Source: Bettongia penicillata ogilbyi
Lineage: Eukaryota > Chordata > Mammalia > Diprotodontia > Potoroidae
Reading direction: 5' to 3'
Length of the DNA: 64,000 nt
Assembly: GCA_023548195.1 (NCBI GenBank)
Contig: JAJHZJ010000808.1
Location: 1,344,182-1,408,181, forward strand
Position numbers and translations under genes: made by a program. Below are positions 1-64,000 of this stretch, piece after piece. The notes beneath the pieces were generated by a model. That model ran no database searches. It was not told where the DNA came from and worked only from the letters and a program-made list of their open reading frames with translations. Within the stretch, counting starts at the first letter, position 1. The number at the start of each line of letters is the position of its first letter.

Positions 1-140
1 CCCTGTCCCCTGCTCCTCTCTTCACTATTACCCCCCCATCTTTGTCATAAGTTCCATGACAGCAAAGACTGTAATTTTATTTTATCTTTGTATCCAAAAT
101 ATCTTGCACATGGTAGGTGCTTAAATGAGGGAACTGTTAT
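1..140 (+). repeat. L2 LINE 3'-end fragment
   Basis: The run 'atctttgtatccaaaatat' followed by 'cacatggtaggtgctta' matches the conserved L2 3' end (a 'cttgag..gcaggga' block, then 'tttgtatcccc', then 'catagtaggtgcttaataaa'). It is diverged and enters the window already truncated. Confidence 0.6.
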
Positions 141-1075
141 ATGGTACCCTAAGGTTTTTTAGAGCAATAAAAAGAATTGCTAGACCCACTTGACAGTAGT
201 TAAATATGTAAATAAATAGGATTTCTGGACTTGCTATATCGCAAGCATCTGAGCAGGTTCTGCTTCTGTGGTGCTAACTTGTACATTTCTTAATCTTTCC
301 TCCACGTTGACAGCCACAAGTTTCTTCAGTCTCTGAAGCTTCCTGTTTAAGCATTGCTTTTCCAGCCACTCCTTTTTCTCCCTACCCTGCATGTTTATAA
401 AATCCACAGCAACAGAACTTTAAAACTCTTAAAGTCATTTCATTGAACAGCCCTATACTAAAAAAAGTCCCTTCAAAATTAATCAGAAAGTGGGTTGGAA
501 AAAAATGCACATCTACTTGAGTGATAGAAAGTTTTCCTCTAATGCTTCCTCATGACATGGAAGGGAGTCTAATTTCTCAAAGGCTATATCGACATGATAT
601 AAGCTCTAGCAGGTCCTACCTTACTGGAAAGACTATAATTCGGACACTGTCTGCTTTCTGAGGCCAGCATGGCCAATTACAGAGAGGCTTATCAGTAGAT
701 TGAGTTCTTTGACCATCATAAAATGATGAAAAGTACAGAATGGCCTATGCTTCCCTTTGGTTTTGCAGTGATGCTGGCTGAATGGAAGAAAGGGGGCCAG
801 TGAGTACCAAGAGACAAGCAGTTCTTAAACAATGTATAAAAATTAGCCTGGGTATTAATACTCTATGCATGACATTCTTTACCAGTGAACAGGTGACTAT
901 GCTACCGAGCTACTGGGTCATATCAATCTTGAAATTCTTGCCATAAATGAAACCAGACAATAGAAAAATTGCAGCTAAGTAAAAGTTCAATATAGCTGTT
1001 TCTTTATAGAATTACATAAAACAATTAACAGAGTTGGTTTTATTGTGCATCTAAATGTAATAGATTCCTATTTGG
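141..1075. other. No recognisable feature
   Basis: AT-rich sequence with no open frame worth reporting, no SINE core and no low-complexity block. It may be unique intergenic or intronic DNA. Confidence 0.5.
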
Positions 1076-1079
1076 TCTG

Positions 1080-1275
1080 TGCATCCAGTCTCTTCTCCAC
1101 TCCAAGTCATCCTGCACACACTTGTGAAAAATGATTTTTCCAAATTGCAGCCCTCATCTCTCATCCCCATTCCCCACAATTCAGCACGTTCTAAGGGCTC
1201 TCAATTGCCTTAAGGATCCAGTAGAAATTCCTGTTTGGCATTTAAATCTCTTTACAACCTGGCCTCTTCCAGTTG
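1080..1275 (+). repeat. L2 LINE internal 3' region fragment
   Basis: The blocks 'attgccttaaggatccag', 'tttggcatttaaatctcttt' and 'acaacctggcctc' follow the order of the L2 3' region (lose-coding part before the 3' UTR). The short open frame starting at 1131 lies inside it and is incidental. Confidence 0.55.
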
Positions 1276-1399
1276 TGGAAGGTGGGGGTGTCAATACCCT
1301 AATGGATAAATCTCTGATTTTCAGGTATACCATTTGTAGGAAAGTGGTACTAACAGTTTATGGTTCCAGATTTCTGCACGTAATGGAATTGTAAACTCA

Positions 1400-1575
1400 G
1401 AAACCCCAGAGACAGTGTGGTGAATAAAGCCAGGTTCAAATCCCACCTCTGCCAATTACCTGCCTGAGCTTGGGCACATCACTCAACCTCCCCAGTTCTT
1501 ATATTCCTTATCTGCAAAATGAAGGGGTCAGACTGGATGGCCTTGATTATCCTTTCCAGCTCCAAATGTGTATGT
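1400..1575 (+). repeat. MIR-type SINE
   Basis: The core reads 'ggttcaaatcccacctctgcc', then 'gagcttgggcacatcactcaa', then 'ctgcaaaatgaaggggtcag', and ends 'cctttccagctcc'. This is the CORE-SINE layout in sense orientation; it is old and diverged. Confidence 0.7.
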
Positions 1576-4465
1576 ATTCTTGTGACTTGGGCACAACACT
1601 GTCCTGTTCACATCCTGTAAATGGAAGACATAGCTGGGATCACAGTCTGTGGCACAACATCCAGAAAAATCTGAAATGAGATTGTTTGAATGCCAGGGTA
1701 AACTACAGACATTCTGGGAGTCCTGGACTAAAGAATTTTAGAATTTTTATTAATACTGTTACTGTTGTATTTTTGTCATATTCATTTCTTAATCTATCCC
1801 TTCACTTCCCCCCATCCAGTGATCTCATAATAAAGATTTTTAAAAAGAGGAAAAAAAAAAGTAATTCCAGGACAAAGCAAGAACTGGAGCTGAGAAGCAG
1901 CAAAGGGACAAAGTCCCAATGTGGGAGAACAAATCTGAATCTTACCCTTCACTGGTACAGTGAGTCCTTGTCCAAGAAAGAAGGGTTGCCTCTGGTGACC
2001 CTGAGTCATTCCTTTGTAGAAGGGCCCACCCAAGAGGAAAAGTGCCAAGAGTTAAAGAGACTGTCTAGGGAAAGGTGGGGTTCAACACGGGCAACCCTCA
2101 TGCACAACACGGGCACTTTTTTCTACCCAGGGGAGTCTCAATTAGTAGTACTGTAAGTTAGAAGAAGCATATAAGTCTACAGGAAAAGATGGAAGCACAC
2201 TAGAGAAAAAGAATTATTTTGATTCTTCATGGCCTTGGGAGTGAGCCCTTGTATGTCAGGTTTTCTATTGAATTAAATATATCCTGTATTATTTTTGGTA
2301 CTTTGTTAACCTGGGTGCTTGCATACGAGCTGAGCATCCTTTTCTGATATGATGAGATCTTTTATGGGATGGTTCTATAGGACATGAGCGTAAAACAACA
2401 GAAGGGCTTTTGTTTTGTGAGCACTTAAATTCTGACATTCCCAGGAGAAATCCAGAGTAGCAACAAGTGCCAAAGAATATGATTATTGAAAAGATCCCAA
2501 GTATAAACTCAGTCTACAAGAAACCAGAGCCTTCAGTTTTGGTCCTTTGGTTATATCAACATGCTATTAACAACACTTGGTTACAAATTAAATTAGCATT
2601 CTCTCCAAAAATCACAATTCTCTTGTTTCTCAGTGTTTATAAGTTTGTTCATTGGAATTCCTAGGAGAATGTAGTCTTTAAGTTAGAAAGGTAAACAGGA
2701 AATATTCATTGATCCTCTACAGTCAAGTATAACTTGGTCCCTCTAAATATTCTTTTTTTTCCTATATCATTAAGGAGAGAATGGAGTTTTATCCTCAGAG
2801 CATCTGTTACATGATCTGCCTGATATCAGGCCATGTGGAAGAGGCTAAGGAAACTCCTTCCGGAAATGAAGATTGTTGTGATCCCCAGTCTGGAGCATAT
2901 ATAGATATTTTATAACTGCATCCAGTCTGATGACCAAGTGGTAAAAAGAAAAACGTCTTGATTAGCTAGAAGCTAGTCATGCCAGATGTTGGATGTATTC
3001 AAAAGGTACCAAATGGCCTGACTGTGCTTCAGTGCAAGGACAAGGAACAGTGTATGCATCTGAGTGGGGAGAGAGACCTTGTCCTTTATCTCCCCACCCA
3101 GATCATTGCCATGTGAGGAGATGTGCACACAACTCTGCTTTTGCTCCAAACTATTCTTCTTAGTGTTAGGTGAAGGAGTTTTGGAGATGGTTTTGACTTT
3201 GAGCTGTGAAGGGTCAGAACGGTGAGCCACAAGAGGTGGAGGAGCCAGAATCCAGACCAGGGTTTGTGGTCTGGCAATATAACCCTGAGGAGTGACCAGC
3301 AGCATCCAGCCATGTAGGGTATTGAACCTGAAACCAAGATTCTGGGTCCTGCAAGAGAGAGGGACCAGGGGTTTGCTGGAGCTACCTGTACAGGCTCAAG
3401 AGAGTTCAACTGTTAAATTTTCACAAAAAGCATTTCCATATGAGAAAGCAGCAAACATTACATATCAGAGCTTTGATTTATGTTTTGTTGGATAGATTAA
3501 ACTTAAAAATGTGTCTACATTTTTGGCAGATCAGTTGTTAAACATTTACTAGCATACACATTGATTGTCCACTAATCCCTGGTAGTTAACAGTGGGGAGA
3601 ACATTTCGGAATGGGAGCTTGTGCCATTGGCATTAGAGGTATCAAAGATACCCCTAGAAGGATGAGAAGGAGATGTAGCCTGCCCCACTCTGGGAGAGTC
3701 AGCCCAAAATATCATTACACGTATTTTAATGAAACAAAGGAAAAGCCTCAGGGAGCTGCTGGCCCTGCTACTCCTCTTTGGAAATATTCAAAGTAGCTTA
3801 GGATAATTTGCATAACATATTCCAGTAGCCCCAGAGGAAGACGGGAGACAAAAAATGCAAAAAGAGAACAAAGTGCCTCTTTAAACCCCTAAAACTCAGC
3901 AGAAATTGTTGATGCAGGTAGGAGGCACCTTTATATAGGCACTAGTTGAGGTAAGGTATAAATGACAATGAGCCAATGCAGAGTGGAAAACAGAACCCTT
4001 TCTGAGGGGCTCCAAGAAAGGAGTATTCCTACAGCCGCTTGAAGAGACTTCTTCTATGGTGGAGTGTAAAACAGAAAGTTTAAAAATTACAGGAGTAATA
4101 TGTTTCATGTACTCCAAATTTTCTTGTAGCATTTCTCTTTGTATCCAGGTCACATATCCCATTTTGACCCTATCTTGGTAAATGACCATAAAATATTGAT
4201 CTATGTCCAATTTCTATCAGATTACTTCACAGTTTTCACATCAATTTTTACCAAGTAATGAATTCTTATTCCCAAAACTTAAGTCTTGACATTTGTCAAA
4301 TACAAATATATTCACCTGCTGCTCTAAATCATATGTCTACTCTGTTCCACTGGTCTGCCTTTCTTTCTATTTCTTCTCTGACCCCTGGACATGTATGTTT
4401 AAAGAGTAGTCACACTTCTGTTGACCAGCTACTATGGTCCCTGGAGAGGACATAACTAGCACCAT
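1576..4465. other. Unassigned, partly repeat-like
   Basis: No gene is recognisable. Between about 3160 and 3600 the text ('gttaaacatttactagcat', 'ccactaatccctggtag') looks like an old interspersed repeat, possibly a DNA transposon end, but I cannot name it. Short frames such as 1686-2156 and 2973-3305 have no splice context, no recognised domain and skewed composition. Confidence 0.4.
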
Positions 4466-5015
4466 CTTCTGGAGGAGAGATGAGCCAATCAATCAATTGA
4501 TCAGTAGGGATTTATTAAGCCAGGCACTATGCTAGGCCCTGAAGATACATGGTGGAAAGAATGAAACAATTCCACTCAAAAGCCACTTACGTTCTAATGA
4601 GGGACATAAGTATGTATGTAAATATATGCAACATAAATATAAAATGAATATATACAAAGCTGTTAAATCCAAGGTAGTTTGGAAGATAGAACGTTAACAG
4701 TTGGAAGATGAAAAAGACTTTCTGCAAAAGACAGTCCCTGAGCTGCATCTTAAAGGAAGGGAGGGAGGGACTCAGGTAGAAGAGATAAGGAGTAAGTACA
4801 TTCCAGGCATGTGGAGCTAAGAATGAAAAGCATGAGGAACCGAGAGAAGGCCAGTTTGGCTGGATTACAGAGAGTGAGAGAAGGAGTAATGTCCAGTGTA
4901 GCTGGTAAGATAAGTTGGGGCCAGTTTGCATGCCCGGCTTTTACAAGTCAAACAAAGGAGTTCTTTTTTATCTTAGAGACAAAAGGAAGCCATTAAATGT
5001 GCTTGAGTAAGAGAG
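4466..5015 (+). repeat. Marsupial/mammalian interspersed repeat ('tattaagcacctactatgtgcc' family)
   Basis: Begins with 'tttattaagccaggcacta', then 'aaaagacagtccctg', 'cattccaggcatgtggag' and 'ttggggccagtttg', in the order seen in longer relatives (compare 29755-30060, 36697-36800, 48935-50170). I know the family by sight but not its exact database name. Confidence 0.55.
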
Positions 5016-5189
5016 TCCCACATCTGGATCCATGCTTAAAGAAAATGGACTTCTGCCCTGTCATATATGTAGGATGGACAGAAACAGTAAGAGACTTGAA
5101 TCAAGGACACCAGTTGGGAAGCTGTTGCACAAAGTACTAAAAACAAAGGTATGGATAGTATAACATTGGTAAGGTGGCCCCATGAGAAC

Positions 5190-5505
5190 CTCCACTATGA
5201 GAAACAACTCAAGGAGAGCTTACAGCAAAAGATCAATTCAGGAAAGAGAACTGACAATGAGGAAGGAGCCTTGGTTTCTTCCTTTCTGGAACACCATCTG
5301 GGATGATGCTGTCTACTGCATGGGAGCTATAAAAATCCCTAGGTGAGGTTGAGTCACTGGAGGGAGAGAACTTCACTTTCTATGGCCCTGATGTGAGTGC
5401 TTTCTGAGTGGTTTACTGTGTCAATAAAGCTGTTCCATTTTCAAACCTTGTAAGATTAGGTGCTTGTAAGGGTGCCACAGGGTCCTCCTAGTTGGGGACA
5501 GAAGG
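5190..5505 (+). mobile_element. LTR-like fragment, possible endogenous retrovirus solo LTR
   Basis: A TATA-like 'gctataaaaatccc' near 5327 lies about 90 bp before an 'aataaag' polyadenylation signal near 5422. After that come 'tgccacagggtcctcctag' and 'ttggggaca', as in U5 regions of mammalian LTRs. No clear target duplication or internal retroviral sequence was found, so this is tentative. Confidence 0.35.
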
Positions 5506-6795
5506 CCAGAGAACTGAGAGTTTCCCAAAATGTGCCTTGGTCCTTTGTGTCAGAAAACAGACTCTGACATAAAGGTCACATAAAAACATATTTAATATAT
5601 GAGCAATTATTGCTTATTCAGGATAACATGGACAATAATGAACTCCTTCTTTTGCCAAGGATAGTGAGCCAGCTTTTGTCAAAAGTCCATGGAGCCTTTG
5701 AAGTAAGGCCCTGCAAAAAAGCCTGCCAGCAATTTGCTTTATCCATCTCTAATGTAGGCGTTTGGGGTGAAGTTGCCAACCTCAAAACCCAGGAGGCACA
5801 GATGACTATATTTATAGTCTGAAACTCCTTAACTGAAACTCAGGGAGGAGTATTTCACTCCTGGAAAGGAGGGTCCCATAAGGCAGGAGACTGTACTATA
5901 ATTCTAAAGGTATCCTATCATAAAAATATTCTCTTTCCATCCCAGAATGGGAAAAGCTAGAGTCCATTAATAGCTCATAGACAGATATGGTAACTACATT
6001 CAAAACAAAAATCAGGACACATGGTCCACCAAAAACATGCCTTTTGCAAAGTCTCATTTAAAACATTTGTCTGTTCTTGATGTCAAGACTACTCCAGAAG
6101 ATCTGGGGCAAGGAACCATGTGGATAGGAAGCATTGCTGCTCCACCAGGTGGAGATGACCTGAGACCATGAGTGAACCTCTGATTTTTTTTCGTGAAGTG
6201 GACAGAGCACAAGTCTCAGAATGCAAATATTCAATACCAGTAGTGAGGGAACATCCCTCTGGATCTTTTTAAAAGCAAAAGACTTCACAGAAAAAGAAGA
6301 GAACAAATTCCATTTCTGAACTGCTACCATCCAGGAGGATGTGGGTTAGTTATGTATGATGTTCAGCAGGAGGGGTTAACTGTGTTTGAGGGAGGAATCT
6401 TATTTTCCATAATTTTAGAAAAGCCTTAACTCTCCACAGGAAGTGGTGGAAAGGTCTAGTCATAGGGATTGAGAGCATTTGATCTGAGTAAAATGACAGC
6501 CCTGTCAGTTGGCTTAATCTTTGTTAAAAATTGTGCCTCATAGCAAAGTAGTTGATATACTGTGTTTGAACTCAATCTGAAACCAAGGAGTGATTGTAGC
6601 TATGGTACCACTGCCTGACCTTCTTCCTTCTATTACAGCCTCCCCTCCAGCTTCCGAAACGAATTGCTCTAAGTATCCCCTCTCCTTTTGAAGATACTTT
6701 TGCACTAGGACAGGAACTTCATATTTTGGAGAAAACCATTTTGAAGCTTCCAAATTTGAAGGCAGAACACCTAAGCTACAAGCCACATAAAATGT
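5506..6795. other. No recognisable feature
   Basis: Mixed sequence without a recognised repeat core or a convincing frame. The 70-90 residue frames at 5610-5822 and 6058-6330 show no family resemblance. Confidence 0.45.
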
Positions 6796-6799
6796 GTTC

Positions 6800-7005
6800 T
6801 AAGAACTTTAGTCAAGGAATTGGAAGATGTGAGTTCTAGAATTCATTTCCACCAACTAGATATGAGATTCTGGACAAACAATTCAGCTTCTCCAGGTTTC
6901 AGTATCCTTAGCTATAAAAAGAATTCAGTATCCTTTGTTATAAAAGGAGTTGTATTTGAGTTATAATGTCCCTCCCAGCTCCAAAATTCTATGGTCCTCT
7001 GAAGA
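6800..7005 (+). repeat. MIR-type SINE
   Basis: Contains 'gtgagttctagaattcattt', a short duplication of the 'tcagtatcctt..tataaaa' segment, and the terminal 'cctcccagctccaaaattct'. Sense orientation, diverged. Confidence 0.6.
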
Positions 7006-7334
7006 CTGGCTTTCAATGACTCAGTATAATAAATAGCCAAATGTATTTTCTTCAAACTGAAAAAATTATGTCTCACATGTATTTGTGTTGCTACTTTTCA
7101 AATGTGTATTATATACAATATAATGTATTCATTTAATATAAATTCATTTAATAGTTTAACTACAAATACATTTAAAATAAAATATAAATTCATTTAAAAG
7201 TTTACAAATTCATAAGAGCTTTTTGTCATCCTATTTTCTCAAATAAATTATCCACCTACTGCTATCATATTAAGAACTATTCAATTTTGTTTTAAAAAAT
7301 TAGTTATCACTGACCTAGAGGAAAGGCTTGAGTA
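7006..7334. repeat. AT-rich stretch with local TAAATTCATTT repeats
   Basis: Repeated 'aaattcatttaa' units occur between about 7125 and 7215, producing an AT-rich, locally repetitive tract. No gene. Confidence 0.5.
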
Positions 7335-7605
7335 CACTGGGCAGCTCAGTGAATGAGTGCTGGAGCTGAACTTAGAAAGACCTGAGTTCAAATCTGACCA
7401 CACATATTTACCAACTATGTGACCTTAGGCAAGTTACTTAACCTCTGCCTTAGTTTCCTCATCTGTAAAATGGGGATAATAATAGCATCCACCTCCCCCA
7501 TTTGCTGTGTATAAAATGAGATAATATTTGTAAAGAACTTTGCAAACTTTAAAGTGCTTTATAAATGATAGAGATTATTAATATTATTGTTATTCTCCAT
7601 ACAGG
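7335..7605 (+). repeat. tRNA-headed CORE-SINE (MIR/MAR type)
   Basis: A complete-looking SINE: 'gagttcaaatctgacc', 'actatgtgaccttaggcaag', 'cctcatctgtaaaatgggga', then the 'aaagtgctttataaat' tail and 'attattgttatt' ending. Confidence 0.8.
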
Positions 7606-7639
7606 ATTTTTGCAAATACGTAAACAAAAATCACATAAG

Positions 7640-7835
7640 ACATGGTTTTTTAACCTGTGATTTGTAAACTTTTTTTGATTTAATAGCTAAATTTTAATAT
7701 GATTGGTTTTCTTTGTAATCCCATGCATTTTGTTTTATGCAATTAAAAACTTTATTCTGAGGTCCCCATAGGTTTCCTCGGACTGCCAGAGGGGTCCATG
7801 ACACCAAAAGGGTTAAGAACCACTGACAAAGATAC
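7640..7835. mobile_element. hAT-like non-autonomous DNA transposon
   Basis: The ends 'ggttttttaacctg' and 'gggttaagaaccactg' form an imperfect terminal inverted repeat with the hAT-like signature 'cagtggttcttaacc' on the minus strand. The interior ('ggtccccataggtttcc', 'gggtccatgacacc') is a commonly repeated mammalian text. HAL1 A begins immediately after it. Confidence 0.45.
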
Positions 7836-7845
7836 AGATCAGGGT

Positions 7846-10530
7846 AGAGCCAAGATGGTAGAGTAGAAAGACACACATATGCAGGGTCTCCCCACATAGC
7901 CTACAAAATACCTGTAGAGAGGGACTCTCAACAAATTCTGGAGGAGCAGAAGTGGAGAACAAGAGTGGAGGAGATTTCTAGCCCAGGGTGACCTGAAAGG
8001 CCCATGGGAAATGTTAGTTGCACTGGAAGTAGAGTGGAGCCCAGCCCAACCTTGGCCCTGCAGTGAGGCTCTTGAACAGCCCTCGGGGGTGGAATCTCCA
8101 ATCACAGAATCCCCAGTCCCAGCAACAGCGGGTTCTCAGATCCCTCAACCCACAGGTGCCAAAGGTCAGTGATGGGGTTTTTCAGCTGGCCAGGAAGGGA
8201 GAAGGGCCTTCCCATAGCTCTGGCAGAAGGCAGCGGCCACAGAGCCTGCACAGCAGCCCTAAGGAAGCTCCATTGTTGGAGCATAAAAACCCCTGGGGGT
8301 ACTGAGGAGTTGAGTCTTGTCTCTGCCCTGTGTGGAGGCCCTGGGAGAGCTGGTCTTTGTCTCACACTGAATGGCGGCCCTGCCCTTACAGCTTATCTGA
8401 AAATCAGACCCCAGTGCTGACTTGATGGAACTGGAGGCCAGGTGCCTGTGGAGAGGTAACTGCTAAGATTCTGGGCACAAAAATCCCTCTCTGAGTCCAG
8501 ACCAGTACATGCTTGATTGTGCCACCTTGGAGGAACTGAGATCTCACAGATACCAAGAGACTACTCTACTCTTGACAAAGGACCCAAAAGTCAAGTAACT
8601 GGTTGGGGAAAATGCCCCAAAAAATGAAAAAAAATTAGACTATAGAAGGTTACTTTCTTTGTGAACAGATATCTTCTCCCATCCTTTCAGATGAGGAAGA
8701 ACAATGCTTACCATCAGGAAAAGATATAAAAGTCAAGGCTTCTGTATCCCAAACATCCAAAATAAATATTCAATGGGCTCAGGCCATGAAAGAGCTCAAA
8801 AAGGATTTTGAAAATCAAGTAAGAAAGGTGGAGGAAAAATTGGGAAGAGAAATGAGAGAGATGCAAGAAAATCATGAAAAGCAGGTCAACACCTTGCTAA
8901 AGGAGACCCAAAAAAATGCTGAAGAAAATAACACCTTGAAAAATAGGCTCACTCAATTGGCAAAAGAGGTTCAAAAAGCCAATGAGGAGAAGAATGCTGT
9001 AAAAAGCAGAATTAGCCAAATGGAAAAAGAGGTTCAAAAGCTCACTGAAGAGAATAGTTCTCTCAAAATTAGGATGGAACAGATGGAGGCTAATGACTTT
9101 ATGAAAAACCAAGACATTACAAAACAAAACCAAAAGAATGAAAAAATGGAAGATAACATGAACTATCTAACTGGAAAAACAACTGACCTGGAAAATAGAT
9201 CCAGGAGAGATAATTGAAAAATTATGAGACTACCTGAAAGCCATGACCAAAAAAAGAGCCTAGACATCATCTTCCATGAAATTATCAAGGAAAACTGCCC
9301 TGAGATTCTACAACCAGAGGGCAAAATAAGTATTGAAAGAATCCATCGATCACCACCTGAAAGAGATCCAAAAAGAGAAACTTCTAGGAACATTGTGGCC
9401 AAATTCCAGAATTCCCAGGTCAAGGAGAAAATATTGCAAGCACCTAGAAAGAAACAATTCAAGTACTGTGGAAATACAATCAGGATAACACAAGATCTAG
9501 CAGCTTCTACATTAAGGGATTGAAGGGCATGGAATAGGATATTCCAGAAATCAAAGGAACTAGGACTCAAACCAAGAATCACCTACCCAGCAAAACTGTG
9601 TATAATACTTCAAGGGAAAAAAATGGTCTTTCAATGAAATCGAGGACTTTCAAGCATTCTTGATGAAAAGACCAGAGCTGAAAAGAAAATTTGACTTTCA
9701 AACACAAGAATGAAGAGAAGCATGAAAAGGTAAACAGCAAAGAGAAGTCATAAGGGACTTACTAAAGTTGAATTGTTTACATTCCTACATGGAAAAACAA
9801 TATTTGTAACTCTTGAAACTTTTTTCAGTATCTGGGTAGTTGGTGGGATTACTCCCCCCCCCACACACACACACACACAGAGACAGAGACAGAGAGCACA
9901 GGGTGAATTGAATAGGATGGGATTATATCTTAAAATAATGAAATTAAGCAGTGAGAGAGAAATATATTGGGAGGAGAAAGGGAGAAATGGAATGGGGCAA
10001 ATTCTCAGAAAAGAGGCAAGTAAAAGACTTTTCAGTGGAGGGCAAAAGGGGGTGGTGAGAGAAAAAACATGAAGCTTACTCTCATCACATTCAACTAAAG
10101 GAAGGAATAAAATGCACACTCATTTTGGTATGAAAACCTACCTTACAATACAGGAAAGTGGGGGAGAAAGGGATAAGCAGGGTAGGGGGGATGATGGAAG
10201 GGAGGGCAGTGGGAAGAGGGAGAAATTAGAAGTCAACACTCTTGGGGAGGGACAGGATCAAAGGAGAGAATAGAAGAAATGGGGGGCAGGATAGGATGGA
10301 GGGAAATATAGTTAGTCTTACACAACATGACTATTATGGAAGTCATTTGCAAAACTACACAGATATGGCTAATATGGATTATGTTTTGCATGAATGAACA
10401 TGGAAAATCTATATCAAATTGCTTGTCTTCTCAAGGGGGCAGAGGGAAAAGAGAATTTAGGACTCAAAATAAAAAACCAAATGTTAAAAATAGTTTTTAC
10501 ATGTAACTGAAAAAAAATTTTAAAAGAAAA
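7846..10530 (+). mobile_element. HAL1 copy A: half-L1 retrotransposon (old)
   Basis: The 5' end 'gagccaagatggtagagtag' is the L1-type start. A 5' UTR (about 770 bp) is followed by ORF1 (8612-9713) and then directly by an 0.8 kb 3' UTR. No ORF2 lies between them. The 3' UTR has a C/A run (9858-9884) and G-rich purine tracts. Its end (about 10475-10520, 'tttttacatgtaactg') resembles the ordinary marsupial L1 end rather than the TAAA-tailed end of copies B, D and E, so it is a distinct, older subfamily. I found no convincing target-site duplication. Confidence 0.85.
8612..9713 (+). pseudogene. L1-type ORF1 of HAL1 A, inactivated
   Basis: ORF1p is the RNA-binding, trimeric coiled-coil chaperone of L1 ribonucleoproteins. 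The start is assigned by alignment to copies C and D ('gggaaaATGcc' context). A long heptad-like coiled coil is readable from about 8786, then the hallmark 'TDLENRSRRDN' at the RRM entry, and 'RDPKRETSRNIVAKFQ' further on. Breaks: an in-frame stop at codon 9 (8636), a TGA at 9215, a TGA at 9521 (see findings) and a length change near 9610. It ends with the family's 'FQTQE' terminus. It follows a 5' UTR and is followed by a 3' UTR, not by ORF2. It is not expected to make protein. Confidence 0.85.
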
Positions 10531-10794
10531 AGAATATTTACAAGTCTCTGCATCTTATGTCATAACAAAGAGGATTTGTTGTCATGTTTGATAACTTTAT
10601 TCAAGTACTTGTAGTGTCTATTTTACAAGTATCCTATAATTTAACAGTGGTAGTTGATAAAGTTAATTGAAAAACAATTTTTTAAAATTTTAAGTTATAT
10701 ATACAACAGAAAAGTCACATTCTAAACATCTTTCCATTACTCTTGAATGACAGTTTAAAAAAACAAGGTAATTCAGCTCCTCTTGAAAAGGATC
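10531..10794. other. No recognisable feature
   Basis: AT-rich spacer between HAL1 A and the next SINE. Confidence 0.5.
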
Positions 10795-11010
10795 ATGAGA
10801 CCACAGATTGAGAGCCATGAGAGACCTCAGAAATCATCTATTCTACTCCCTTCTTTTTGATAGATGAAGAGACTGAGACCTGAAGTAAATTAAATGACAC
10901 TTGCTTAAGGTCACACAGGAAATAGCTAGTCAAAGTGAGTTTGGAACCCAGGCCCTCTTATTCCAAATTCAGTACCCTTTCCATTGTATCAGGCTGGGTA
11001 TAGGTTGCTA
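10795..11010 (-). repeat. MIR-type SINE, antisense
   Basis: Read on the plus strand it has 'gatgaagagactgagacctg', 'aaggtcacacaggaaatag' and 'gaacccaggccctcttattcc', the reverse complement of the CORE-SINE layout. Confidence 0.75.
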
Positions 11011-11329
11011 AAAATCTAAATCCATCTGGATTGACCATTGGACAGGTCAAGCAAAAAACAGAAGAGAATAACAATTGAAAGGTAATAAGACAGTAGATCT
11101 TACTCCCTTATAGGCTTATGAACATAGAATGTAAAAGGTACAGGTGCTGCCTTGTGAGGGCAGCAAGAGAATCAACCGCTGAAAAATATTAGTTAACAAA
11201 ACCATCCTTGCCTGTAAGTCTATGACATGTGAAAATCAATTGAAAACATATATCTGGGGCATATTTGGCCTAAAGAAGAAAAGATTGGAGAGGGACCCTT
11301 GTCTTCAAGTATTGGAGGTTCTAAAGGGT

Positions 11330-11590
11330 TTGGTTCTAGAGGGCAAAACCAGGAGCAATGGTGGAAATTGCAAAGAGGGAAATTCAGGTTTGATGTCAGG
11401 AAAATGTTGCTAACAATTAGAGATATCCAAAGTAGGATGGATCACTTCGAGATGTGGTGGAGTTCCCCTTCTTGGAAGTTTCCATGCAGAGACACAATGA
11501 ACACTTGTAGGGTATGTTACAGTAGGAATTCCTTTGCTGTAGGAACTAAATTAAATATCCACTGAGGTCCCTTACAATTTCCAAATTCTG
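11330..11590 (+). repeat. L3/CR1 LINE 3'-end fragment
   Basis: 'ggtttgatgtcaggaaaatg', 'ttgctaacaattagag', 'gatgtggtggagttcccc' and 'ctgaggtcccttacaattt' follow the CR1/L3 3' end order. The open frames at 11222-11565 overlap it and are incidental. Confidence 0.65.
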
Positions 11591-11639
11591 TAATTTTATG
11601 ACTTCTGTTGGTGGAGAATTCTATCCAACTTTTAAAGAA

Positions 11640-12620
11640 TAATTAGTACCAATAAGTATGCATATTATTCACAAAATTAAGAAAGAAAGCACTCTATCAA
11701 ACTGTTTTTATGATACAATTATAGACCTAATATCTACATCAGAAAAGGATAAAGCCGAGGGGAACTATTTATCAATATCTTTAATGAATATCAACTCAAA
11801 AATTTTAAATAAAATCCTGACAGACTACCACAGTTCTTCCCAAATCATTCATTATAATCAAGTTAAATTCATGTGAAAGATGCAAGGATGGTTCATTATT
11901 AGGAAAATAATCAACATACTTAATCATGTTAAAAACAAAAACATTCAAAGCCATATTTTATCTCAATAGATGCAGAAGCCTAATTTCCAAATATTTTCCC
12001 CAAAAGATAGTCAAAGGATATAAACAAATGGTTTTTAAAAGAAGAATTGCAAACTCAACAACCTAACTAATAATAGAACTTCAGATCAAAACAACTCTGA
12101 AGTTTGACCTTACATCCCATCAACATTAGAAAGATTATAAGATGACACACATACGAGGAAATTGCTAGTAGAGTTGTGAATCATTCTGGAAAACAATTCA
12201 GAATTATGAAAATTAAACGACTAAAATATCTATACTCTTTGACCCAAAGAGTTCACTACTAATCCTATACTCCAAGGTTATAGATAAGGAAAACATTCCC
12301 ATAGACTCCAAGTTATTTATAGCAACACTTTTGGTGATAGCCAGGAATTAGACGCAAAGTAGATTTCCGTTAATTGGGGAGTGACTAAACAAATTGTGGT
12401 ACATGAATATAGTGGAATATTACTGTGCTGTAAAAAATGGTGAATATGAAGACTACAGAGAAGCATGGAAAGATTTACATTATCTAAAGCAGAGTAAAGT
12501 AAGCAGAGCTATGAAAACCATACACATGGCAACCATAATGGAAATAGAACAAACCAACACAAAGTGACCAGAAATGAATGTTGCCAAATTTCAAGGAACA
12601 AACATGACTCCAAAGAAGTA
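11640..12620 (+). pseudogene. L1 ORF2 / 3' UTR fragment with internal deletion
   Basis: From 11660 to 11980 one frame reads like the L1 reverse transcriptase region ('SISLMNINSKILNKIL', a 'NQVKF' site, then 'MQGWFII' after an in-frame stop). The sequence then jumps to the end of ORF2 and the 3' UTR ('gatatagccaggaattag'-like block, 'ttaattggggagtgactaaa', 'gaagcatggaaagatttaca'). More than 1 kb of RT/C-terminal coding is therefore missing. This is L1 proper, unlike the ORF2-less elements in this window, and is too decayed to code. Confidence 0.75.
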
Positions 12621-13099
12621 ATATGAGAAAACATCCCTACACCACTTATTTGCAGAGGTAGAAGGTCCACAGGTGTGATAAACTGCATGCATTTTCCAAC
12701 TTTTTCAATGTATTCATCAATTTCACTGATTTTTTTTCTTTTTCCTCTTTTCTGTGTTTGTCCTTTAAAAATATTACTTTCATAGGCAATAGCTCTCTGG
12801 AAGAGCAAGAGAGATGCTAGGAAAAATTCTGGTAATGTAAAACACTAGATATCCATAATTTTTTTAACCTCATTCTGGCTATCATTTCCACCTGTTCAAA
12901 CATCTCAGCTCATTAAAGTCACTCAGTTTACTAGCCCTGATCTTTGTAGGGCAAATCTCTGAATCTATGAGGTGGGTAGTATTAGGTGCCCCCTCATACC
13001 ATGGGAAATAAAGTTCATGCCTTCCACTTTCCATTGGCATTAGTTTTAACTCCATGGAACAAGATACCCATTGTTGTCTCCTTCCCTTCCCTGACCTCT
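12621..13099. other. No recognisable feature
   Basis: No repeat core or gene recognised between the L1 fragment and an L2 end. The minus-strand 99-residue frame at 12509-12808 partly overlaps the L1 3' UTR. Confidence 0.4.
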
Positions 13100-13220
13100 T
13101 CCAGATTCCTGTTAGGTGTTATCTTTCCCCCCATTAGATTGAAGCTCCTTGAGGGTGGAGACTTTCTTTTTTCTTATTTATATCTCAAGCACCAAGCACA
13201 ATGCCTAGTACATGGTTGAT
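13100..13220 (+). repeat. L2 LINE 3'-end fragment
   Basis: 'gattgaagctccttgagggt', 'tatttatatctcaagcacc' and 'aatgcctagtacatgg' match the L2 3' end. Confidence 0.7.
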
Positions 13221-13221
13221 G

Positions 13222-13432
13222 TTCAGTTGTTTCAGTCTTATCTGACCCCATTTGGGGTTTTCTTGGCAAAGATACTGGAGTGGTTTGCCCTTTCCTTCTC
13301 CAGCTCATTTTACAGATGGGGAAACTGAGGCAAAGGTAAGTGACTTCCCTACAGTTACACAGCCAACAAGTATATCTAAGGCCTTCCTGTCTTTGGGCTG
13401 GTGCTCAATCCACTGTGCCAGCTAGCAAAGAT
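13222..13432 (-). repeat. tRNA-headed SINE with RTE-type 3' end, antisense
   Basis: Read on plus: 'ggggttttcttggcaaagat', 'actggagtggtttgcc', 'agatggggaaactgaggc', then the head 'caatccactgtgccagctag'. The 3' part matches the marsupial SINE tail shared with RTE LINEs. Confidence 0.8.
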
Positions 13433-13554
13433 TTCAGTGACGGGAGATGGCAAAACACCCTGAAAGTGCCTCTAGCTGAAGCTAGGTTACTGATCCAATC
13501 AGCGTGGAGGTTCTGCTACCCAGCATTGTAATCAGTATGTAATGACGGGACTTT

Positions 13555-13790
13555 ATTGCTGTCGTGGTTGGTTCAGTCTCGTCCAATTCTTTGTGACCCC
13601 ATTTGAGGTTTTCTTGACAAAAATATTGGAGTGGTTTTTCATTTCCTTCTCCAGTTCATTTGACAGATGAGGAAACCAGGGCAAACAGGGTTAAGTGACT
13701 TGCCCAAGGACACACAGCTAGATTTGAACTTCGTAAGATGAGTCTTCCCGAGTTCAGGCCTGGCATTCTTTCCATTGCATCACCTGGTGT
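13555..13790 (-). repeat. tRNA-headed SINE with RTE-type 3' end, antisense
   Basis: 'tttgtgaccccatttgaggt', 'tattggagtggtttttc', 'gttaagtgacttgcccaagg' and 'cattgcatcacctgg' show a second copy of the same SINE type in the same orientation. Confidence 0.8.
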
Positions 13791-15574
13791 ATACTAGGTA
13801 TTTAATAAATGTTTATCAAATTTAATTGAAAAAAATGTGCCCCACCAAAGTTGGAGGGTTTCTGTCAGTGACTCAGAATGGAGAAGCCTTGTAAAGTCCA
13901 TGTCCTTGGGAGATTAGGGTCCCGTAACAGGGCTGGCTGGTTTGCATGTGCTGTCAGGGCAGCAATCCTTAGAGATTAGTATTTTATTGGTGAAGTATCT
14001 AGAATGTAGTAGTTGACAGTCAGACCTGGCCCCTTAATTACAGCAGAATTATCTGAGGACTCCCTCACTTCTACTTAGGAATGAGTAGTCATATGACAGG
14101 AGAGTCAAAACAAAATGACTGAGCTTTTGTTCTCAAAGGAGCAATTTTCCCTAAAGGGCTAGGATCTGTGCTGAGCACAGAGTGTCCCTCCCCTTCCATG
14201 GCATTTCATTTAGTACTGGCTTGAACTCAGTACAGGTGAGTTTTGATTGAGTGGAGGAAAAGAACACATGGCCCTCACCCAGTCGATTAAAGGAAGTAAT
14301 GAAGGTAGAGGTTGGCAGCAAGCAGCACAGGGGAACACCTTGGCAACCTAGGCTAACCTAGTGTCCCTTAAATACCAAGGGCAAGTAAATACACACACAC
14401 CACTCACGTCTTTGGTTTTTATGATGATCTTTTTAAAGGAAGAAGTGACCAGACCAGGGATGTAGCTGGTGCTTAGGAAATTTGATCCAATGCAGATCAT
14501 CACATGAGGGGCACTGAGACATCTTGTCCTGGAGCATGCGGCCAATATTTGTCAATCAGTCTTGAAACCTTGGTCTTCCTAACTCTTGAGGATAGCTCTC
14601 CCCTAAACCACCATTGCTTCTGCAAAACGATCATTGTGACCTGTATTAAACATTAATTGAACACTCTCTCTGGTAGGTAATAAATCAACCATTCCAAAAA
14701 GAAATTGTGAATTCTTTCTCAGCTTTTCTTGCGTCATGAAATGCTATTATTTTTCTCTCAGTTCCTCATCCAGGGTGGTTTACAAGCGCAGGGTTTAAGC
14801 TAGGGCTTGAGTACAAAATGGAGCCCTTCCGAAGTTAGGAGCAAATGCCTTTAAAGTTTTTTTTGATTGTGGCTGAGGAGGCAGAGAGAGTTTCCAATGA
14901 AGTAAAGTCTGAAGGAAAGGTCAAATGAAAATTTTATAAAGATGAAACAACACATAATTTAAAACAGAGAAAACATACAAATAGCTACAAGATGAAATCA
15001 GTGCCGGTAAATTTTGAAAGGTCCAATTATTGTGGTGTAGTAGAAGGCTAGAAGAGAAAGTTTACTAGTGGGTAGAATTGCCATGAAATTTACAAGGGAG
15101 AGAAATGAGGTTCAAAGTACTGTCATTTAATTGGCAGAGGAGCAATATCCAGGTAAAACAAGGTGACACAGAACAGAGAACTAAGGTTGTCATAGGATTC
15201 TCTTCCGGCTGTTAACAGCTCCCAACCTGGGACAGATTAAAGCAAAGCTTGTCTGAACCAGCAATGTTAGTCTTCCCACAAGGGGACGGAGTTACATACC
15301 CTCTCTCCAGGTCCCTCTTGTAACTGACAAGGCATCTGCAAGATAACATCTCAGAGCTAGACAGGCAGTCTGTAGTAATGAAATAAAGTGATATCCATAT
15401 CTATCTACCCACAGTGCACCTACCCATACCTTTACCTGCATTTTCACCATACATCAACCATTAAGCCGGCACTGAAAAACTTGCATCAACTTTCAGGCCA
15501 TCAGAAGAGCAGTTAGCATAATAAATACATCAAAAATAAACTTTTATGTAAAATTCTACTGGTTTAATAAATCA
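13791..15574. other. No recognisable feature
   Basis: 1.8 kb without a clear repeat core or gene. There is a short CA run near 14390 and a few short AT runs. This and 21321-23750 are the best candidates in the window for non-repetitive host sequence. Confidence 0.4.
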
Positions 15575-15790
15575 TAGGAGTACAGAATCGTTGCTTTATA
15601 ACTGGAAGACGTCTTAGAACCCAAATCCAAGCCCTTCATTTTACAGATGAGAAAACTGAGGGAAGAAAGGGTAAATGATTTGCCTGGAACACTAGTAAGG
15701 GTCTGAGGCTGAATTTCAACCCAGGTCTTCCTGGCTCCAAGTACAGTGATCTATCTGTTCACTTCTTTACCCTTCTAACGCCCAAAATCA
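15575..15790 (-). repeat. MIR-type SINE, antisense
   Basis: 'cattttacagatgagaaaac', 'gatttgcctggaacactagt' and 'aacccaggtcttcctggc' in this order on plus are a reversed MIR core. Confidence 0.75.
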
Positions 15791-16489
15791 TTCAAGAAAT
15801 TAGTCAATCCATTCAGAACACTAGGAAGATATTATGAAGATGAGACATTCTTTTTTATTGGATAAAATATTTTTATTTGAATGAAAATAAATGTTTTTAA
15901 ACTTTTATAATAAAAATTTTAAGTACAGTAATTTTATTGATTTTTTTTCAGATATTTTTCCTGTCATAGACTCATTTTAGGCATGTGACCAATATTTGGA
16001 GACACCCATATATGATCAACATGGCACTGCAAGGCTTTCTAAAGATAAATAACAATTTCAGGGATTTTCTAACACCTTTGGTTACCCAATTCTGATATTC
16101 AGGGCCTTCTAAAATCTGACCACAATTAACTTTTTTAAAAGTATGCACATATTTATTAATGAACCTATCAACACAATACATAGATATAAAATGGCAGACT
16201 CAGTCTCTTCAATGACAAGGATCTTTATATCTGAAACTTAGCAAACATCTTTCAGAATCAGAGGATAGTGACCTTCACTTTTTATCCAGGGTTCCATGGT
16301 GAGCTATTTGGACTTGGCACAGGATAAATGTCTACATCACAAGGCTAGCTCTTTCTCTAAGCAAGCCGGATCTTTCTCCATTGTCCTCTTTGAGTTTACC
16401 TGACCTTACTGCCAATTTTCATTTGTATCCACTGAAGACTGGAATAATTCTGCTTCTGCATCTTGATAAGGATTCTTTTTTTTCTTTAC
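15791..16489. other. No recognisable feature; AT-rich
   Basis: Contains an AT-rich block near 15850-15955. The minus-strand 69-residue frame at 15972-16181 has no recognised similarity. Confidence 0.4.
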
Positions 16490-16690
16490 TTTTTTGAGAC
16501 TGAGTCTCCCTATCTCACCCAGGCTTATTCTACTGAGGAGTTCAGGAGTTTGACCACCTCTGTTTCTTTCCCTGGTTAGTTCATCCCCTCCTTAGGCCTG
16601 CCTGCCCCCCAAGGCCTATCATATTGGTGTCAGACCTACCACAGACACCTCAGCCTTAGCCTCACAGTTAGGGATTTGTGTCCCCACTCT
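16490..16690 (-). pseudogene. 7SL (SRP) RNA retropseudogene fragment
   Basis: Read on plus, 'gagactgagtctccctat..' and 'cacccaggct' match the reversed 3' Alu domain of 7SL. 'ctctgtttctttccctgg', 'cccctccttaggc' and 'catattggtgtcagacct' match the reversed S domain, and 'cctcagccttagcctcac' the reversed 5' Alu domain. The presence of S-domain blocks argues for 7SL RNA itself rather than an Alu-like SINE. There are several internal deletions, so it is not a functional SRP RNA gene. Confidence 0.6.
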
Positions 16691-17592
16691 TGATCCTGAA
16701 TGTCTTGTGGGACAACCTAGTAATAATGCCACTGAAACTCAACTATCAGTGACAGAACAAGGAAAATAGCTGCCTCTGACTTTTTCAGTTATGTGTATCA
16801 CATGTAAGCCATTCTTTCGAAAGTGTTTTTGTATAAAATCATGAATGAAGCTATACTTTTTAGAAAAGTGCTTTTGATTGCTTCAGAAGTGATGAATGTG
16901 TCTGAAAGACCTTTTAATTTTAAGAAATGGCAGACCCATCTTCACTGAAGATCTCTAGTAGAAGAAAAGGAATTCACACAGCCCAAATCGATCCAAATCT
17001 ACACTGCTGTGGCATCAGATGGGACAAAGTGCTAGTGAATACAGAGGACCAAGGTTAGAAGTCAGAGACACACCCCCTGAGTGAGTAAGAGGGAAGGCCA
17101 ACAAAGGCATGAAATCAGAAAAGTCACTGGGGCAGAAAGAGAGACTGAGAATGAAGATGGGTAGCCAGGCTGGAGCATCAGGGAAAAGAAACTTATAGAC
17201 AAGTATAGGTAGGGCTATAGCATGGGAAAAAAGCAGAAATGTACAGGGACCAGGTGTGTTCAAATCATAGGCTGTGATCTCAGATTTTCAAATTCCAGTT
17301 TCATATATTATTTAATCATGTTTATATCCTACAGCAGAGAATGACAGAATTTCAGAATTAAGTTTGCCTTTTTTCACTCCCTTAGGAGTAAGGAAATAGG
17401 TGGTAGGTTTCTCCATGGCAATGACTGGTGGAAGTGGCTGATCACCAATCATCCTTCTTGCCCTACATCTGTCTACCCTACTTATAGAAATTGTTTAGGT
17501 GTGAGGTAATCTAACTGAGTCTACTGTCAGAAGAGTGCTATGGGAGAATGCCTCTAAATTCAGAGTTCCTCAGAAGAGGTAACAGCTTGGAC
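16691..17592. other. No recognisable feature
   Basis: No repeat core or gene identified; the 82-residue minus frame at 17015-17263 is not recognisable. Confidence 0.4.
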
Positions 17593-17787
17593 CAGGAGTG
17601 AGGAATCTGTGGCCTCAAAGCCACATGTAGCCCTCTAGGTCCTCAAGTGCAGCCCTTTGAGTGAATCGAAACTTCACAGAACAAATCCCCTAATAAGATT
17701 AAGAAAAATTTGGACTTAGTCAAAAGACCACACCCAAGGACCTAGAAGGCCACATGTGGCCTCAAGGCTGCAGGTTCCCCACCCGGG
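17593..17787. mobile_element. Palindromic hAT-type MITE
   Basis: The left half ('gaatctgtggcctcaaagcc', 'acatgtagccctctaggtcc') is mirrored in the right half ('ggacctagaaggccacatg', 'tggcctcaaggctgcaggtt'). Ends 'caggagtgaggaa' and 'ttccccacccggg' resemble hAT termini. No transposase is encoded, and I see no clear 8-bp target duplication. Confidence 0.65.
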
Positions 17788-18261
17788 TTTAGTTTCCTTC
17801 AACAAACCCAGCTGCAGAATAATCTGCCTTTCATTTCACCAGGCTTTCCTATATCAAAGATGCATGACCTCTGAGAGGAGCCATACCTTATTTATTAGTC
17901 AATTACCATTGAACAATTTATGGAGATTTTTAAAAACTCCTAAAGAATAACAGGTTAACAATTATGGATGGTAAGAATGGACTAGAACATTAGCATTCTG
18001 GGAAATGGGAGAGAAATACAGAAGAAATAAGAAAGGTTACTGATGAGAAATGTGGGAGGCTATCAGATACACTCAGCCTACTTCATGGTTTTAGCCTAGG
18101 ACTGGCTCTGGTCATGACTTTCAAAATCATCTTGCCTACCACCTTTGGTCATTCTGCCATGGCTGTAAATGCCTATTTTACTGTCTTATTCATTGGTAAA
18201 GGAGGAATTTAGGAAAGTTCTCTAACTTCTCTAGATGAATAGGTCTCCATGTAGCGTGTTG
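17788..18261. other. No recognisable feature
   Basis: Spacer between a MITE and a SINE; no repeat core seen. Confidence 0.4.
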
Positions 18262-18525
18262 GAGGCAGGTAGGTGGCACAGTGGATAGGATACTAGCCCT
18301 GGAGTCAGGAAGACTCATATTCCTGATTTCAAATCTGGCCCCAGACACTAATTGTGTGACCCTGGGCAAGTCACTTACCTCTCTTTGCCTTAGTTCTTCA
18401 TCTATAAAATGAGCTGAAAAAGGAAATAATAAACCACAAAGATACTCCAGCATCTTTGCCAAGAAAATGCCACATGGATTCATGAAAAGCTGGACACAAC
18501 CGAAAAAACTACTGAACAATACTTT
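18262..18525 (+). repeat. tRNA-headed SINE with RTE-type 3' end
   Basis: 'ggtggcacagtggatagg', 'ctggagtcaggaagactc', 'gtgaccctgggcaagtcact' and 'tccagcatctttgccaagaa' run in order, ending near 'ctggacacaaccgaaa'. It is essentially full length. Confidence 0.85.
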
Positions 18526-18709
18526 TAGTGTGTAACAGACAGAGGATACAGAACTTCAGCAGTTTTATGGCAAAATGCATACTTGGACCACTTAAAACAT
18601 TTATTTTGAAAGCATGAAAGAATTTTACAACAGAATCCATTTGCCTTCTAGAGGTTTTCGACTTCTTGTCCCAGCTAACTATAACGTCTCGTCACCATCC
18701 TTAGCATCT

Positions 18710-18890
18710 TAGTGTCTGAGAATAACTTCCATCTTTTCTGTATAAATCTTATATGCTTCTAGCAGTTTACATGTTATCTGCTCTATTAGAATATGAGCTT
18801 TTTGAGGATAAGGATTGGTTTTTGCCTTTCTTTCTATTGACAGTGTTTAGCCTGGTGCCCAGCACATATTAAGTACTGAATGAGCGACTG
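18710..18890 (+). repeat. L2 LINE 3'-end fragment
   Basis: 'gagctttttgaggataagga', 'cctggtgcccagcacatatt' and 'aagtactgaatga' match the L2 terminus. Confidence 0.65.
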
Positions 18891-19361
18891 TTGCACAAAA
18901 CTTTTATGCACAAAAATTTTATGAGCAAAACGCTGTGAACCTTAGGTTGATAATTATTATCAGCATCATTATTACTTCTCCAAAATTTATCTAATGCTTT
19001 CTACTTTCTATTTCTATTTCTGTTTTTTCTGCACACTCCCAAGGGAAGGCCCCTGGAGGCACAAATAGTTCTTTGGGAATGGGGAGGGGAGAAGTGGAAG
19101 AAAATACAGATTTCTTATTTCTACTGTAACTTTGACATTGGATAGAATTAGGCTGTCTGAATTATGCTCATCCACTGCTAAGCACTTCTGTGCTTCAATG
19201 GATTTTGATTTCATTGATGTGGATATTTCTTCCATCCATGCAGATGGCAACCAATCACTATATCCCTACCCCACTGTAAGTCTTCCCATAAGTACATGCT
19301 ACTTTCCTCTAGATCTGTTAAACGTTCTATGAATAATACTGCAGCAATGCTTATACTCATC
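18891..19361. other. No recognisable feature
   Basis: Contains overlapping 78- and 66-residue frames on opposite strands (19014-19332). Neither resembles a known protein and no splice context is evident. Confidence 0.4.
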
Positions 19362-19610
19362 TGTTAGGTGGCACAGTGGACAGACACAGATTAGATTTTG
19401 AGTTAGGAAAAACCTGAGTTCAGATCCTTCCTCACTTATGGCTGTGTGATGCTAGAAATGTCACTTAAACTCTATGAATCTCAATTTCCCCATATGGGAA
19501 ATGAGTATAATAACAGAACCTACCTCACAAGGTTGTGGTGAGGATCCAATGAGATAACACATGTAAAGCACTTTGCAAATTTTTAAGTGCTATATAAATG
19601 TTAGGTAATA
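19362..19610 (+). repeat. tRNA-headed CORE-SINE (MIR/MAR type)
   Basis: 'taggtggcacagtggacag', 'acctgagttcagatccttcc', 'ctcaatttccccatatggg', then 'gtaaagcactttgcaaattt' and 'gctatataaatgttagg'. Confidence 0.8.
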
Positions 19611-20062
19611 ACCCCTCTCACTACATGACCAACCCACTTCTTTTTCCTACCATAGGTTTCCTGGTTAATATCCTTTATATATCTTCTTGTACTTGTCATC
19701 ATGCTGAATTGTGTTTACACCCATCATACTTACTTCCATTGCTTCTTGAGTCATCATTGATGGCAGATCATCAGATAGCGTGGTATTCCATGATTACATC
19801 TATAACATCATAGGCTAAATGTTATTGATAAGAGAGATGCAGTACCTGAATAATGATATTGTCAATGTTGATGTCTCCTGACCAGGGTAAGAGCCATAAA
19901 ATTTGTCACTGACTCTCTCCATCTTTATCCTAGTCCTCATGACCGTGGGCAGAAGAATTCCTACTTAGGTTTCAACCCACAATGGGGAAAAAAGTAACAA
20001 TACACTAACAAACTTTTCACCAAGAAGGTCCTAGAGGGCATCCTTTCTTCCTGATGTCATTT
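19611..20062. other. No recognisable feature
   Basis: No repeat core or gene identified. Confidence 0.4.
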
Positions 20063-20340
20063 GTAGCAGCTATGTGGTGCAATGGATAAAACACTGGACC
20101 TGGAGTCAGGAAGACCTGAGTTCAAATTGGCTTCAGACACACCTACTAGCTGTGTGACCCTGGGCAAGTCACTTAACTTCTGTTTGCCTCAGTTTCCCCA
20201 TCTATAAAATGATATTAATTATTATTACCCATATTCCAGGGTTGTTGTGAGGATGAAATGGGATAATTGCAAAGTGCTTAGCATAGCGCTTGGTATGCAG
20301 TAAGCACTACATAAATATTAGCTATTGTTCTTATTCTTAT
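20063..20340 (+). repeat. tRNA-headed CORE-SINE (MIR/MAR type)
   Basis: A well-preserved copy: 'gtggtgcaatggataaaaca', 'gtcaggaagacctgagttca', 'tgtgaccctgggcaagtcac' and the tail 'gcaaagtgcttagcatagcg'. Confidence 0.85.
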
Positions 20341-21087
20341 CCTTATTCTCTCCTGCCTGCAGTTAGCATGAGACAGTTTCTCTAGTCAGTGATAGGAACT
20401 AAGGATCATGACCAATGTGGACAGACTGTGATGACTAGACAATATCCTTGAACTTTTATTGAAACTCCTCCTAGGAGGGGTTCAGCAACTGAACCAATGC
20501 CATAGACATGTGCAACATATCTTAATTTTGGATAATTTTTAGAAGGTCTTACTTGGTTAGGCTAGATTTATGTTTGCTTCTATGAATGGTTTGTTTAAAT
20601 TTGAGAGTCTCATGACTGCACCTCTGTGAGGCGCATCATAAATCAAAGCATGCAATGATGTAGTCTGGTCAGATTTAGCTCCTACACTTAAGAGGAAGAG
20701 GAAAAATATGCAGTAAGAGACAGCCGGAGTGACTGATGAATATCCATGAGAGCAGGACTCCAGAGGAATTCTACTAACCTCTGTGCTTAATAGTAATCTG
20801 ACTGACAGATAATTGGAGTATTCAAGGGTGTCTGCGGTCTGCTCACCCTCAGTTAGGGCATTAAACTTCCTTTTTCTACCTCAGTATATGACAACACAAC
20901 CCTTAAAATCTATGCACAATCCAAAACCAATCAAGTTCCTTGAGTTTAGGCTCCATACATGTATAATTTTACTTCCCTGGATCAGGGAAAAGCAGGGATT
21001 CAGGAGAGCAGAGAAATGTCTTCTCTCCTTGTATGAATATACCCACTAAATCAAATATTATAAATAAACCCAATTTAAGATGATTGC
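20341..21087. other. No recognisable feature
   Basis: No repeat core. The 78-residue frame 20813-21049 is unrecognised. Confidence 0.4.
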
Positions 21088-21320
21088 AGATAGGTGGTGC
21101 AGTGGTTAGCTCAGTGGGCTTGGAATCAGGAAGACTCATCTTCATAAGAGTTCAAATCTAACTTCTAATACTTACTAGCTGTGTGATCCCAGGTAAATCA
21201 TTTAACCTTTTTGACCTCAGTTTCCTCATTTGTAAAAGGAGCTGGAGAAGAAAATGGCAAACCACTCCAGTATCTTTGCCAAGAAAATCCCAAGGACAGA
21301 GCACCTCAACAACAAAAACT
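21088..21320 (+). repeat. tRNA-headed SINE with RTE-type 3' end
   Basis: 'ataggtggtgcagtggttag', 'gtcaggaagactc'-like block, 'actagctgtgtgatcccagg', and 'ggcaaaccactccagtatct' followed by 'ttgccaagaaaatccc'. Confidence 0.85.
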
Positions 21321-23754
21321 AGGTGATTGGGTCTCTATTCATTTGAACCATTATTAACATAATAAAAGATATAATGCCTGAAAATCTCACACAATCAGAT
21401 TCAATCTACCTTTCTAAATCTACCCATCACTCATTTGCCCCCCTCCCCCTCCCTTCATTGCTGCCGGATGTTATTTCTCTCTAGCACTAGAGAGTTCCCC
21501 AAACAGTTATCCTTGCTTTAAATTATTCTATCTTTTCACATCTACTCACAAATATAGTTTATTAGCCCCCACCAACATAATGACTTTTACCACTCAATCA
21601 CAGGACACAATTGTTGGAAACACAGACATCTAACAACATACACAAAAACAAAAACAAGAATAAAATATTTTCCCATAAATCTGGAGGACATCCTCCCACA
21701 AATATGTATAATGAAACATAGGAGAAGTAGCCACACCTAGGGATGATGTTCATGAAGATAATCACACAAAGGGAGCAGGCAGAGACGGGGTACAATTCAC
21801 ACTTTCAACACTGAGGACCACCGGCAAAGGTTTGCTCTACCCCCATTACATAATCATTCAGGTAAAAGACATTTTAGATAAATCTCTCAAGCGTATTTTG
21901 ACTTATGTCACTCAGCACCCTGCCCCTAAGGATTTTCACCATTCAAAGGTAAAAGAAGGAAGGCAAAAATAAGTAAGAAGGCAAAGACATCCACTCTCCA
22001 AGAACTAATTCCGATCTTTTATTTCATATATGTAGCTGACAATAAGCTTTCAAGTTTTAATCGACCCAGCTCTAGCCAGAATTAAAGGGAGATGGATTTA
22101 GTATTTTTATTAGTTGCCCTTTTCCCCTGGAAATCTAAAAGACATAATTTTTGGAAGCCTCATTTTTTATCAATCCAAGAGAAAGTTATTCCAACGAGCA
22201 GTATTGAAAACAATATTAGTGCTTCAACAGGAGTCAAAAAGAAAAATAAGATGTAAAGTCACCATCCATGGCACACTGCCACCAGTCCCAGTCCCAGCCC
22301 CAGCTTCTGACCCAACCCTAGTAAAACAAATCTAAAGGCTTATTACCCCTAGTGCTTAGCACTAGAAAAGAAGTTCAAACTTAAGCTGATGATGGCAGCC
22401 ATAAGAGTTACAAACCACCCAGATTTGTTTTGCTGGTCCAGGCATGAGAGGAAGAAGATAGATTTATCAGTTCCAATCTCCATTTTTCAACGTACTTTCC
22501 TTTTGCCCATAACCTCCATCACCTTTGCACACTGTCTGAATATTCTAATGGTACGTCATTTTTTGACATTCTTCCCAGAAATCAGCCCCTTCTGAGTCAT
22601 ACTTGTCTATAATAAAGGGAGTTCTGAAGGTCTAAAAACACTTTATTTACAATATCATTGGAAATAATAATAGTACAATCCCTAGGCTTAACTATCCCAT
22701 TAAGATGTCATAACAAATATTTCATCACAGTTACCACCATCATCAATTAAAATATCTTCATTGATTGAAATTTTTAAAAATTTTCTACCAAGTTCTGTTC
22801 CCAAGTCCAAAACTTTCTAGTTGATTGAAAATTTCTGCCAATCATCTAATATACAAATACCCAGAGAGCCATTTGCAGAGCAAAGAGAATCTTTATCTTC
22901 TGGGTGTGTTTGGAAAAAGAGGGCTTAGTCTAGGCAGAGTGCCAAAGCTTCAACTAACATTTCACAACCCTCACTTGTGAAGATCTTAGATCTAAAAATC
23001 TTGATAGAAACAGTAACGAGGTGTTACCTTGTTAATGGACTGAAATGGATTTCTACACTTTTTCAGGCCTCGGAAGAGGTAGACTTACCATAAGTAGACT
23101 TACCATGCTTCAAAAATAAACTGCTTAAAAATACATGTTTAGCTTCATACGCAAGAGTTGGAATGTTTTTTGGTTTGGAAAGCCAATTTTTATGGAAACA
23201 TTACAAATTGATGACTACTCCAAAGCCCCTGAGATATAACTCAGCAAGTGACAAACAGATGGCAATAGCCAGTCCTACATATGCTGAACGAAGAATATTT
23301 CATATGGCATATTTCATCTGAGTCATAAAATCATTCCTGATGTCTAGTGATGGCCAAAATTCTACAGAGTCAGACAGATAGACAGTCACACAGGCCTTCG
23401 AGTTCCTCTGGAGTCCTTTCAAGTCATGGAGAACTTATAGACTCAACCTTATGAAAGAAGTTAAAACAAAGGAAGGACAGAAAATCATGGAAGTAATTAC
23501 TGAGCTAAAATATAAGCAAAGTGACTCGTAAAGGTCCAATCAGTTACAAATGTTCAGTAGAATGATTGTTCTTCGGGTTAGCAGGAAGGCTTCTTATATG
23601 GCCCATATGGACACTGGTAGAATGTCTAAAGAGGAACACACCTCAAAGGTCATTTGATTTCCTTCATTACACAAATCAAGACCTAGTACGCAGGCTTCTT
23701 TCATTTGTTATGACACAATCAATATATTCATACTGAGATCTTTTTACCAGCAGA
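21321..23754. other. No recognisable feature (2.4 kb)
   Basis: No clear SINE, LINE or gene. A small direct duplication of 'gtagacttaccat' occurs at about 23080-23108. Short frames here (for example 22114-22335 and 22389-22595) have no recognised similarity. Confidence 0.4.
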
Positions 23755-23880
23755 ATACTAGTTTTTTGAGGGCATGGACGATTTCTATTTTGTCTTAATA
23801 TCTCTAACACATAATACAGCACCTGACATACAATAGTTGCATTGATGAATGTTTATTGCATTGAATTGAATTGCTGTGAA
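23755..23880 (+). repeat. L2 LINE 3'-end fragment
   Basis: 'ttttttgagggcatggacga', 'tctctaacacataatacagc' and 'gaatgtttattgcattgaat' follow the L2 end order. Confidence 0.6.
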
Positions 23881-23959
23881 ACACGACTATACCAACCACT
23901 AAAGCAAGGTAATGCAATAACAATTCCGCTTGTTCTAAGGGAGAGGAAAGATGTCTCAG

Positions 23960-24065
23960 TGTTGCTAGGTTAGATTTGAAGTTAGAAGGGATGCTGGAAA
24001 TCAGTTAGCCCAACTCCATCATTTTATAGATGAAGAAACAAGTCACGCAAGATTCAGTGACTAAG
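23960..24065 (-). repeat. MIR-type SINE fragment, antisense
   Basis: 'gccaactccatcattttata'-like text and 'gatgaagaaacaagtcacgc' are part of the reversed MIR core; truncated. Confidence 0.5.
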
Positions 24066-24067
24066 TC

Positions 24068-24190
24068 AAGTCAGTCAGTCAATCAGCATTTATTAAGCTT
24101 CTACTGTGTGCCAAAAATGTAATGAGGACAAAAAGGGGCAAAAGACAATCTTTGCTCTCATAACCTAAGGGGTCAAAGTCCTACAGGTAC
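24068..24190 (+). repeat. Interspersed repeat ('tattaagc..ctactgtgtgcc' family)
   Basis: 'agcatttattaagcttctac', 'tgtgtgccaaaaatg' and 'gcaaaagacaatctttgctc' match the family seen at 4466 and 29755. Confidence 0.6.
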
Positions 24191-24199
24191 ACATACTCA

Positions 24200-25005
24200 T
24201 TCTGGGAGCCAAGATGGTGGATTAGAGACAGCCACCCAACTGAACTCTCAACATTACCCTCCAAACAATTTTGAAATAATGCCTCAAGTCAAATTTTGGA
24301 ATGGCAAAACCAAAAACAGGCCGGGGTTAGACATTTCTCTGGCCTAAGAAAATTTAGGAGGCCCATACAAGAGGTCTGTAACACCAGCATGGAGGCCTGT
24401 CCAAAGTGTACACATGCAACAATAGCAACAGCAGCTATAGCAGCAGCTTTGGGAGATCTCAAGTCAAATACCCAGGGTCAGACAGATGATTACAAAGAGA
24501 TTACAGGAACCCATTGCTGGCACTGAGTGTAGCTGGCATTGATTGACAACTCTATTGCCCATATGTAGTTCGGGGTCACAGTTCCAGGGTAGAGAGTAGC
24601 ATTTGTGGTCAGTCCCAAGGGAGCAGGGGGGCGGGAGGAGGAAGGGGCAGTGACCACACCTCTTTCTGGGTCACACCAGTTTGGAAGCACTGAAAACTTT
24701 CAGACCCCCAAAACTAACTCTGAAAACAGCAGCACAACAAACCCTCAAGCTTGGGACAATGCCTCCTCACCCAAGACATAAACTCAGAAGAAGAAAATAT
24801 AAAAACAACCCTAAACAAAGCCTCAGAGAAAAATGCTTGGGGGACCCTGGGAAGAAGAAGGAGGCGGAGAATCCATCTTGGACCATGGTGGGAGATTGGG
24901 GGAAGGTGGCAAGTGAGTGACGCGGAGGGAGGGAGGCAGGCAGTAATCCAGTGTTGCTATTGACCCCCTGGACGGACACACACACAGCTGTTCAAGTTAC
25001 TGTCT
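24200..25005 (+). mobile_element. Older L1: 5' UTR, interrupted by HAL1 B
   Basis: 'gggagccaagatggtggatt' is an L1 5' end of a different subfamily from the HAL1 copies. The following 0.8 kb includes 'gcaacagcagctatagcag' and 'cctcctcacccaagacataa'. A matching ORF1 N-terminal fragment lies beyond HAL1 B at 28031-28205, so HAL1 B appears to have inserted inside this element. The frames at 24296-24963 are non-coding UTR. Confidence 0.6.
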
Positions 25006-25754
25006 GGGAGGGCGGAGCCAAGATGGCGGAGTAGAAGGACGCACGTTTACGAGCTCCAACCCACAGCCCATAGAATTAATGTAAAGAGAGACCCCCATGA
25101 CTTCTGGACCACTGAAAGGGGTACAGAAACAGAGTGGAAGAGATTTCTGTGCCAGAGAGCCCTGGAAAGCAGACTCCACCCCAGCACTGCCCTGGCTGCG
25201 GCCCCAGAGAAGCTGATCCGAGCAGGCTTCAGGGACGGAAGCTCCGGCAGCCGAGAAAGTCCCTCCACCCACAGAAGCTACAGGTCAGTGAGAGAGAAGG
25301 CTGGGCTGGATGAGGCGGGGAGCGGAGTGTCTCCGTGACTCGAGCCCCCTTGGGAGGAAGCGGCAGCGGCAGAGACGGGGGCAGAAAGCAGCAGAGGCAG
25401 AGGCATGGGCGGCAGCAGAGGCAGCAGCGGCTGCGCCGGCCCAGGACTCCCCCAGCAGCAGGCAGGATCTTCATTACGGAAGGTCTCTGCATAAACAACC
25501 TGAGGGAGCTGAGCCTGGGAGACGGCCCTGCCTCACCCCGCTCTATTACTGAAGGCCTCTGCATAAAGCCCCTGAGGAAGCCGAGTCTGGGAGGTGGCCC
25601 TGCCCCCACCCCAGCACCAGAACTAAAGCTCATTGATTAGCAGCTGGGCGGGCGGCACGGAAAGCCCATTTGAATCTCAGAGCCCAAGCACTAGCTGGGC
25701 AGATCTAGGCGGGGGTGGACAGGAATCTCAGAAGTCAAGTAACTGGCTAGGAAA
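25006..25754 (+). promoter_or_regulatory. HAL1 B 5' UTR, presumed internal promoter
   Basis: In L1 elements this region carries the internal promoter. It is GC-rich and CpG-rich between about 25190 and 25640, which contrasts with the AT-rich surroundings. It opens with 'gagccaagatggcgg', which contains a CAAGATGGCGG core like the YY1 site at the human L1 start. It contains a tandem 72-bp repeat (25473-25616). Promoter activity is inferred, not shown. Confidence 0.55.
25473..25616 (+). repeat. Tandem 72-bp repeat (2 units) in HAL1 5' UTR
   Basis: Units start at 25473 and 25545, each reading 'attac.gaagg.ctctgcat' then 'aaa', a 'ctga.g.ag' block, 'gag.ctgggag' and a 'ggccctgcc' block. The same 72-bp spacing is seen in copy D (58096 and 58168) and the unit pair is also readable in copy C. 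Confidence 0.8.
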
Positions 25755-26856
25755 ATGCCTAGAAAAGGGAAGTAAAATAAGACTATAGAGAGTTTTTTCC
25801 AACAAATGCAAATGATCCCAACATTCAGATCTGATAACGAGGATGTATTCTTGCCATCAAGGAAAGACGTGGAGGGCAGGGCCTCGGTACCCCAGACACC
25901 CCAGGGGGATGTCAGGTGGGCTCAGGCCTTGGAAGAGCTCAAAAAGGATTTTGAAAAGCAAGTTAGACAGGTGGAGGAAAAACTGGGAAGAGAAATGAGA
26001 GAGATGCAAGAAAAGTATGAAAAACGGGTCAATACCTTGGTTAAGGAGACCCAAAAAAATGCTGAAGAAAATAACACCTTGAAGAATAGGCTCACTCAAT
26101 TGGCAAAAAAGGTTCAAAAAGCCAATGAGGAGAAGAATGCTTTCAAAAGCAGAATTAGCCAAATGGAAAAAGAGGTTCAAAAGCTCACTGAATTTAATAG
26201 TTCTCTCAAAATTAGAATGGAACAGATGGAGTCTAATGACTTTATGAGAAACCAAGAAATCACAAAACAAAACCAAAAGAATGAAAAAAATGGAAGAGAA
26301 TGTGAAATATCTCATGGGAAAAACAACTGACCTGGAAAATAGATCCAGGAGAGACAATTTAAAAATTATGGGACTACCTGTAAGTCATGATCAAAAAAAG
26401 AGCCTAGACATCATCTTCCATGAAATTATCAAGGAAAACTGCCCTGACATTCTAGAACCAGAGGGCAAAATAAGTATTGAAAGAATCCATCAATCACCAC
26501 CTGAAAGAGATCCAAAAAGAGAAACTCCTAGGAACATTGTGGCCAAATTCCAGAACTCCCAGGTCAAGGAGAAAATCTTGCAAGCAGCTAGAAAGAAACA
26601 ATTCCAGTACTGTGGAAATACAATCAGGATAACTCAAGATCTAGCATCTTCTACATTAAGGGATCGAAGGCCGTGGAATAGGATATTCCAGAAGTCAAAG
26701 GAACTAGGGCTCAAACCAAGAATCACCTACCCAGCTAAACTGAGTATAATACTTCAGGGGAAAATATGGTCTTTCAATGAAACAGAGGACTTTCAAGCAT
26801 TCTTGATGAAAAGACCAGAGCTGAAAAGAAAATTTGACTTCCAAACACAAGAATGA
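25755..26856 (+). pseudogene. L1-type ORF1 of HAL1 B, inactivated
   Basis: Encodes the L1 ORF1p nucleic-acid-binding protein, about 366 codons if unbroken. After the short N-terminus there is a long coiled coil (roughly residues 55-155, with 'LEELKKDFEKQVRQVEEKL'). The RRM entry 'TDLENRSRRDNLKIMGLP' follows, then 'RDPKRETPRNIVAKFQNS', and a C-terminal domain ending 'KFDFQTQE'. Breaks: a TAA at codon 7 (25773) and an extra A in the run at 26284-26290 that shifts the frame. It retains an arginine codon (CGA, 26665) where copies A, C and D have TGA. A 3' UTR follows, not ORF2. Confidence 0.9.
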
Positions 26857-27859
26857 GAAGAAGTATGAAAAAGTAAACAGCAAAGAGAAGTCTTAAGGGA
26901 CTTACCAGAAGTGAACTGTTTACATTCCTACATGGAAAGACAATATTTGTAACTCTTAAAACTTTTCAGTATCTGGGTAGTTGGTGGGACCACACACACA
27001 CATGTACATGCATGCATGCACACACACATACACACATGCACACACACACACACAGAGACAGAGAGCACAGAGTGAATTGAATAGGATGGGACCATAGCTG
27101 AAAAGAAATTAAGGTAAATGGTGAGAGAGAAATGTAGTGGGAGGAAAGAGGGTGAAATGGAATGGGGTAATTATATGTCATTTAAGAGGCAAGTAGGAGA
27201 CTTTTTAGTGGAGGGAAAAAGAGGAGAGCTGAGAAAAAAAAAACAATTAGTTTACCCTCATCACATTTGACTAAAGGAAGGAATAAAATGCACACTCATT
27301 TTGGTATGAAAACCTATCTTACAGTATAGGAAAGTGGGGGAGAAGGAGATAAGCAAGGGGGGCGGATGATGGAAGGGAGGGCAAAGGGAGGAGGGAGCAA
27401 TTTGAAGTCAACACTTGGGGAGGGACAGGATCAAAAGACAGAAGAGAAACAATGAGGGGCAGGGTAGGATGGAGGGTAATTCAGTTAGTCTTACACAACA
27501 CGACTATCAGGGAAGTCATTTGTAAAACTACACAGATATGGCCTATATTGAATTGCCTGCCTTCCCAAAGGGAATGGGTAGGGAGGGAGGGATGGGGAGA
27601 ATTTGGAACTCAAAGTTTTAGGAACAACTGTTGAGTATTGCTGTTGCTACTAGGAAAGAAGACATACAGTTAATGAGGAATAGAAAGTCATCTGGCCCTA
27701 CAGGAGAAAACAAAAGATGGAGACAAGAGAAGGGAGGGATGACAGAAGAGAGGGCAGATTGGAGATAGGGAAAATTAGATGCTTGGGGTATTGGGGTGGG
27801 GGGGAGGGGATAAAAGGGAAGAAAATTTGGAACCCAAAATTTTGTGAAAATGAATGTAA

Positions 27860-27863
<4 letters not shown>
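26857..27863 (+). other. HAL1 B 3' UTR
   Basis: About 1 kb directly after the ORF1 stop. It has a CA/TG/CATG microsatellite (26990-27058), a first G-rich purine tract (about 27340-27480) and a second (about 27580-27830) with several runs of four or more G. It ends 'aattttgtgaaaatgaatg' before the TAAA tail. No sense-strand coding frame resembles ORF2. Confidence 0.75.
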
Positions 27864-27895
<32 letters not shown>

Positions 27896-28030
27896 ATGGA
27901 TAAATAAATAAATAGATAGGTAGGTAGATAAATAAATAAATAAATGGATGAATGAATGAATGAATAGATAAATAGATAGATAAATAAATAGGAAAAAATA
28001 TGAAAAAAATGAAAAAAGAAAAAAAAGAAA
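27864..28030 (+). repeat. TAAA-rich tail / microsatellite
   Basis: The A-rich tail of HAL1 B has expanded into (TAAA)n with GATA- and GAAT-like variants, followed by A-rich sequence to 28030. The two long minus-strand frames here are only the antisense of this repeat. Confidence 0.85.
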
Positions 28031-28205
28031 AGTGCTCATTTGACCCAAGTTCGAAAACAATTCTTGGAAGAGTTAAAGAAAGAGATAAGGGGAAAAAATG
28101 GAAAAGAAAGGAGTAATGCAAGAAAGTTATGAAAAGAGAATTAGTAGCTCTTAAAAGAGGCACCAAGAAATACTGAAGAAAATTATCCAGGAAACACTTG
28201 ACTGT
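28031..28205 (+). pseudogene. Older L1 ORF1 fragment (host of HAL1 B)
   Basis: 'gcacatttgacccaagttc'-like text reads as a diverged relative of the ORF1 coiled coil. Visible stretches include 'QFLEELKKEI' followed by stops and frame changes, and 'TEEN' near the end. It is collinear with the 5' UTR at 24200-25005. Confidence 0.55.
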
Positions 28206-29049
28206 GGATTCAGAAATGAGGCAGAGACATTTTTAAATAATGTTATGAAATGGTCACCAGAAATTCCTAGGGTATGTAAAGTTTTATAGATGTTAATTCC
28301 AATCTGTCCTCTCAATCCTTCTGCCCTTATTCCAGTAATTACATCATTTAAATAGTCATCAGATGCCTTCCAGTATCCTATACAGGAAATTTTTCAGGTC
28401 AAGTCCTTTTCTCTTAGTGTTCATTGTTAAGAAACTGGAATCTGCCAAATATCTCCAGTTCATTAAGCTTAAGGGAGATACACAATTCTGCTTTATGCCA
28501 GATGTTGCCTTTGGGGATTTGTGATTGTTACAACTCCAGAATGCACAAACATCAGCACATACTGGGCAAATTCCTCCTTTAGTCCAATGATTTGCAGGCA
28601 TTTGACATTAGCAGATTTTGCACCACTATAATGAACTGGTAGGTTATATTAGGGATACAGCAGGGTCTGGTCCCTTCTTTCTTTCAAAGTTCACTGATTT
28701 TTTGATCCTAGTTTCTCTCCATTCCCCAAAGTTCCTTCATATACTAGATTTTCAGGGAATAAGATGGCAAAGTCACAGCCTCTGGCTTTCCTCACAGTTC
28801 CTGCCATTCTAGCTTCTGGCTGTTCAGCCAAATACTCACTAGATCAGCAGCCAGCTTCTTTCTGACTCCCTGTTGCCCCCAGAAGGCAATTTTTAAAGAG
28901 ATTTTATAAGGATCAACTTAGTGAATGACATCTTCCAGACACTAGGGACAAATATCCCCCAGTAAAAGGGCCAAGAAGATAGTGCTCATATTATCCAAAC
29001 CATATCTTTATAAAGAATTTCATTGTGGTTTATGCATTTGTGTATAAGA
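28206..29049. other. No recognisable feature
   Basis: No repeat core or gene. The minus frame 28359-28601 and plus frame 28618-28812 have no recognised similarity. Confidence 0.4.
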
Positions 29050-29235
29050 AAAGGAAATAGCACAATAAAGTGGAAAGGGAACTGACTCTAGTCAAAAAAC
29101 CTGAGTTCAAATCCTGTCTTTGATACTGGTATGCCTCTGGCAAGTCACTTAACTGGATATAAGTTTCTTCACTGCTAAAATGAAAGGTTAGACTCAAGAA
29201 TCTCTGAGGTCTCTGCCAATTTTAGATCATAGGAT
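29050..29235 (+). repeat. MIR-type SINE
   Basis: 'acctgagttcaaatcctgtc', 'ctctggcaagtcacttaact' and the end 'gaggtctctgccaatttta'. Confidence 0.7.
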
Positions 29236-29420
29236 CACAAATTTAGTGCTAGAGAGTATCCAAAAGGCGATCTAGTCTCCTTTATTTTACAAATGAGGAA
29301 ACTGAGATTTAGAGAAATGAAGAGATTTGCAAAAAATCACAGATTAGTAAAGCTGGGATTTGCACCTGGAGCCTTTGACTTCAAATCCAGTGTCTTCCTC
29401 AGAGCCATGTTGCCTCCCTA
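29236..29420 (-). repeat. MIR-type SINE, antisense
   Basis: 'ttattttacaaatgaggaaa', 'gcaaaaaatcacagattagt' and 'gacttcaaatccagtgtctt' read as a reversed MIR. It abuts the preceding sense copy, giving a tail-to-tail pair. Confidence 0.7.
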
Positions 29421-29754
29421 ATGTTGATTCTCATGCCCAAATTTGATCAGATTACAAAAAATAAATCATGTCTGGTTCAATATTTAATGGATTTCCTTTA
29501 CTGGAAAGAATAGCATGTGAAATTCAGAAAACCTTTATGTAAGTTTATACAATATTTGCATTGTCTTTTTTGTCATTTATCTCCTATTGAAGTTGAAGGT
29601 ATATTTGTTGTTCCATTCATATTGACTTGAAGGGCTTGGCTTGTTCAATAAATCTATATTCGTATTCAGTTTTTATTTATTTTTGCCAAGAGAAGCAACA
29701 AGGTATATTTACTTGAAAGCAAGCCTTGGAATTGGGAAGACCTGAATCCAACAA
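29421..29754. other. Mostly unassigned; short SINE scrap
   Basis: AT-rich; only 'ggaattgggaagacctgaat' near 29730 resembles a SINE head. Confidence 0.4.
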
Positions 29755-30060
29755 TATCAGTCAACAATACTGTTTTAAGTGCCTACTAGGTGCTATGCAC
29801 TGTGCTAAACTCTGGAGAAACAAAGGGTAGGTGGGGAGCAGTGCACACTCTCAAGGAGTTCACAGTTTAAAGGAGAGACAACATGTAAGCAGCTATATGC
29901 AAAAAAAATATATATAGGGTAAGTTGGAGGTAAACAACAGAGTGACGGTACTAGCATTAAGCGTCTTGTAGAAAATGAACATTTAGCTGAGACTTAAAGG
30001 AAACCAGGGAAGCCAGGAGATAGAGATGAAAAGGAAGAGAATTTTAGGCATGGGAGACGA
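29755..30060 (+). repeat. Interspersed repeat ('cctactaggtgctatgcac' family)
   Basis: 'agtgcctactaggtgctatg', 'caaggagttcacagtttaaa', 'agagacaacatgtaagcagc', 'aaaccagggaagccaggaga' and 'ttttaggcatgggaga' appear in the same order as in the long relatives. Confidence 0.7.
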
Positions 30061-30179
30061 CCCGGACAATCTAATTCCTTTCTCTGACATGTAATTACAA
30101 TGACGTTGCTGAATTTCATTGGTTTTGGCACTAGGAATTCCTCATACTACATTGATAAAATCATTAAACTCATATCCAT

Positions 30180-31590
30180 GTTACATAAGCAACAAGATGG
30201 AGGACTAGAAATTTTCTGTGCTGTCTGAACTTTCCTAAAAAGAAGTTATGCACCAAAGATAAAGCAACTTCAGTTGCCTGTAGGGTCTAGGTTTCCCAGA
30301 ATCCCAGAAAGGAAGATTTAAAAAAAACCCACGAACTGACACTAACCCTGCACTCACTCAGCACCCCTCCCCTACCTCCCATGCTACCAGCAGCCAGGAA
30401 GCACTAGTAGACCTGAGGACATGACACAGGCTTACAACAAAACCCACCTCCACGCCCTGACTCCCCCCTCCCTCTTTCCATTGACTCCAGGCTGTGGGGA
30501 ATTTGCCTTGATGGAAACAGATAGTCAGGTGGTGATAGCCCCAAAGGAGAAAAAACCTGGTGAAGGCCATAACCCCATAGCACCAGTGCTACAAAGCTCT
30601 GAACCACTGTTGCCAGGTGATAACTTTCAACCAATAGTGCTGCAAAGCTCTGAACTGCCAGTGCTGGGCCAAATAACTAAAGAACAGAGGAAACGGGACA
30701 GTACACTGTATATGTGTGGTGAGGGGCAAGGGAGGGCTGTGCAGCAGTCCACTAAACCAGGGGGAAAGAGCAGTCTCCAGCTGGGGCAAGTTCTTACCAC
30801 CCAAAAGTCAGTTGGGCAGACATCTAAGGGGGTGAACTGTGAATTCCCTAGAATGAGAGGATGCTGACACTCTCTGAGATCTCACCCTCAAAGAAACCAC
30901 AATCAGAGGAAAAGAAGTCAGAAGTGAATAACAGGGGAAAAGAAGAGAAAGGGGAAAAGACTAAAATTACCAAAGATTTCAAGGAAAAGAAAACTCAGAG
31001 CCCTTGAATACAAACAGATCAATCAACAGGAAAAACAGTAACAACAAAAAGAAATAGAACTTTCATATCCAGCAAACAAGTTCAGGCATCTGTGAATAAA
31101 TACTGGAAACCAACCCAACACTTAATGAGATAGAGAATAGCAGAAAAATACACTATAAAAATAATAAGCAGAATAGAAAAATCAGAATCTGCAACGTCAA
31201 ACCTCACCAAAAAAATAGAAGAGGGAATAATAGGTTGGGGATACAAATACACAAGAGTGAAGTACAGTATAGAAGAGAAATAAAAAACAATAACATTAAA
31301 AGAAAATATGCCCACTGTGCAAGAAAACTTACTTCAAAGATAGGATACACAAAGACATCCTAAGGATTATAGGGCTCCCAAGAGAACAGGACAGGATAGG
31401 ATAAAAAAAATTAATTATAATGAAGGAAATAATAGAAGATAACTGCCCAGAACTTCTGAATATAGAAAATAAATACCAATACCAAATAAAAGAATTCACA
31501 AATCACCTTCAGAAAGAAGAAAAGGGAGGGGATTCATAAACTTCAGAGACATTGACACCAAAAAGTTTTCAGAACTTTTGATAAAGAGTC
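30180..31590 (+). mobile_element. Old L1: 5' UTR plus decayed ORF1
   Basis: Starts with 'aagcaacaagatggaggact', a third L1 5' UTR subfamily in this window. The 5' UTR-like part runs to about 30900. A decayed ORF1 region follows, in which 'MKEIIEDNCPELLNIE' (from about 31422) matches the RRM-to-CTD segment of ORF1p. It ends near 31590 without ORF2 or a 3' UTR. The 148-residue frame at 30421-30867 is within the UTR-like part and is not a gene. Confidence 0.6.
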
Positions 31591-32469
31591 AATATATTTG
31601 GGTTACTATGCCATCGGCAAAGTCTTTCACAATGTCCTTGAGGACAAAGGGGTAGGATCAAAACTAGCTTAATGATCATATCTTAAGCGTAATGATTGGC
31701 AGATCAATATCCACTTGGACTCTGGGTACTTGAGGGAGGATTCTAATAGCATCTTTGGTTCTACGCTATTCATGAACTGGATAAAAATAAAAACAGCATG
31801 ATAGTCAAAATTGGCGATGACCAAAAGCACAATAACCACAAAAAATAAAGCCTTGGAAGGGCTAGCTAATATAGATGACCAAATCAAGGTTCCTCCTTTC
31901 CCCAAATCTCAACAATAGAAAATATTCTAAGACTGTATCTTAATCAAAAGGAATTTAGTAGGGAAAAAATGTAAAGTCCTACACATTTGTGTTGAATTTA
32001 ACTGAACTGAATTCCTTATGACACGTTTATGTTGCCAGCTGTTCTCTAAACTAATAACAGTAACAGTCACAACTGTTTGTTGTTGAAATTTTCCTCTCAG
32101 TCGTCTTCTACCGCACGCACATTCCCTCACTCACTCACTCTCACAAACAGAAAGAGGTCTGTTGTAGAGCCCTGCCAACTTAGATCTCTGTAGATAATTG
32201 ATATCTTCCCAAAGCCCATGAGCTTCTCAGTCTTTTGCAAGAATCGTCAATTGTACAAGTAAACACTGAAAGAAACCTGGAGATTTCCTAGAAGATTACA
32301 TGACTCATCAATGAGAACAACCCAAGGTTGAGATAGAAGCAGGATTTTTCTGAAACAGAATTGTTTTCAGGTTTTTCATTTTGCACGAAAGAATGTACAT
32401 AAATATTCTTTCAGAAGTGATGGAAATGAAACTCAATTCCCATGCATAACATAAGGACTGATTTAAGAA
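31591..32469. other. Unassigned
   Basis: The minus-strand frame 31669-31905 (78 residues, hydrophobic start after a basic patch) has no family I recognise. The rest shows no repeat core. Confidence 0.35.
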
Positions 32470-32740
32470 GAACTTTTTATTTTTTATATTTTTTCCTTAA
32501 TAGTATTTTTTCCAATTATATGTAAAGATAATTTTCAACATTCATTTCTATAAAATTTTGAGTTCAAAAATTTTCTCCCTTCCCCCTCCCCAAGACAGCA
32601 AGCAATCTGATAAAAGTTACATATGTATAATCACATTAAACATATTTCCACATTAGTCATATTGTGAAAGAAGAATCAGAACCACAAGAAAGAAAAAATT
32701 GTCTTGGACCACTTATTTCTGAGAAGAGCTATGAAGAACT
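32470..32740 (-). mobile_element. L1 3' UTR fragment, antisense
   Basis: On plus: 'ttccaattatatgtaaagat', 'tttctcccttccccctcccc', 'gacagcaagcaatctgataa' and 'cacattagtcatattgtgaa'. This is the reversed 3' end of marsupial L1; a related piece is at 39960-40147. Confidence 0.7.
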
Positions 32741-32744
32741 TTTT

Positions 32745-32905
32745 GAAAAATAAATTCAAACTGTCCAACTGATTTGCTATTTACTATGTGACCTTACATA
32801 AATTGTAGCCTCCTGGAGCCTCAGTTTCCTCACCTGTAAAATGAAGGGAGACTAAGTAATCCTAAATTCCCTTCCAGCTCTAAATCTTTAAGCTTGTGAT
32901 CTGAT
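32745..32905 (+). repeat. MIR-type SINE
   Basis: 'tactatgtgaccttacataa', 'cagtttcctcacctgtaaaa' and 'cccttccagctctaaatctt'. Confidence 0.7.
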
Positions 32906-33060
32906 GGCTCGTGAAGTAATGAGCTCCCAATCATTGGAAGTATTTGAGCAGAGGCAGTAAGATCAATTATCAAAAATCTTGTAGACAGAATTCCTGTGTG
33001 AGTGTCAAGTTGTGCTAGATGACCTTAAATATCTCTTTCAACTTCATCACCTCTTGCAAA
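32906..33060 (+). repeat. L3/CR1 LINE 3'-end fragment
   Basis: 'taatgagctcccaatcattg', 'gaagtatttgagcagaggca', 'agaattcctgtgtgagtgtc' and 'gctagatgaccttaaatatc' match the CR1/L3 end, also seen at 11330-11590. Confidence 0.6.
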
Positions 33061-33099
33061 TAAAAGAAGAATTCATGCTACCCTAACAAGACAGCTATA

Positions 33100-33275
33100 T
33101 TTTGCGAAACATAGATTTATAGACTTTAGTGCTGCAGGGGCTTATATGATTGATCCCCCTTTGTTTTACAGATGAAAAGACTGAGGTCCAGAAATTAAGT
33201 GATATACCCAAATACACACAGTAAACAGCAGAACTGGTATGTGAAACCAGGTCACTACTTTTCCTATAACATAAC
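33100..33275 (-). repeat. MIR-type SINE, antisense
   Basis: 'ttgttttacagatgaaaaga', 'ctgaggtccagaaattaagt' and 'cacacagtaaacagcagaac' read as a reversed MIR core. Confidence 0.7.
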
Positions 33276-33339
33276 AAGACTATCATTTTTAGTTCTAAAG
33301 CATTTGCTGATAGTATTTTAAAACAGTTTAACTTCTAAC

Positions 33340-33900
33340 TGAAATGGTTTGGGAGTAACAATGTCACAGAGCAAGTTAGTATCGGAGTCAACATCCCAAC
33401 TCTAGTCCAGGATTCTTTCCAGCAAAACCCTCTGCCTTCCCTGGGCGTCAATTTGACTTGATGGAAAGTACCTAGAACTTGGAGTCAGCAATCTAAATTC
33501 TAATTGAAAAAACTTTTTTTTTTAATCTAGTTCACAAATAAGTGCTTATTATCTCTGTACAGATGCTTTTCAAACCTTTGGCAGTATTTATGGGTGGGCA
33601 TAAGTGATACAGAAGTATCATTTTCTCATCACGATTTCTCCAACTACAAGCCTTAAAGCCTCTCACAGTCTTTCTTCATCTGCAAAAAAAAAAAGAAAAA
33701 AAAAAAGGAATAGTAATTGAAACATCAGCCACACTGGGTTGTACAAGGGTGTAGATCAAATGAAACAATGTATGTACTTTGAAACCTTAAAGCCCTGTAG
33801 AGTATAGGCAATGTCTATTAAGTAAGCTTTGACAACAGTCCTTTAAATGGTAGAACTATTGTTACTGTAATTATAGCTATGACTCCAGCTATTACTAGTT
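33340..33900. repeat. Cluster of decayed MIR/SINE pieces
   Basis: 33355-33445 is a short reversed MIR piece ('gtcacagagcaagttagtat'). From 33450, 'gatggaaagtacctagaact', 'tttcttcatctgcaaaa', 'gatcaaatgaaacaatgtat' and a 'cctgtagagtata' tail suggest a broken sense SINE to about 33900, with an A-rich run at 33680-33710. Confidence 0.5.
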
Positions 33901-35369
33901 ACATGCACTTTCCTCACATGACCAGCCTTGACAAACAAGCAGCCTGACTTAAGTGCCCGAAGTTTGGCCAAGCTCCAGACTCTCACTGTTTGGAGACTCC
34001 ACCCTGCTACTCAGTAGATGTTCTGTAGAAGACATGCAAAAATCTCTTTTTTTCTCTATAAAGAACCATAGATCTTTAGAACAAAATCAGGGCTTCCCAG
34101 GTATACAAAACAACAGAATTTAGGTTTCCTTGTTCAAATACAAAATTCCCAACACATCCGCCTTGAAAATTAAATACAAGATTTTCATCACATAAATATT
34201 AGTAATAAAATACTTTCATTCCCTATTAAGTAAGAAGAAGGAAATAAAAGGAAGCTAGAGAAAAGAAGAGGAGAAAGAAAAAGGCAAAGGAAGAAAAGGG
34301 TAAGGGGAGTCAGAGAAAAGGATAAGGAGAGAGTTTAAGAGAGTGAAACAGAAGAAAGAGGGAAACAGAGATGCAGACAACTTAGATGATTCTGTATTGG
34401 ATGCCTTGGGTGAATTAAACTACTTTCCTTTTTTTCACTTGGGATGTGGTCATCGAAGTAAGTTAAGGATTTAACTGCTACCCCTTGAAATTCTCATTTT
34501 CACTTGCAACAGTTAATCACTCTCCATAAGTTGATTTTTCAGCTACTCTTACCAAACCTTCAGGTAGAGTTATGAAAAAAGGCAGATCTAGAAATACACA
34601 CTCCCTGCCCAAGAGAATCCTGTGTATGTTCTGGGCTCCAATGCTAAGGACAGACTGCTATTACTTCAGAGGGTACTTACTATAAGATATATAAAATCAA
34701 GCTGAGGGGATTGGATCAAACCCAGATGTTTCCCATATCTAGCATATAACTATGATGATAGATCAGATTAATTCCCACAATTGACTCCTATAAGCTTTCC
34801 CGTGCTTTTCTCTGTAGCAAATGATTAAGATTTACAAAACTGGGGATCCACCGAAAACCAGTTGTCAGACTACGTTGGGAAGCAGAGAGGGGGCTCCGGA
34901 ATCACTGTTAGCCATCTTGGAGGGATTCGAAACAAAACAAAAAAATCTTTCTGAAGTCCTCAATAAGACAGGACCATAAAGAAAAGAGGGCTTAATCTCT
35001 CCCACCTCTGTCCATCCACTTCATTTATTCCACCCCACAACTCCCCCCAAAAATATGTTCTAGCCCTAGAGTAAGAGGCAGAGGCTGCTTAAATTCTAGG
35101 TTCGCTGTGAGAACTAATACCTGTTCACATTCTGGGCTTCAAAATACTAAACAGCCAGAGTATTAACTTATTGCTTTTAAGTATCATTTGAATGATGGAA
35201 AGCCTAATTTCCTCATTAGAAACTGAGCCAATAGCCATGTATGACTATAAGAACTGGACTATAAGCAAAGCTGGGTGCCATGACATCAGTGTTTTTTAAT
35301 TGTGCTGCTGGAGAAGACTTTTCAAAGTCCCTTAGAGAGCAAGGAGGTCAAATCAGTCAGTACTTAAAG
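33901..35369. other. No gene; contains a purine-rich tract
   Basis: Between 34228 and 34378 the plus strand is almost all A and G, with scattered single pyrimidines. The rest shows no repeat core that I can assign. Confidence 0.45.
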
Positions 35370-35600
35370 AAATTAATTGAGGCTATTCACTGGAAAGTCA
35401 AATATTGAAGCTGAAGCTTAAATACTTGGCAGCATAATGAGAAGACAGGACTCACTGGAAAAGACCTTGATGTTGTGAAAGATCGAAGGCAAAAGGGGAT
35501 GACAGAGGATGAGATGGATGAACATGAACTTGGACAGACTTCAAGAGATAGTGGAATACAAGGGTATGGCATGACCATGACCGGACTGAACACTATGACA
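35370..35600 (+). repeat. RTE-class LINE 3' end
   Basis: 'gaaaagaccttgatgttgtg', 'aaagatcgaaggcaaaaggg', 'gacagaggatgagatggatg', 'gaacatgaacttggacagac' and 'ctgaacactatgac' match the RTE/BovB-class end, the likely driver of the RTE-tailed SINEs here. The start of the text is coding-like but broken. Confidence 0.6.
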
Positions 35601-35740
35601 AAAGAAACTGGGTAGAAAGAGTATTGGGAGAGTCTGAAGACTAGGGTTCTAAGTAATTTTCTAACCTGGGGTAACTCATTAAACCACTCTTTGTCATCCC
35701 TTTCATTCCCAAAACAAAGGACTAGGCTAGATCAGAGGTG
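35601..35740 (+). repeat. MIR-type SINE fragment
   Basis: 'ctgaagactagggttctaag', 'taacctggggtaactcatta' and 'aggactaggctagatcagag' form a diverged MIR. Confidence 0.5.
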
Positions 35741-36099
35741 AGAAACCTAAAAAAACATTGTATTCTTCCATATTTTCCAAATTTTAACAAAATTATAAAA
35801 CCAATATTAGTTAATGACTTTTGGAAGAATTATCCTATAGCAAGTTAAAATTTTGATGTTTTCTTCCAGTATTATTTTTAAACATTCAATTGGTTTTGCA
35901 TATGTATAATAATTTAAAAAAAAAACAAAACCCTGGATTCCTTCCTATTTCTCGAATTTCAAAAACTGCAAAGAACTTATAAAGAAGCAAGTAACATTCA
36001 ATGACTTTGGGGGAGGAGGGGAAAGGTAGGTACTAAGGTGGTTGTCCTTGGATTCCCCACTATTTTCAACTTCAGTTGGTCTTCCAAATCAGCTTCAGT
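35741..36099. other. AT-rich, no recognisable feature
   Basis: AT-rich sequence without repeat cores; short A runs near 35915. Confidence 0.4.
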
Positions 36100-36265
36100 C
36101 ATCTATTGAGAAGTAAAGGAGAAATACACACACACACACATGCATACATACATATATACACACATATATTTGTGAATATGCATGCACACATGTTTCTGCA
36201 TGCATGTATATGTATATATGTATACATATATAAACACATATATGTATGTGTATAACTCACATAAA
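36100..36265. repeat. CA/TA/CATG-type microsatellite
   Basis: Alternating purine-pyrimidine sequence: (CA)n, then ATACAT and TATATGTATA variants. Both long minus-strand frames here are translations of this repeat. Confidence 0.85.
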
Positions 36266-36421
36266 ATCCCAGACAAATCAGAGCTCTCTTCTCTATTTGC
36301 AGGCAAACTCTCTCAGACAAACTGATTTCTGAGGTACCTTCCAACTCTAAAAACTGATACATTTATTTTTCTAAGAACTGCTAGAGACATATGGACTAGA
36401 GACAGTAGTACTATTAAACAT

Positions 36422-36476
36422 GGTGTCTCAAAAGTTCTAGTGCAAGTTTGTCTGCACTATGACTTTTGGGACAGCC
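36422..36476. mobile_element. Short mariner-like MITE (hairpin)
   Basis: An imperfect inverted repeat of about 23 bp: 'ggtgtctcaaaagttctag' on the left and 'atgacttttgggacagcc' on the right, with an 8-nt spacer. The ends resemble the 'tgtcccaaaag' termini of mariner-derived MITEs. It has no coding capacity. Confidence 0.5.
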
Positions 36477-36696
36477 TATCTATATATTCTGAACTAGCTG
36501 AATGAACTAATTGGAAGAGTAGTCTTTTAATATTTCCACAACACTTGAGAAGGATTTGAGGGGAAGTGGCCCTGGGCATGGCCTCCCCGAATCAGACACC
36601 AACCTACCTTTCCCACCTTAATTCTTTCTACTTCCTTACAAATATCTGAAATTAAAAAAAAACTAATGTATTCAATGAAGTCTCCCCCAAAAAACT

Positions 36697-36800
36697 TTCA
36701 CATCAGTTAGTCAATTAACATTTATTAAATGCCTACTATGTGCCAGGCACTCTGCTAAGCAGTAGGGAGACAGGATCACTGCCCTTAAGGAGCCCACAAT
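36697..36800 (+). repeat. Interspersed repeat ('cctactatgtgccaggcac' family)
   Basis: 'attaacatttattaaatgcc', 'tactatgtgccaggcactct' and 'cttaaggagcccacaattt' form the well-preserved start of the family seen at 29755. Confidence 0.75.
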
Positions 36801-37215
36801 TTCTCAAAGAGCTTTGCTCACCCTATTACCTGTGCCACTCTCCCAGTCCACCAGGAATGTCTCCTTCCTCCCTACACTTTCCCCCGCTCCCTGCCCCTCC
36901 AAAAAAATATACTCATGCCCTCAGGCTGAACTAAAAAGCTACCTTTTCCATGAAACTTCATCTGACACTCCAAACATCTCTCATCCTTCTCTGTCCTTCC
37001 TGCCTACATCATCCATCATTCAATCACTGATTTGGCCCTTATCCTATACTGTCTTGTATTATTCATTATCTCTTCACATATGTTCTATCTCCAAACCAAA
37101 TTGTGAGTTCCTTGAAGACAGAGACCATGCCTTATACTTCTTTGTAGCATAGATAGTCCTAAGCATGGTACTTTACAAATAGCATGTAATAAAACATTTT
37201 GATTGACTGATGTTA
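36801..37215 (+). repeat. L2 LINE 3' region
   Basis: 'aaaagctaccttttccatga', 'aacttcatctgacactcc' and 'gtgagttccttgaagacaga' run in L2 order, ending 'aataaaacattttgattga'. The 112-residue frame starting at 36814 lies within it. Confidence 0.75.
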
Positions 37216-38117
37216 ATTCAATTTCCACTTTTAAAATGTCATTATGAATGCATAAAATTTGCTTTTTAAGTTAATCTCAAAGACCTGCTTACATATGATG
37301 TCTTTCTAAACACACTATGTGAAAATAACCTTCAAGATTGTTACTGACATACTTTGTTCAGTACATTAAAAGGAAATGTTATTTTCTAAGGTCACTGAAA
37401 ACTGTACGGTTTAGTTACTGGAAACAAAAAATGTTAAACGATTAGATCACTTTCACAAGTGAGAAAGCTGAGATAGGTGAACTTGGAAAGAAAGAGGTCA
37501 AGTTTATAAGCAAATAAGTCTCAGCTTTATTAAGCTATGCAGAAGGTAGAGAAGCCTTCTCTACATATTTGCAATTTATACTTGAAAAAATACCTTTACT
37601 TAATATACTTTGATCCTTCAGTAGATCTGACATCACATCAATGTGTATTCTCCCTCCAACAACATACAGAGTAACACTTTGATACTTTTTTGTCCTATCT
37701 CTGCTTATAAATGCCCTCCTGTAAATCCTCCACCGGAATTCTACACAACATGGCAGACACCTTCCTGTGTCAGACACCCAGATGTGACATTGCATGGACA
37801 AAAAGAAGACATGTGGGCTATTTGTTGGTTGTGGATTTTGAGTGTGGATGAGGCTGCATGAGCAGCTCACCTCCTTGTCCAATTATATATCTCTCTGATG
37901 ACATTCTTTATGCCACTTCTCCTGCATAATACTTTTGGTAGTATGTTGCAGCCTCCTTATACCCACCATTATTCTTTGAGCGGCTGGTAACTTTAATTCT
38001 TCATGGCCTCTGGCATTCCATTACTTGCAGTTGAACATAATACCCAAAGGATGTTAGCGTTTTGGTTTTTTGGGTTTTTTTTGTGGGGGGAGGTGTTTAA
38101 TGATGGTACTTTATTTT
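37216..38117. other. Unassigned; contains a 115-codon minus-strand frame
   Basis: The frame 37535-37882 (-) is cysteine-containing and basic in the middle. I do not recognise it, and there is no splice site or upstream partner to support a gene. It could be a decayed LINE fragment. AT-rich text and a short G run surround it. Confidence 0.3.
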
Positions 38118-38325
38118 TTTGTTGCTGTTGTTGAGTCCTTTCAAGTTGTGTCCGACTCTACATGATGCCGTTTGGAACTTTCTTGGCCAAGATACTGGAG
38201 TAGTTTGCCATTTTCTTCTCCAGTTCCTTTGACAGATGAGGAAACTGAGACAAACAGGTTTAAGTGACTTACCCAGGGATACACAGCTAATTAAGTGTCT
38301 GAGGTCAGATTTGAATACTACTTTG
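38118..38325 (-). repeat. tRNA-headed SINE with RTE-type 3' end, antisense
   Basis: 'gttgtgtccgactctacatg', 'ttggccaagatactggagta', 'gacagatgaggaaactgaga' and 'acacagctaattaagtgtct' on plus. Confidence 0.85.
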
Positions 38326-39499
38326 TTTTAAGTAGAAACTTGGCACTGCACAATTCACCATAGGCAATCTAGCTATTTTTTTTTGCCTCCTGTTTACTTA
38401 ATTAAGCTAACAAGATTAAAATAATCTAGTTGTATTAGATAGGGCTTTCTAAACCACCAGATTCAAAAGTGTATCTCAGTTATACAAAAAAAAAAATTTA
38501 ATATATCTTTTCCCCCTCAGTAGTTATATTTGCATATAGTAGCACATTTTGCTTCTTAAATTTGGGGTTTTTTTTTTGGAAGCGGGGGTAAGGAAGTAGA
38601 CCTGTGATCTTTTTGGTATAGAGAATATACAGTGAGGAAACTTCTTCTATCTCTTTCTTTTAATATATATTGTAACAGTTTCTTTCAAATGGAATGTTTA
38701 CTTAAATCCCTAATAACTGAAATATCTATCTTTTAAATTCTCCTGGGTTTTTTTAATTAACTATTAAGAACTAGTCTCCTAAAAATATGCACCAGAAACA
38801 AATGTATTTTTGGTATTTCCTACCTATGTGAACACAGAAGTCTGAGGTGTACTCATCTGTAAAATGCAGAGTTTTGATCCCTCCTCTGAGCAACCAAAGT
38901 CCCCTTTCAATGATGAAAGATACTCCAGTACCTCATAAATTGTACATTATGAATAATTGAAGCACAGAGACACCCTTTCTTTCAATTCCCTTCCCAGATT
39001 TTCCAAATTTGCTGGACAGGAGCACGTGTACAACAGTGCACCTCCCTAGATATCCATTTGTCAAGAAAACTCTCTTTTCTGTGCTAGAGGCTGCCTGAAA
39101 TTTGGGGCACATTTGGGTAGAATCACTGTAATTGTCTATTCCCAGGCTCTACTGCTCCCTGCTTCCTGCTCTCCATATACCTCTTCGAACAGAAATACTG
39201 CTCAGTTCAACAAATGTTTAATAAAATCTTATTGACTATATTTAGTTCTGACAGCCCATTTGAAAGAAATGATTATATTAATAACCAGTTATTAATTGAG
39301 ATTAAGATTTTTCTCCTCTCTCTGCTCTAATTCAGAAATAAATCCCTGTAAGTTTATGAAGTCAAACCTTGTAAAGGACATTGCTGATAAATAAGATTGC
39401 CCAAATTCTCAGGGTACATGCTTCTCTCCCCATCCAACCAGAAGACTGGCAAGGTAAATCTAACCTAGATTAAATTCAGATCCCACCGTTGTTCACTGT
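38326..39499. other. Mostly unassigned
   Basis: Small MIR scrap at about 38850-38925 ('ctcatctgtaaaatgcagag'). AT-rich with T and A runs near 38380, 38490 and 38560. No gene. Confidence 0.4.
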
Positions 39500-39815
39500 T
39501 CACTGACTGGGTAGAGGATAGATCCTTTTATATAGATTGCCCAAGGCAGGAGTGTTCTGTCCAACAGTGATCAGAATTATGTACCCTGACCCTCATTAGA
39601 ATAGGCCCACCTCACATTATAATATTCATTCTCTCATTAATTGTTAACCAATCAGAACTGAATTCCATCTGTCAGGAATGCTCATTCTTCCAAGGATATA
39701 AGGGCCAAGAGACCTACATGAGGAGTCTTTAGTTTATAAGAGAAAGCAAATAACCATCCTTTTATTAATTATTCACTGAATATAATTAATAAAATGACTG
39801 TTAATTACCCAGAAA
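39500..39815 (+). mobile_element. LTR-like region
   Basis: 'gttaaccaatcagaactg' (CCAAT-type) near 39646 lies about 50 bp before 'aggatataagggcc' (TATA-like), and 'ttaataaaatgac' (polyadenylation-like) follows near 39787. This is a typical U3-R order, but the boundaries are not defined. Confidence 0.3.
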
Positions 39816-39959
39816 TTATATCTCTCAAACTTTTCATACATCACACAGCAGAGCTCTGGTTACATATTTCCAATGTCCACCAAACCAGCTCCTCCTCCTG
39901 AGTGTTCATTGGCATCAAAATGACCTAGGTTCAAAATCTTTTTACCTCTTGCCTAGGCT

Positions 39960-40147
39960 ACCATGATATTCTTTTTTCCCTGATCCACTTTGATTTATTT
40001 CATTAACTATTTCCCATTTACATATAAAACAAAATCTTTACACCAATTTTTTTATTTGAGTTATAAATTCTCTCCCTTCTTCCCTGTCCCATTCCTGTAG
40101 AAGGCAAGCAATTTGATACAGATTATACATCCCACAATGTTTGTAAT
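39960..40147 (-). mobile_element. L1 3' UTR fragment, antisense
   Basis: 'cccatttacatataaaacaa', 'tataaattctctcccttctt', 'gaaggcaagcaatttgatac' and 'acatcccacaatgtttgt' match the reversed L1 end at 32470. HAL1 E inserted just inside its right edge. Confidence 0.6.
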
Positions 40148-40160
40148 AACTCATCTCCCT
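40148..40160. repeat. Target-site duplication, left copy (HAL1 E)
   Basis: The 13-bp text 'aactcatctccct' is repeated at 44286-44298, immediately outside the two ends of HAL1 E. Confidence 0.8.
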
Positions 40161-40729
40161 GAGCTCAGGGGGTGGAGCCAAGATGGCAGAGTAGAAAGAC
40201 TCACATACTCTAGCTCTTCCCCCACAGCCCATAAAATACCTGTAAAAAATGACTCTCAACAAATTCTAGAGCAGCAAAAGTCACGAACAACAGAATGAAA
40301 GATATTTCCAGTCAAAGTTAACCTGGAAGACCGACAGGAAAAGTCTATCCCATGGGACACTGAGCGGAGCAAAGCCTAGACCTAGCTGTGCAGCACCGGG
40401 AGAAACAGGGTGGGAATAGGACTCCAGGGCAGAATTCCCAGCAGAGAGCACCTCAGATCTTTCAACCCACAAGCACCAAAGAAAGCTTCAAAGGTCAGTA
40501 AGAGGACTTTCCCAGCTGGGTGAGAAGGGAGCAGGGGTTCCCTCAGCACAGGCCCCTGGCAGCTGCATAGCAGCGGCAGTGGCCATCTGTGAAGCATTCT
40601 ACTTGAAGCCCCTGGGGGAACTAAGCAGCTGATCTGAATCTCTGCCCTGACCACAGTCTTGGAGGGAGGAGGAGCACTAGGATCCTCCTCTTGACAAAGG
40701 ATTCAGAAGTCAAGTAACTAGCTGGGAAA

Positions 40730-41022
40730 ATGCCCAAAAAAGGGGGAAAAAAATAAGATCATAGAAGGTTACTTTCTATCCTTCCAGATGAGGAAAAACA
40801 ATGCATACTGACAGAGGAAGTCAAGGTTTCTGCATCCAGTACCTCCAAAATACATATGCAATGGTCTCAGGCCATGGAAGAGCTTGAAAAACGAGTCAAC
40901 AACTTGCTAAAGTAGACCTCAAAAAATGCTGAAGAAAATAAAACCTTTAAAAATAGGCTAACTCAATTGGAAAAAGAGGTCCAAAAAGCCAATGAGGAGA
41001 AGTCTTTAAAAAAGCAGAATTA
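40730..41022 (+). pseudogene. L1-type ORF1 N-terminal fragment of HAL1 E
   Basis: Starts with the family ATG context ('gggaaaATGccc') and reaches a TAG within about 12 codons. Downstream text still follows the family ('gccatggaagagcttgaaaa', 'aatgctgaagaaaataaaac') but lacks the coiled-coil segment between those two blocks. It ends abruptly at the junction with copy C. Confidence 0.75.
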
Positions 41023-41355
41023 AATGACATATAATTTACCCCATTCCATTTCACCCTCTTTCCTTCCCCTACCTTTCTCTTTCACCATTTACCTTAATTT
41101 CTTTTAAGATATGGTCCCATCCTATTCAATTCACTCTGTGCTCTCTGTCTCTGTATGTGTGTGCATGTGTGTACGTGAGTGTGCGTGCACGCATGTACGT
41201 GTGTGTGTGTGTATATGTGTGATCCCACCAACTACCCAGATACTGAAAAGTTTTAAGAGTTACAAATATTGTTTTTCCATGTAGGAATGTAAACAGTTCA
41301 CTTTTGGCAAGTCCCTTATGACTTCTCTTTGCTGTTTACTATTTCATGCTTCTTC

Positions 41356-42457
41356 TCATTCTTGTGTTTGAAAGTCAAATTTTCTTTTCAGCTCTAGTCT
41401 TTTCATCAAAAATGCTTGAAAGTCCTCTGTTTCATTGAAAGACCATATTTTCCCCTGAAGTATTATACTCAGTTTTGCTGAGTAGGTGATTCTTGGTTTG
41501 AGTCCTAGTTCCTTTGACTTCTGGAATATCCTATTCCACGCCCTTCAATCCCTTAATGTAGAAGCTGCTGGATCTTGAGTTATCCTGATTTTATTTGCAC
41601 AATACTGGAATTGTTTCTTTCTAGCTGCTTGCAAGATTTTCTCCTTGACCTGGGAGTTCTGGTATTTGGCCACAATGTTCCTAGGAGTTTCTCTTTTTGG
41701 ATCTCTTTCAGGCGGTGATCGATGGATTCTTTCAATACTTATTTTTGCCCTCTGGTTGTAGACTCTCAGGGAAGTTTTCCTTGATAATTTCATGGAAGAT
41801 GATGTCTAGGCTCTTTTTTTGATCATGAGTTTCAGGTAGTCCCATAATTTTTAAATTGTCTCTCCTGGATCTATTTTCCAGGTCAGTTGTTTTTCCCATG
41901 AGATATTTCACATTCTCTTCCATTTTTTCATTCTTTTGGTTTTGTTTTGTGATTTCTTGGTTTCTCGTAAAGTCATTAGACTCCATCTGTTCCATTCTAA
42001 TTTTGAGAGAACTATTCTCTTCAGTGAGCTTTTGAAACTCTTTTTCCATTTGGCTAATTCTGCTTTGGTAAGCATTCTTCTCCTCATTGGCTTTTTGAAC
42101 CTCTTTTGCCAATTGCGTTAGCCTATTTTTCAAGGTGTTATTTTCTTCAGCATTTCTTTGGGTCTCCTTTACCAAGGTATTGACCCGTTTTTCATACTTT
42201 TCTTGCATCTCTCTCATTTCTCTTCCCAGTTTTTCCTCCACCTGTCTAACTTGCTTTTCAAAATCCTTTTTGAGCTCTTCCAAGGCTTGAGCCCACCCGA
42301 CATCCCCCTGAGATGTCTGGGATACAGAGGCCCCGACTTCCATGTCTTTCCCTGATGGTAAAAATATTTCCTCATCATCAGAATTGAAAGGTGGGAACAT
42401 TTGCACCTGCTCAAAGAAGCTCTCTATAGTCTTATTTTTCTTCCCTTTTCTAGGCAC
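41356..42457 (-). pseudogene. L1-type ORF1 of HAL1 C, nearly intact
   Basis: The best-preserved ORF1 in the window. It starts at the family ATG with 'MPRKGKKNKTIESFFEQVQ' and then has an acidic linker. A coiled coil with 'LEELKKDFEKQVRQVEEKL' and 'AEENNTLKNRLTQLAKEVQ' follows (about residues 60-165). The RRM entry is 'TDLENRSRRDNLKIMGLPE', then comes 'RETPRNIVAKYQNSQVKEK' and the C-terminal domain. An open run of 241 codons is broken by one extra base near 41745. A TGA follows at 41545-41547, with 62 further family codons after it. It would have encoded the RNA-binding ORF1p; no ORF2 follows. Confidence 0.9.
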
Positions 42458-43197
42458 TTTCCCAGCCAGTTACTTGACATCTGAGATTCCTCTGCACCCC
42501 TGCCTAGATCCGCCCAGCTAGTGCTTGGGCTCTGAGATTCAAATGGGCTTTCCGAGGCGGCTGTGGCTGCTATTCAATGTGAGCTTAAGTTCTGGTGCTG
42601 GGGTGGGGGCAGGGCTGTCTCCCAGGCTCAGCTCCCTCAGGGGCTTTATGCAGAGACCTTTAGTAATGGAGCGGGTGGGGGCAGGGCCACCTCCCAGTCT
42701 CAGCTCCTTCAGGTGGTTTATGCAAAGACCTTCAGTAATGAAGATCCTGCCTGCTGCTCTGGGAGTCCCAGGCCGCCGCCGCTGCCTCCGCCGCTTCCTT
42801 CCCCTGCCTCTGCCTCCGCGGCTTCCTCTCAAGGGGGCCAGAGCCATGGATTGGCCCCGCTCCCCCCTCGGCCAGCTCAGACATCTCTCTCACTGACCTG
42901 TAGCGTCTGTGGGCAGAGGGACCTTCTCAGCTTCCCGAGGTTCCGTCCCTGAAGCCTGCTCGGATCAGCTTCTCTGGGGCCGCAGCCAGGGCAGCGCTGG
43001 GGTGGGCTCCACTTTCTGGGGTGTGACGGACCCTGGGGATGGCTCTCCAGGGCTCTCTGGAATGGAAATCTCTTCCACTGTGTTTCTGCGCACCTTGCAG
43101 TGATCCAGAATTTGTGGGGAGTTCTTCTTGTAGGAAATATATGGGCTGTGGGTTCGGAGCTAGCATGCGTGAGTCTTTCTACTCTGCCATCTTGACT
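42458..43197 (-). promoter_or_regulatory. HAL1 C 5' UTR, presumed internal promoter
   Basis: GC- and CpG-rich (notably 42760-43000), with the same blocks as in copies B and D, including the doubled 'ctctgcataaa' unit. Role inferred from L1 organisation. The long frames on both strands here arise from the GC-rich text. Confidence 0.5.
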
Positions 43198-43405
43198 CAA
43201 GGACTTCCAAGCATTCTTGATGAAAATACCAGAACTGAAGAAAAAGTTCAACTTTCAAACACAAGAATTAAGAGAAGCATGAAAAGGTAAACAGGAAAGA
43301 GAAATCATAAGGGACTTTCTAAAGCTGAACTGCTTACATTCCTACATGGAAAGATAATATTTTTAACTCTTGAGACTTTTTTTCAGTATTTGAGTAGGAG
43401 GAGGG

Positions 43406-43444
<39 letters not shown>

Positions 43445-44285
43445 CACAGCACAGGTTGAATTGAATAAGAAGGGATGATATTTATGAAACAATAAAATTA
43501 AGGGATGAGAGAGGAATATATTGGGAGGAGAAAGGGAGAAATGGAATGAGGCAAATTATCACTCATAAAAGAGTTAAGAAAAATCTTTTTCAATGAAGGA
43601 GAAAAGGGAGATGGTGAGAAGGGAAAAGTGAAGTTTACTCTCTTCATACATGGCTTAAGGAGGGAATAACATGCCCACCAAATTTGATATGAAATATGTC
43701 TTACACTACAGGAAAGTAGGGGAGGAGGGGACAAGTGGGGTGAAGGGGATAATAGAAGGGAGGGCAAATGGAAGAAGGTAGTAACTAGAAGTAAACACTT
43801 TGGGAAGGGACAAGGTCAAATGAGAGAATAGAAAAAAAGGGGGAAGACAGAGTAGGATGGAGGGAAATACAGTTAGTCTTACACAACATGACTATTATGG
43901 AAGTCTTTTGCAAAATGACACATATATATAGCCTGTATTGAATTGCTTGCCTTCTCAGTGGGGATGGGTGGGGAGGCAGTGAGAGAGAGAAGTTGGAATT
44001 CAAGGTATTAGAAACAAATATTGAGAATTGTTATTGCATATAACTGGGAAATAAGAAATACAGGTAATGGGGTATAGAAATCTATCTTGCCCTACAAGAT
44101 AAGAGAGAAGATGGGGATAAGGGAAGGGTGGGGTATGACAGAAGGGAGGACACATTGAGGGAAGGGGTAATCAGAATGCAAGGTGTTATGGGGTGGGAGG
44201 AGGGAAGAGATGGGGAGAAAAATTGGAACTCAAAATTTTGTGGAAATGAATGCCATAATCTAAAAATAAATTTAAAAAAGAGAAA
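43198..44285 (+). other. HAL1 E: ORF1 end, 3' UTR and tail
   Basis: 'gacttccaagcattcttgat' marks the last ORF1 codons, which carry the family text to a decayed 'caaacacaagaatt' terminus. The 3' UTR then has (CA)n, two G-rich purine tracts and 'ctaaaaataaattt' at the end. Confidence 0.75.
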
Positions 44286-44298
44286 AACTCATCTCCCT
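44286..44298. repeat. Target-site duplication, right copy (HAL1 E)
   Basis: Second copy of 'aactcatctccct' (see 40148-40160), directly after the A-rich end. Confidence 0.8.
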
Positions 44299-44299
44299 T

Positions 44300-45215
44300 C
44301 CCTAGAGTTTTTCTTCATTCCAAATCATTCTGCCCATCTCCATGGAATTAATCTTAAAACATGATTCTGTCATTTTACTTCCATGTTCAAAATTAGAAGG
44401 TGGGTGGGGGAGTTTATATTATAAAGTAAAAACTTCTTAGCTTTTCAGTCAAGATCCTGTACTATCTGGAACCCAAACTACTTTTCCACACTTATTTCCT
44501 ACTACTCCTCTACACTAACCTTCCTCTCTAATCAAATGGATCTACTTATGGTTGTGTGAACTCTGTGCTCTACCCCTTTTGCACATTGGCACAAGCTAAT
44601 ATTGCCTATCCATTGAGGCCCTCCCCACTTTTCTCTGCCTTTTCAAATCTTGCCTATTCACTGAGAGTCTACCCCCTTCAGGGGCAGCTAAGTGGTGCAG
44701 TGGATAGAGCACCAGTGCAAAAGTCAGGAGGACCTGAGTTCAAATCTCACCTCAGACACTTGACACTCACTGTATGACCTTGGGCAAGTCAGTTAACCTC
44801 AACTGCCTCTCCAGTTATCCCTATGAATATCTGGTCACTGGATTCAGATGACTTTGGAGAAGAAATGAGGCTTGTGACCTGCACAGCCCTCCCTCACTCA
44901 AAACAAAGTCAAGTGCAAGTCATGCCATTATTTCTCTGATGGCATGGTCTTTTTCGGCAATGAAGGATGAACACACACCCACCTCCTTCATGAAGCCTTC
45001 TTTCACCTCACCACACGTGTCTCCATTGCCCTTTGGGTGACCGACAACTTTATTCAGAGACTGGAATTCCATGACTTGCAGCCATATACACATCTATGTC
45101 CTATCTCACCAGACTTCCAGCTCCCTGAGGACACAGACTATCTCTATGTACTCTCCACAGTTTCTAGCACAGAGCCTAGCTCATATAAAAATCCCCAATG
45201 AATATTTGTCATGGG
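44300..45215 (+). repeat. L2 LINE 3' region, split by a SINE
   Basis: The left part to 44680 has 'gtactatctggaacccaaac' and 'tctgccttttcaaatcttgc'. The right part from 44981 has 'ccttcatgaagccttctttc', 'ctccctgaggacacagacta' and 'ttctagcacagagcctagct'. It is continuous if the SINE at 44681-44980 is removed. Confidence 0.75.
44681..44980 (+). repeat. WSINE1-like SINE with target duplication
   Basis: 'ggggcagctaagtggtgcag', 'gcaaaagtcaggaggacctg', 'ttgggcaagtcagttaacct', then 'caagtgcaagtcatgcc' and 'ctgatggcatggtcttttt'. Flanked by 'acccccttca' (44671-44680) and 'acctccttca' (44981-44990), one mismatch. Confidence 0.75.
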
Positions 45216-45324
45216 TATTAAGTGGCAGCTATATGACTCCCTTGTCTTTGCAAAAGTGGAAGTTCACCTCTCTCTTCCTTTCATATAAACTAAACTGTGT
45301 GGGTTTCATAAGCAAGATCTACAA

Positions 45325-45545
45325 ATTAGGGAAGGATGGAGATCATAGGATCATACATTTAGAGAGAGAAGTGATCTTAGAGCCCATCTAATCAATCTCC
45401 TCATTTAATAGGTGATGAAAATGAGACTCAGAGAGGCAAAATTACTTTCCTAAGGTCACGCAGCTAGTAAGTATCAGAGGTAGAATTCAACCCCAGGTCT
45501 TATGGACTCCAAGTCCCCCACTCTAACCACTTAACCGAACTACCT
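45325..45545 (-). repeat. MIR-type SINE, antisense
   Basis: 'gaaaatgagactcagagagg', 'aaggtcacgcagctagtaag' and 'actccaagtcccccactcta' on plus; well preserved. Confidence 0.8.
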
Positions 45546-47230
45546 CATTATCATTGATAACTGAAGGACAGATTCCTCCAAAGTTTACATAATAAAGGTG
45601 GTCACATCTAGAAACAGTGTGATCATTGAATGTGAAAAAAAAAATACTCCAGAATAATGATGTAATGCTACACTTCTCAAGAGAAGCATGATTCCATTTC
45701 TATTCAGAAGTGTCTTTAGTGATATCATGCTTGTAGGCCACTAATACCATCCTTTCTGGGCTTGAACAATGAACCAAGTAAGTATTGCTGCCAGCTTCAT
45801 TAACAATATAAAATCATGGCTGAGAAAACATTGAAGCTAGCACAGAAACACCTTCCTGGGAAGCTTGATGGCTCATTTCTAGGTGATACAGGTTTGCAAG
45901 CATGGATGTTTTAAGCCATATTAGAACCTTCCATTGGTGTTCATGTCCTTTGTTTCTGTACTCTCAGAGCATTTGTTATCTGATACATAGGACCTTAATC
46001 TCACCCGGTAAGTATGAACTGATTTGTCCTTTCATTTTTCTGGAACATATGGAAGAGGAAGTCCTTACTATCACAAACTGATTGCTCCATGCAAACTCTG
46101 AGGCACCACTTAGAGGTAGGAAAAAAAATTTAAAAGGTCAAGTTTGTCGTAAAGAAATACAGCAACAACTTGTAATTTCCTCAGTGTGGGGAACTCCCTG
46201 TATTAATGAGTCTGGGCTTTAGCAATAAATTCTAGGGAGCTGCTCATAGTGACCTATCCAGGCTTAAACCTACTGCCAGGGGCCAGAGGTAGGATTTTAA
46301 ATCCTGGCCTTTCTGACACCAAGCCTGGCTCTCTAACCACTAAATAATTTCTTGTAGAAATCCTGGTTCTCAAATATTTAAATGACATATGGACTCTTTA
46401 AACTTCTAGTATGTACACAATAACCTTTCATCATCACAAGCTTTCCTCATGTCCATAACAGCCATGTATTTCCCTTTTTGTCTTGGGTTTTGTCTCTGAA
46501 AGGGACAACTGATAGCTTCAACCTCTACCTTGCCCCAGTCCACATCAGATTTCTAGGAAGATTGCTCCTCTGTTTCTCATACTTTCATAGGGAGGACTGA
46601 ATAATTCTTTTTCTTATATAGAAATTTACTTATTCTGTGAATTAGAGAAGCCAGGGGAATAAGGAAAGAGGATGGGGAAAACCAAAGGAAGAAGGAGATG
46701 AGAAATAAATGACCTGCTATTTGCCCTTTATTTCACAGAAGACTCTGGAAGGTCTTCTTGGTCCTAGGAGTAGCTGCTTCTGAACTTTGAGATATATTCC
46801 AGGGCTGAGCTATACACAGAGTAGAAATATCAAAGGAATGACCCAAACCCACATAATTTTCTGGTGAGATGATAACATGAGAGAAACCATCAGCCCTCCT
46901 TTTTTCCAAACTTGAACATAAAATATATGATTCATCAAGATGACTATTTCATGTGCATTTACTTGGCTTTTTAACATTAGCAAAAATCTCTAAGCCAGTG
47001 GACAGAGGAGAAAGGATGCTGAAAACAAAGAGCAGGATTGTTTGTGCCTCTGGGGTTTAAGCTGCATTGGCAACTCCAGATGCTGCCTTGGTTTGCTGAC
47101 ACATTATCTAATGTACTGGTACCCAGCCTGGGCTTCTATTGCCTGGCTGATCAATGGGCTCTGAAAGGCGTGGTTCTCTCCTGCTGTTGGTGACCCATCC
47201 TTTCCCTCTTGCTATGTGAGTTCCATGTAC
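45546..47230. other. Mostly unassigned
   Basis: A short reversed MIR piece occurs at 46270-46350 ('ggccagaggtaggatttta'). The rest contains no repeat core or gene that I can support. Confidence 0.4.
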
Positions 47231-47314
47231 CCTGCTCAGAATCAATCACCCTAAAACATCCCTCTACTCCTGCCCTCCCTTCCTTTCATTTGTCAGCTCC
47301 TTGTAATGATAATT

Positions 47315-47880
47315 TAAGGTTAATGTGGCAGGGAGGAGCAGAATTAAAGATCTTCCCCACCCATTAACAGGCCTCAATACCTTTTGTTAATTTCTGTTGA
47401 AGCACTGGGTCAGAGGGTTGTGCCTTTCAGCTCTGAAAAGTGTATAAATACTCTGAGGTGAGGTGTTTGTTTGACCAGATGAGACTCTGGGTGGCTGCTA
47501 AGGAGCTCCCTGGCTTTGAAAACCCAGATGTTGGTGCTTCTCTCTCTAATAATTCATTACCAGAGAGAGAAACACCAACATCTGGTAACTATGTATGTAA
47601 GTAATGGTCAGACGGTTTGATCTGTCTATTGATCTGTGATGTATGTATTGCTTATGTCAGACACTTGGAAGTTCTATCTGTTGGTCTTTATTTCTTTGTT
47701 TGTACTTTCCCTGAAGTTCAGGATGCTGATCTTTTCCTCTAAACTAAGTGAATGATATATGTGTTTGATTAAAGTGATTGTTGACCCCTTCAAAGTTGCT
47801 TTCTTTTTAGAAAAGCAGATCAAAGAACATGTGATGGCTGGCCCCCTGTATATGTCAGGGTTCTTGCCTTTACACTCCTC
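47315..47880 (+). mobile_element. LTR-like region containing a palindrome
   Basis: 'agtgtataaatactctgagg' (TATA-like, about 47440) is followed by a G/T-rich leader and, downstream, 'gattaaagtgattgttgacc'. A 'tgtggcagggaggagcagaa' block lies upstream near 47324. The order suggests an ERV-type LTR, but no target duplication or internal retroviral sequence was found. It contains the palindrome at 47524-47585. Confidence 0.35.
47524..47585. repeat. Near-perfect palindrome (24-bp stem, 14-nt loop)
   Basis: The left arm 47524-47547 and right arm 47562-47585 are reverse complements at 23 of 24 positions. The one mismatch pairs C47537 with A47572 on the plus strand, which becomes a G-U wobble on the minus strand. 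The arms begin 'ccagatgttggtg' and end 'caccaacatctgg'. The size is compatible with a pre-miRNA-like hairpin. Confidence 0.8.
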
Positions 47881-47929
47881 TCAGGAACTTCATTTTAAGA
47901 AAGGGTTCCAGTGACTCAGGTTCACGTCT

Positions 47930-48180
47930 TTGTTCCTTTCTGGGCTCTGCTTATAACTTCCTCGAATTCCTTCTCCACAATGACCTTGTGCTCTACCTGC
48001 TGTCCCCCAATCTCACACCTGTTTTTCCTCTCCCTCATGTATATTACATTCCCTTATTAGAATATAAGCCCCTTCAGGACAACGACTATCTTTCTTTTTT
48101 GTTGCTATTTGTATACTCAGCACCTAGCCTGGTTCCTGGCACACAGCAAGCACTTAATAAATGTTGATTGACTTGACTTG
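47930..48180 (+). repeat. L2 LINE 3' end
   Basis: 'ataagccccttcaggacaac', 'cagcacctagcctggttcct' and 'gcaagcacttaataaatgtt' form a well-preserved L2 terminus. Confidence 0.8.
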
Positions 48181-48319
48181 ACTGTCAGTTGCTCATGGGA
48201 GTGTTGTCTTCAATTTAATCTGATTCAACTCGACAACATCCACTCTGTGCAAGGTACCGTGCCTCGATCACTAGGATACAAAAAGTCTCTGCCATCTGGA
48301 TCCTTCCAGTATATTTTTT

Positions 48320-48557
48320 GTGGCTATTTTTATTTGGTTAGTTGTGTCCAATTCTTCATGACCATATTTGTGGTTTTCTTGGCAAAAAATACTAGAGTAG
48401 TTTCCTATTTCCTTCTCCAGCTCATTTGACAGATGAGGAAACTAAGGCAAACAAGGTTAAATGACTGGCCCATCTACTAAGTGTCTGAGGCCAGATTTGA
48501 ACTCAGGTCCTCCATGACTCCAGAGCTCTATCCACTGAGTCAGTGGATAGCTGCCTA
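48320..48557 (-). repeat. tRNA-headed SINE with RTE-type 3' end, antisense
   Basis: 'gttgtgtccaattcttcatg', 'gttttcttggcaaaaaatac', 'gacagatgaggaaactaagg' and the head 'ctctatccactgagtcagtg'. Confidence 0.85.
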
Positions 48558-48609
48558 AGTCCAACCTATACTTATGGATATGTATATATGGGTATGTTTA
48601 AGCCTCCCA

Positions 48610-48725
48610 GTGTACCATCTCCACTGAGGTCAGAAAGGTTCAATGACCTGATACACAGTTGGTAAGTATCTGAGGCATGATTCAAACTCAGGTCTTTATG
48701 ACTACATCTAGTGCTTTAATTCTCT
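48610..48725 (-). repeat. MIR-type SINE fragment, antisense
   Basis: 'gttcaatgacctgatacaca', 'gttggtaagtatctgaggca' and 'aactcaggtctttatgacta'. Confidence 0.6.
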
Positions 48726-48734
48726 AGAGTTAAA

Positions 48735-48930
48735 AGACTGCCTAAATCTGAAAAACCTGGGTTTGAATCATGCCTCAGACACTTGCCACCTATATATCAG
48801 GTCACTAAACCTCTCTGAGCCTCAGCTTGTAATGTGTAGATAATAAGAGCACCAATACTCTGAGAACAACTGAGATAATATATATTGCAAACCATAAGGT
48901 ACCATATAAATGTTAGTTATTATTAGTCTA
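48735..48930 (+). repeat. CORE-SINE (MIR/MAR type)
   Basis: 'aacctgggtttgaatcatgc', 'cctctctgagcctcagcttg' and 'ccatataaatgttagttatt'. It forms a head-to-head pair with the preceding fragment. Confidence 0.7.
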
Positions 48931-48934
48931 CAAA

Positions 48935-50170
48935 TTAAATAAATAGATGAAGCTAATAATTGGAGGGAAAGGATCAGAAAAGTATTCCCTAAGAGGCAGC
49001 CCCTTATCTGAACTTTGAAAGAATCTAAACATAATGAGAACTGGAGGTAAGAAGAGAGAGTCCCAGGCAGTGGGCAAAGGTCATAGAAAGGCACAGAGAC
49101 AAGTAAGGCATGTTAGGAAACACACTTTGTATCCTACTTTGTCAGAAACACAGAATTCACCAAGTGGAATAATGTGAAACATCTAGAAAGGTAGTTGTAG
49201 TCAGGCTACAGAGAACTTTAAATTCCAAGATAGAGAATTTGCATTTTATCCTAAAGATAACAGGAGGCACCAGGGAAGATGTATGAGCAGCAGGATGACA
49301 CGATCCGTCTTGTGTCCTGCAAAGATGATTTTGGCAGCTGTATGGAGGATATATTGGAATAAGGAGTGGCTGGAAACTAGGACACAAATTTAAATATTAT
49401 TATAATAATCTAGATAAGAGGTGATGAGAGTTTGAACTAGCATGATAGTCATGTGGGTGGGGAGAAATGAGGAGATATCTTGGAGGCAGAATGAGTAAGA
49501 CTTGGTAACTAATTAAATATGGGAGGTGAGGGAAAGAGAAGATTCATCAATGACTCTAAAGTCATAAATCTTAGTGACTAGAAGCATGCTGATATCCTTA
49601 ACAGAATTAAGCTAAGTTTGGAGAAGGGGCAGGTTTGATGGAAGTGGAGAGAGAACATGAAGAGATTCACTTTGGACATGTTTAGTTTGAGATGTTGATG
49701 GGAAATCCACATGTAGATGTCCTGCAGGGTACTGGCAATATGGTGCTGGACTACAAGAGAGCTTGTGGCTTGAAATGTAGATTTGAGACCAATCTACAAA
49801 GAGGAGGCAATTTAGCTACTAGGAAAATATATTAACAGAACAGTGTGGCAAAAAGAGAAGAGGGCCTATGATAAAACCTTAGAAAACATGCACACTGAGG
49901 AAATGTCATGGGAAGCAAGGGGGGGATGGACTCTCTGGGATGAAAGAACACAACGCTGAAAAGATGCCAAGAAATCAAGGGGAGGAAGATTTAGCTATGG
50001 GAGGGGAGACAAGAGATGAAAAGAAGACTGTATTCATTTTTACTGGTTACTCAGAAGTAACTCTGAAGAAAGTGAGGGCCACAGGTCTTGTCATTTGTGT
50101 TTCCAAGATGGCAGTGTTACTATTTGATGCCACTACTATGGAAAGTCAACAGGGATTAAGAAGTCATGTT
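48935..50170 (+). repeat. Long ancient interspersed repeat
   Basis: The block order is 'gagtcccaggcagtgggcaa', 'catttta..taaagataacagg', 'gaagatgtatgagcagcagg', 'tctagataagaggtgatgag', 'gactttggacatgtttag'-like and 'tgatgggaaatccacatgta'. This matches a long mammalian repeat family whose name I cannot give. The upstream portion of the same family is seen at 4466 and 29755. The 80-codon frame 49940-50182 lies within it. Confidence 0.5.
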
Positions 50171-50571
50171 TTTAGTAGATGAGAAATTGTAGGCAATGAG
50201 GTTTGTGTCAAAGACATGTCTGAGGCAAAGACATACGACATCCCACCTTTATTTGAACATGGATGAAAGACGAATGGGAAAATCTGCCAACCATAGTAAA
50301 GAATAAAATGAATAAACATCTTGTTTAGTGCCAGGAAGAAATGAAGAGTCTGTCAGAGCAGAATTCAATTCACTGACTTTTCAAAATACCACCCAAGACT
50401 CATGGACCCTTGATTCATAGTCTGAATTGTGTTTTAGACCAACTAATGCCTATTTTGCTTTCTAAAGTAACTTCATTTCATTCATTTCCTTTCACTATTT
50501 TCATAGACTTAACCTTCTTCCTTTATGAATTCCCACAAGAATTTCTATCTGTCATTTGTTCCCCTTGCCTG
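50171..50571. other. No recognisable feature
   Basis: No repeat core or gene identified. Confidence 0.4.
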
Positions 50572-50815
50572 AGGTAGCCTGGCCTAGAGGATAGAGTGCT
50601 AGGGACAGATTGGAATGGACCTAAGTTTCTTTATTTTTTAGACCTAAACTTTAATCCTGCCCTATATACTTATCAATTGTATGACCCTCAACAAATTACT
50701 TAACCATTTAGAGCTTTAGTTCCTATAGGGCTGATAATTGCATTTACTTTACAGGACTGTTGTAAGAATCAAATTAAATACCTTCTGAGTCATGTGACCA
50801 ACAAAATGTTGAACC
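50572..50815 (+). repeat. CORE-SINE, diverged, with a small insertion
   Basis: 'gtagcctggcctagaggata', 'caattgtatgaccctcaaca', 'aaattacttaaccatttaga' and 'tacaggactgttgtaagaat'. About 25 bp of T-rich text interrupts the head. Confidence 0.6.
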
Positions 50816-50989
50816 ATACTTTTTTTTTTCTTATTCTCACAAACTCTAAAAATCCTGGCAAAATAGAAATTATGCAATCAGTTTCAACTGTCTCAATGGT
50901 CTAAGTCATTAAAAATCCTTATGAGGTAGCTATTCAATGAATTAATAGCACAGAAGGATAATCCTTAACCCCTAATTCATTCATTCAGC

Positions 50990-51460
50990 ATCCTCTCCCC
51001 CACTGCCACCATGCTTTTACAGCAGAGCGTCACAAGTCACCCTCAGGCTTGTAACAGAACCCAACTCTACCTCCTTTCTCCCAAGCATGGGCAAACCAAA
51101 AGACCAAAATCTTCTTCGAACTGGTACAATAGACAGTGCTCTGTGCTACAACAGAGTTCTGCCAGAAAACTGAAGAGCCCAGGGAACTGGGGCAGACCCA
51201 TGTATATTGCTTTGCAGAACTTCACAAAGTACCTGAGGGAGAGACCCCAGCATCTTGCCTGGACCTGTTTTGTCCCCACAGAAGTCACCTGGAGCAGAGG
51301 CTGGAGGCCTATGGAACATGAATTACCTAACTTGCTATCCCAAGGGAGGAAAAAAAGGATAAAATTACCAAAAATCTCAGGAGAAAGAATACTCGTTTAA
51401 AGACCTTGAGCATAAGCAAACAAACCAACAGGGATCACATGAATAAGAGAATGCATTATG
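50990..51460 (+). mobile_element. Old L1 5' UTR / ORF1-start fragment, sense
   Basis: 'aaaaggataaaattacc' followed by 'aaaaatctcaggagaaag' and 'gagcataagcaaacaaacca' match the segment at about 30950-31030 in the older L1. The 129-codon frame 51011-51400 is UTR-like and not a gene. Confidence 0.5.
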
Positions 51461-51469
51461 GCCAATGTT

Positions 51470-52135
51470 ATGTTATCCAACTCCTCTTACTGCCTTGCAA
51501 TCTTTTTTCTTTAATCTAGGTAGCCTGAGCTTTAACAATTGAATATAAATATGATTGTACATTATATCAGGATTTCTCTGAGGTAGTGATCTATGGTAGC
51601 AGTCTTTATTTTCTGGATCCAATATTTCTGGACAATTTTCTTTTATTATATATTAAAACTAAATATGGCATTTAAGTTGTTTTTTCTTTTGTTTTGTGTT
51701 ATCCAAAAGATTCTTAGAATATCTCTCCATGCCCTGTATTCCAGGTCATCTATTTTCTACTATAGGTATTTCACATGTTCTTGTAATTTCTCTTTTGATT
51801 TTGCTCTAATTTTTAAATTTTTGAGTTTTGTTTCCTACATACTATTTACGGGGTAGACTCTGCTTTACTGTTTCCCAAATTCATTGTATAATGTCTGTTT
51901 TACTCTTCTCCTTATCTCTTCCTTCAATTTTCAAAATTATACCTCGTAACTAACCACTCTTGGAGTCACTATGACTATTTTAAACTCTTTTCCAGGTTTA
52001 TTGCAGAAATATTTTCTTCTGAAGTTTTGTTCTGGTAAAATACTACCTCAAAATGTTTCTTAATTACATTAAATTAATCATATTAGAAAGTTTGTTTTGT
52101 TTAATGATTTCCTCTAATGTCTCCCTTACTGAAGC
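51470..52135 (-). mobile_element. Old L1 ORF1 fragment, antisense
   Basis: On plus: 'gcagtctttattttctggat', 'ccaatatttctggacaattt', 'gattcttagaatatctctcc' and 'gtattccaggtcatctattt'. These correspond to the reversed RRM entry and downstream segment of ORF1. Its orientation is opposite to the piece at 50990-51460. Confidence 0.55.
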
Positions 52136-52839
52136 TGTCAAAGGAGAGTCTTGTCAAAGTCTTGTCAAAGGAGAGACTGACCCTAGGAGTAACTTGTGAA
52201 AGCTCTTGTCAATTATCCATCAATTACTTCTAAGCTTTCTTTGATTCAATAACTGTAAGGGCCCTGTTGCAACGAAGGTGTCTTTCATTTAAGGCAGGTT
52301 TGCACAACCAATGGGCACACCTCACTTTGAAATTAAACTTCTGTTTGATTCCTGACTTTCCAGTCTCTACCCTGCTCTGTAAAGGTTAATCCGGTCCAGT
52401 TGACACTAGCTAGAGGCAGTTGATGATTTTTTTCTACCTCACATAGCTTTCCTTGACAAAAGTATTATAGTAACCCCATTACAATGAAGTAACCAAGGTT
52501 CTGCTTTGGAGCTGACCAATGGAGGGCCTATGACTGTGGCAGAGGTTGGGGTGAGGCACTTTGGTGTTTATCTTCCCTGTTTGCTGTTCGTTTCAAGGTT
52601 TCTTTGGCCTAGTAGCTGCCATGCCCAAGGCTTACAGGAGATAGATCAGCTGGGTCAGTGTGTGGGCAAGTTGAGGTGAAATGTGGGTCTGATCGTGCAG
52701 GTTTTGAAATTTTTTTCCTTCCTGTAGTGATTACATTGCTAGAATTTATTTACTTTCTCCTTTTTAATCATTTCTCTTTTACTTTATATTTGACATATTT
52801 TCTACCATTTTTGAAGAGGAAGTAGAAACAACTAGGTCT
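52136..52839. other. No gene; small tandem duplication
   Basis: At 52137-52175 'gtcaaaggagag' and 'cttgtcaaag' are repeated. The remainder is unassigned. Confidence 0.4.
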
Positions 52840-52915
52840 GGCCAAGTACTGGGGATAAGAAGACAAAAATGAAAATAGCCTCTGCTCTCAAGGAGTTTAT
52901 GTTATTTGGGTCAAG
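52840..52915 (+). repeat. Interspersed repeat fragment ('caaggagtttatgtta')
   Basis: 'actggggataagaagacaaa' and 'ctctgctctcaaggagttta' match the family at 29755. Confidence 0.5.
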
Positions 52916-52959
52916 TTTTTAACATCTAAACACTTTACATCTAAGCATTTAAAAATAAC

Positions 52960-53605
52960 TAGTTTTTACATAGTGCTTACTATGTGCCAGGCACATAGTG
53001 CTAAATGCTTTACAAATATTATCTCATTTGATCAGCACAACAACCCTGGGAGATGGGCACTTTTATTACCCCTATTTTACAGATGAGAACAGAGACAAAG
53101 AGATTTGGTGCCCAAGAAATGTACGGTTAATCTATTTTTCATAATGGGAAGATCTTTCCCATAAATTAATAGGCCCATGTGAGCTGTCAGGTCACATAGA
53201 AGCCTGAGTCATATGAGTCTTTGTGGATCTGGAGCAGAACTGAGAGGAAGTTGGTCAGATTGGTCAGAGCTGGGAAGGACAGAGGAAGCAGGCAACTGGC
53301 TGCGAGTGAGAGAAGGGCATCTTGCTTAGGGGAGCCTGTTTGGGGGAAGACCTGATAATGTGTATAGACTTCTTGGTTACTATGATGGATTCGGCTTTCT
53401 GGTATCTGAATAAGTCTTTTGATTCTATCTTTCATGTGGAGAGTCTGTTATATTTTGCAATTCAGAACTGTGCTGGCGTATTCATAGCCACTGTGAATAT
53501 CACATTGACACTACAAGATCACACAGCTAGCAAGTGTCTGAGACCAGGTCTTCTTGTCTCCAAGTCAGCTACTCACTCTGTCTGCTGCACGACCTACCTG
53601 CCTCA
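52960..53605 (-). repeat. MIR-type SINE, antisense, split by an LTR
   Basis: The left part to 53116 has 'cattttacagatgag'-type text after 'tattatctcatttgatcagc'. The right part from 53516 has 'gatcacacagctagcaagtg' and 'ccaggtcttcttgtctccaa'. Removing 53120-53515 restores the expected 'gcccaag..tcacacagc' order. Confidence 0.65.
53120..53515 (+). mobile_element. Solo LTR (ERV type) inserted in a MIR
   Basis: 396 bp beginning TG and ending CA, at the exact break in the MIR. It has 'tttctggtatctgaataagt' (polyadenylation-like signal near 53406) and then a U5-like 'gattctatctttcatgtgga'. Possible 5-bp target duplication 'agaaa'/'agatc', decayed. No internal retroviral sequence. The frame 53322-53624 is incidental. 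Confidence 0.55.
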
Positions 53606-53611
53606 AAAAAA

Positions 53612-53905
53612 TCATGCTCTTTGATCCTCATAACAATTCTGTAGGGTAGGTGCTACAATTACTCCCATTTTTATAATTTTACATTGTAAATTCCTTGAGG
53701 AGAGGCTCTGTCTTTTGCCTCTTTTTATATCCCCAGTGCTTAATACATTGCCTAGCACATAGTAGGCATTTAAATAAATGTTTATTGAATTGAGGGACAT
53801 ATAGGTTAAGTGACTTGCCCAAGGTCATACAGTTAATAAATATCTAAGTTCAGATTTTAACTCAGGTCTTCCTGACTACAGGCCTGGAAATCCATCCAAT
53901 GTGCC
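53612..53905 (-). repeat. MIR-type SINE, antisense, split by an L2 end
   Basis: Left part 53612-53672 ('gatcctcataacaattctgt'), right part 53790-53905 ('gttaagtgacttgcccaagg'). The text between them (53673-53788) is an L2 3' end in sense: 'aaattccttgaggagaggct' and 'gcctagcacatagtaggcat'. Confidence 0.65.
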
Positions 53906-53924
53906 ATTAGAGGAATGGTTTTGA

Positions 53925-54610
53925 TTAGAAGAAACAACAAATACAAAGAGTTCAGAAAAGCATAGGAAGACTGTGATTTGATGCAAACTGAAGAAAGAAG
54001 ACCCAAAAGAACCCTATATGGAATGACTACAACAATGCAACAATGAAAAAGGAACAAAATTCAGACCTGTGTTCAAATCCTATCTCTGCTGTGTGCTGCT
54101 TGTATTGTTAACCTGAAGACTGATTTGGCTTCTTGTGGCCATGTTTCCTTAGGTATAAAAATAAGAAAGTCAGGCTAGATAATTTCTAAGATCCTTTTCA
54201 GCTCTAAAATCATATGCTCAGACTTCACATGTATCATGGGTACTATATGGCTTTACTTCTCAATGTCAGGGTCAGGGAGAAAATTTGGAAGTCAAACTAA
54301 GAAAATAAAATAATATGCTTATAGGATTAAATGTAAAGAGGAGATTAGAGGGGAGAAGCATAAAGGAAATTGGTGAGAGACTGTTTAAATCCATCAATCA
54401 GATTAAGATTTTGATAATGAAATGATAGCGATACAATGATCCATGACAACTCTGAAGGATTAGGATGAAAAATGCTATCCATTCCCAGAGAAAGAACTGA
54501 TGCAATCTGAATATAGACTGAAGCAACTTTGTAGGGCTTTTTCACTTTATTTTTATTGAGTTGTTTTTTTTTAATCTATGTTTTCTTTCACAACATGATG
54601 ATTATTGGGA
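53925..54610 (+). mobile_element. L1 3' UTR fragment, split by a MIR
   Basis: Left part 53925-54060 ('gatttgatgcaaactgaaga'), right part about 54415-54610 ('gatacaatgatccatgacaa', 'atgaaaaatgctatccattc', 'gagaaagaactgatgcaatc'). Both match the marsupial L1 3' UTR in sense. 54062-54230 is a MIR ('gacctgtgttcaaatcctat'). Confidence 0.65.
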
Positions 54611-54679
54611 GTCGGGGTAGAAATGATAGTGAAACAAGGATCAGTGGTGCACAAGACAGGTCTAAAATCCATAAAGGAC

Positions 54680-54800
54680 ACAGCTCATAGATTTAGTGTT
54701 GAAAGGGACCTCAGAGGTCAGCTGGTTCAACCTTTCCTTTGCAAATGGGATAAACCCAGATGCTCTGAATACAAATCCAGTGCCCTTCCCACACTAGGGA
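54680..54800 (-). repeat. MIR-type SINE fragment, antisense
   Basis: 'tcatagatttagtgttgaaa', 'gggacctcagaggtcagctg' and 'caaatccagtgcccttccca'. Confidence 0.6.
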
Positions 54801-55497
54801 ACAGAGGGCAGGCAGAGGCCCTCAGAAACTGAGGAGCAGTTTCCTGCCTCTTATCAGCAAGTCAGTGGAAGAAACAGACTTGGTCCTTCTTCCCCTCAGA
54901 GGAACACCTCAAATCTTATAGTTCAAGGGCGAAAACACAGTGGTGGTCCTGCTCAAGTTGCCTAGCCCAAGTCTTATCTAGAGTACCTTTAAGCAAAGCA
55001 CCTGTCTTTGCTTTAGTCTACTTCCTCTCAGTGGTTCCAACCCAAAGTGGGATGTATGAAATGGCCTTTGGAACACACTCTGGAAATCTCAGAGGGCATA
55101 GACACTGAGTAGGGTTCAAGTTTAAGGTGACAACTTCTACTTGGCTGCTGAACCCCAAGTTTGAGAATGCAGAAATATTTGACATTAAGCAGAAAGGGAT
55201 GTATTCACACAGCTTAGTCCTACAGCTGAAAACGTGACTTCTGTTCAGGAAGACTATCCCCATTTAAAACCTCTCTTAATAGGAGTGACTGTGGTCAGGA
55301 CTACTGCAGGCCATGGGGCTACACCTCTCAATCTGATCAACACCAAAATGCTTTCAGTTCAAGCCAATGGGAGATATTGCATTTACATAGAGAAATGACA
55401 TCTCTGATTTCACTTGGAAATTGCTGTTAAGATTTGACATTTAAACTTTTAGATATAAATAAAAGGGTATGATTATATTGATTTTAAAAAACCATAA
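54801..55497. other. No recognisable feature
   Basis: No repeat core or gene identified; the minus frame 55018-55263 is unrecognised. Confidence 0.4.
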
Positions 55498-56265
55498 AGG
55501 AAGGATGTTAGGATAGTGGACAGAGTACTGGACTTGGAGAGATAAGGTCATGCCTTATAATTCTAACTCTGACAAGATGTATGACCACAGTCAAGTCACT
55601 TAAATACCGTCTATAAAATAGGCATCTGTAGTACCTACATTTCAGGGTTGTAATGATACTGAGAACTAGGTCTGGAACTAGTCAGAGGACCAGAGTTCAA
55701 ATCTTACCTTTGGTATTCACTATGTGACCTTGGGCATATAACTTTATCCTCCAGGGCCTCAGTTTCCTCATCTACAAAATAAAGGGGTAGGAATAATTGA
55801 CCACTGAGGTCCCTTCCAGGTGTTTAGCAGTGGTCTCATTAAATGAGAAAATGGATTTAAAACACTTTGCAAATGTTAAGTGCTATATAAATGCCAATTA
55901 TTATTAGAGACAAGAGAACTGGATTTGGAGTCAGGACAAGCGAGATTCAAATCCCACCTCAGGCACTTACTAGTGGTGAAACTCTGGGCAAGTCACTTAA
56001 CCTCTCTATGCCTCAGTTTCCTCATCTATAAAATAAGTTGGGGAACAACTTGATGGCCTTCTGGGATCCCTTGCAACTCTAAAATTAAGATCCTAACTTA
56101 TTAATAGTATGGTTCTAAACAAGTTATATGCCCTTCTGAACCTTAGTTTCCTTCTCTGTAAAATGAGATTATGGCCCTAACATCATAGACTTGTTCTGAA
56201 GCTTAACTATCATTCACACAAAGCACTTTGAAAATTTTAAAGGAAGGGCTATCAAATTTTATATA
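55498..56265 (+). repeat. Cluster of four sense SINEs, one nested
   Basis: A CORE-SINE (55498-55660, tail 55836-55905) is interrupted by a MIR (about 55661-55835, 'gagttcaaatcttacctttg'). A second MIR (55905-56092, 'gagattcaaatcccacctca') and a headless SINE (56095-56265, 'tttccttctctgtaaaatga') follow. Confidence 0.7.
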
Positions 56266-57298
56266 GTACTAATATTATTTTTAATAATTAATGGTAGGTT
56301 AAATTTGAAACAAATAATTGTCCAAAATGGCTGATGTTACAAGACTAAGGAATTGAGAGAAGACTGATGTTTACAACATTGGTAAGAAAACTGAGAGGGA
56401 AATTGAAAGTTTTAACTCAATATGATAGGATAGCCCCATCAATCAAACCCAAGTAATCTGGCATCCCTCTCTTCAGACAGTCACCAAAGGTCATGCATCC
56501 AGAGTAATTCACTTGAGGATGCTGGCAGTGTCCAACAAGTGAACTTAGAGGTGAAAGGGCAGAGATATTTTAGAACAAAGAAAAGGCCATCTGCCTCAAC
56601 ATGCTGAACTTAAACCTCAGTCTGGAGTTGAACAACTCTCAGAGGGCGACAACAGAAAAAAATTGTGAGTGTTTGTATCCAGCTGGGCTCAGAAAGTGTT
56701 TATGCTCACAAGCCATAGAGACCAGAGGAGTTGAAGGCAACAACGTTTAGGTTCCTACTGCTCAGTACACCCAGTGTCATGCTAGGAACTGTTATTTTAT
56801 GTTTTCCATTATTATAACAACAACTGAGAATATATCATTTGAATTCCATGTATTTAAAATGCCTTCTTTTATTTTCTTTTCTCTTTTCTCTCCTGCCCCA
56901 TCCTCCTCAGTGTATGAAGCCCCTTTAATACTACCAGAATTTACTTTTGAAACATATGCATTTATCCAGGACCAGGGCCAGGAGCTTAACAAAACAAAAT
57001 AAAACTTTATATCTCTTGGGTTCATATTCGCATAATTTTATTGACTTTATTATCTATCCTGTGATCTAAAAATGCATACCAGTCAGTGTCAAAGACTGAA
57101 CTTACTATCATTGTATACGCATCTGTATAAGCTGATCTTAATAAATATTATTTAGAGACATTACCACCTTCAGGACCAATAGATATTATCATACCACATT
57201 ATACAAGTGTTTATATAATACAAATAATTCAGTTTATGATAACTAATATTAGCATATTTATCTCATAACATTATTATTATACAAACTTGTATAAACAT
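56266..57298. other. No gene; AT-rich
   Basis: The opposite-strand frames 56792-57025 and 56799-57002 overlap each other and have no recognised similarity. Confidence 0.4.
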
Positions 57299-57560
57299 GG
57301 GGTCAGTTAGGTGACACAGTGGAAAGAGTTGTGAGCCCAGAGTCAGGAAGACCTGAGTTCAAATCCAGCCTCAGACGCTTATTATATGACCCTGAGAAAC
57401 CACTGTTTGCCTCAGTTTCCTCAACAGTAAAAAATTGAAATAATAATATATAAATAATTTGCATGATTATCATGAGGTCAAATAAGATAATATTTGCAAA
57501 GCACTTAGTACAGTGCCTGGCCCATAGTAGGTGCCATGTGAATGTTTATGCTTTTTTCCT
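57299..57560 (+). repeat. tRNA-headed CORE-SINE (MIR/MAR type)
   Basis: 'gtcagttaggtgacacagtg', 'gagtcaggaagacctgagtt', 'cctcagacgcttattatatg' and the tail 'gcaaagcacttagtacagtg'. Confidence 0.85.
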
Positions 57561-57619
57561 GCACATAATAGTTATTATTAGATGATGGCTTATTTATATA
57601 ACATAAATATTTTTAAAAT

Positions 57620-57634
57620 ATAATACCTATTATC
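57620..57634. repeat. Target-site duplication, left copy (HAL1 D)
   Basis: The 15-bp 'ataatacctattatc' is repeated exactly at 60579-60593. Confidence 0.9.
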
Positions 57635-58386
57635 AGGGGAGGAGCCAAGATGGCAGAGTAGAAAGACTCACGTATGCTAACTCTGAATCCACAGCTCATA
57701 AATTTCCTGTGAGAAGAACTTCCCACAAATTCTGGATCACTGCAAGGCGCACAGAAACACAGTGGAAGAGATTTCCGTTCCAGAGAGCCTTGGAGAGCCG
57801 TCCCCAGGGGTCCGTTGCACCCCAGAAAGTGGAGCCCACCCCAGCGCTGCCCTGGGCGTGGCCCCAGAGGAACAGATCCGAGCAGGCTTCAGGGACGGAA
57901 CCTCTGGCGGCCGTGAAGGTCCCTCCGCCCACAGACGCTACAGGTCAGTGAGAGAGACGTCTGAGCTGGCCGAGAGGGAAGCAGGGTGTCTCCGTGACTC
58001 AGGCTCCCTCGGGAGGCAGCAGCGGAGGGAGCAGCAGAGACAGAGGCAGAGGCAGCAGTGGTGGCCTGGGACTCCAGAGCAGCAGGCAGAAGTTCAGGTC
58101 TCTGCATAAAACCCCTGAGGCAACTGAGCCTGGGAGGTGGCCCTGCCCCCACCTGCTCCATTACTGAAGGTCTCTGCATAAAGCCCATAAGGGAACTGAG
58201 CCTGGGAGGTGGCCCTGCCCCCACCCAAGCACCAGAACTTAAGCTCACATTGAATAGCAGCCGCTCCCGCCGTGGATAGCCCTGAGACTGGGAAGCAGCA
58301 TTTGAATCTTAGACCCCAAGCACTGGCTGGGCAGATCTAGGCAGGGGTGGAGAGGAATCTCAGAAGTCAGGTAACTGGCTGGGAAA
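57635..58386 (+). promoter_or_regulatory. HAL1 D 5' UTR, presumed internal promoter
   Basis: L1-like 5' UTR with CpG-rich blocks (about 57830-58060). Two units of the 72-bp repeat begin at 58096 and 58168 ('aggtctctgcataaa'). Promoter function is inferred from L1 organisation. The frames on both strands here are GC-rich UTR. Confidence 0.55.
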
Positions 58387-59485
58387 ATGCCCAGAAAAAG
58401 GAAGCAGAATAAGACCATAGAGAACTACTTTATTGGGGAAGAGATGTTCCTTACCCCCTTCATTTCTGATGATGAAGTACAATGCCTGCCATCAGAGGAA
58501 GATGTGGAGGTCGGGGCCTCTCTATCCCAGACATCTGAGGTGGATGTCCAGTGGGCTCAGGCCATGGAAGAGCTCAAAAAGGATTTTGAAAAGCAAGTTA
58601 GACAGGTGGAGGAAAAACTGGGAAGAGAAATGAGAGAGATGCAAGAAAAGCAGGAAAAACGGGTCAATACCTTGCTAAAGGAGACCCAAAAAAATGCTGA
58701 AGAAAATAACACCTTGAAAAATAGGCTCACTCAATTGGCAAAAGAGGTTCAAAAAGCCAATGAGGAGAAGAATGCTTTCAAAAGCAGAATTAGCCAAATG
58801 GAAAAAAGGTTCAAAAGCTCACTGAATTTAATAGTTCTCTCAAGATTAGAATGGAACAGATGGAGGCTAATGACTTTATGAGAAACAAAGAAATCACCAA
58901 AGAAAACCAAAAGAATGAAAAAATGGAAGAGAATGTGAAATATCTCATGGGAAAAACAACTGACCTGGAAAATAGATCCAGGAGAGACAATTTAAAAATT
59001 ATGGGACTACCTGTAAGTAATGATCAAAAAAAGAGCCTAGACATCATCTTCCATGAAATTATCAAGGAAAACTGCCCTGACATTCTAGAACCAGAGGGCA
59101 AAATAAGTATTGAAGAAATCCATCGATCACCACCTGAAAGAGATCCAAAAAGAGAAACTCCTAGGAACATTGTGGCCAAATTCCAGAACTCCCAGCTCAA
59201 GGAGAAAATCTTGCAAGCAGCTAGAAACAATTCCAGTATTGTGGAAATAAAATCAGGATAACACAAGATCTAGCAGCTTCTACGTTAAGGGATTGAAGGG
59301 CGTGGAATAGGATATTCCAGAAGTCAAAGGAACTAGGGCTCAAACCAAGAATCACCTATCCAGCAAAACTGAGTATAATACTTCAGGGGAAAATATGGTC
59401 TTTCAATGAAATCGAGGACTTTCAAGCATTCTTGATGAAAAGACCAGAGCTGAAAAGAAAATTTGACTTTCAAACACAAGAATGA
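58387..59485 (+). pseudogene. L1-type ORF1 of HAL1 D, inactivated
   Basis: Starts at the family ATG ('MPRKRKQNKTIENYF') and continues through an acidic segment and the coiled coil ('FEKQVRQVEEKLGREMREM'). One base is lost at about 58806, which ends the first frame at 58881. A second open run (58851-59261) carries the RRM entry 'TDLENRSRRDNLKIMGLP' and 'RETPRNIVAKFQNSQ'. A 4-bp loss near 59225 and a TGA at 59294-59296 disrupt the C-terminal domain. The family terminus follows, with the stop at 59483. Known role of the family: RNA-binding chaperone of L1 RNPs. It is not expected to be functional now. Confidence 0.9.
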
Positions 59486-60578
59486 GAAGAAGCATGAAAA
59501 AGTAAATAGCAAAGAGAAGTCATAAGGGACTTACCAAAGGTGAACTGCTTACATTCCTACATGGAAAGACAATATTTGTAACTCTTAAAACGTTTCAGTA
59601 TCTGGGTAGTTGGTGGGACCACACACAGATGTACACACGCACACATACACATACATGTACATGCATGCACGCACACACACATACACACAAGCATGCACAC
59701 ACAGAGATAGAGAGCACAGAGTGAATTGAATAGGATGGGACCATATCTTAAAAGAAATTAAGGTAAATGGTGAGAGAGAAATGTAGTGGGAGGAGAGAGC
59801 ATGAAATGGAATGGGGTTAATTATATCTCATTCAAGAGGCAAGCAGGAAACCTTTTAATGGAGGGGAAAAGAGGAGAGCTGAGAAAAAAACATGAAGTTT
59901 ACCCTCATCACATTTGACTAAAAGAAGGAGTAAAATGCACACTCATTTTGGTATGAAAACCTATCTTACAGTACAGAAAAATGGGGAAGAAGGAGATAAG
60001 CAGGGAGGGAGGGATGATGGAAGGGAGGGCAATGGAAGAAGGGAGCAATTTGAGGTCAACACTCTTGGGGAGGGACAGGATCAAAAGAGAGAATAGAAAC
60101 AATGGGAGGCAGAATAGGATGGAGGGAAATACAATTAGTCTTATACAACACGACTGTTATCGAAGTCATTTGCAAAACTACACAGATATGGCCTGTATTG
60201 AATTGCCTGCCTTCCCAAAGGGAATGGGTGGGGAGGGAGGGATGGGGAGAATTTGGAACTCAAAGTTTTAGGAACAACTGTTGAGTATTGTTCTTGCTAC
60301 TAGGAAATAAGAAATACAGGTAATGGGGAATAGAAAGTCATCTGGCCCTACAGGACAAAAGAGAAGATGGGGACAAGAGAAGGGAGGGATGATAAAAGAG
60401 AGGGCAGATTGGTGATAGGGAAAATTAGAATGCTTGGTGTATTGGGTTGGGGGGAGGGGAGAAATGGGGAGAAAATTTGGAACCCAACATTTTGTGAAAA
60501 TGAATGTAAAAAGTTAAATAAATAAATAAATTTAAAAAAAAATATTCAGAAAGAAACCATAAAAAATAAAAATAAAAA
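59486..60578 (+). other. HAL1 D 3' UTR and A-rich tail
   Basis: Contains a mixed CA/TG/CATG repeat (59620-59702), G-rich purine tracts (about 59985-60130 and 60225-60475) and a TAAA/A-rich tail (60514-60578). Small sense frames here (for example 59981-60271) are translations of purine-rich text. Confidence 0.75.
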
Positions 60579-60593
60579 ATAATACCTATTATC
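60579..60593. repeat. Target-site duplication, right copy (HAL1 D)
   Basis: Exact match to 57620-57634. Confidence 0.9.
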
Positions 60594-60689
60594 TAATAGC
60601 TGTGACTAGAGGTTTAAAACTGCTTTCCTCCAGACTGGTACCCCAAATATAGCATCCAGATACCCCAAATATCGCTTGGTAGTCATAAT

Positions 60690-61285
60690 TTTGTACCTTT
60701 GTTCATGAGATTTCCTTTTCTCTCCAGTTGTTCAAACCTTACCCTTCCTTCCAGGATGTCCTTCCACCTCCAAGGAACTTCCTCTGACCCTCTTAGATTA
60801 ACTTGTTTCTGTTCAGAACTCTTAGCTCTTACTTTCTATACCAATTATTTGGATCATAATCATCTACTATCCTGTGACCTTTCTCACTGATAATTTTTTT
60901 ACTTGACCTATCATTATTTACTATAATTTTTCATATCAATCATTATATCTATTATTAATTTGTAGTAACTTTCAATAATACAGGCTTATAAACCTCTTTG
61001 TGGATTCTGAAATGCTTTCCTTCCACATCAGTGAGGAAGTTAGTACTACTGTTATATTCCCATTTTGCAGAAAGGAATTTTAGGCCCTTAAGTGGGCAGG
61101 AGCCCCGGGGCACAAAGCTAGCAGGGGTCAAATGCAGCCCTTCTGAAGCCATCCACTGCTCTTTCCAATACTAGAATGTGAGTTCCCCGAGAACAGGCTT
61201 TGTGTCTTTTGTATTTTCCATAGCATCCAAAGCAGTGCTATGCATAGATTAGGTTAAAAAAAATTACTGAATGAAAGAATATATA
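60690..61285 (+). repeat. L2 LINE 3' region with a MIR inserted
   Basis: 60690-61005: 'cttccacctccaaggaactt' and 'cctctgaccctcttagatta' fit L2. 61171-61285: 'gtgagttccccgagaacagg' and 'cagtgctatgcatagattag' are its terminus. Between them, 61010-61170 is a reversed MIR ('cattttgcagaaaggaattt', 'ggcacaaagctagcagggg'). Confidence 0.6.
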
Positions 61286-61334
61286 AAAATACATACATAT
61301 GTATATACATAAACATATACGTTTACATATATAT

Positions 61335-61580
61335 GAAAGCACATAGATGGCATAGTAGACAGAGCTCTGTACTTGAAGTCAAGGAGACAAATTCAAATCT
61401 GGTCTCAGACACTTAACTAACTGACATTGAACAAGTCACTTAACCCCTGACTGCCTCAGTTTCCTCATCTGTAAAATGGGGATAATAATAGCCCTTGCCT
61501 TCAAGGTTTATTGTGAAGAACAAATGGCATAAAGATCTTAGCACAGTGCCTGGCACACACACACTTAATAAATGTTTGTT
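61335..61580 (+). repeat. tRNA-headed CORE-SINE (MIR/MAR type)
   Basis: 'gatggcatagtagacagagc', 'ttcaaatctggtctcagaca', 'aatggggataataatagccc' and 'gtgcctggcacacacacac', ending near 'taataaatgtttg'. Confidence 0.8.
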
Positions 61581-62560
61581 TAAAAAAAAAAGTATGTCAT
61601 ACATTTTTATGAGATGCTATTTATAATCTCTCTGCTGAGTCGTATAAAATCCTCACATGCCCCTTGAGAGTCAAAAGAGTTTTGTTTCTGTGGGGGAAAC
61701 TTTCCCCGAATAAATTCTTGAATAAGCTTTGCCAAATTTCACATGACTATGTCAGCAGAGAACAGAAAATTAATCCATGACCTTCTGTGGTATTCTGAGT
61801 GAAGAAAAGGGCAGCAGCCTTAATGATCAGTAATGGATGTGATAAATAAGGCTCTAAATAAACCTATTTATCAGAACATTAGAGTTGTTATTAGAAGAGT
61901 ATTTATAAAAAGTATTAAAGAGTATCTGGGAACATTTTATGATATCCAGCTAAATGTTCACTTCTGTATAGAATATGCACAGTATAATGTAGTAGAGTGT
62001 CAAATCCTAGAGCACAGTTTAGCATTACCATTGACATAACATGGTACAACATAGCACAAACCCAACATCTTCTTACCAAACCTTAATTAGACAATCCATC
62101 TGAAAATCTAAGCAGATTCCTTCCCCTGTACTTCACTCCCACCCTTTCAAAATGTTACTTTTTCCTACAGATTTGTAAAATCTGTCAGATCTGTAAAGTC
62201 ATCTCTGGCTTTTCTCAAAATTCATTGAGATTTTAAAAGCAGGGAAATTTAGTTTCATAATAACATTTAAGGTTTTCCAACAAACTTCTGTCAGTATATT
62301 TATATGTTGTAAGATTTTTTAATCTCACAAAGAAACTCTCTCATTGCCAATACTTTAGACACTTGTATCCAAAAGTTCTTCATCTTGCTCATTGAGGAGA
62401 GGAGTGTTATTTTTCAGATATAAAAGTAAATTCCATTTATAAAATGTACGTTTTTCTCTCTGTGGTTTCTGGGATCTCATTCATACTTACCTTTCAATTA
62501 AGAAATGAAAACGTTCTAATGTTCTGTTGAAATGAATGAAATTGTTTTATTTTCTAACAG
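61581..62560. other. No recognisable feature
   Basis: No repeat core. A small near-palindrome with 'agatttgtaaaatctgtcag' lies near 62170. The last 20 bases form a good 3' splice-site context for the candidate exon at 62561. Confidence 0.4.
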
Positions 62561-62765
62561 CAACAGTGGACAATCTGCCTTCAGAAGAAAAGCCAAATGG
62601 TCATGTGGTTTACTACATAAGGAAAAGTTGTGCCTCTAAATCAGGCACCTTGTCGGGCTTATACGGAAATGGCTTACAGTTATTGAGGCACATTATCTAC
62701 AAATCCCAGGGACAGAAGAGAAAGAAGTTCCCTAACCAATCTAATCCACCATGTCTGCACGACTG
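62561..62765 (+). CDS. Candidate internal coding exon, unrecognised gene
   Basis: A 205-bp segment lies between a plausible 3' splice site ('ttgttttattttctaacag', ending at 62560) and a strong 5' splice site ('ctg|gtaaga', exon end 62765). One frame is open throughout (two bases, 67 codons, two bases). It reads 'TVDNLPSEEKPNG' at the start, then a segment with 'YYIRKSCASKSG', and a basic, hydrophilic end ('KSQGQKRKKFPNQS') before 'PPCLHDW'. No repeat overlaps it. I recognise no domain or family. No partner exon is visible, so it could be chance. This is the only place in the window with an open frame plus both splice signals that I noted. Confidence 0.3.
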
Positions 62766-63494
62766 GTAAGAAGTTATGAGAAATGTTCCAGAATATCAAT
62801 TCCTGTTCTCTTTGTATTGCATTTAAAGGAATTCTTGAACACAGTTGTTGCTTCTGAGCAAATCATCTTAGTACATAGTCAGTGAGTAAGGGAATTTCAC
62901 AGGCTTCAGCTCTTGACTACAAATTCAGTATGATTCAACATTTATTAAAAGTCTATAGAGCAGCAGACACTAGATATAAGAAGATCAAAACAGATCTAAA
63001 TCTCCCACCTTCTCTGATAAACTTCACAGTACTCAAATTATATGAAAACACTTCATTTGGTTTATTTCTACATAAGCAAAAGTCATGCCTCTATATTATA
63101 AGACATGGCCACATACTGAAACAAATGTATTTTAATCAATTTTTAAAAATCACCTTAATGATCTAATAGCTGCTATTGTAGGTAATTACTTTCAATCATT
63201 TAGAAGTCCCAATCATTGGATGAACAAAATTTTTTTCCTTAATTAGAAACTTGAGCAACTTTATAGAAAAAAAAATCCCAGCAAATATTAAAGTCTATTT
63301 ATATCACTCTAAATTCTCACCTAATCTTTGATAAGGTACTTATATACATTTTTATATGGCTGCAATGGTATATAAAAACTATCCTGTGTTCTACATTTTT
63401 CACTTAACATCATTCCATAGAAACATTTCCAAGTACTAACATAGTCTTTATTAATTTTTAAGTGCTATAGAATCCAGTATAGCTCATGGGGAAG
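62766..63494. other. Mostly unassigned; short repeat scrap
   Basis: At 62930-63005 'attcaacatttattaaaagt' resembles the start of the 'tactatgtgcc' repeat family. The 94-codon frame 62882-63166 overlaps it and is not supported as a gene. Confidence 0.4.
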
Positions 63495-63661
63495 GCAGAA
63501 TTTTGGGTGGGGACGGGGGCTAGGCAGGAGCTAAAACAATTGGGGTTAAGTAACTTGGCCAGGGATACAGTTAATAAGTGTTGTATCTGAGGCTGAATTT
63601 GAACTCAGGTCCCCCTGACTCCAGAGTAGTTGCTCTATCCACCACCCCATCTAGCTGCCCC
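63495..63661 (-). repeat. WSINE1-like SINE, antisense
   Basis: 'caattggggttaagtaactt', 'gaatttgaactcaggtcccc', 'ctgactccagagtagttgct' and the head 'ccatctagctgcccc' on plus. Confidence 0.75.
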
Positions 63662-64000
63662 TGAAGCCATAATTAACCCTAGGAGTGCCCCAGGTCACAG
63701 TTAGGCACCCTCCCACAGGCCAAGGATAGATAAGGAAGATAGGTATTGATTATGAATTGTTGATAATTCAATGGATTAGTCAGGCCTGATCAATCAGAAT
63801 GGACGACTAGGCTAGAGTTTGGTTAGGTAAATTGCTATAAGAGTAAGTAATAAGATAAGCAAGTACTCATTAGTAAAGTAAGTAGGTTGAGAGGATCCAA
63901 AATGAGGAATCCAGAGAGTGTCAAGAAAGGAAGGTGTGTGGTCAGTAGACTGTGGTCAGGACAGAAAATCAGAGAAGATAGGCAAGACAGTAGTTAGGCC
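63662..64000. other. Unassigned
   Basis: Includes 'ctgatcaatcagaatgg' and 'attgctataagagtaag', which might be CCAAT- and TATA-like parts of an LTR running off the window. Too weak to call. Confidence 0.3.

What the first reader, a model, noticed from the sequence alone, without database searches (positions are those of the whole stretch)
7846..60578. A family of half-L1 elements: ORF1 without ORF2, five copies in 64 kb
Copies A, B, C and D (and the remains of E) all go directly from the ORF1 end ('FQTQE') into the same 3' UTR text. An L1 would have roughly 3.8 kb of ORF2 there. A shared junction in copies of different ages means the loss is ancestral and the ORF2-less form was itself copied. 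Half-L1 (HAL1) elements are an established class in mammals. The density here and the two subfamilies (A/E against B/C/D) suggest a long-lived, productive lineage in this marsupial.
Basis: partly seen in the sequence, partly recalled or inferred. Interest (0 to 1): 0.75.

Follow-up and report, generated by a model that had tools for sequence, protein, structure and literature searches.

The report
Half-L1 retrotransposon family in a marsupial
This stretch of a marsupial genome holds five dead copies of a mobile element that carries only one of the two genes of its LINE-1 parent and so must borrow the copying enzyme; such half-L1 elements are already known in mammals, and this looks like one more lineage of them.

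Summary
Five copies (A-E) run from an L1-type 5' end through ORF1 into one shared 3' UTR, with no significant ORF2 match. They share the passage from ORF1 into the 3' UTR at three levels of divergence. D and E carry target-site duplications, and C lies inside E. So the ORF2-less form itself was copied. ORF1 is an L1 ORF1p.

Corrections: 'FQTQE' is a later early stop; E reads on to 'LREA'. The subfamily split is mosaic: A and E share a 5' UTR type, but E, B and D share a long 3' UTR that A lacks. The first 55 ORF1 codons diverge far more than the rest in 9 of 10 pairs.

New: in codons 56-366, A against B/C/D gives dN/dS 0.30-0.33. Open relatives are annotated in tammar wallaby (nearest cluster: 20 sequences, 84% identical); whether they lack ORF2 is unknown, since the genome search did not complete. 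Verdict: new member of a known class (HAL1).

The parts
7841..10530 (+). Copy A: half-L1 with A/E-type 5' UTR, broken ORF1 (8612-9713) and a short 3' UTR; 3' end approximate; no target-site duplication found
25009..28030 (+). Copy B: half-L1, 5' UTR with ~1.9 copies of a 72-bp unit, broken ORF1 (25755-26856), long 3' UTR, long (AAAT)n-like tail; 3' end approximate; no target-site duplication found
41020..43198 (-). Copy C: half-L1 lying antisense inside copy E; 5' end nearly complete, ORF1 broken, ~700 bp of 3' end missing
40167..41022 (+). Copy E, left part (5' UTR and start of ORF1); most diverged copy; a few extra bases lie between the target-site duplication and this start
43197..44282 (+). 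Copy E, right part (end of ORF1, long 3' UTR); ORF1 end reads FQTQELREA*
40145..40160 (+). Target-site duplication of E, left; right copy at 44283-44298 with one mismatch
57636..60573 (+). Copy D: complete half-L1, ORF1 58387-59485 (broken), long 3' UTR, A-rich tail
57615..57634 (+). Target-site duplication of D, left; right copy 60574-60593 with one mismatch; preceded by TTTTT, i.e. TT/AAAA, the recalled type of L1-endonuclease site
26281..26856 (+). Open C-terminal part of ORF1 of copy B: RBD-like (PF02994) and C-terminal (PF17490) domains of L1 ORF1p

Best explanation
A non-autonomous LINE-1 derivative (half-L1, HAL1). An ancestral L1 lost ORF2. The remaining unit, an L1-type 5' UTR that probably carries the promoter, ORF1 and a 3' UTR with A-rich tail, was transcribed; its ORF1p probably bound its own RNA, and the reverse transcriptase/endonuclease of an intact L1, acting in trans, copied that RNA into new sites. 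Shown here: the anatomy, the shared ORF2-less form, duplications at two insertions, relative order of ages, and constraint on ORF1 between A and B/C/D. Inferred: the promoter, the supply of ORF2p in trans, and that ORF1p acts on its own RNA.
For: Same passage from ORF1 into the 3' UTR in 5 of 5 copies. No significant ORF2 match in them; the two probe pieces match solved human L1 ORF2p over residues 1-241 and 598-1275. The ORF1 C-terminal piece of B matches PF02994 (3.4e-12), PF17490 (1.2e-11) and L1 ORF1p structures (2yko, 2e-29); a piece of D matches PF02994 (8.7e-13). Best duplication scores are 19 (D, 21-bp match) and 14 (E, 16-bp match), each with one mismatch, against a 99% quantile of 13 in 200 random pairs; E is only just above it. 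D starts at TT/AAAA. The five copies start within a few bases of one GGAGCCAAGATGG-like text. Codons 56-366, A against B, C and D: dN/dS 0.30, 0.33, 0.30, upper 95% bounds 0.53, 0.53, 0.52. Changes setting A apart: N:S 20:16 against 3:1 neutral, p 0.009; changes private to B, C or D: 24:13, p 0.11. A-D and six database rows (five wallaby, one unassigned) form one clade, SH-aLRT 100, quick tree without bootstrap.
Against: No target-site duplication was found for A or B, and C has lost its 3' end. The parental L1 was not found. Within B/C/D, dN/dS is 0.34-0.57, and the 95% range reaches above 1 for BC and CD; A-E over 115 codons gives 0.59 (0.27-1.29). The constraint on ORF1 could partly have acted in an ORF2-bearing ancestor. 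A, C and D share a premature TGA at codon 304; I read it as repeated CpG decay (B has CGA; four wallaby rows have Q or R there), but an ancestral stop with reversion in B is not excluded, and would mean ORF1p was not needed in cis.
Confidence: 0.93

Rival explanations
1. Ordinary L1 insertions that lost ORF2 by separate later deletions.
For: One real L1 ORF2 relic lies in the window, and L1s were active in marsupials (PMC5322556, passage seen).
Against: Five copies of three divergence levels pass from ORF1 into the 3' UTR through the same bases; D and E have duplications around the ORF2-less unit.
Confidence: 0.02
2. One ORF2-less unit spread by segmental DNA duplication rather than by retrotransposition.
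For: Five copies within 64 kb.
Against: 500-bp flanks of A, B, D and E (C's lie in E and were not tested) share only short SINE-like matches; D and E have target-site duplications and A-rich tails.
Confidence: 0.02
3. Retrocopies of a domesticated ORF1-derived host gene (L1TD1-like) rather than of a mobile element with its own promoter.
For: ORF1-only; one of the 84 database relatives is named LINE-1 type transposase domain-containing protein 1 (P0015), and the L1TD1 structure 2lr6 is a weak match (3.4e-4).
Against: The copies begin at one L1-type start with different 5' UTR types; P0015 lies in another clade; L1 ORF1p structures match far better.
Confidence: 0.03
4. Half-L1s born several times from one L1 family, so that selection on ORF1 and the changes of UTR happened in ORF2-bearing L1s.
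For: The 5' UTR with the ORF1 N-terminus and the 3' end group the copies differently; HAL1s arose independently several times in mammals (PMC5753468, passage seen).
Against: The passage from ORF1 into the 3' UTR is shared by all five.
Confidence: 0.15

Closest known systems
HAL1 / half-L1 (Smit 1999; Bao & Jurka 2010, Gene 465:9-16; both known here only from citations in papers whose passages I saw)
   Same: L1-derived, ORF1 only, poly(A) tail, target-site duplications, dependence on L1 enzymes (as described in PMC5322556 and PMC5753468, passages)
   Different: Its own UTRs; nearest annotated ORF1 relatives are tammar wallaby, then wombat. Not compared with Repbase or Dfam; I recall HAL1 entries for opossum and wallaby there, from no call.
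Tammar wallaby ORF1 proteins P0001-P0004, P0011
   Same: P0001 is 84% identical to copy C over the whole query; all five fall in one clade with the window copies; P0001 and P0003 end like A-D
   Different: Their reading frames are open; their DNA context, and so presence of ORF2, is unknown
Autonomous marsupial L1
   Same: ORF1p domains
   Different: Has ORF2; the one ORF2 relic found here (12055-12525) is not followed by a match to this 3' UTR

Membership tests
HAL1 (half-L1) | encodes an L1-type ORF1p | tested here: met
   PF02994, PF17490, L1 ORF1p structures; all five frames now broken
HAL1 (half-L1) | no ORF2 between ORF1 and 3' UTR | tested here: met
   probe lacks ORF2p residues of about 242-597
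HAL1 (half-L1) | ORF2-less form is itself copied (shared junction, several ages) | tested here: met
   C inside E
HAL1 (half-L1) | A-rich tail and target-site duplication | tested here: met
   Duplication in 2 (D, E) of the 4 copies with both ends; none found for A and B; C not testable, 3' end lost
HAL1 (half-L1) | dispersed multicopy family derived from an identifiable L1 | not tested
   host genome search unanswered in 10 tries
autonomous L1 | ORF2 with endonuclease and reverse transcriptase | tested here: not met
Retrocopies of an L1TD1-like host gene | ORF1 falls with a named L1TD1 protein | tested here: not met
   the one so named, P0015 (an annotator's name), is outside the window clade

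The most novel reading that the evidence does not exclude
An ORF2-less L1 lineage that persisted for a long time in Australian marsupials while its ORF1 stayed under purifying selection and its 5' UTR, ORF1 N-terminus and 3' end were exchanged or remodelled module by module, with intact copies still in macropods: evidence that ORF1p is needed in cis even when the enzyme is borrowed.
Probability: 0.4. Interest if true: 0.45.

Novelty: new member of a known kind. Interest (0 to 1): 0.25.

Why it matters
Half-L1s let one ask which L1 protein must act on its own RNA. A lineage that keeps ORF1 but not ORF2, with constraint on ORF1, bears directly on that. A half-L1 has also been raw material for host genes: the eutherian Bex/Tceal family is traced in part to HAL1b (PMC7586669, passages seen). 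Here the case rests on five dead copies, so it is a pointer rather than a proof.

Tried and rejected
Independent deletion, segmental duplication and L1TD1-like retrocopies were considered and rejected (see rivals). Shared TGA at codon 304 in A, C and D: first suspected as an ancestral stop; CpG context, CGA in B and Q or R in wallaby rows P0001-P0004 make repeated decay more likely. Scans of viral contigs and genome contigs with the B C-terminal piece: 7 and 63 stretches matched a pattern, none encodes a relative. Rfam scan of the window at gathering thresholds: 0 matches. Pfam, 6 pieces: no family for the C and A N-terminal pieces, and for the D and B N-terminal pieces only coiled-coil-like matches below the curated cut-offs; PDB: none for the C N-terminal piece. 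Dating in years was left out: no marsupial rate came from a call. The tree used 87 rows: 83 of the 84 database hits (P0076, a fusion with a receptor annotation, dropped) and window copies A-D (E dropped as too short). The N:S counts leave out stops, two-against-two splits and sites with three bases, and the neutral 3:1 rests on a transition weight of 2.6 that I set. Bao & Jurka 2010 is not held.
Full report
Observation. Comparing copy D with the window finds four relatives: B at 25009-28030, A at 7841-10530, C at 41020-43198 on the minus strand, and E in two parts at 40167-41022 and 43197-44282 around C. All five pass from ORF1 into the same 3' UTR without a gap of more than 3 bases in the 190 columns scanned around the stop. 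tblastn with two pieces of human L1 ORF2p (endonuclease; RT core to C-terminus) finds nothing significant in the copies. It finds one decayed ORF2 C-terminal part at 12055-12525 (E 7e-11), which shows that the probe works here. The typed pieces match solved human L1 ORF2p over residues 1-241 and 598-1275; residues of about 242-597 were not in the probe.

What the protein is. The open C-terminal piece of ORF1 in copy B matches the L1 RBD-like domain PF02994 (3.4e-12) and the domain PF17490 (1.2e-11); a piece of D matches PF02994 (8.7e-13). B's piece matches six PDB sequences: L1 ORF1p 2yko and 2ykp (2e-29), 2ldy, 2jrb and 2w7a, and weakly the L1TD1 protein 2lr6 (3.4e-4). The part before it looks like a long coiled coil by inspection. 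All five ORF1s are broken by stops, frameshifts or deletions.

How the copies got there. The best duplication at D is a 21-bp match and at E a 16-bp match, each with one mismatch; the scores, 19 and 14, lie above the 99% quantile (13) of 200 random pairs, E's only just. D's duplication begins at TT/AAAA, the recalled cut site of L1 endonuclease. For A and B none was found. C lost its 3' end, and E lost about 620 bp beside it; one deletion after a normal insertion explains both, and an insertion without endonuclease would too. The 500-bp flanks of A, B, D and E share only short SINE-like stretches, so these are separate insertions. The five copies start within a few bases of one GGAGCCAAGATGG-like text. 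I recall that human L1 starts almost identically, with a YY1 site; no call tested this. A YY1 site from the 5' UTR of HAL1b is mentioned in PMC7586669 (passage).

Age order. In the first part of the 3' UTR, non-CpG K2P distances are 0.088-0.092 among B, C and D, 0.17-0.18 between A and these, 0.22 between A and E, and 0.26-0.28 between E and B/C/D. Solving for branches gives 0.049 and 0.043 for B and D, 0.064 for A, 0.155 for E and 0.065 for the branch leading to B/D. C lying in E agrees. So the ORF2-less form existed before E and went on being copied.

E reads FQTQELREA* where A-D stop after FQTQE; behind that stop A keeps REA and C and D keep EEA, which line up with NSRES of an opossum-type L1 ORF1, and wallaby P0002 ends ESREA. 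The place where ORF2 was lost therefore lies further on than FQTQE, and finding it needs the parental L1. In the 5' UTR A and E go together (still 37% different). In the 3' UTR E, B and D share about 290 bases that A lacks; part of it (69% over 106 columns, E 3e-9) looks like a repeat of an earlier part of the same UTR. A ends like the fragment at 32485-32671.

Selection. Over codons 56-366, A against B, C and D gives dS 0.150-0.160, near the 3' UTR distance, and dN 0.045-0.052; dN/dS is 0.30, 0.33 and 0.30, with upper 95% bounds of 0.53, 0.53 and 0.52. Pairs BC, BD and CD give 0.48, 0.34 and 0.57, with upper bounds of 1.27, 0.78 and 1.38. Over the whole ORF1, A-E (115 codons) gives 0.59 (0.27-1.29) and E against B, C and D 0.29-0.37. 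By sites in codons 56-366, changes setting A apart are 20 nonsynonymous to 16 synonymous against 3:1 under neutrality (p 0.009); changes private to B, C or D are 24 to 13 (p 0.11). This fits constraint in the source line and less in the dead copies. The first 55 codons behave otherwise: in 9 of 10 pairs their silent divergence is 0.5 or more, or saturated; A-E (0.15) is the exception. That block has another history or changes unusually fast.

Relatives. The protein search gave 84 hits. The best is a tammar wallaby cluster, P0001, of 20 sequences, 362 aa, 84% identical to copy C; A is 90% identical to it over 347 columns. In a quick tree of 87 rows, A-D and six database rows (P0001-P0004 and P0011 of wallaby, P0060 unassigned) form a clade with SH-aLRT 100, with two wombat rows next to it (97). 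The opossum rows lie outside these 12. This makes the host most likely a diprotodont marsupial; that is inference.

Literature. Half-L1s are described as L1 derivatives with ORF1 only, TSDs and poly(A), depending on L1 enzymes (PMC5322556, passages), arising several times in mammals (PMC5753468, passages). ORF1 RNA can be mobilised in cell culture (PMC4859970, passages). PMC5322556 screened HAL1 in RepeatMasker output that included opossum, wallaby and Tasmanian devil. Against recent activity in wallaby: a 2011 table of families under 1% divergence lists for wallaby two ERV families and no HAL1, while it lists HAL1 for marmoset and guinea pig (PMC3183009, passages). Nine paper searches (eight listed in full, only 15 of 924) listed no title on marsupial half-L1s in this library, which lacks most subscription papers; the main paper, Bao and Jurka 2010, is not held. 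So I do not claim that this lineage is undescribed.

Verdict. A real half-L1 lineage, a new member of a known kind. Its ORF1 constraint and module mosaic make it somewhat more than routine, but five dead copies cannot settle them.

Noticed in passing
5' UTR of all five copies, in A at 8163-8170: A splice-donor-like AGGTCAGT is kept in 5 of 5 copies; two annotated wallaby proteins (P0004, P0011) match the translated 5' UTR and then continue in ORF1 near DEEEQ without its start, as if spliced; the join was placed by eye.
   Followed up: partly
25473-25612, 42601-42740, 58096-58225: About two tandem copies of a 72-bp unit in the 5' UTR of B and C, and a 58-bp repeat at the same spacing in D, recalling L1 promoter monomers of rodents (recalled).
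   Followed up: no
12055-12525: Decayed C-terminal part of a true L1 ORF2; the half-L1 3' UTRs have no match there.
   Followed up: partly
28013-28183 (+), 30961-31517 (+), 51479-51864 (-): Three more, much more diverged L1-type ORF1 pieces found with diverse marsupial ORF1s.
   Followed up: partly
32485-32671 (-) and 39994-40130 (-): Two fragments matching the 3' end of copy A; L1 or half-L1 origin not decidable.
   Followed up: no
codon 304 of ORF1 in A, C, D (D: 59294-59296): Same premature TGA in three copies, CGA in B; probably repeated CpG decay.
   Followed up: partly
P0014 (protein database): A marsupial-like L1 ORF1 is filed under a Bacteroidales metagenome bin on a 2.5-kb contig, probably host contamination.
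   Followed up: no
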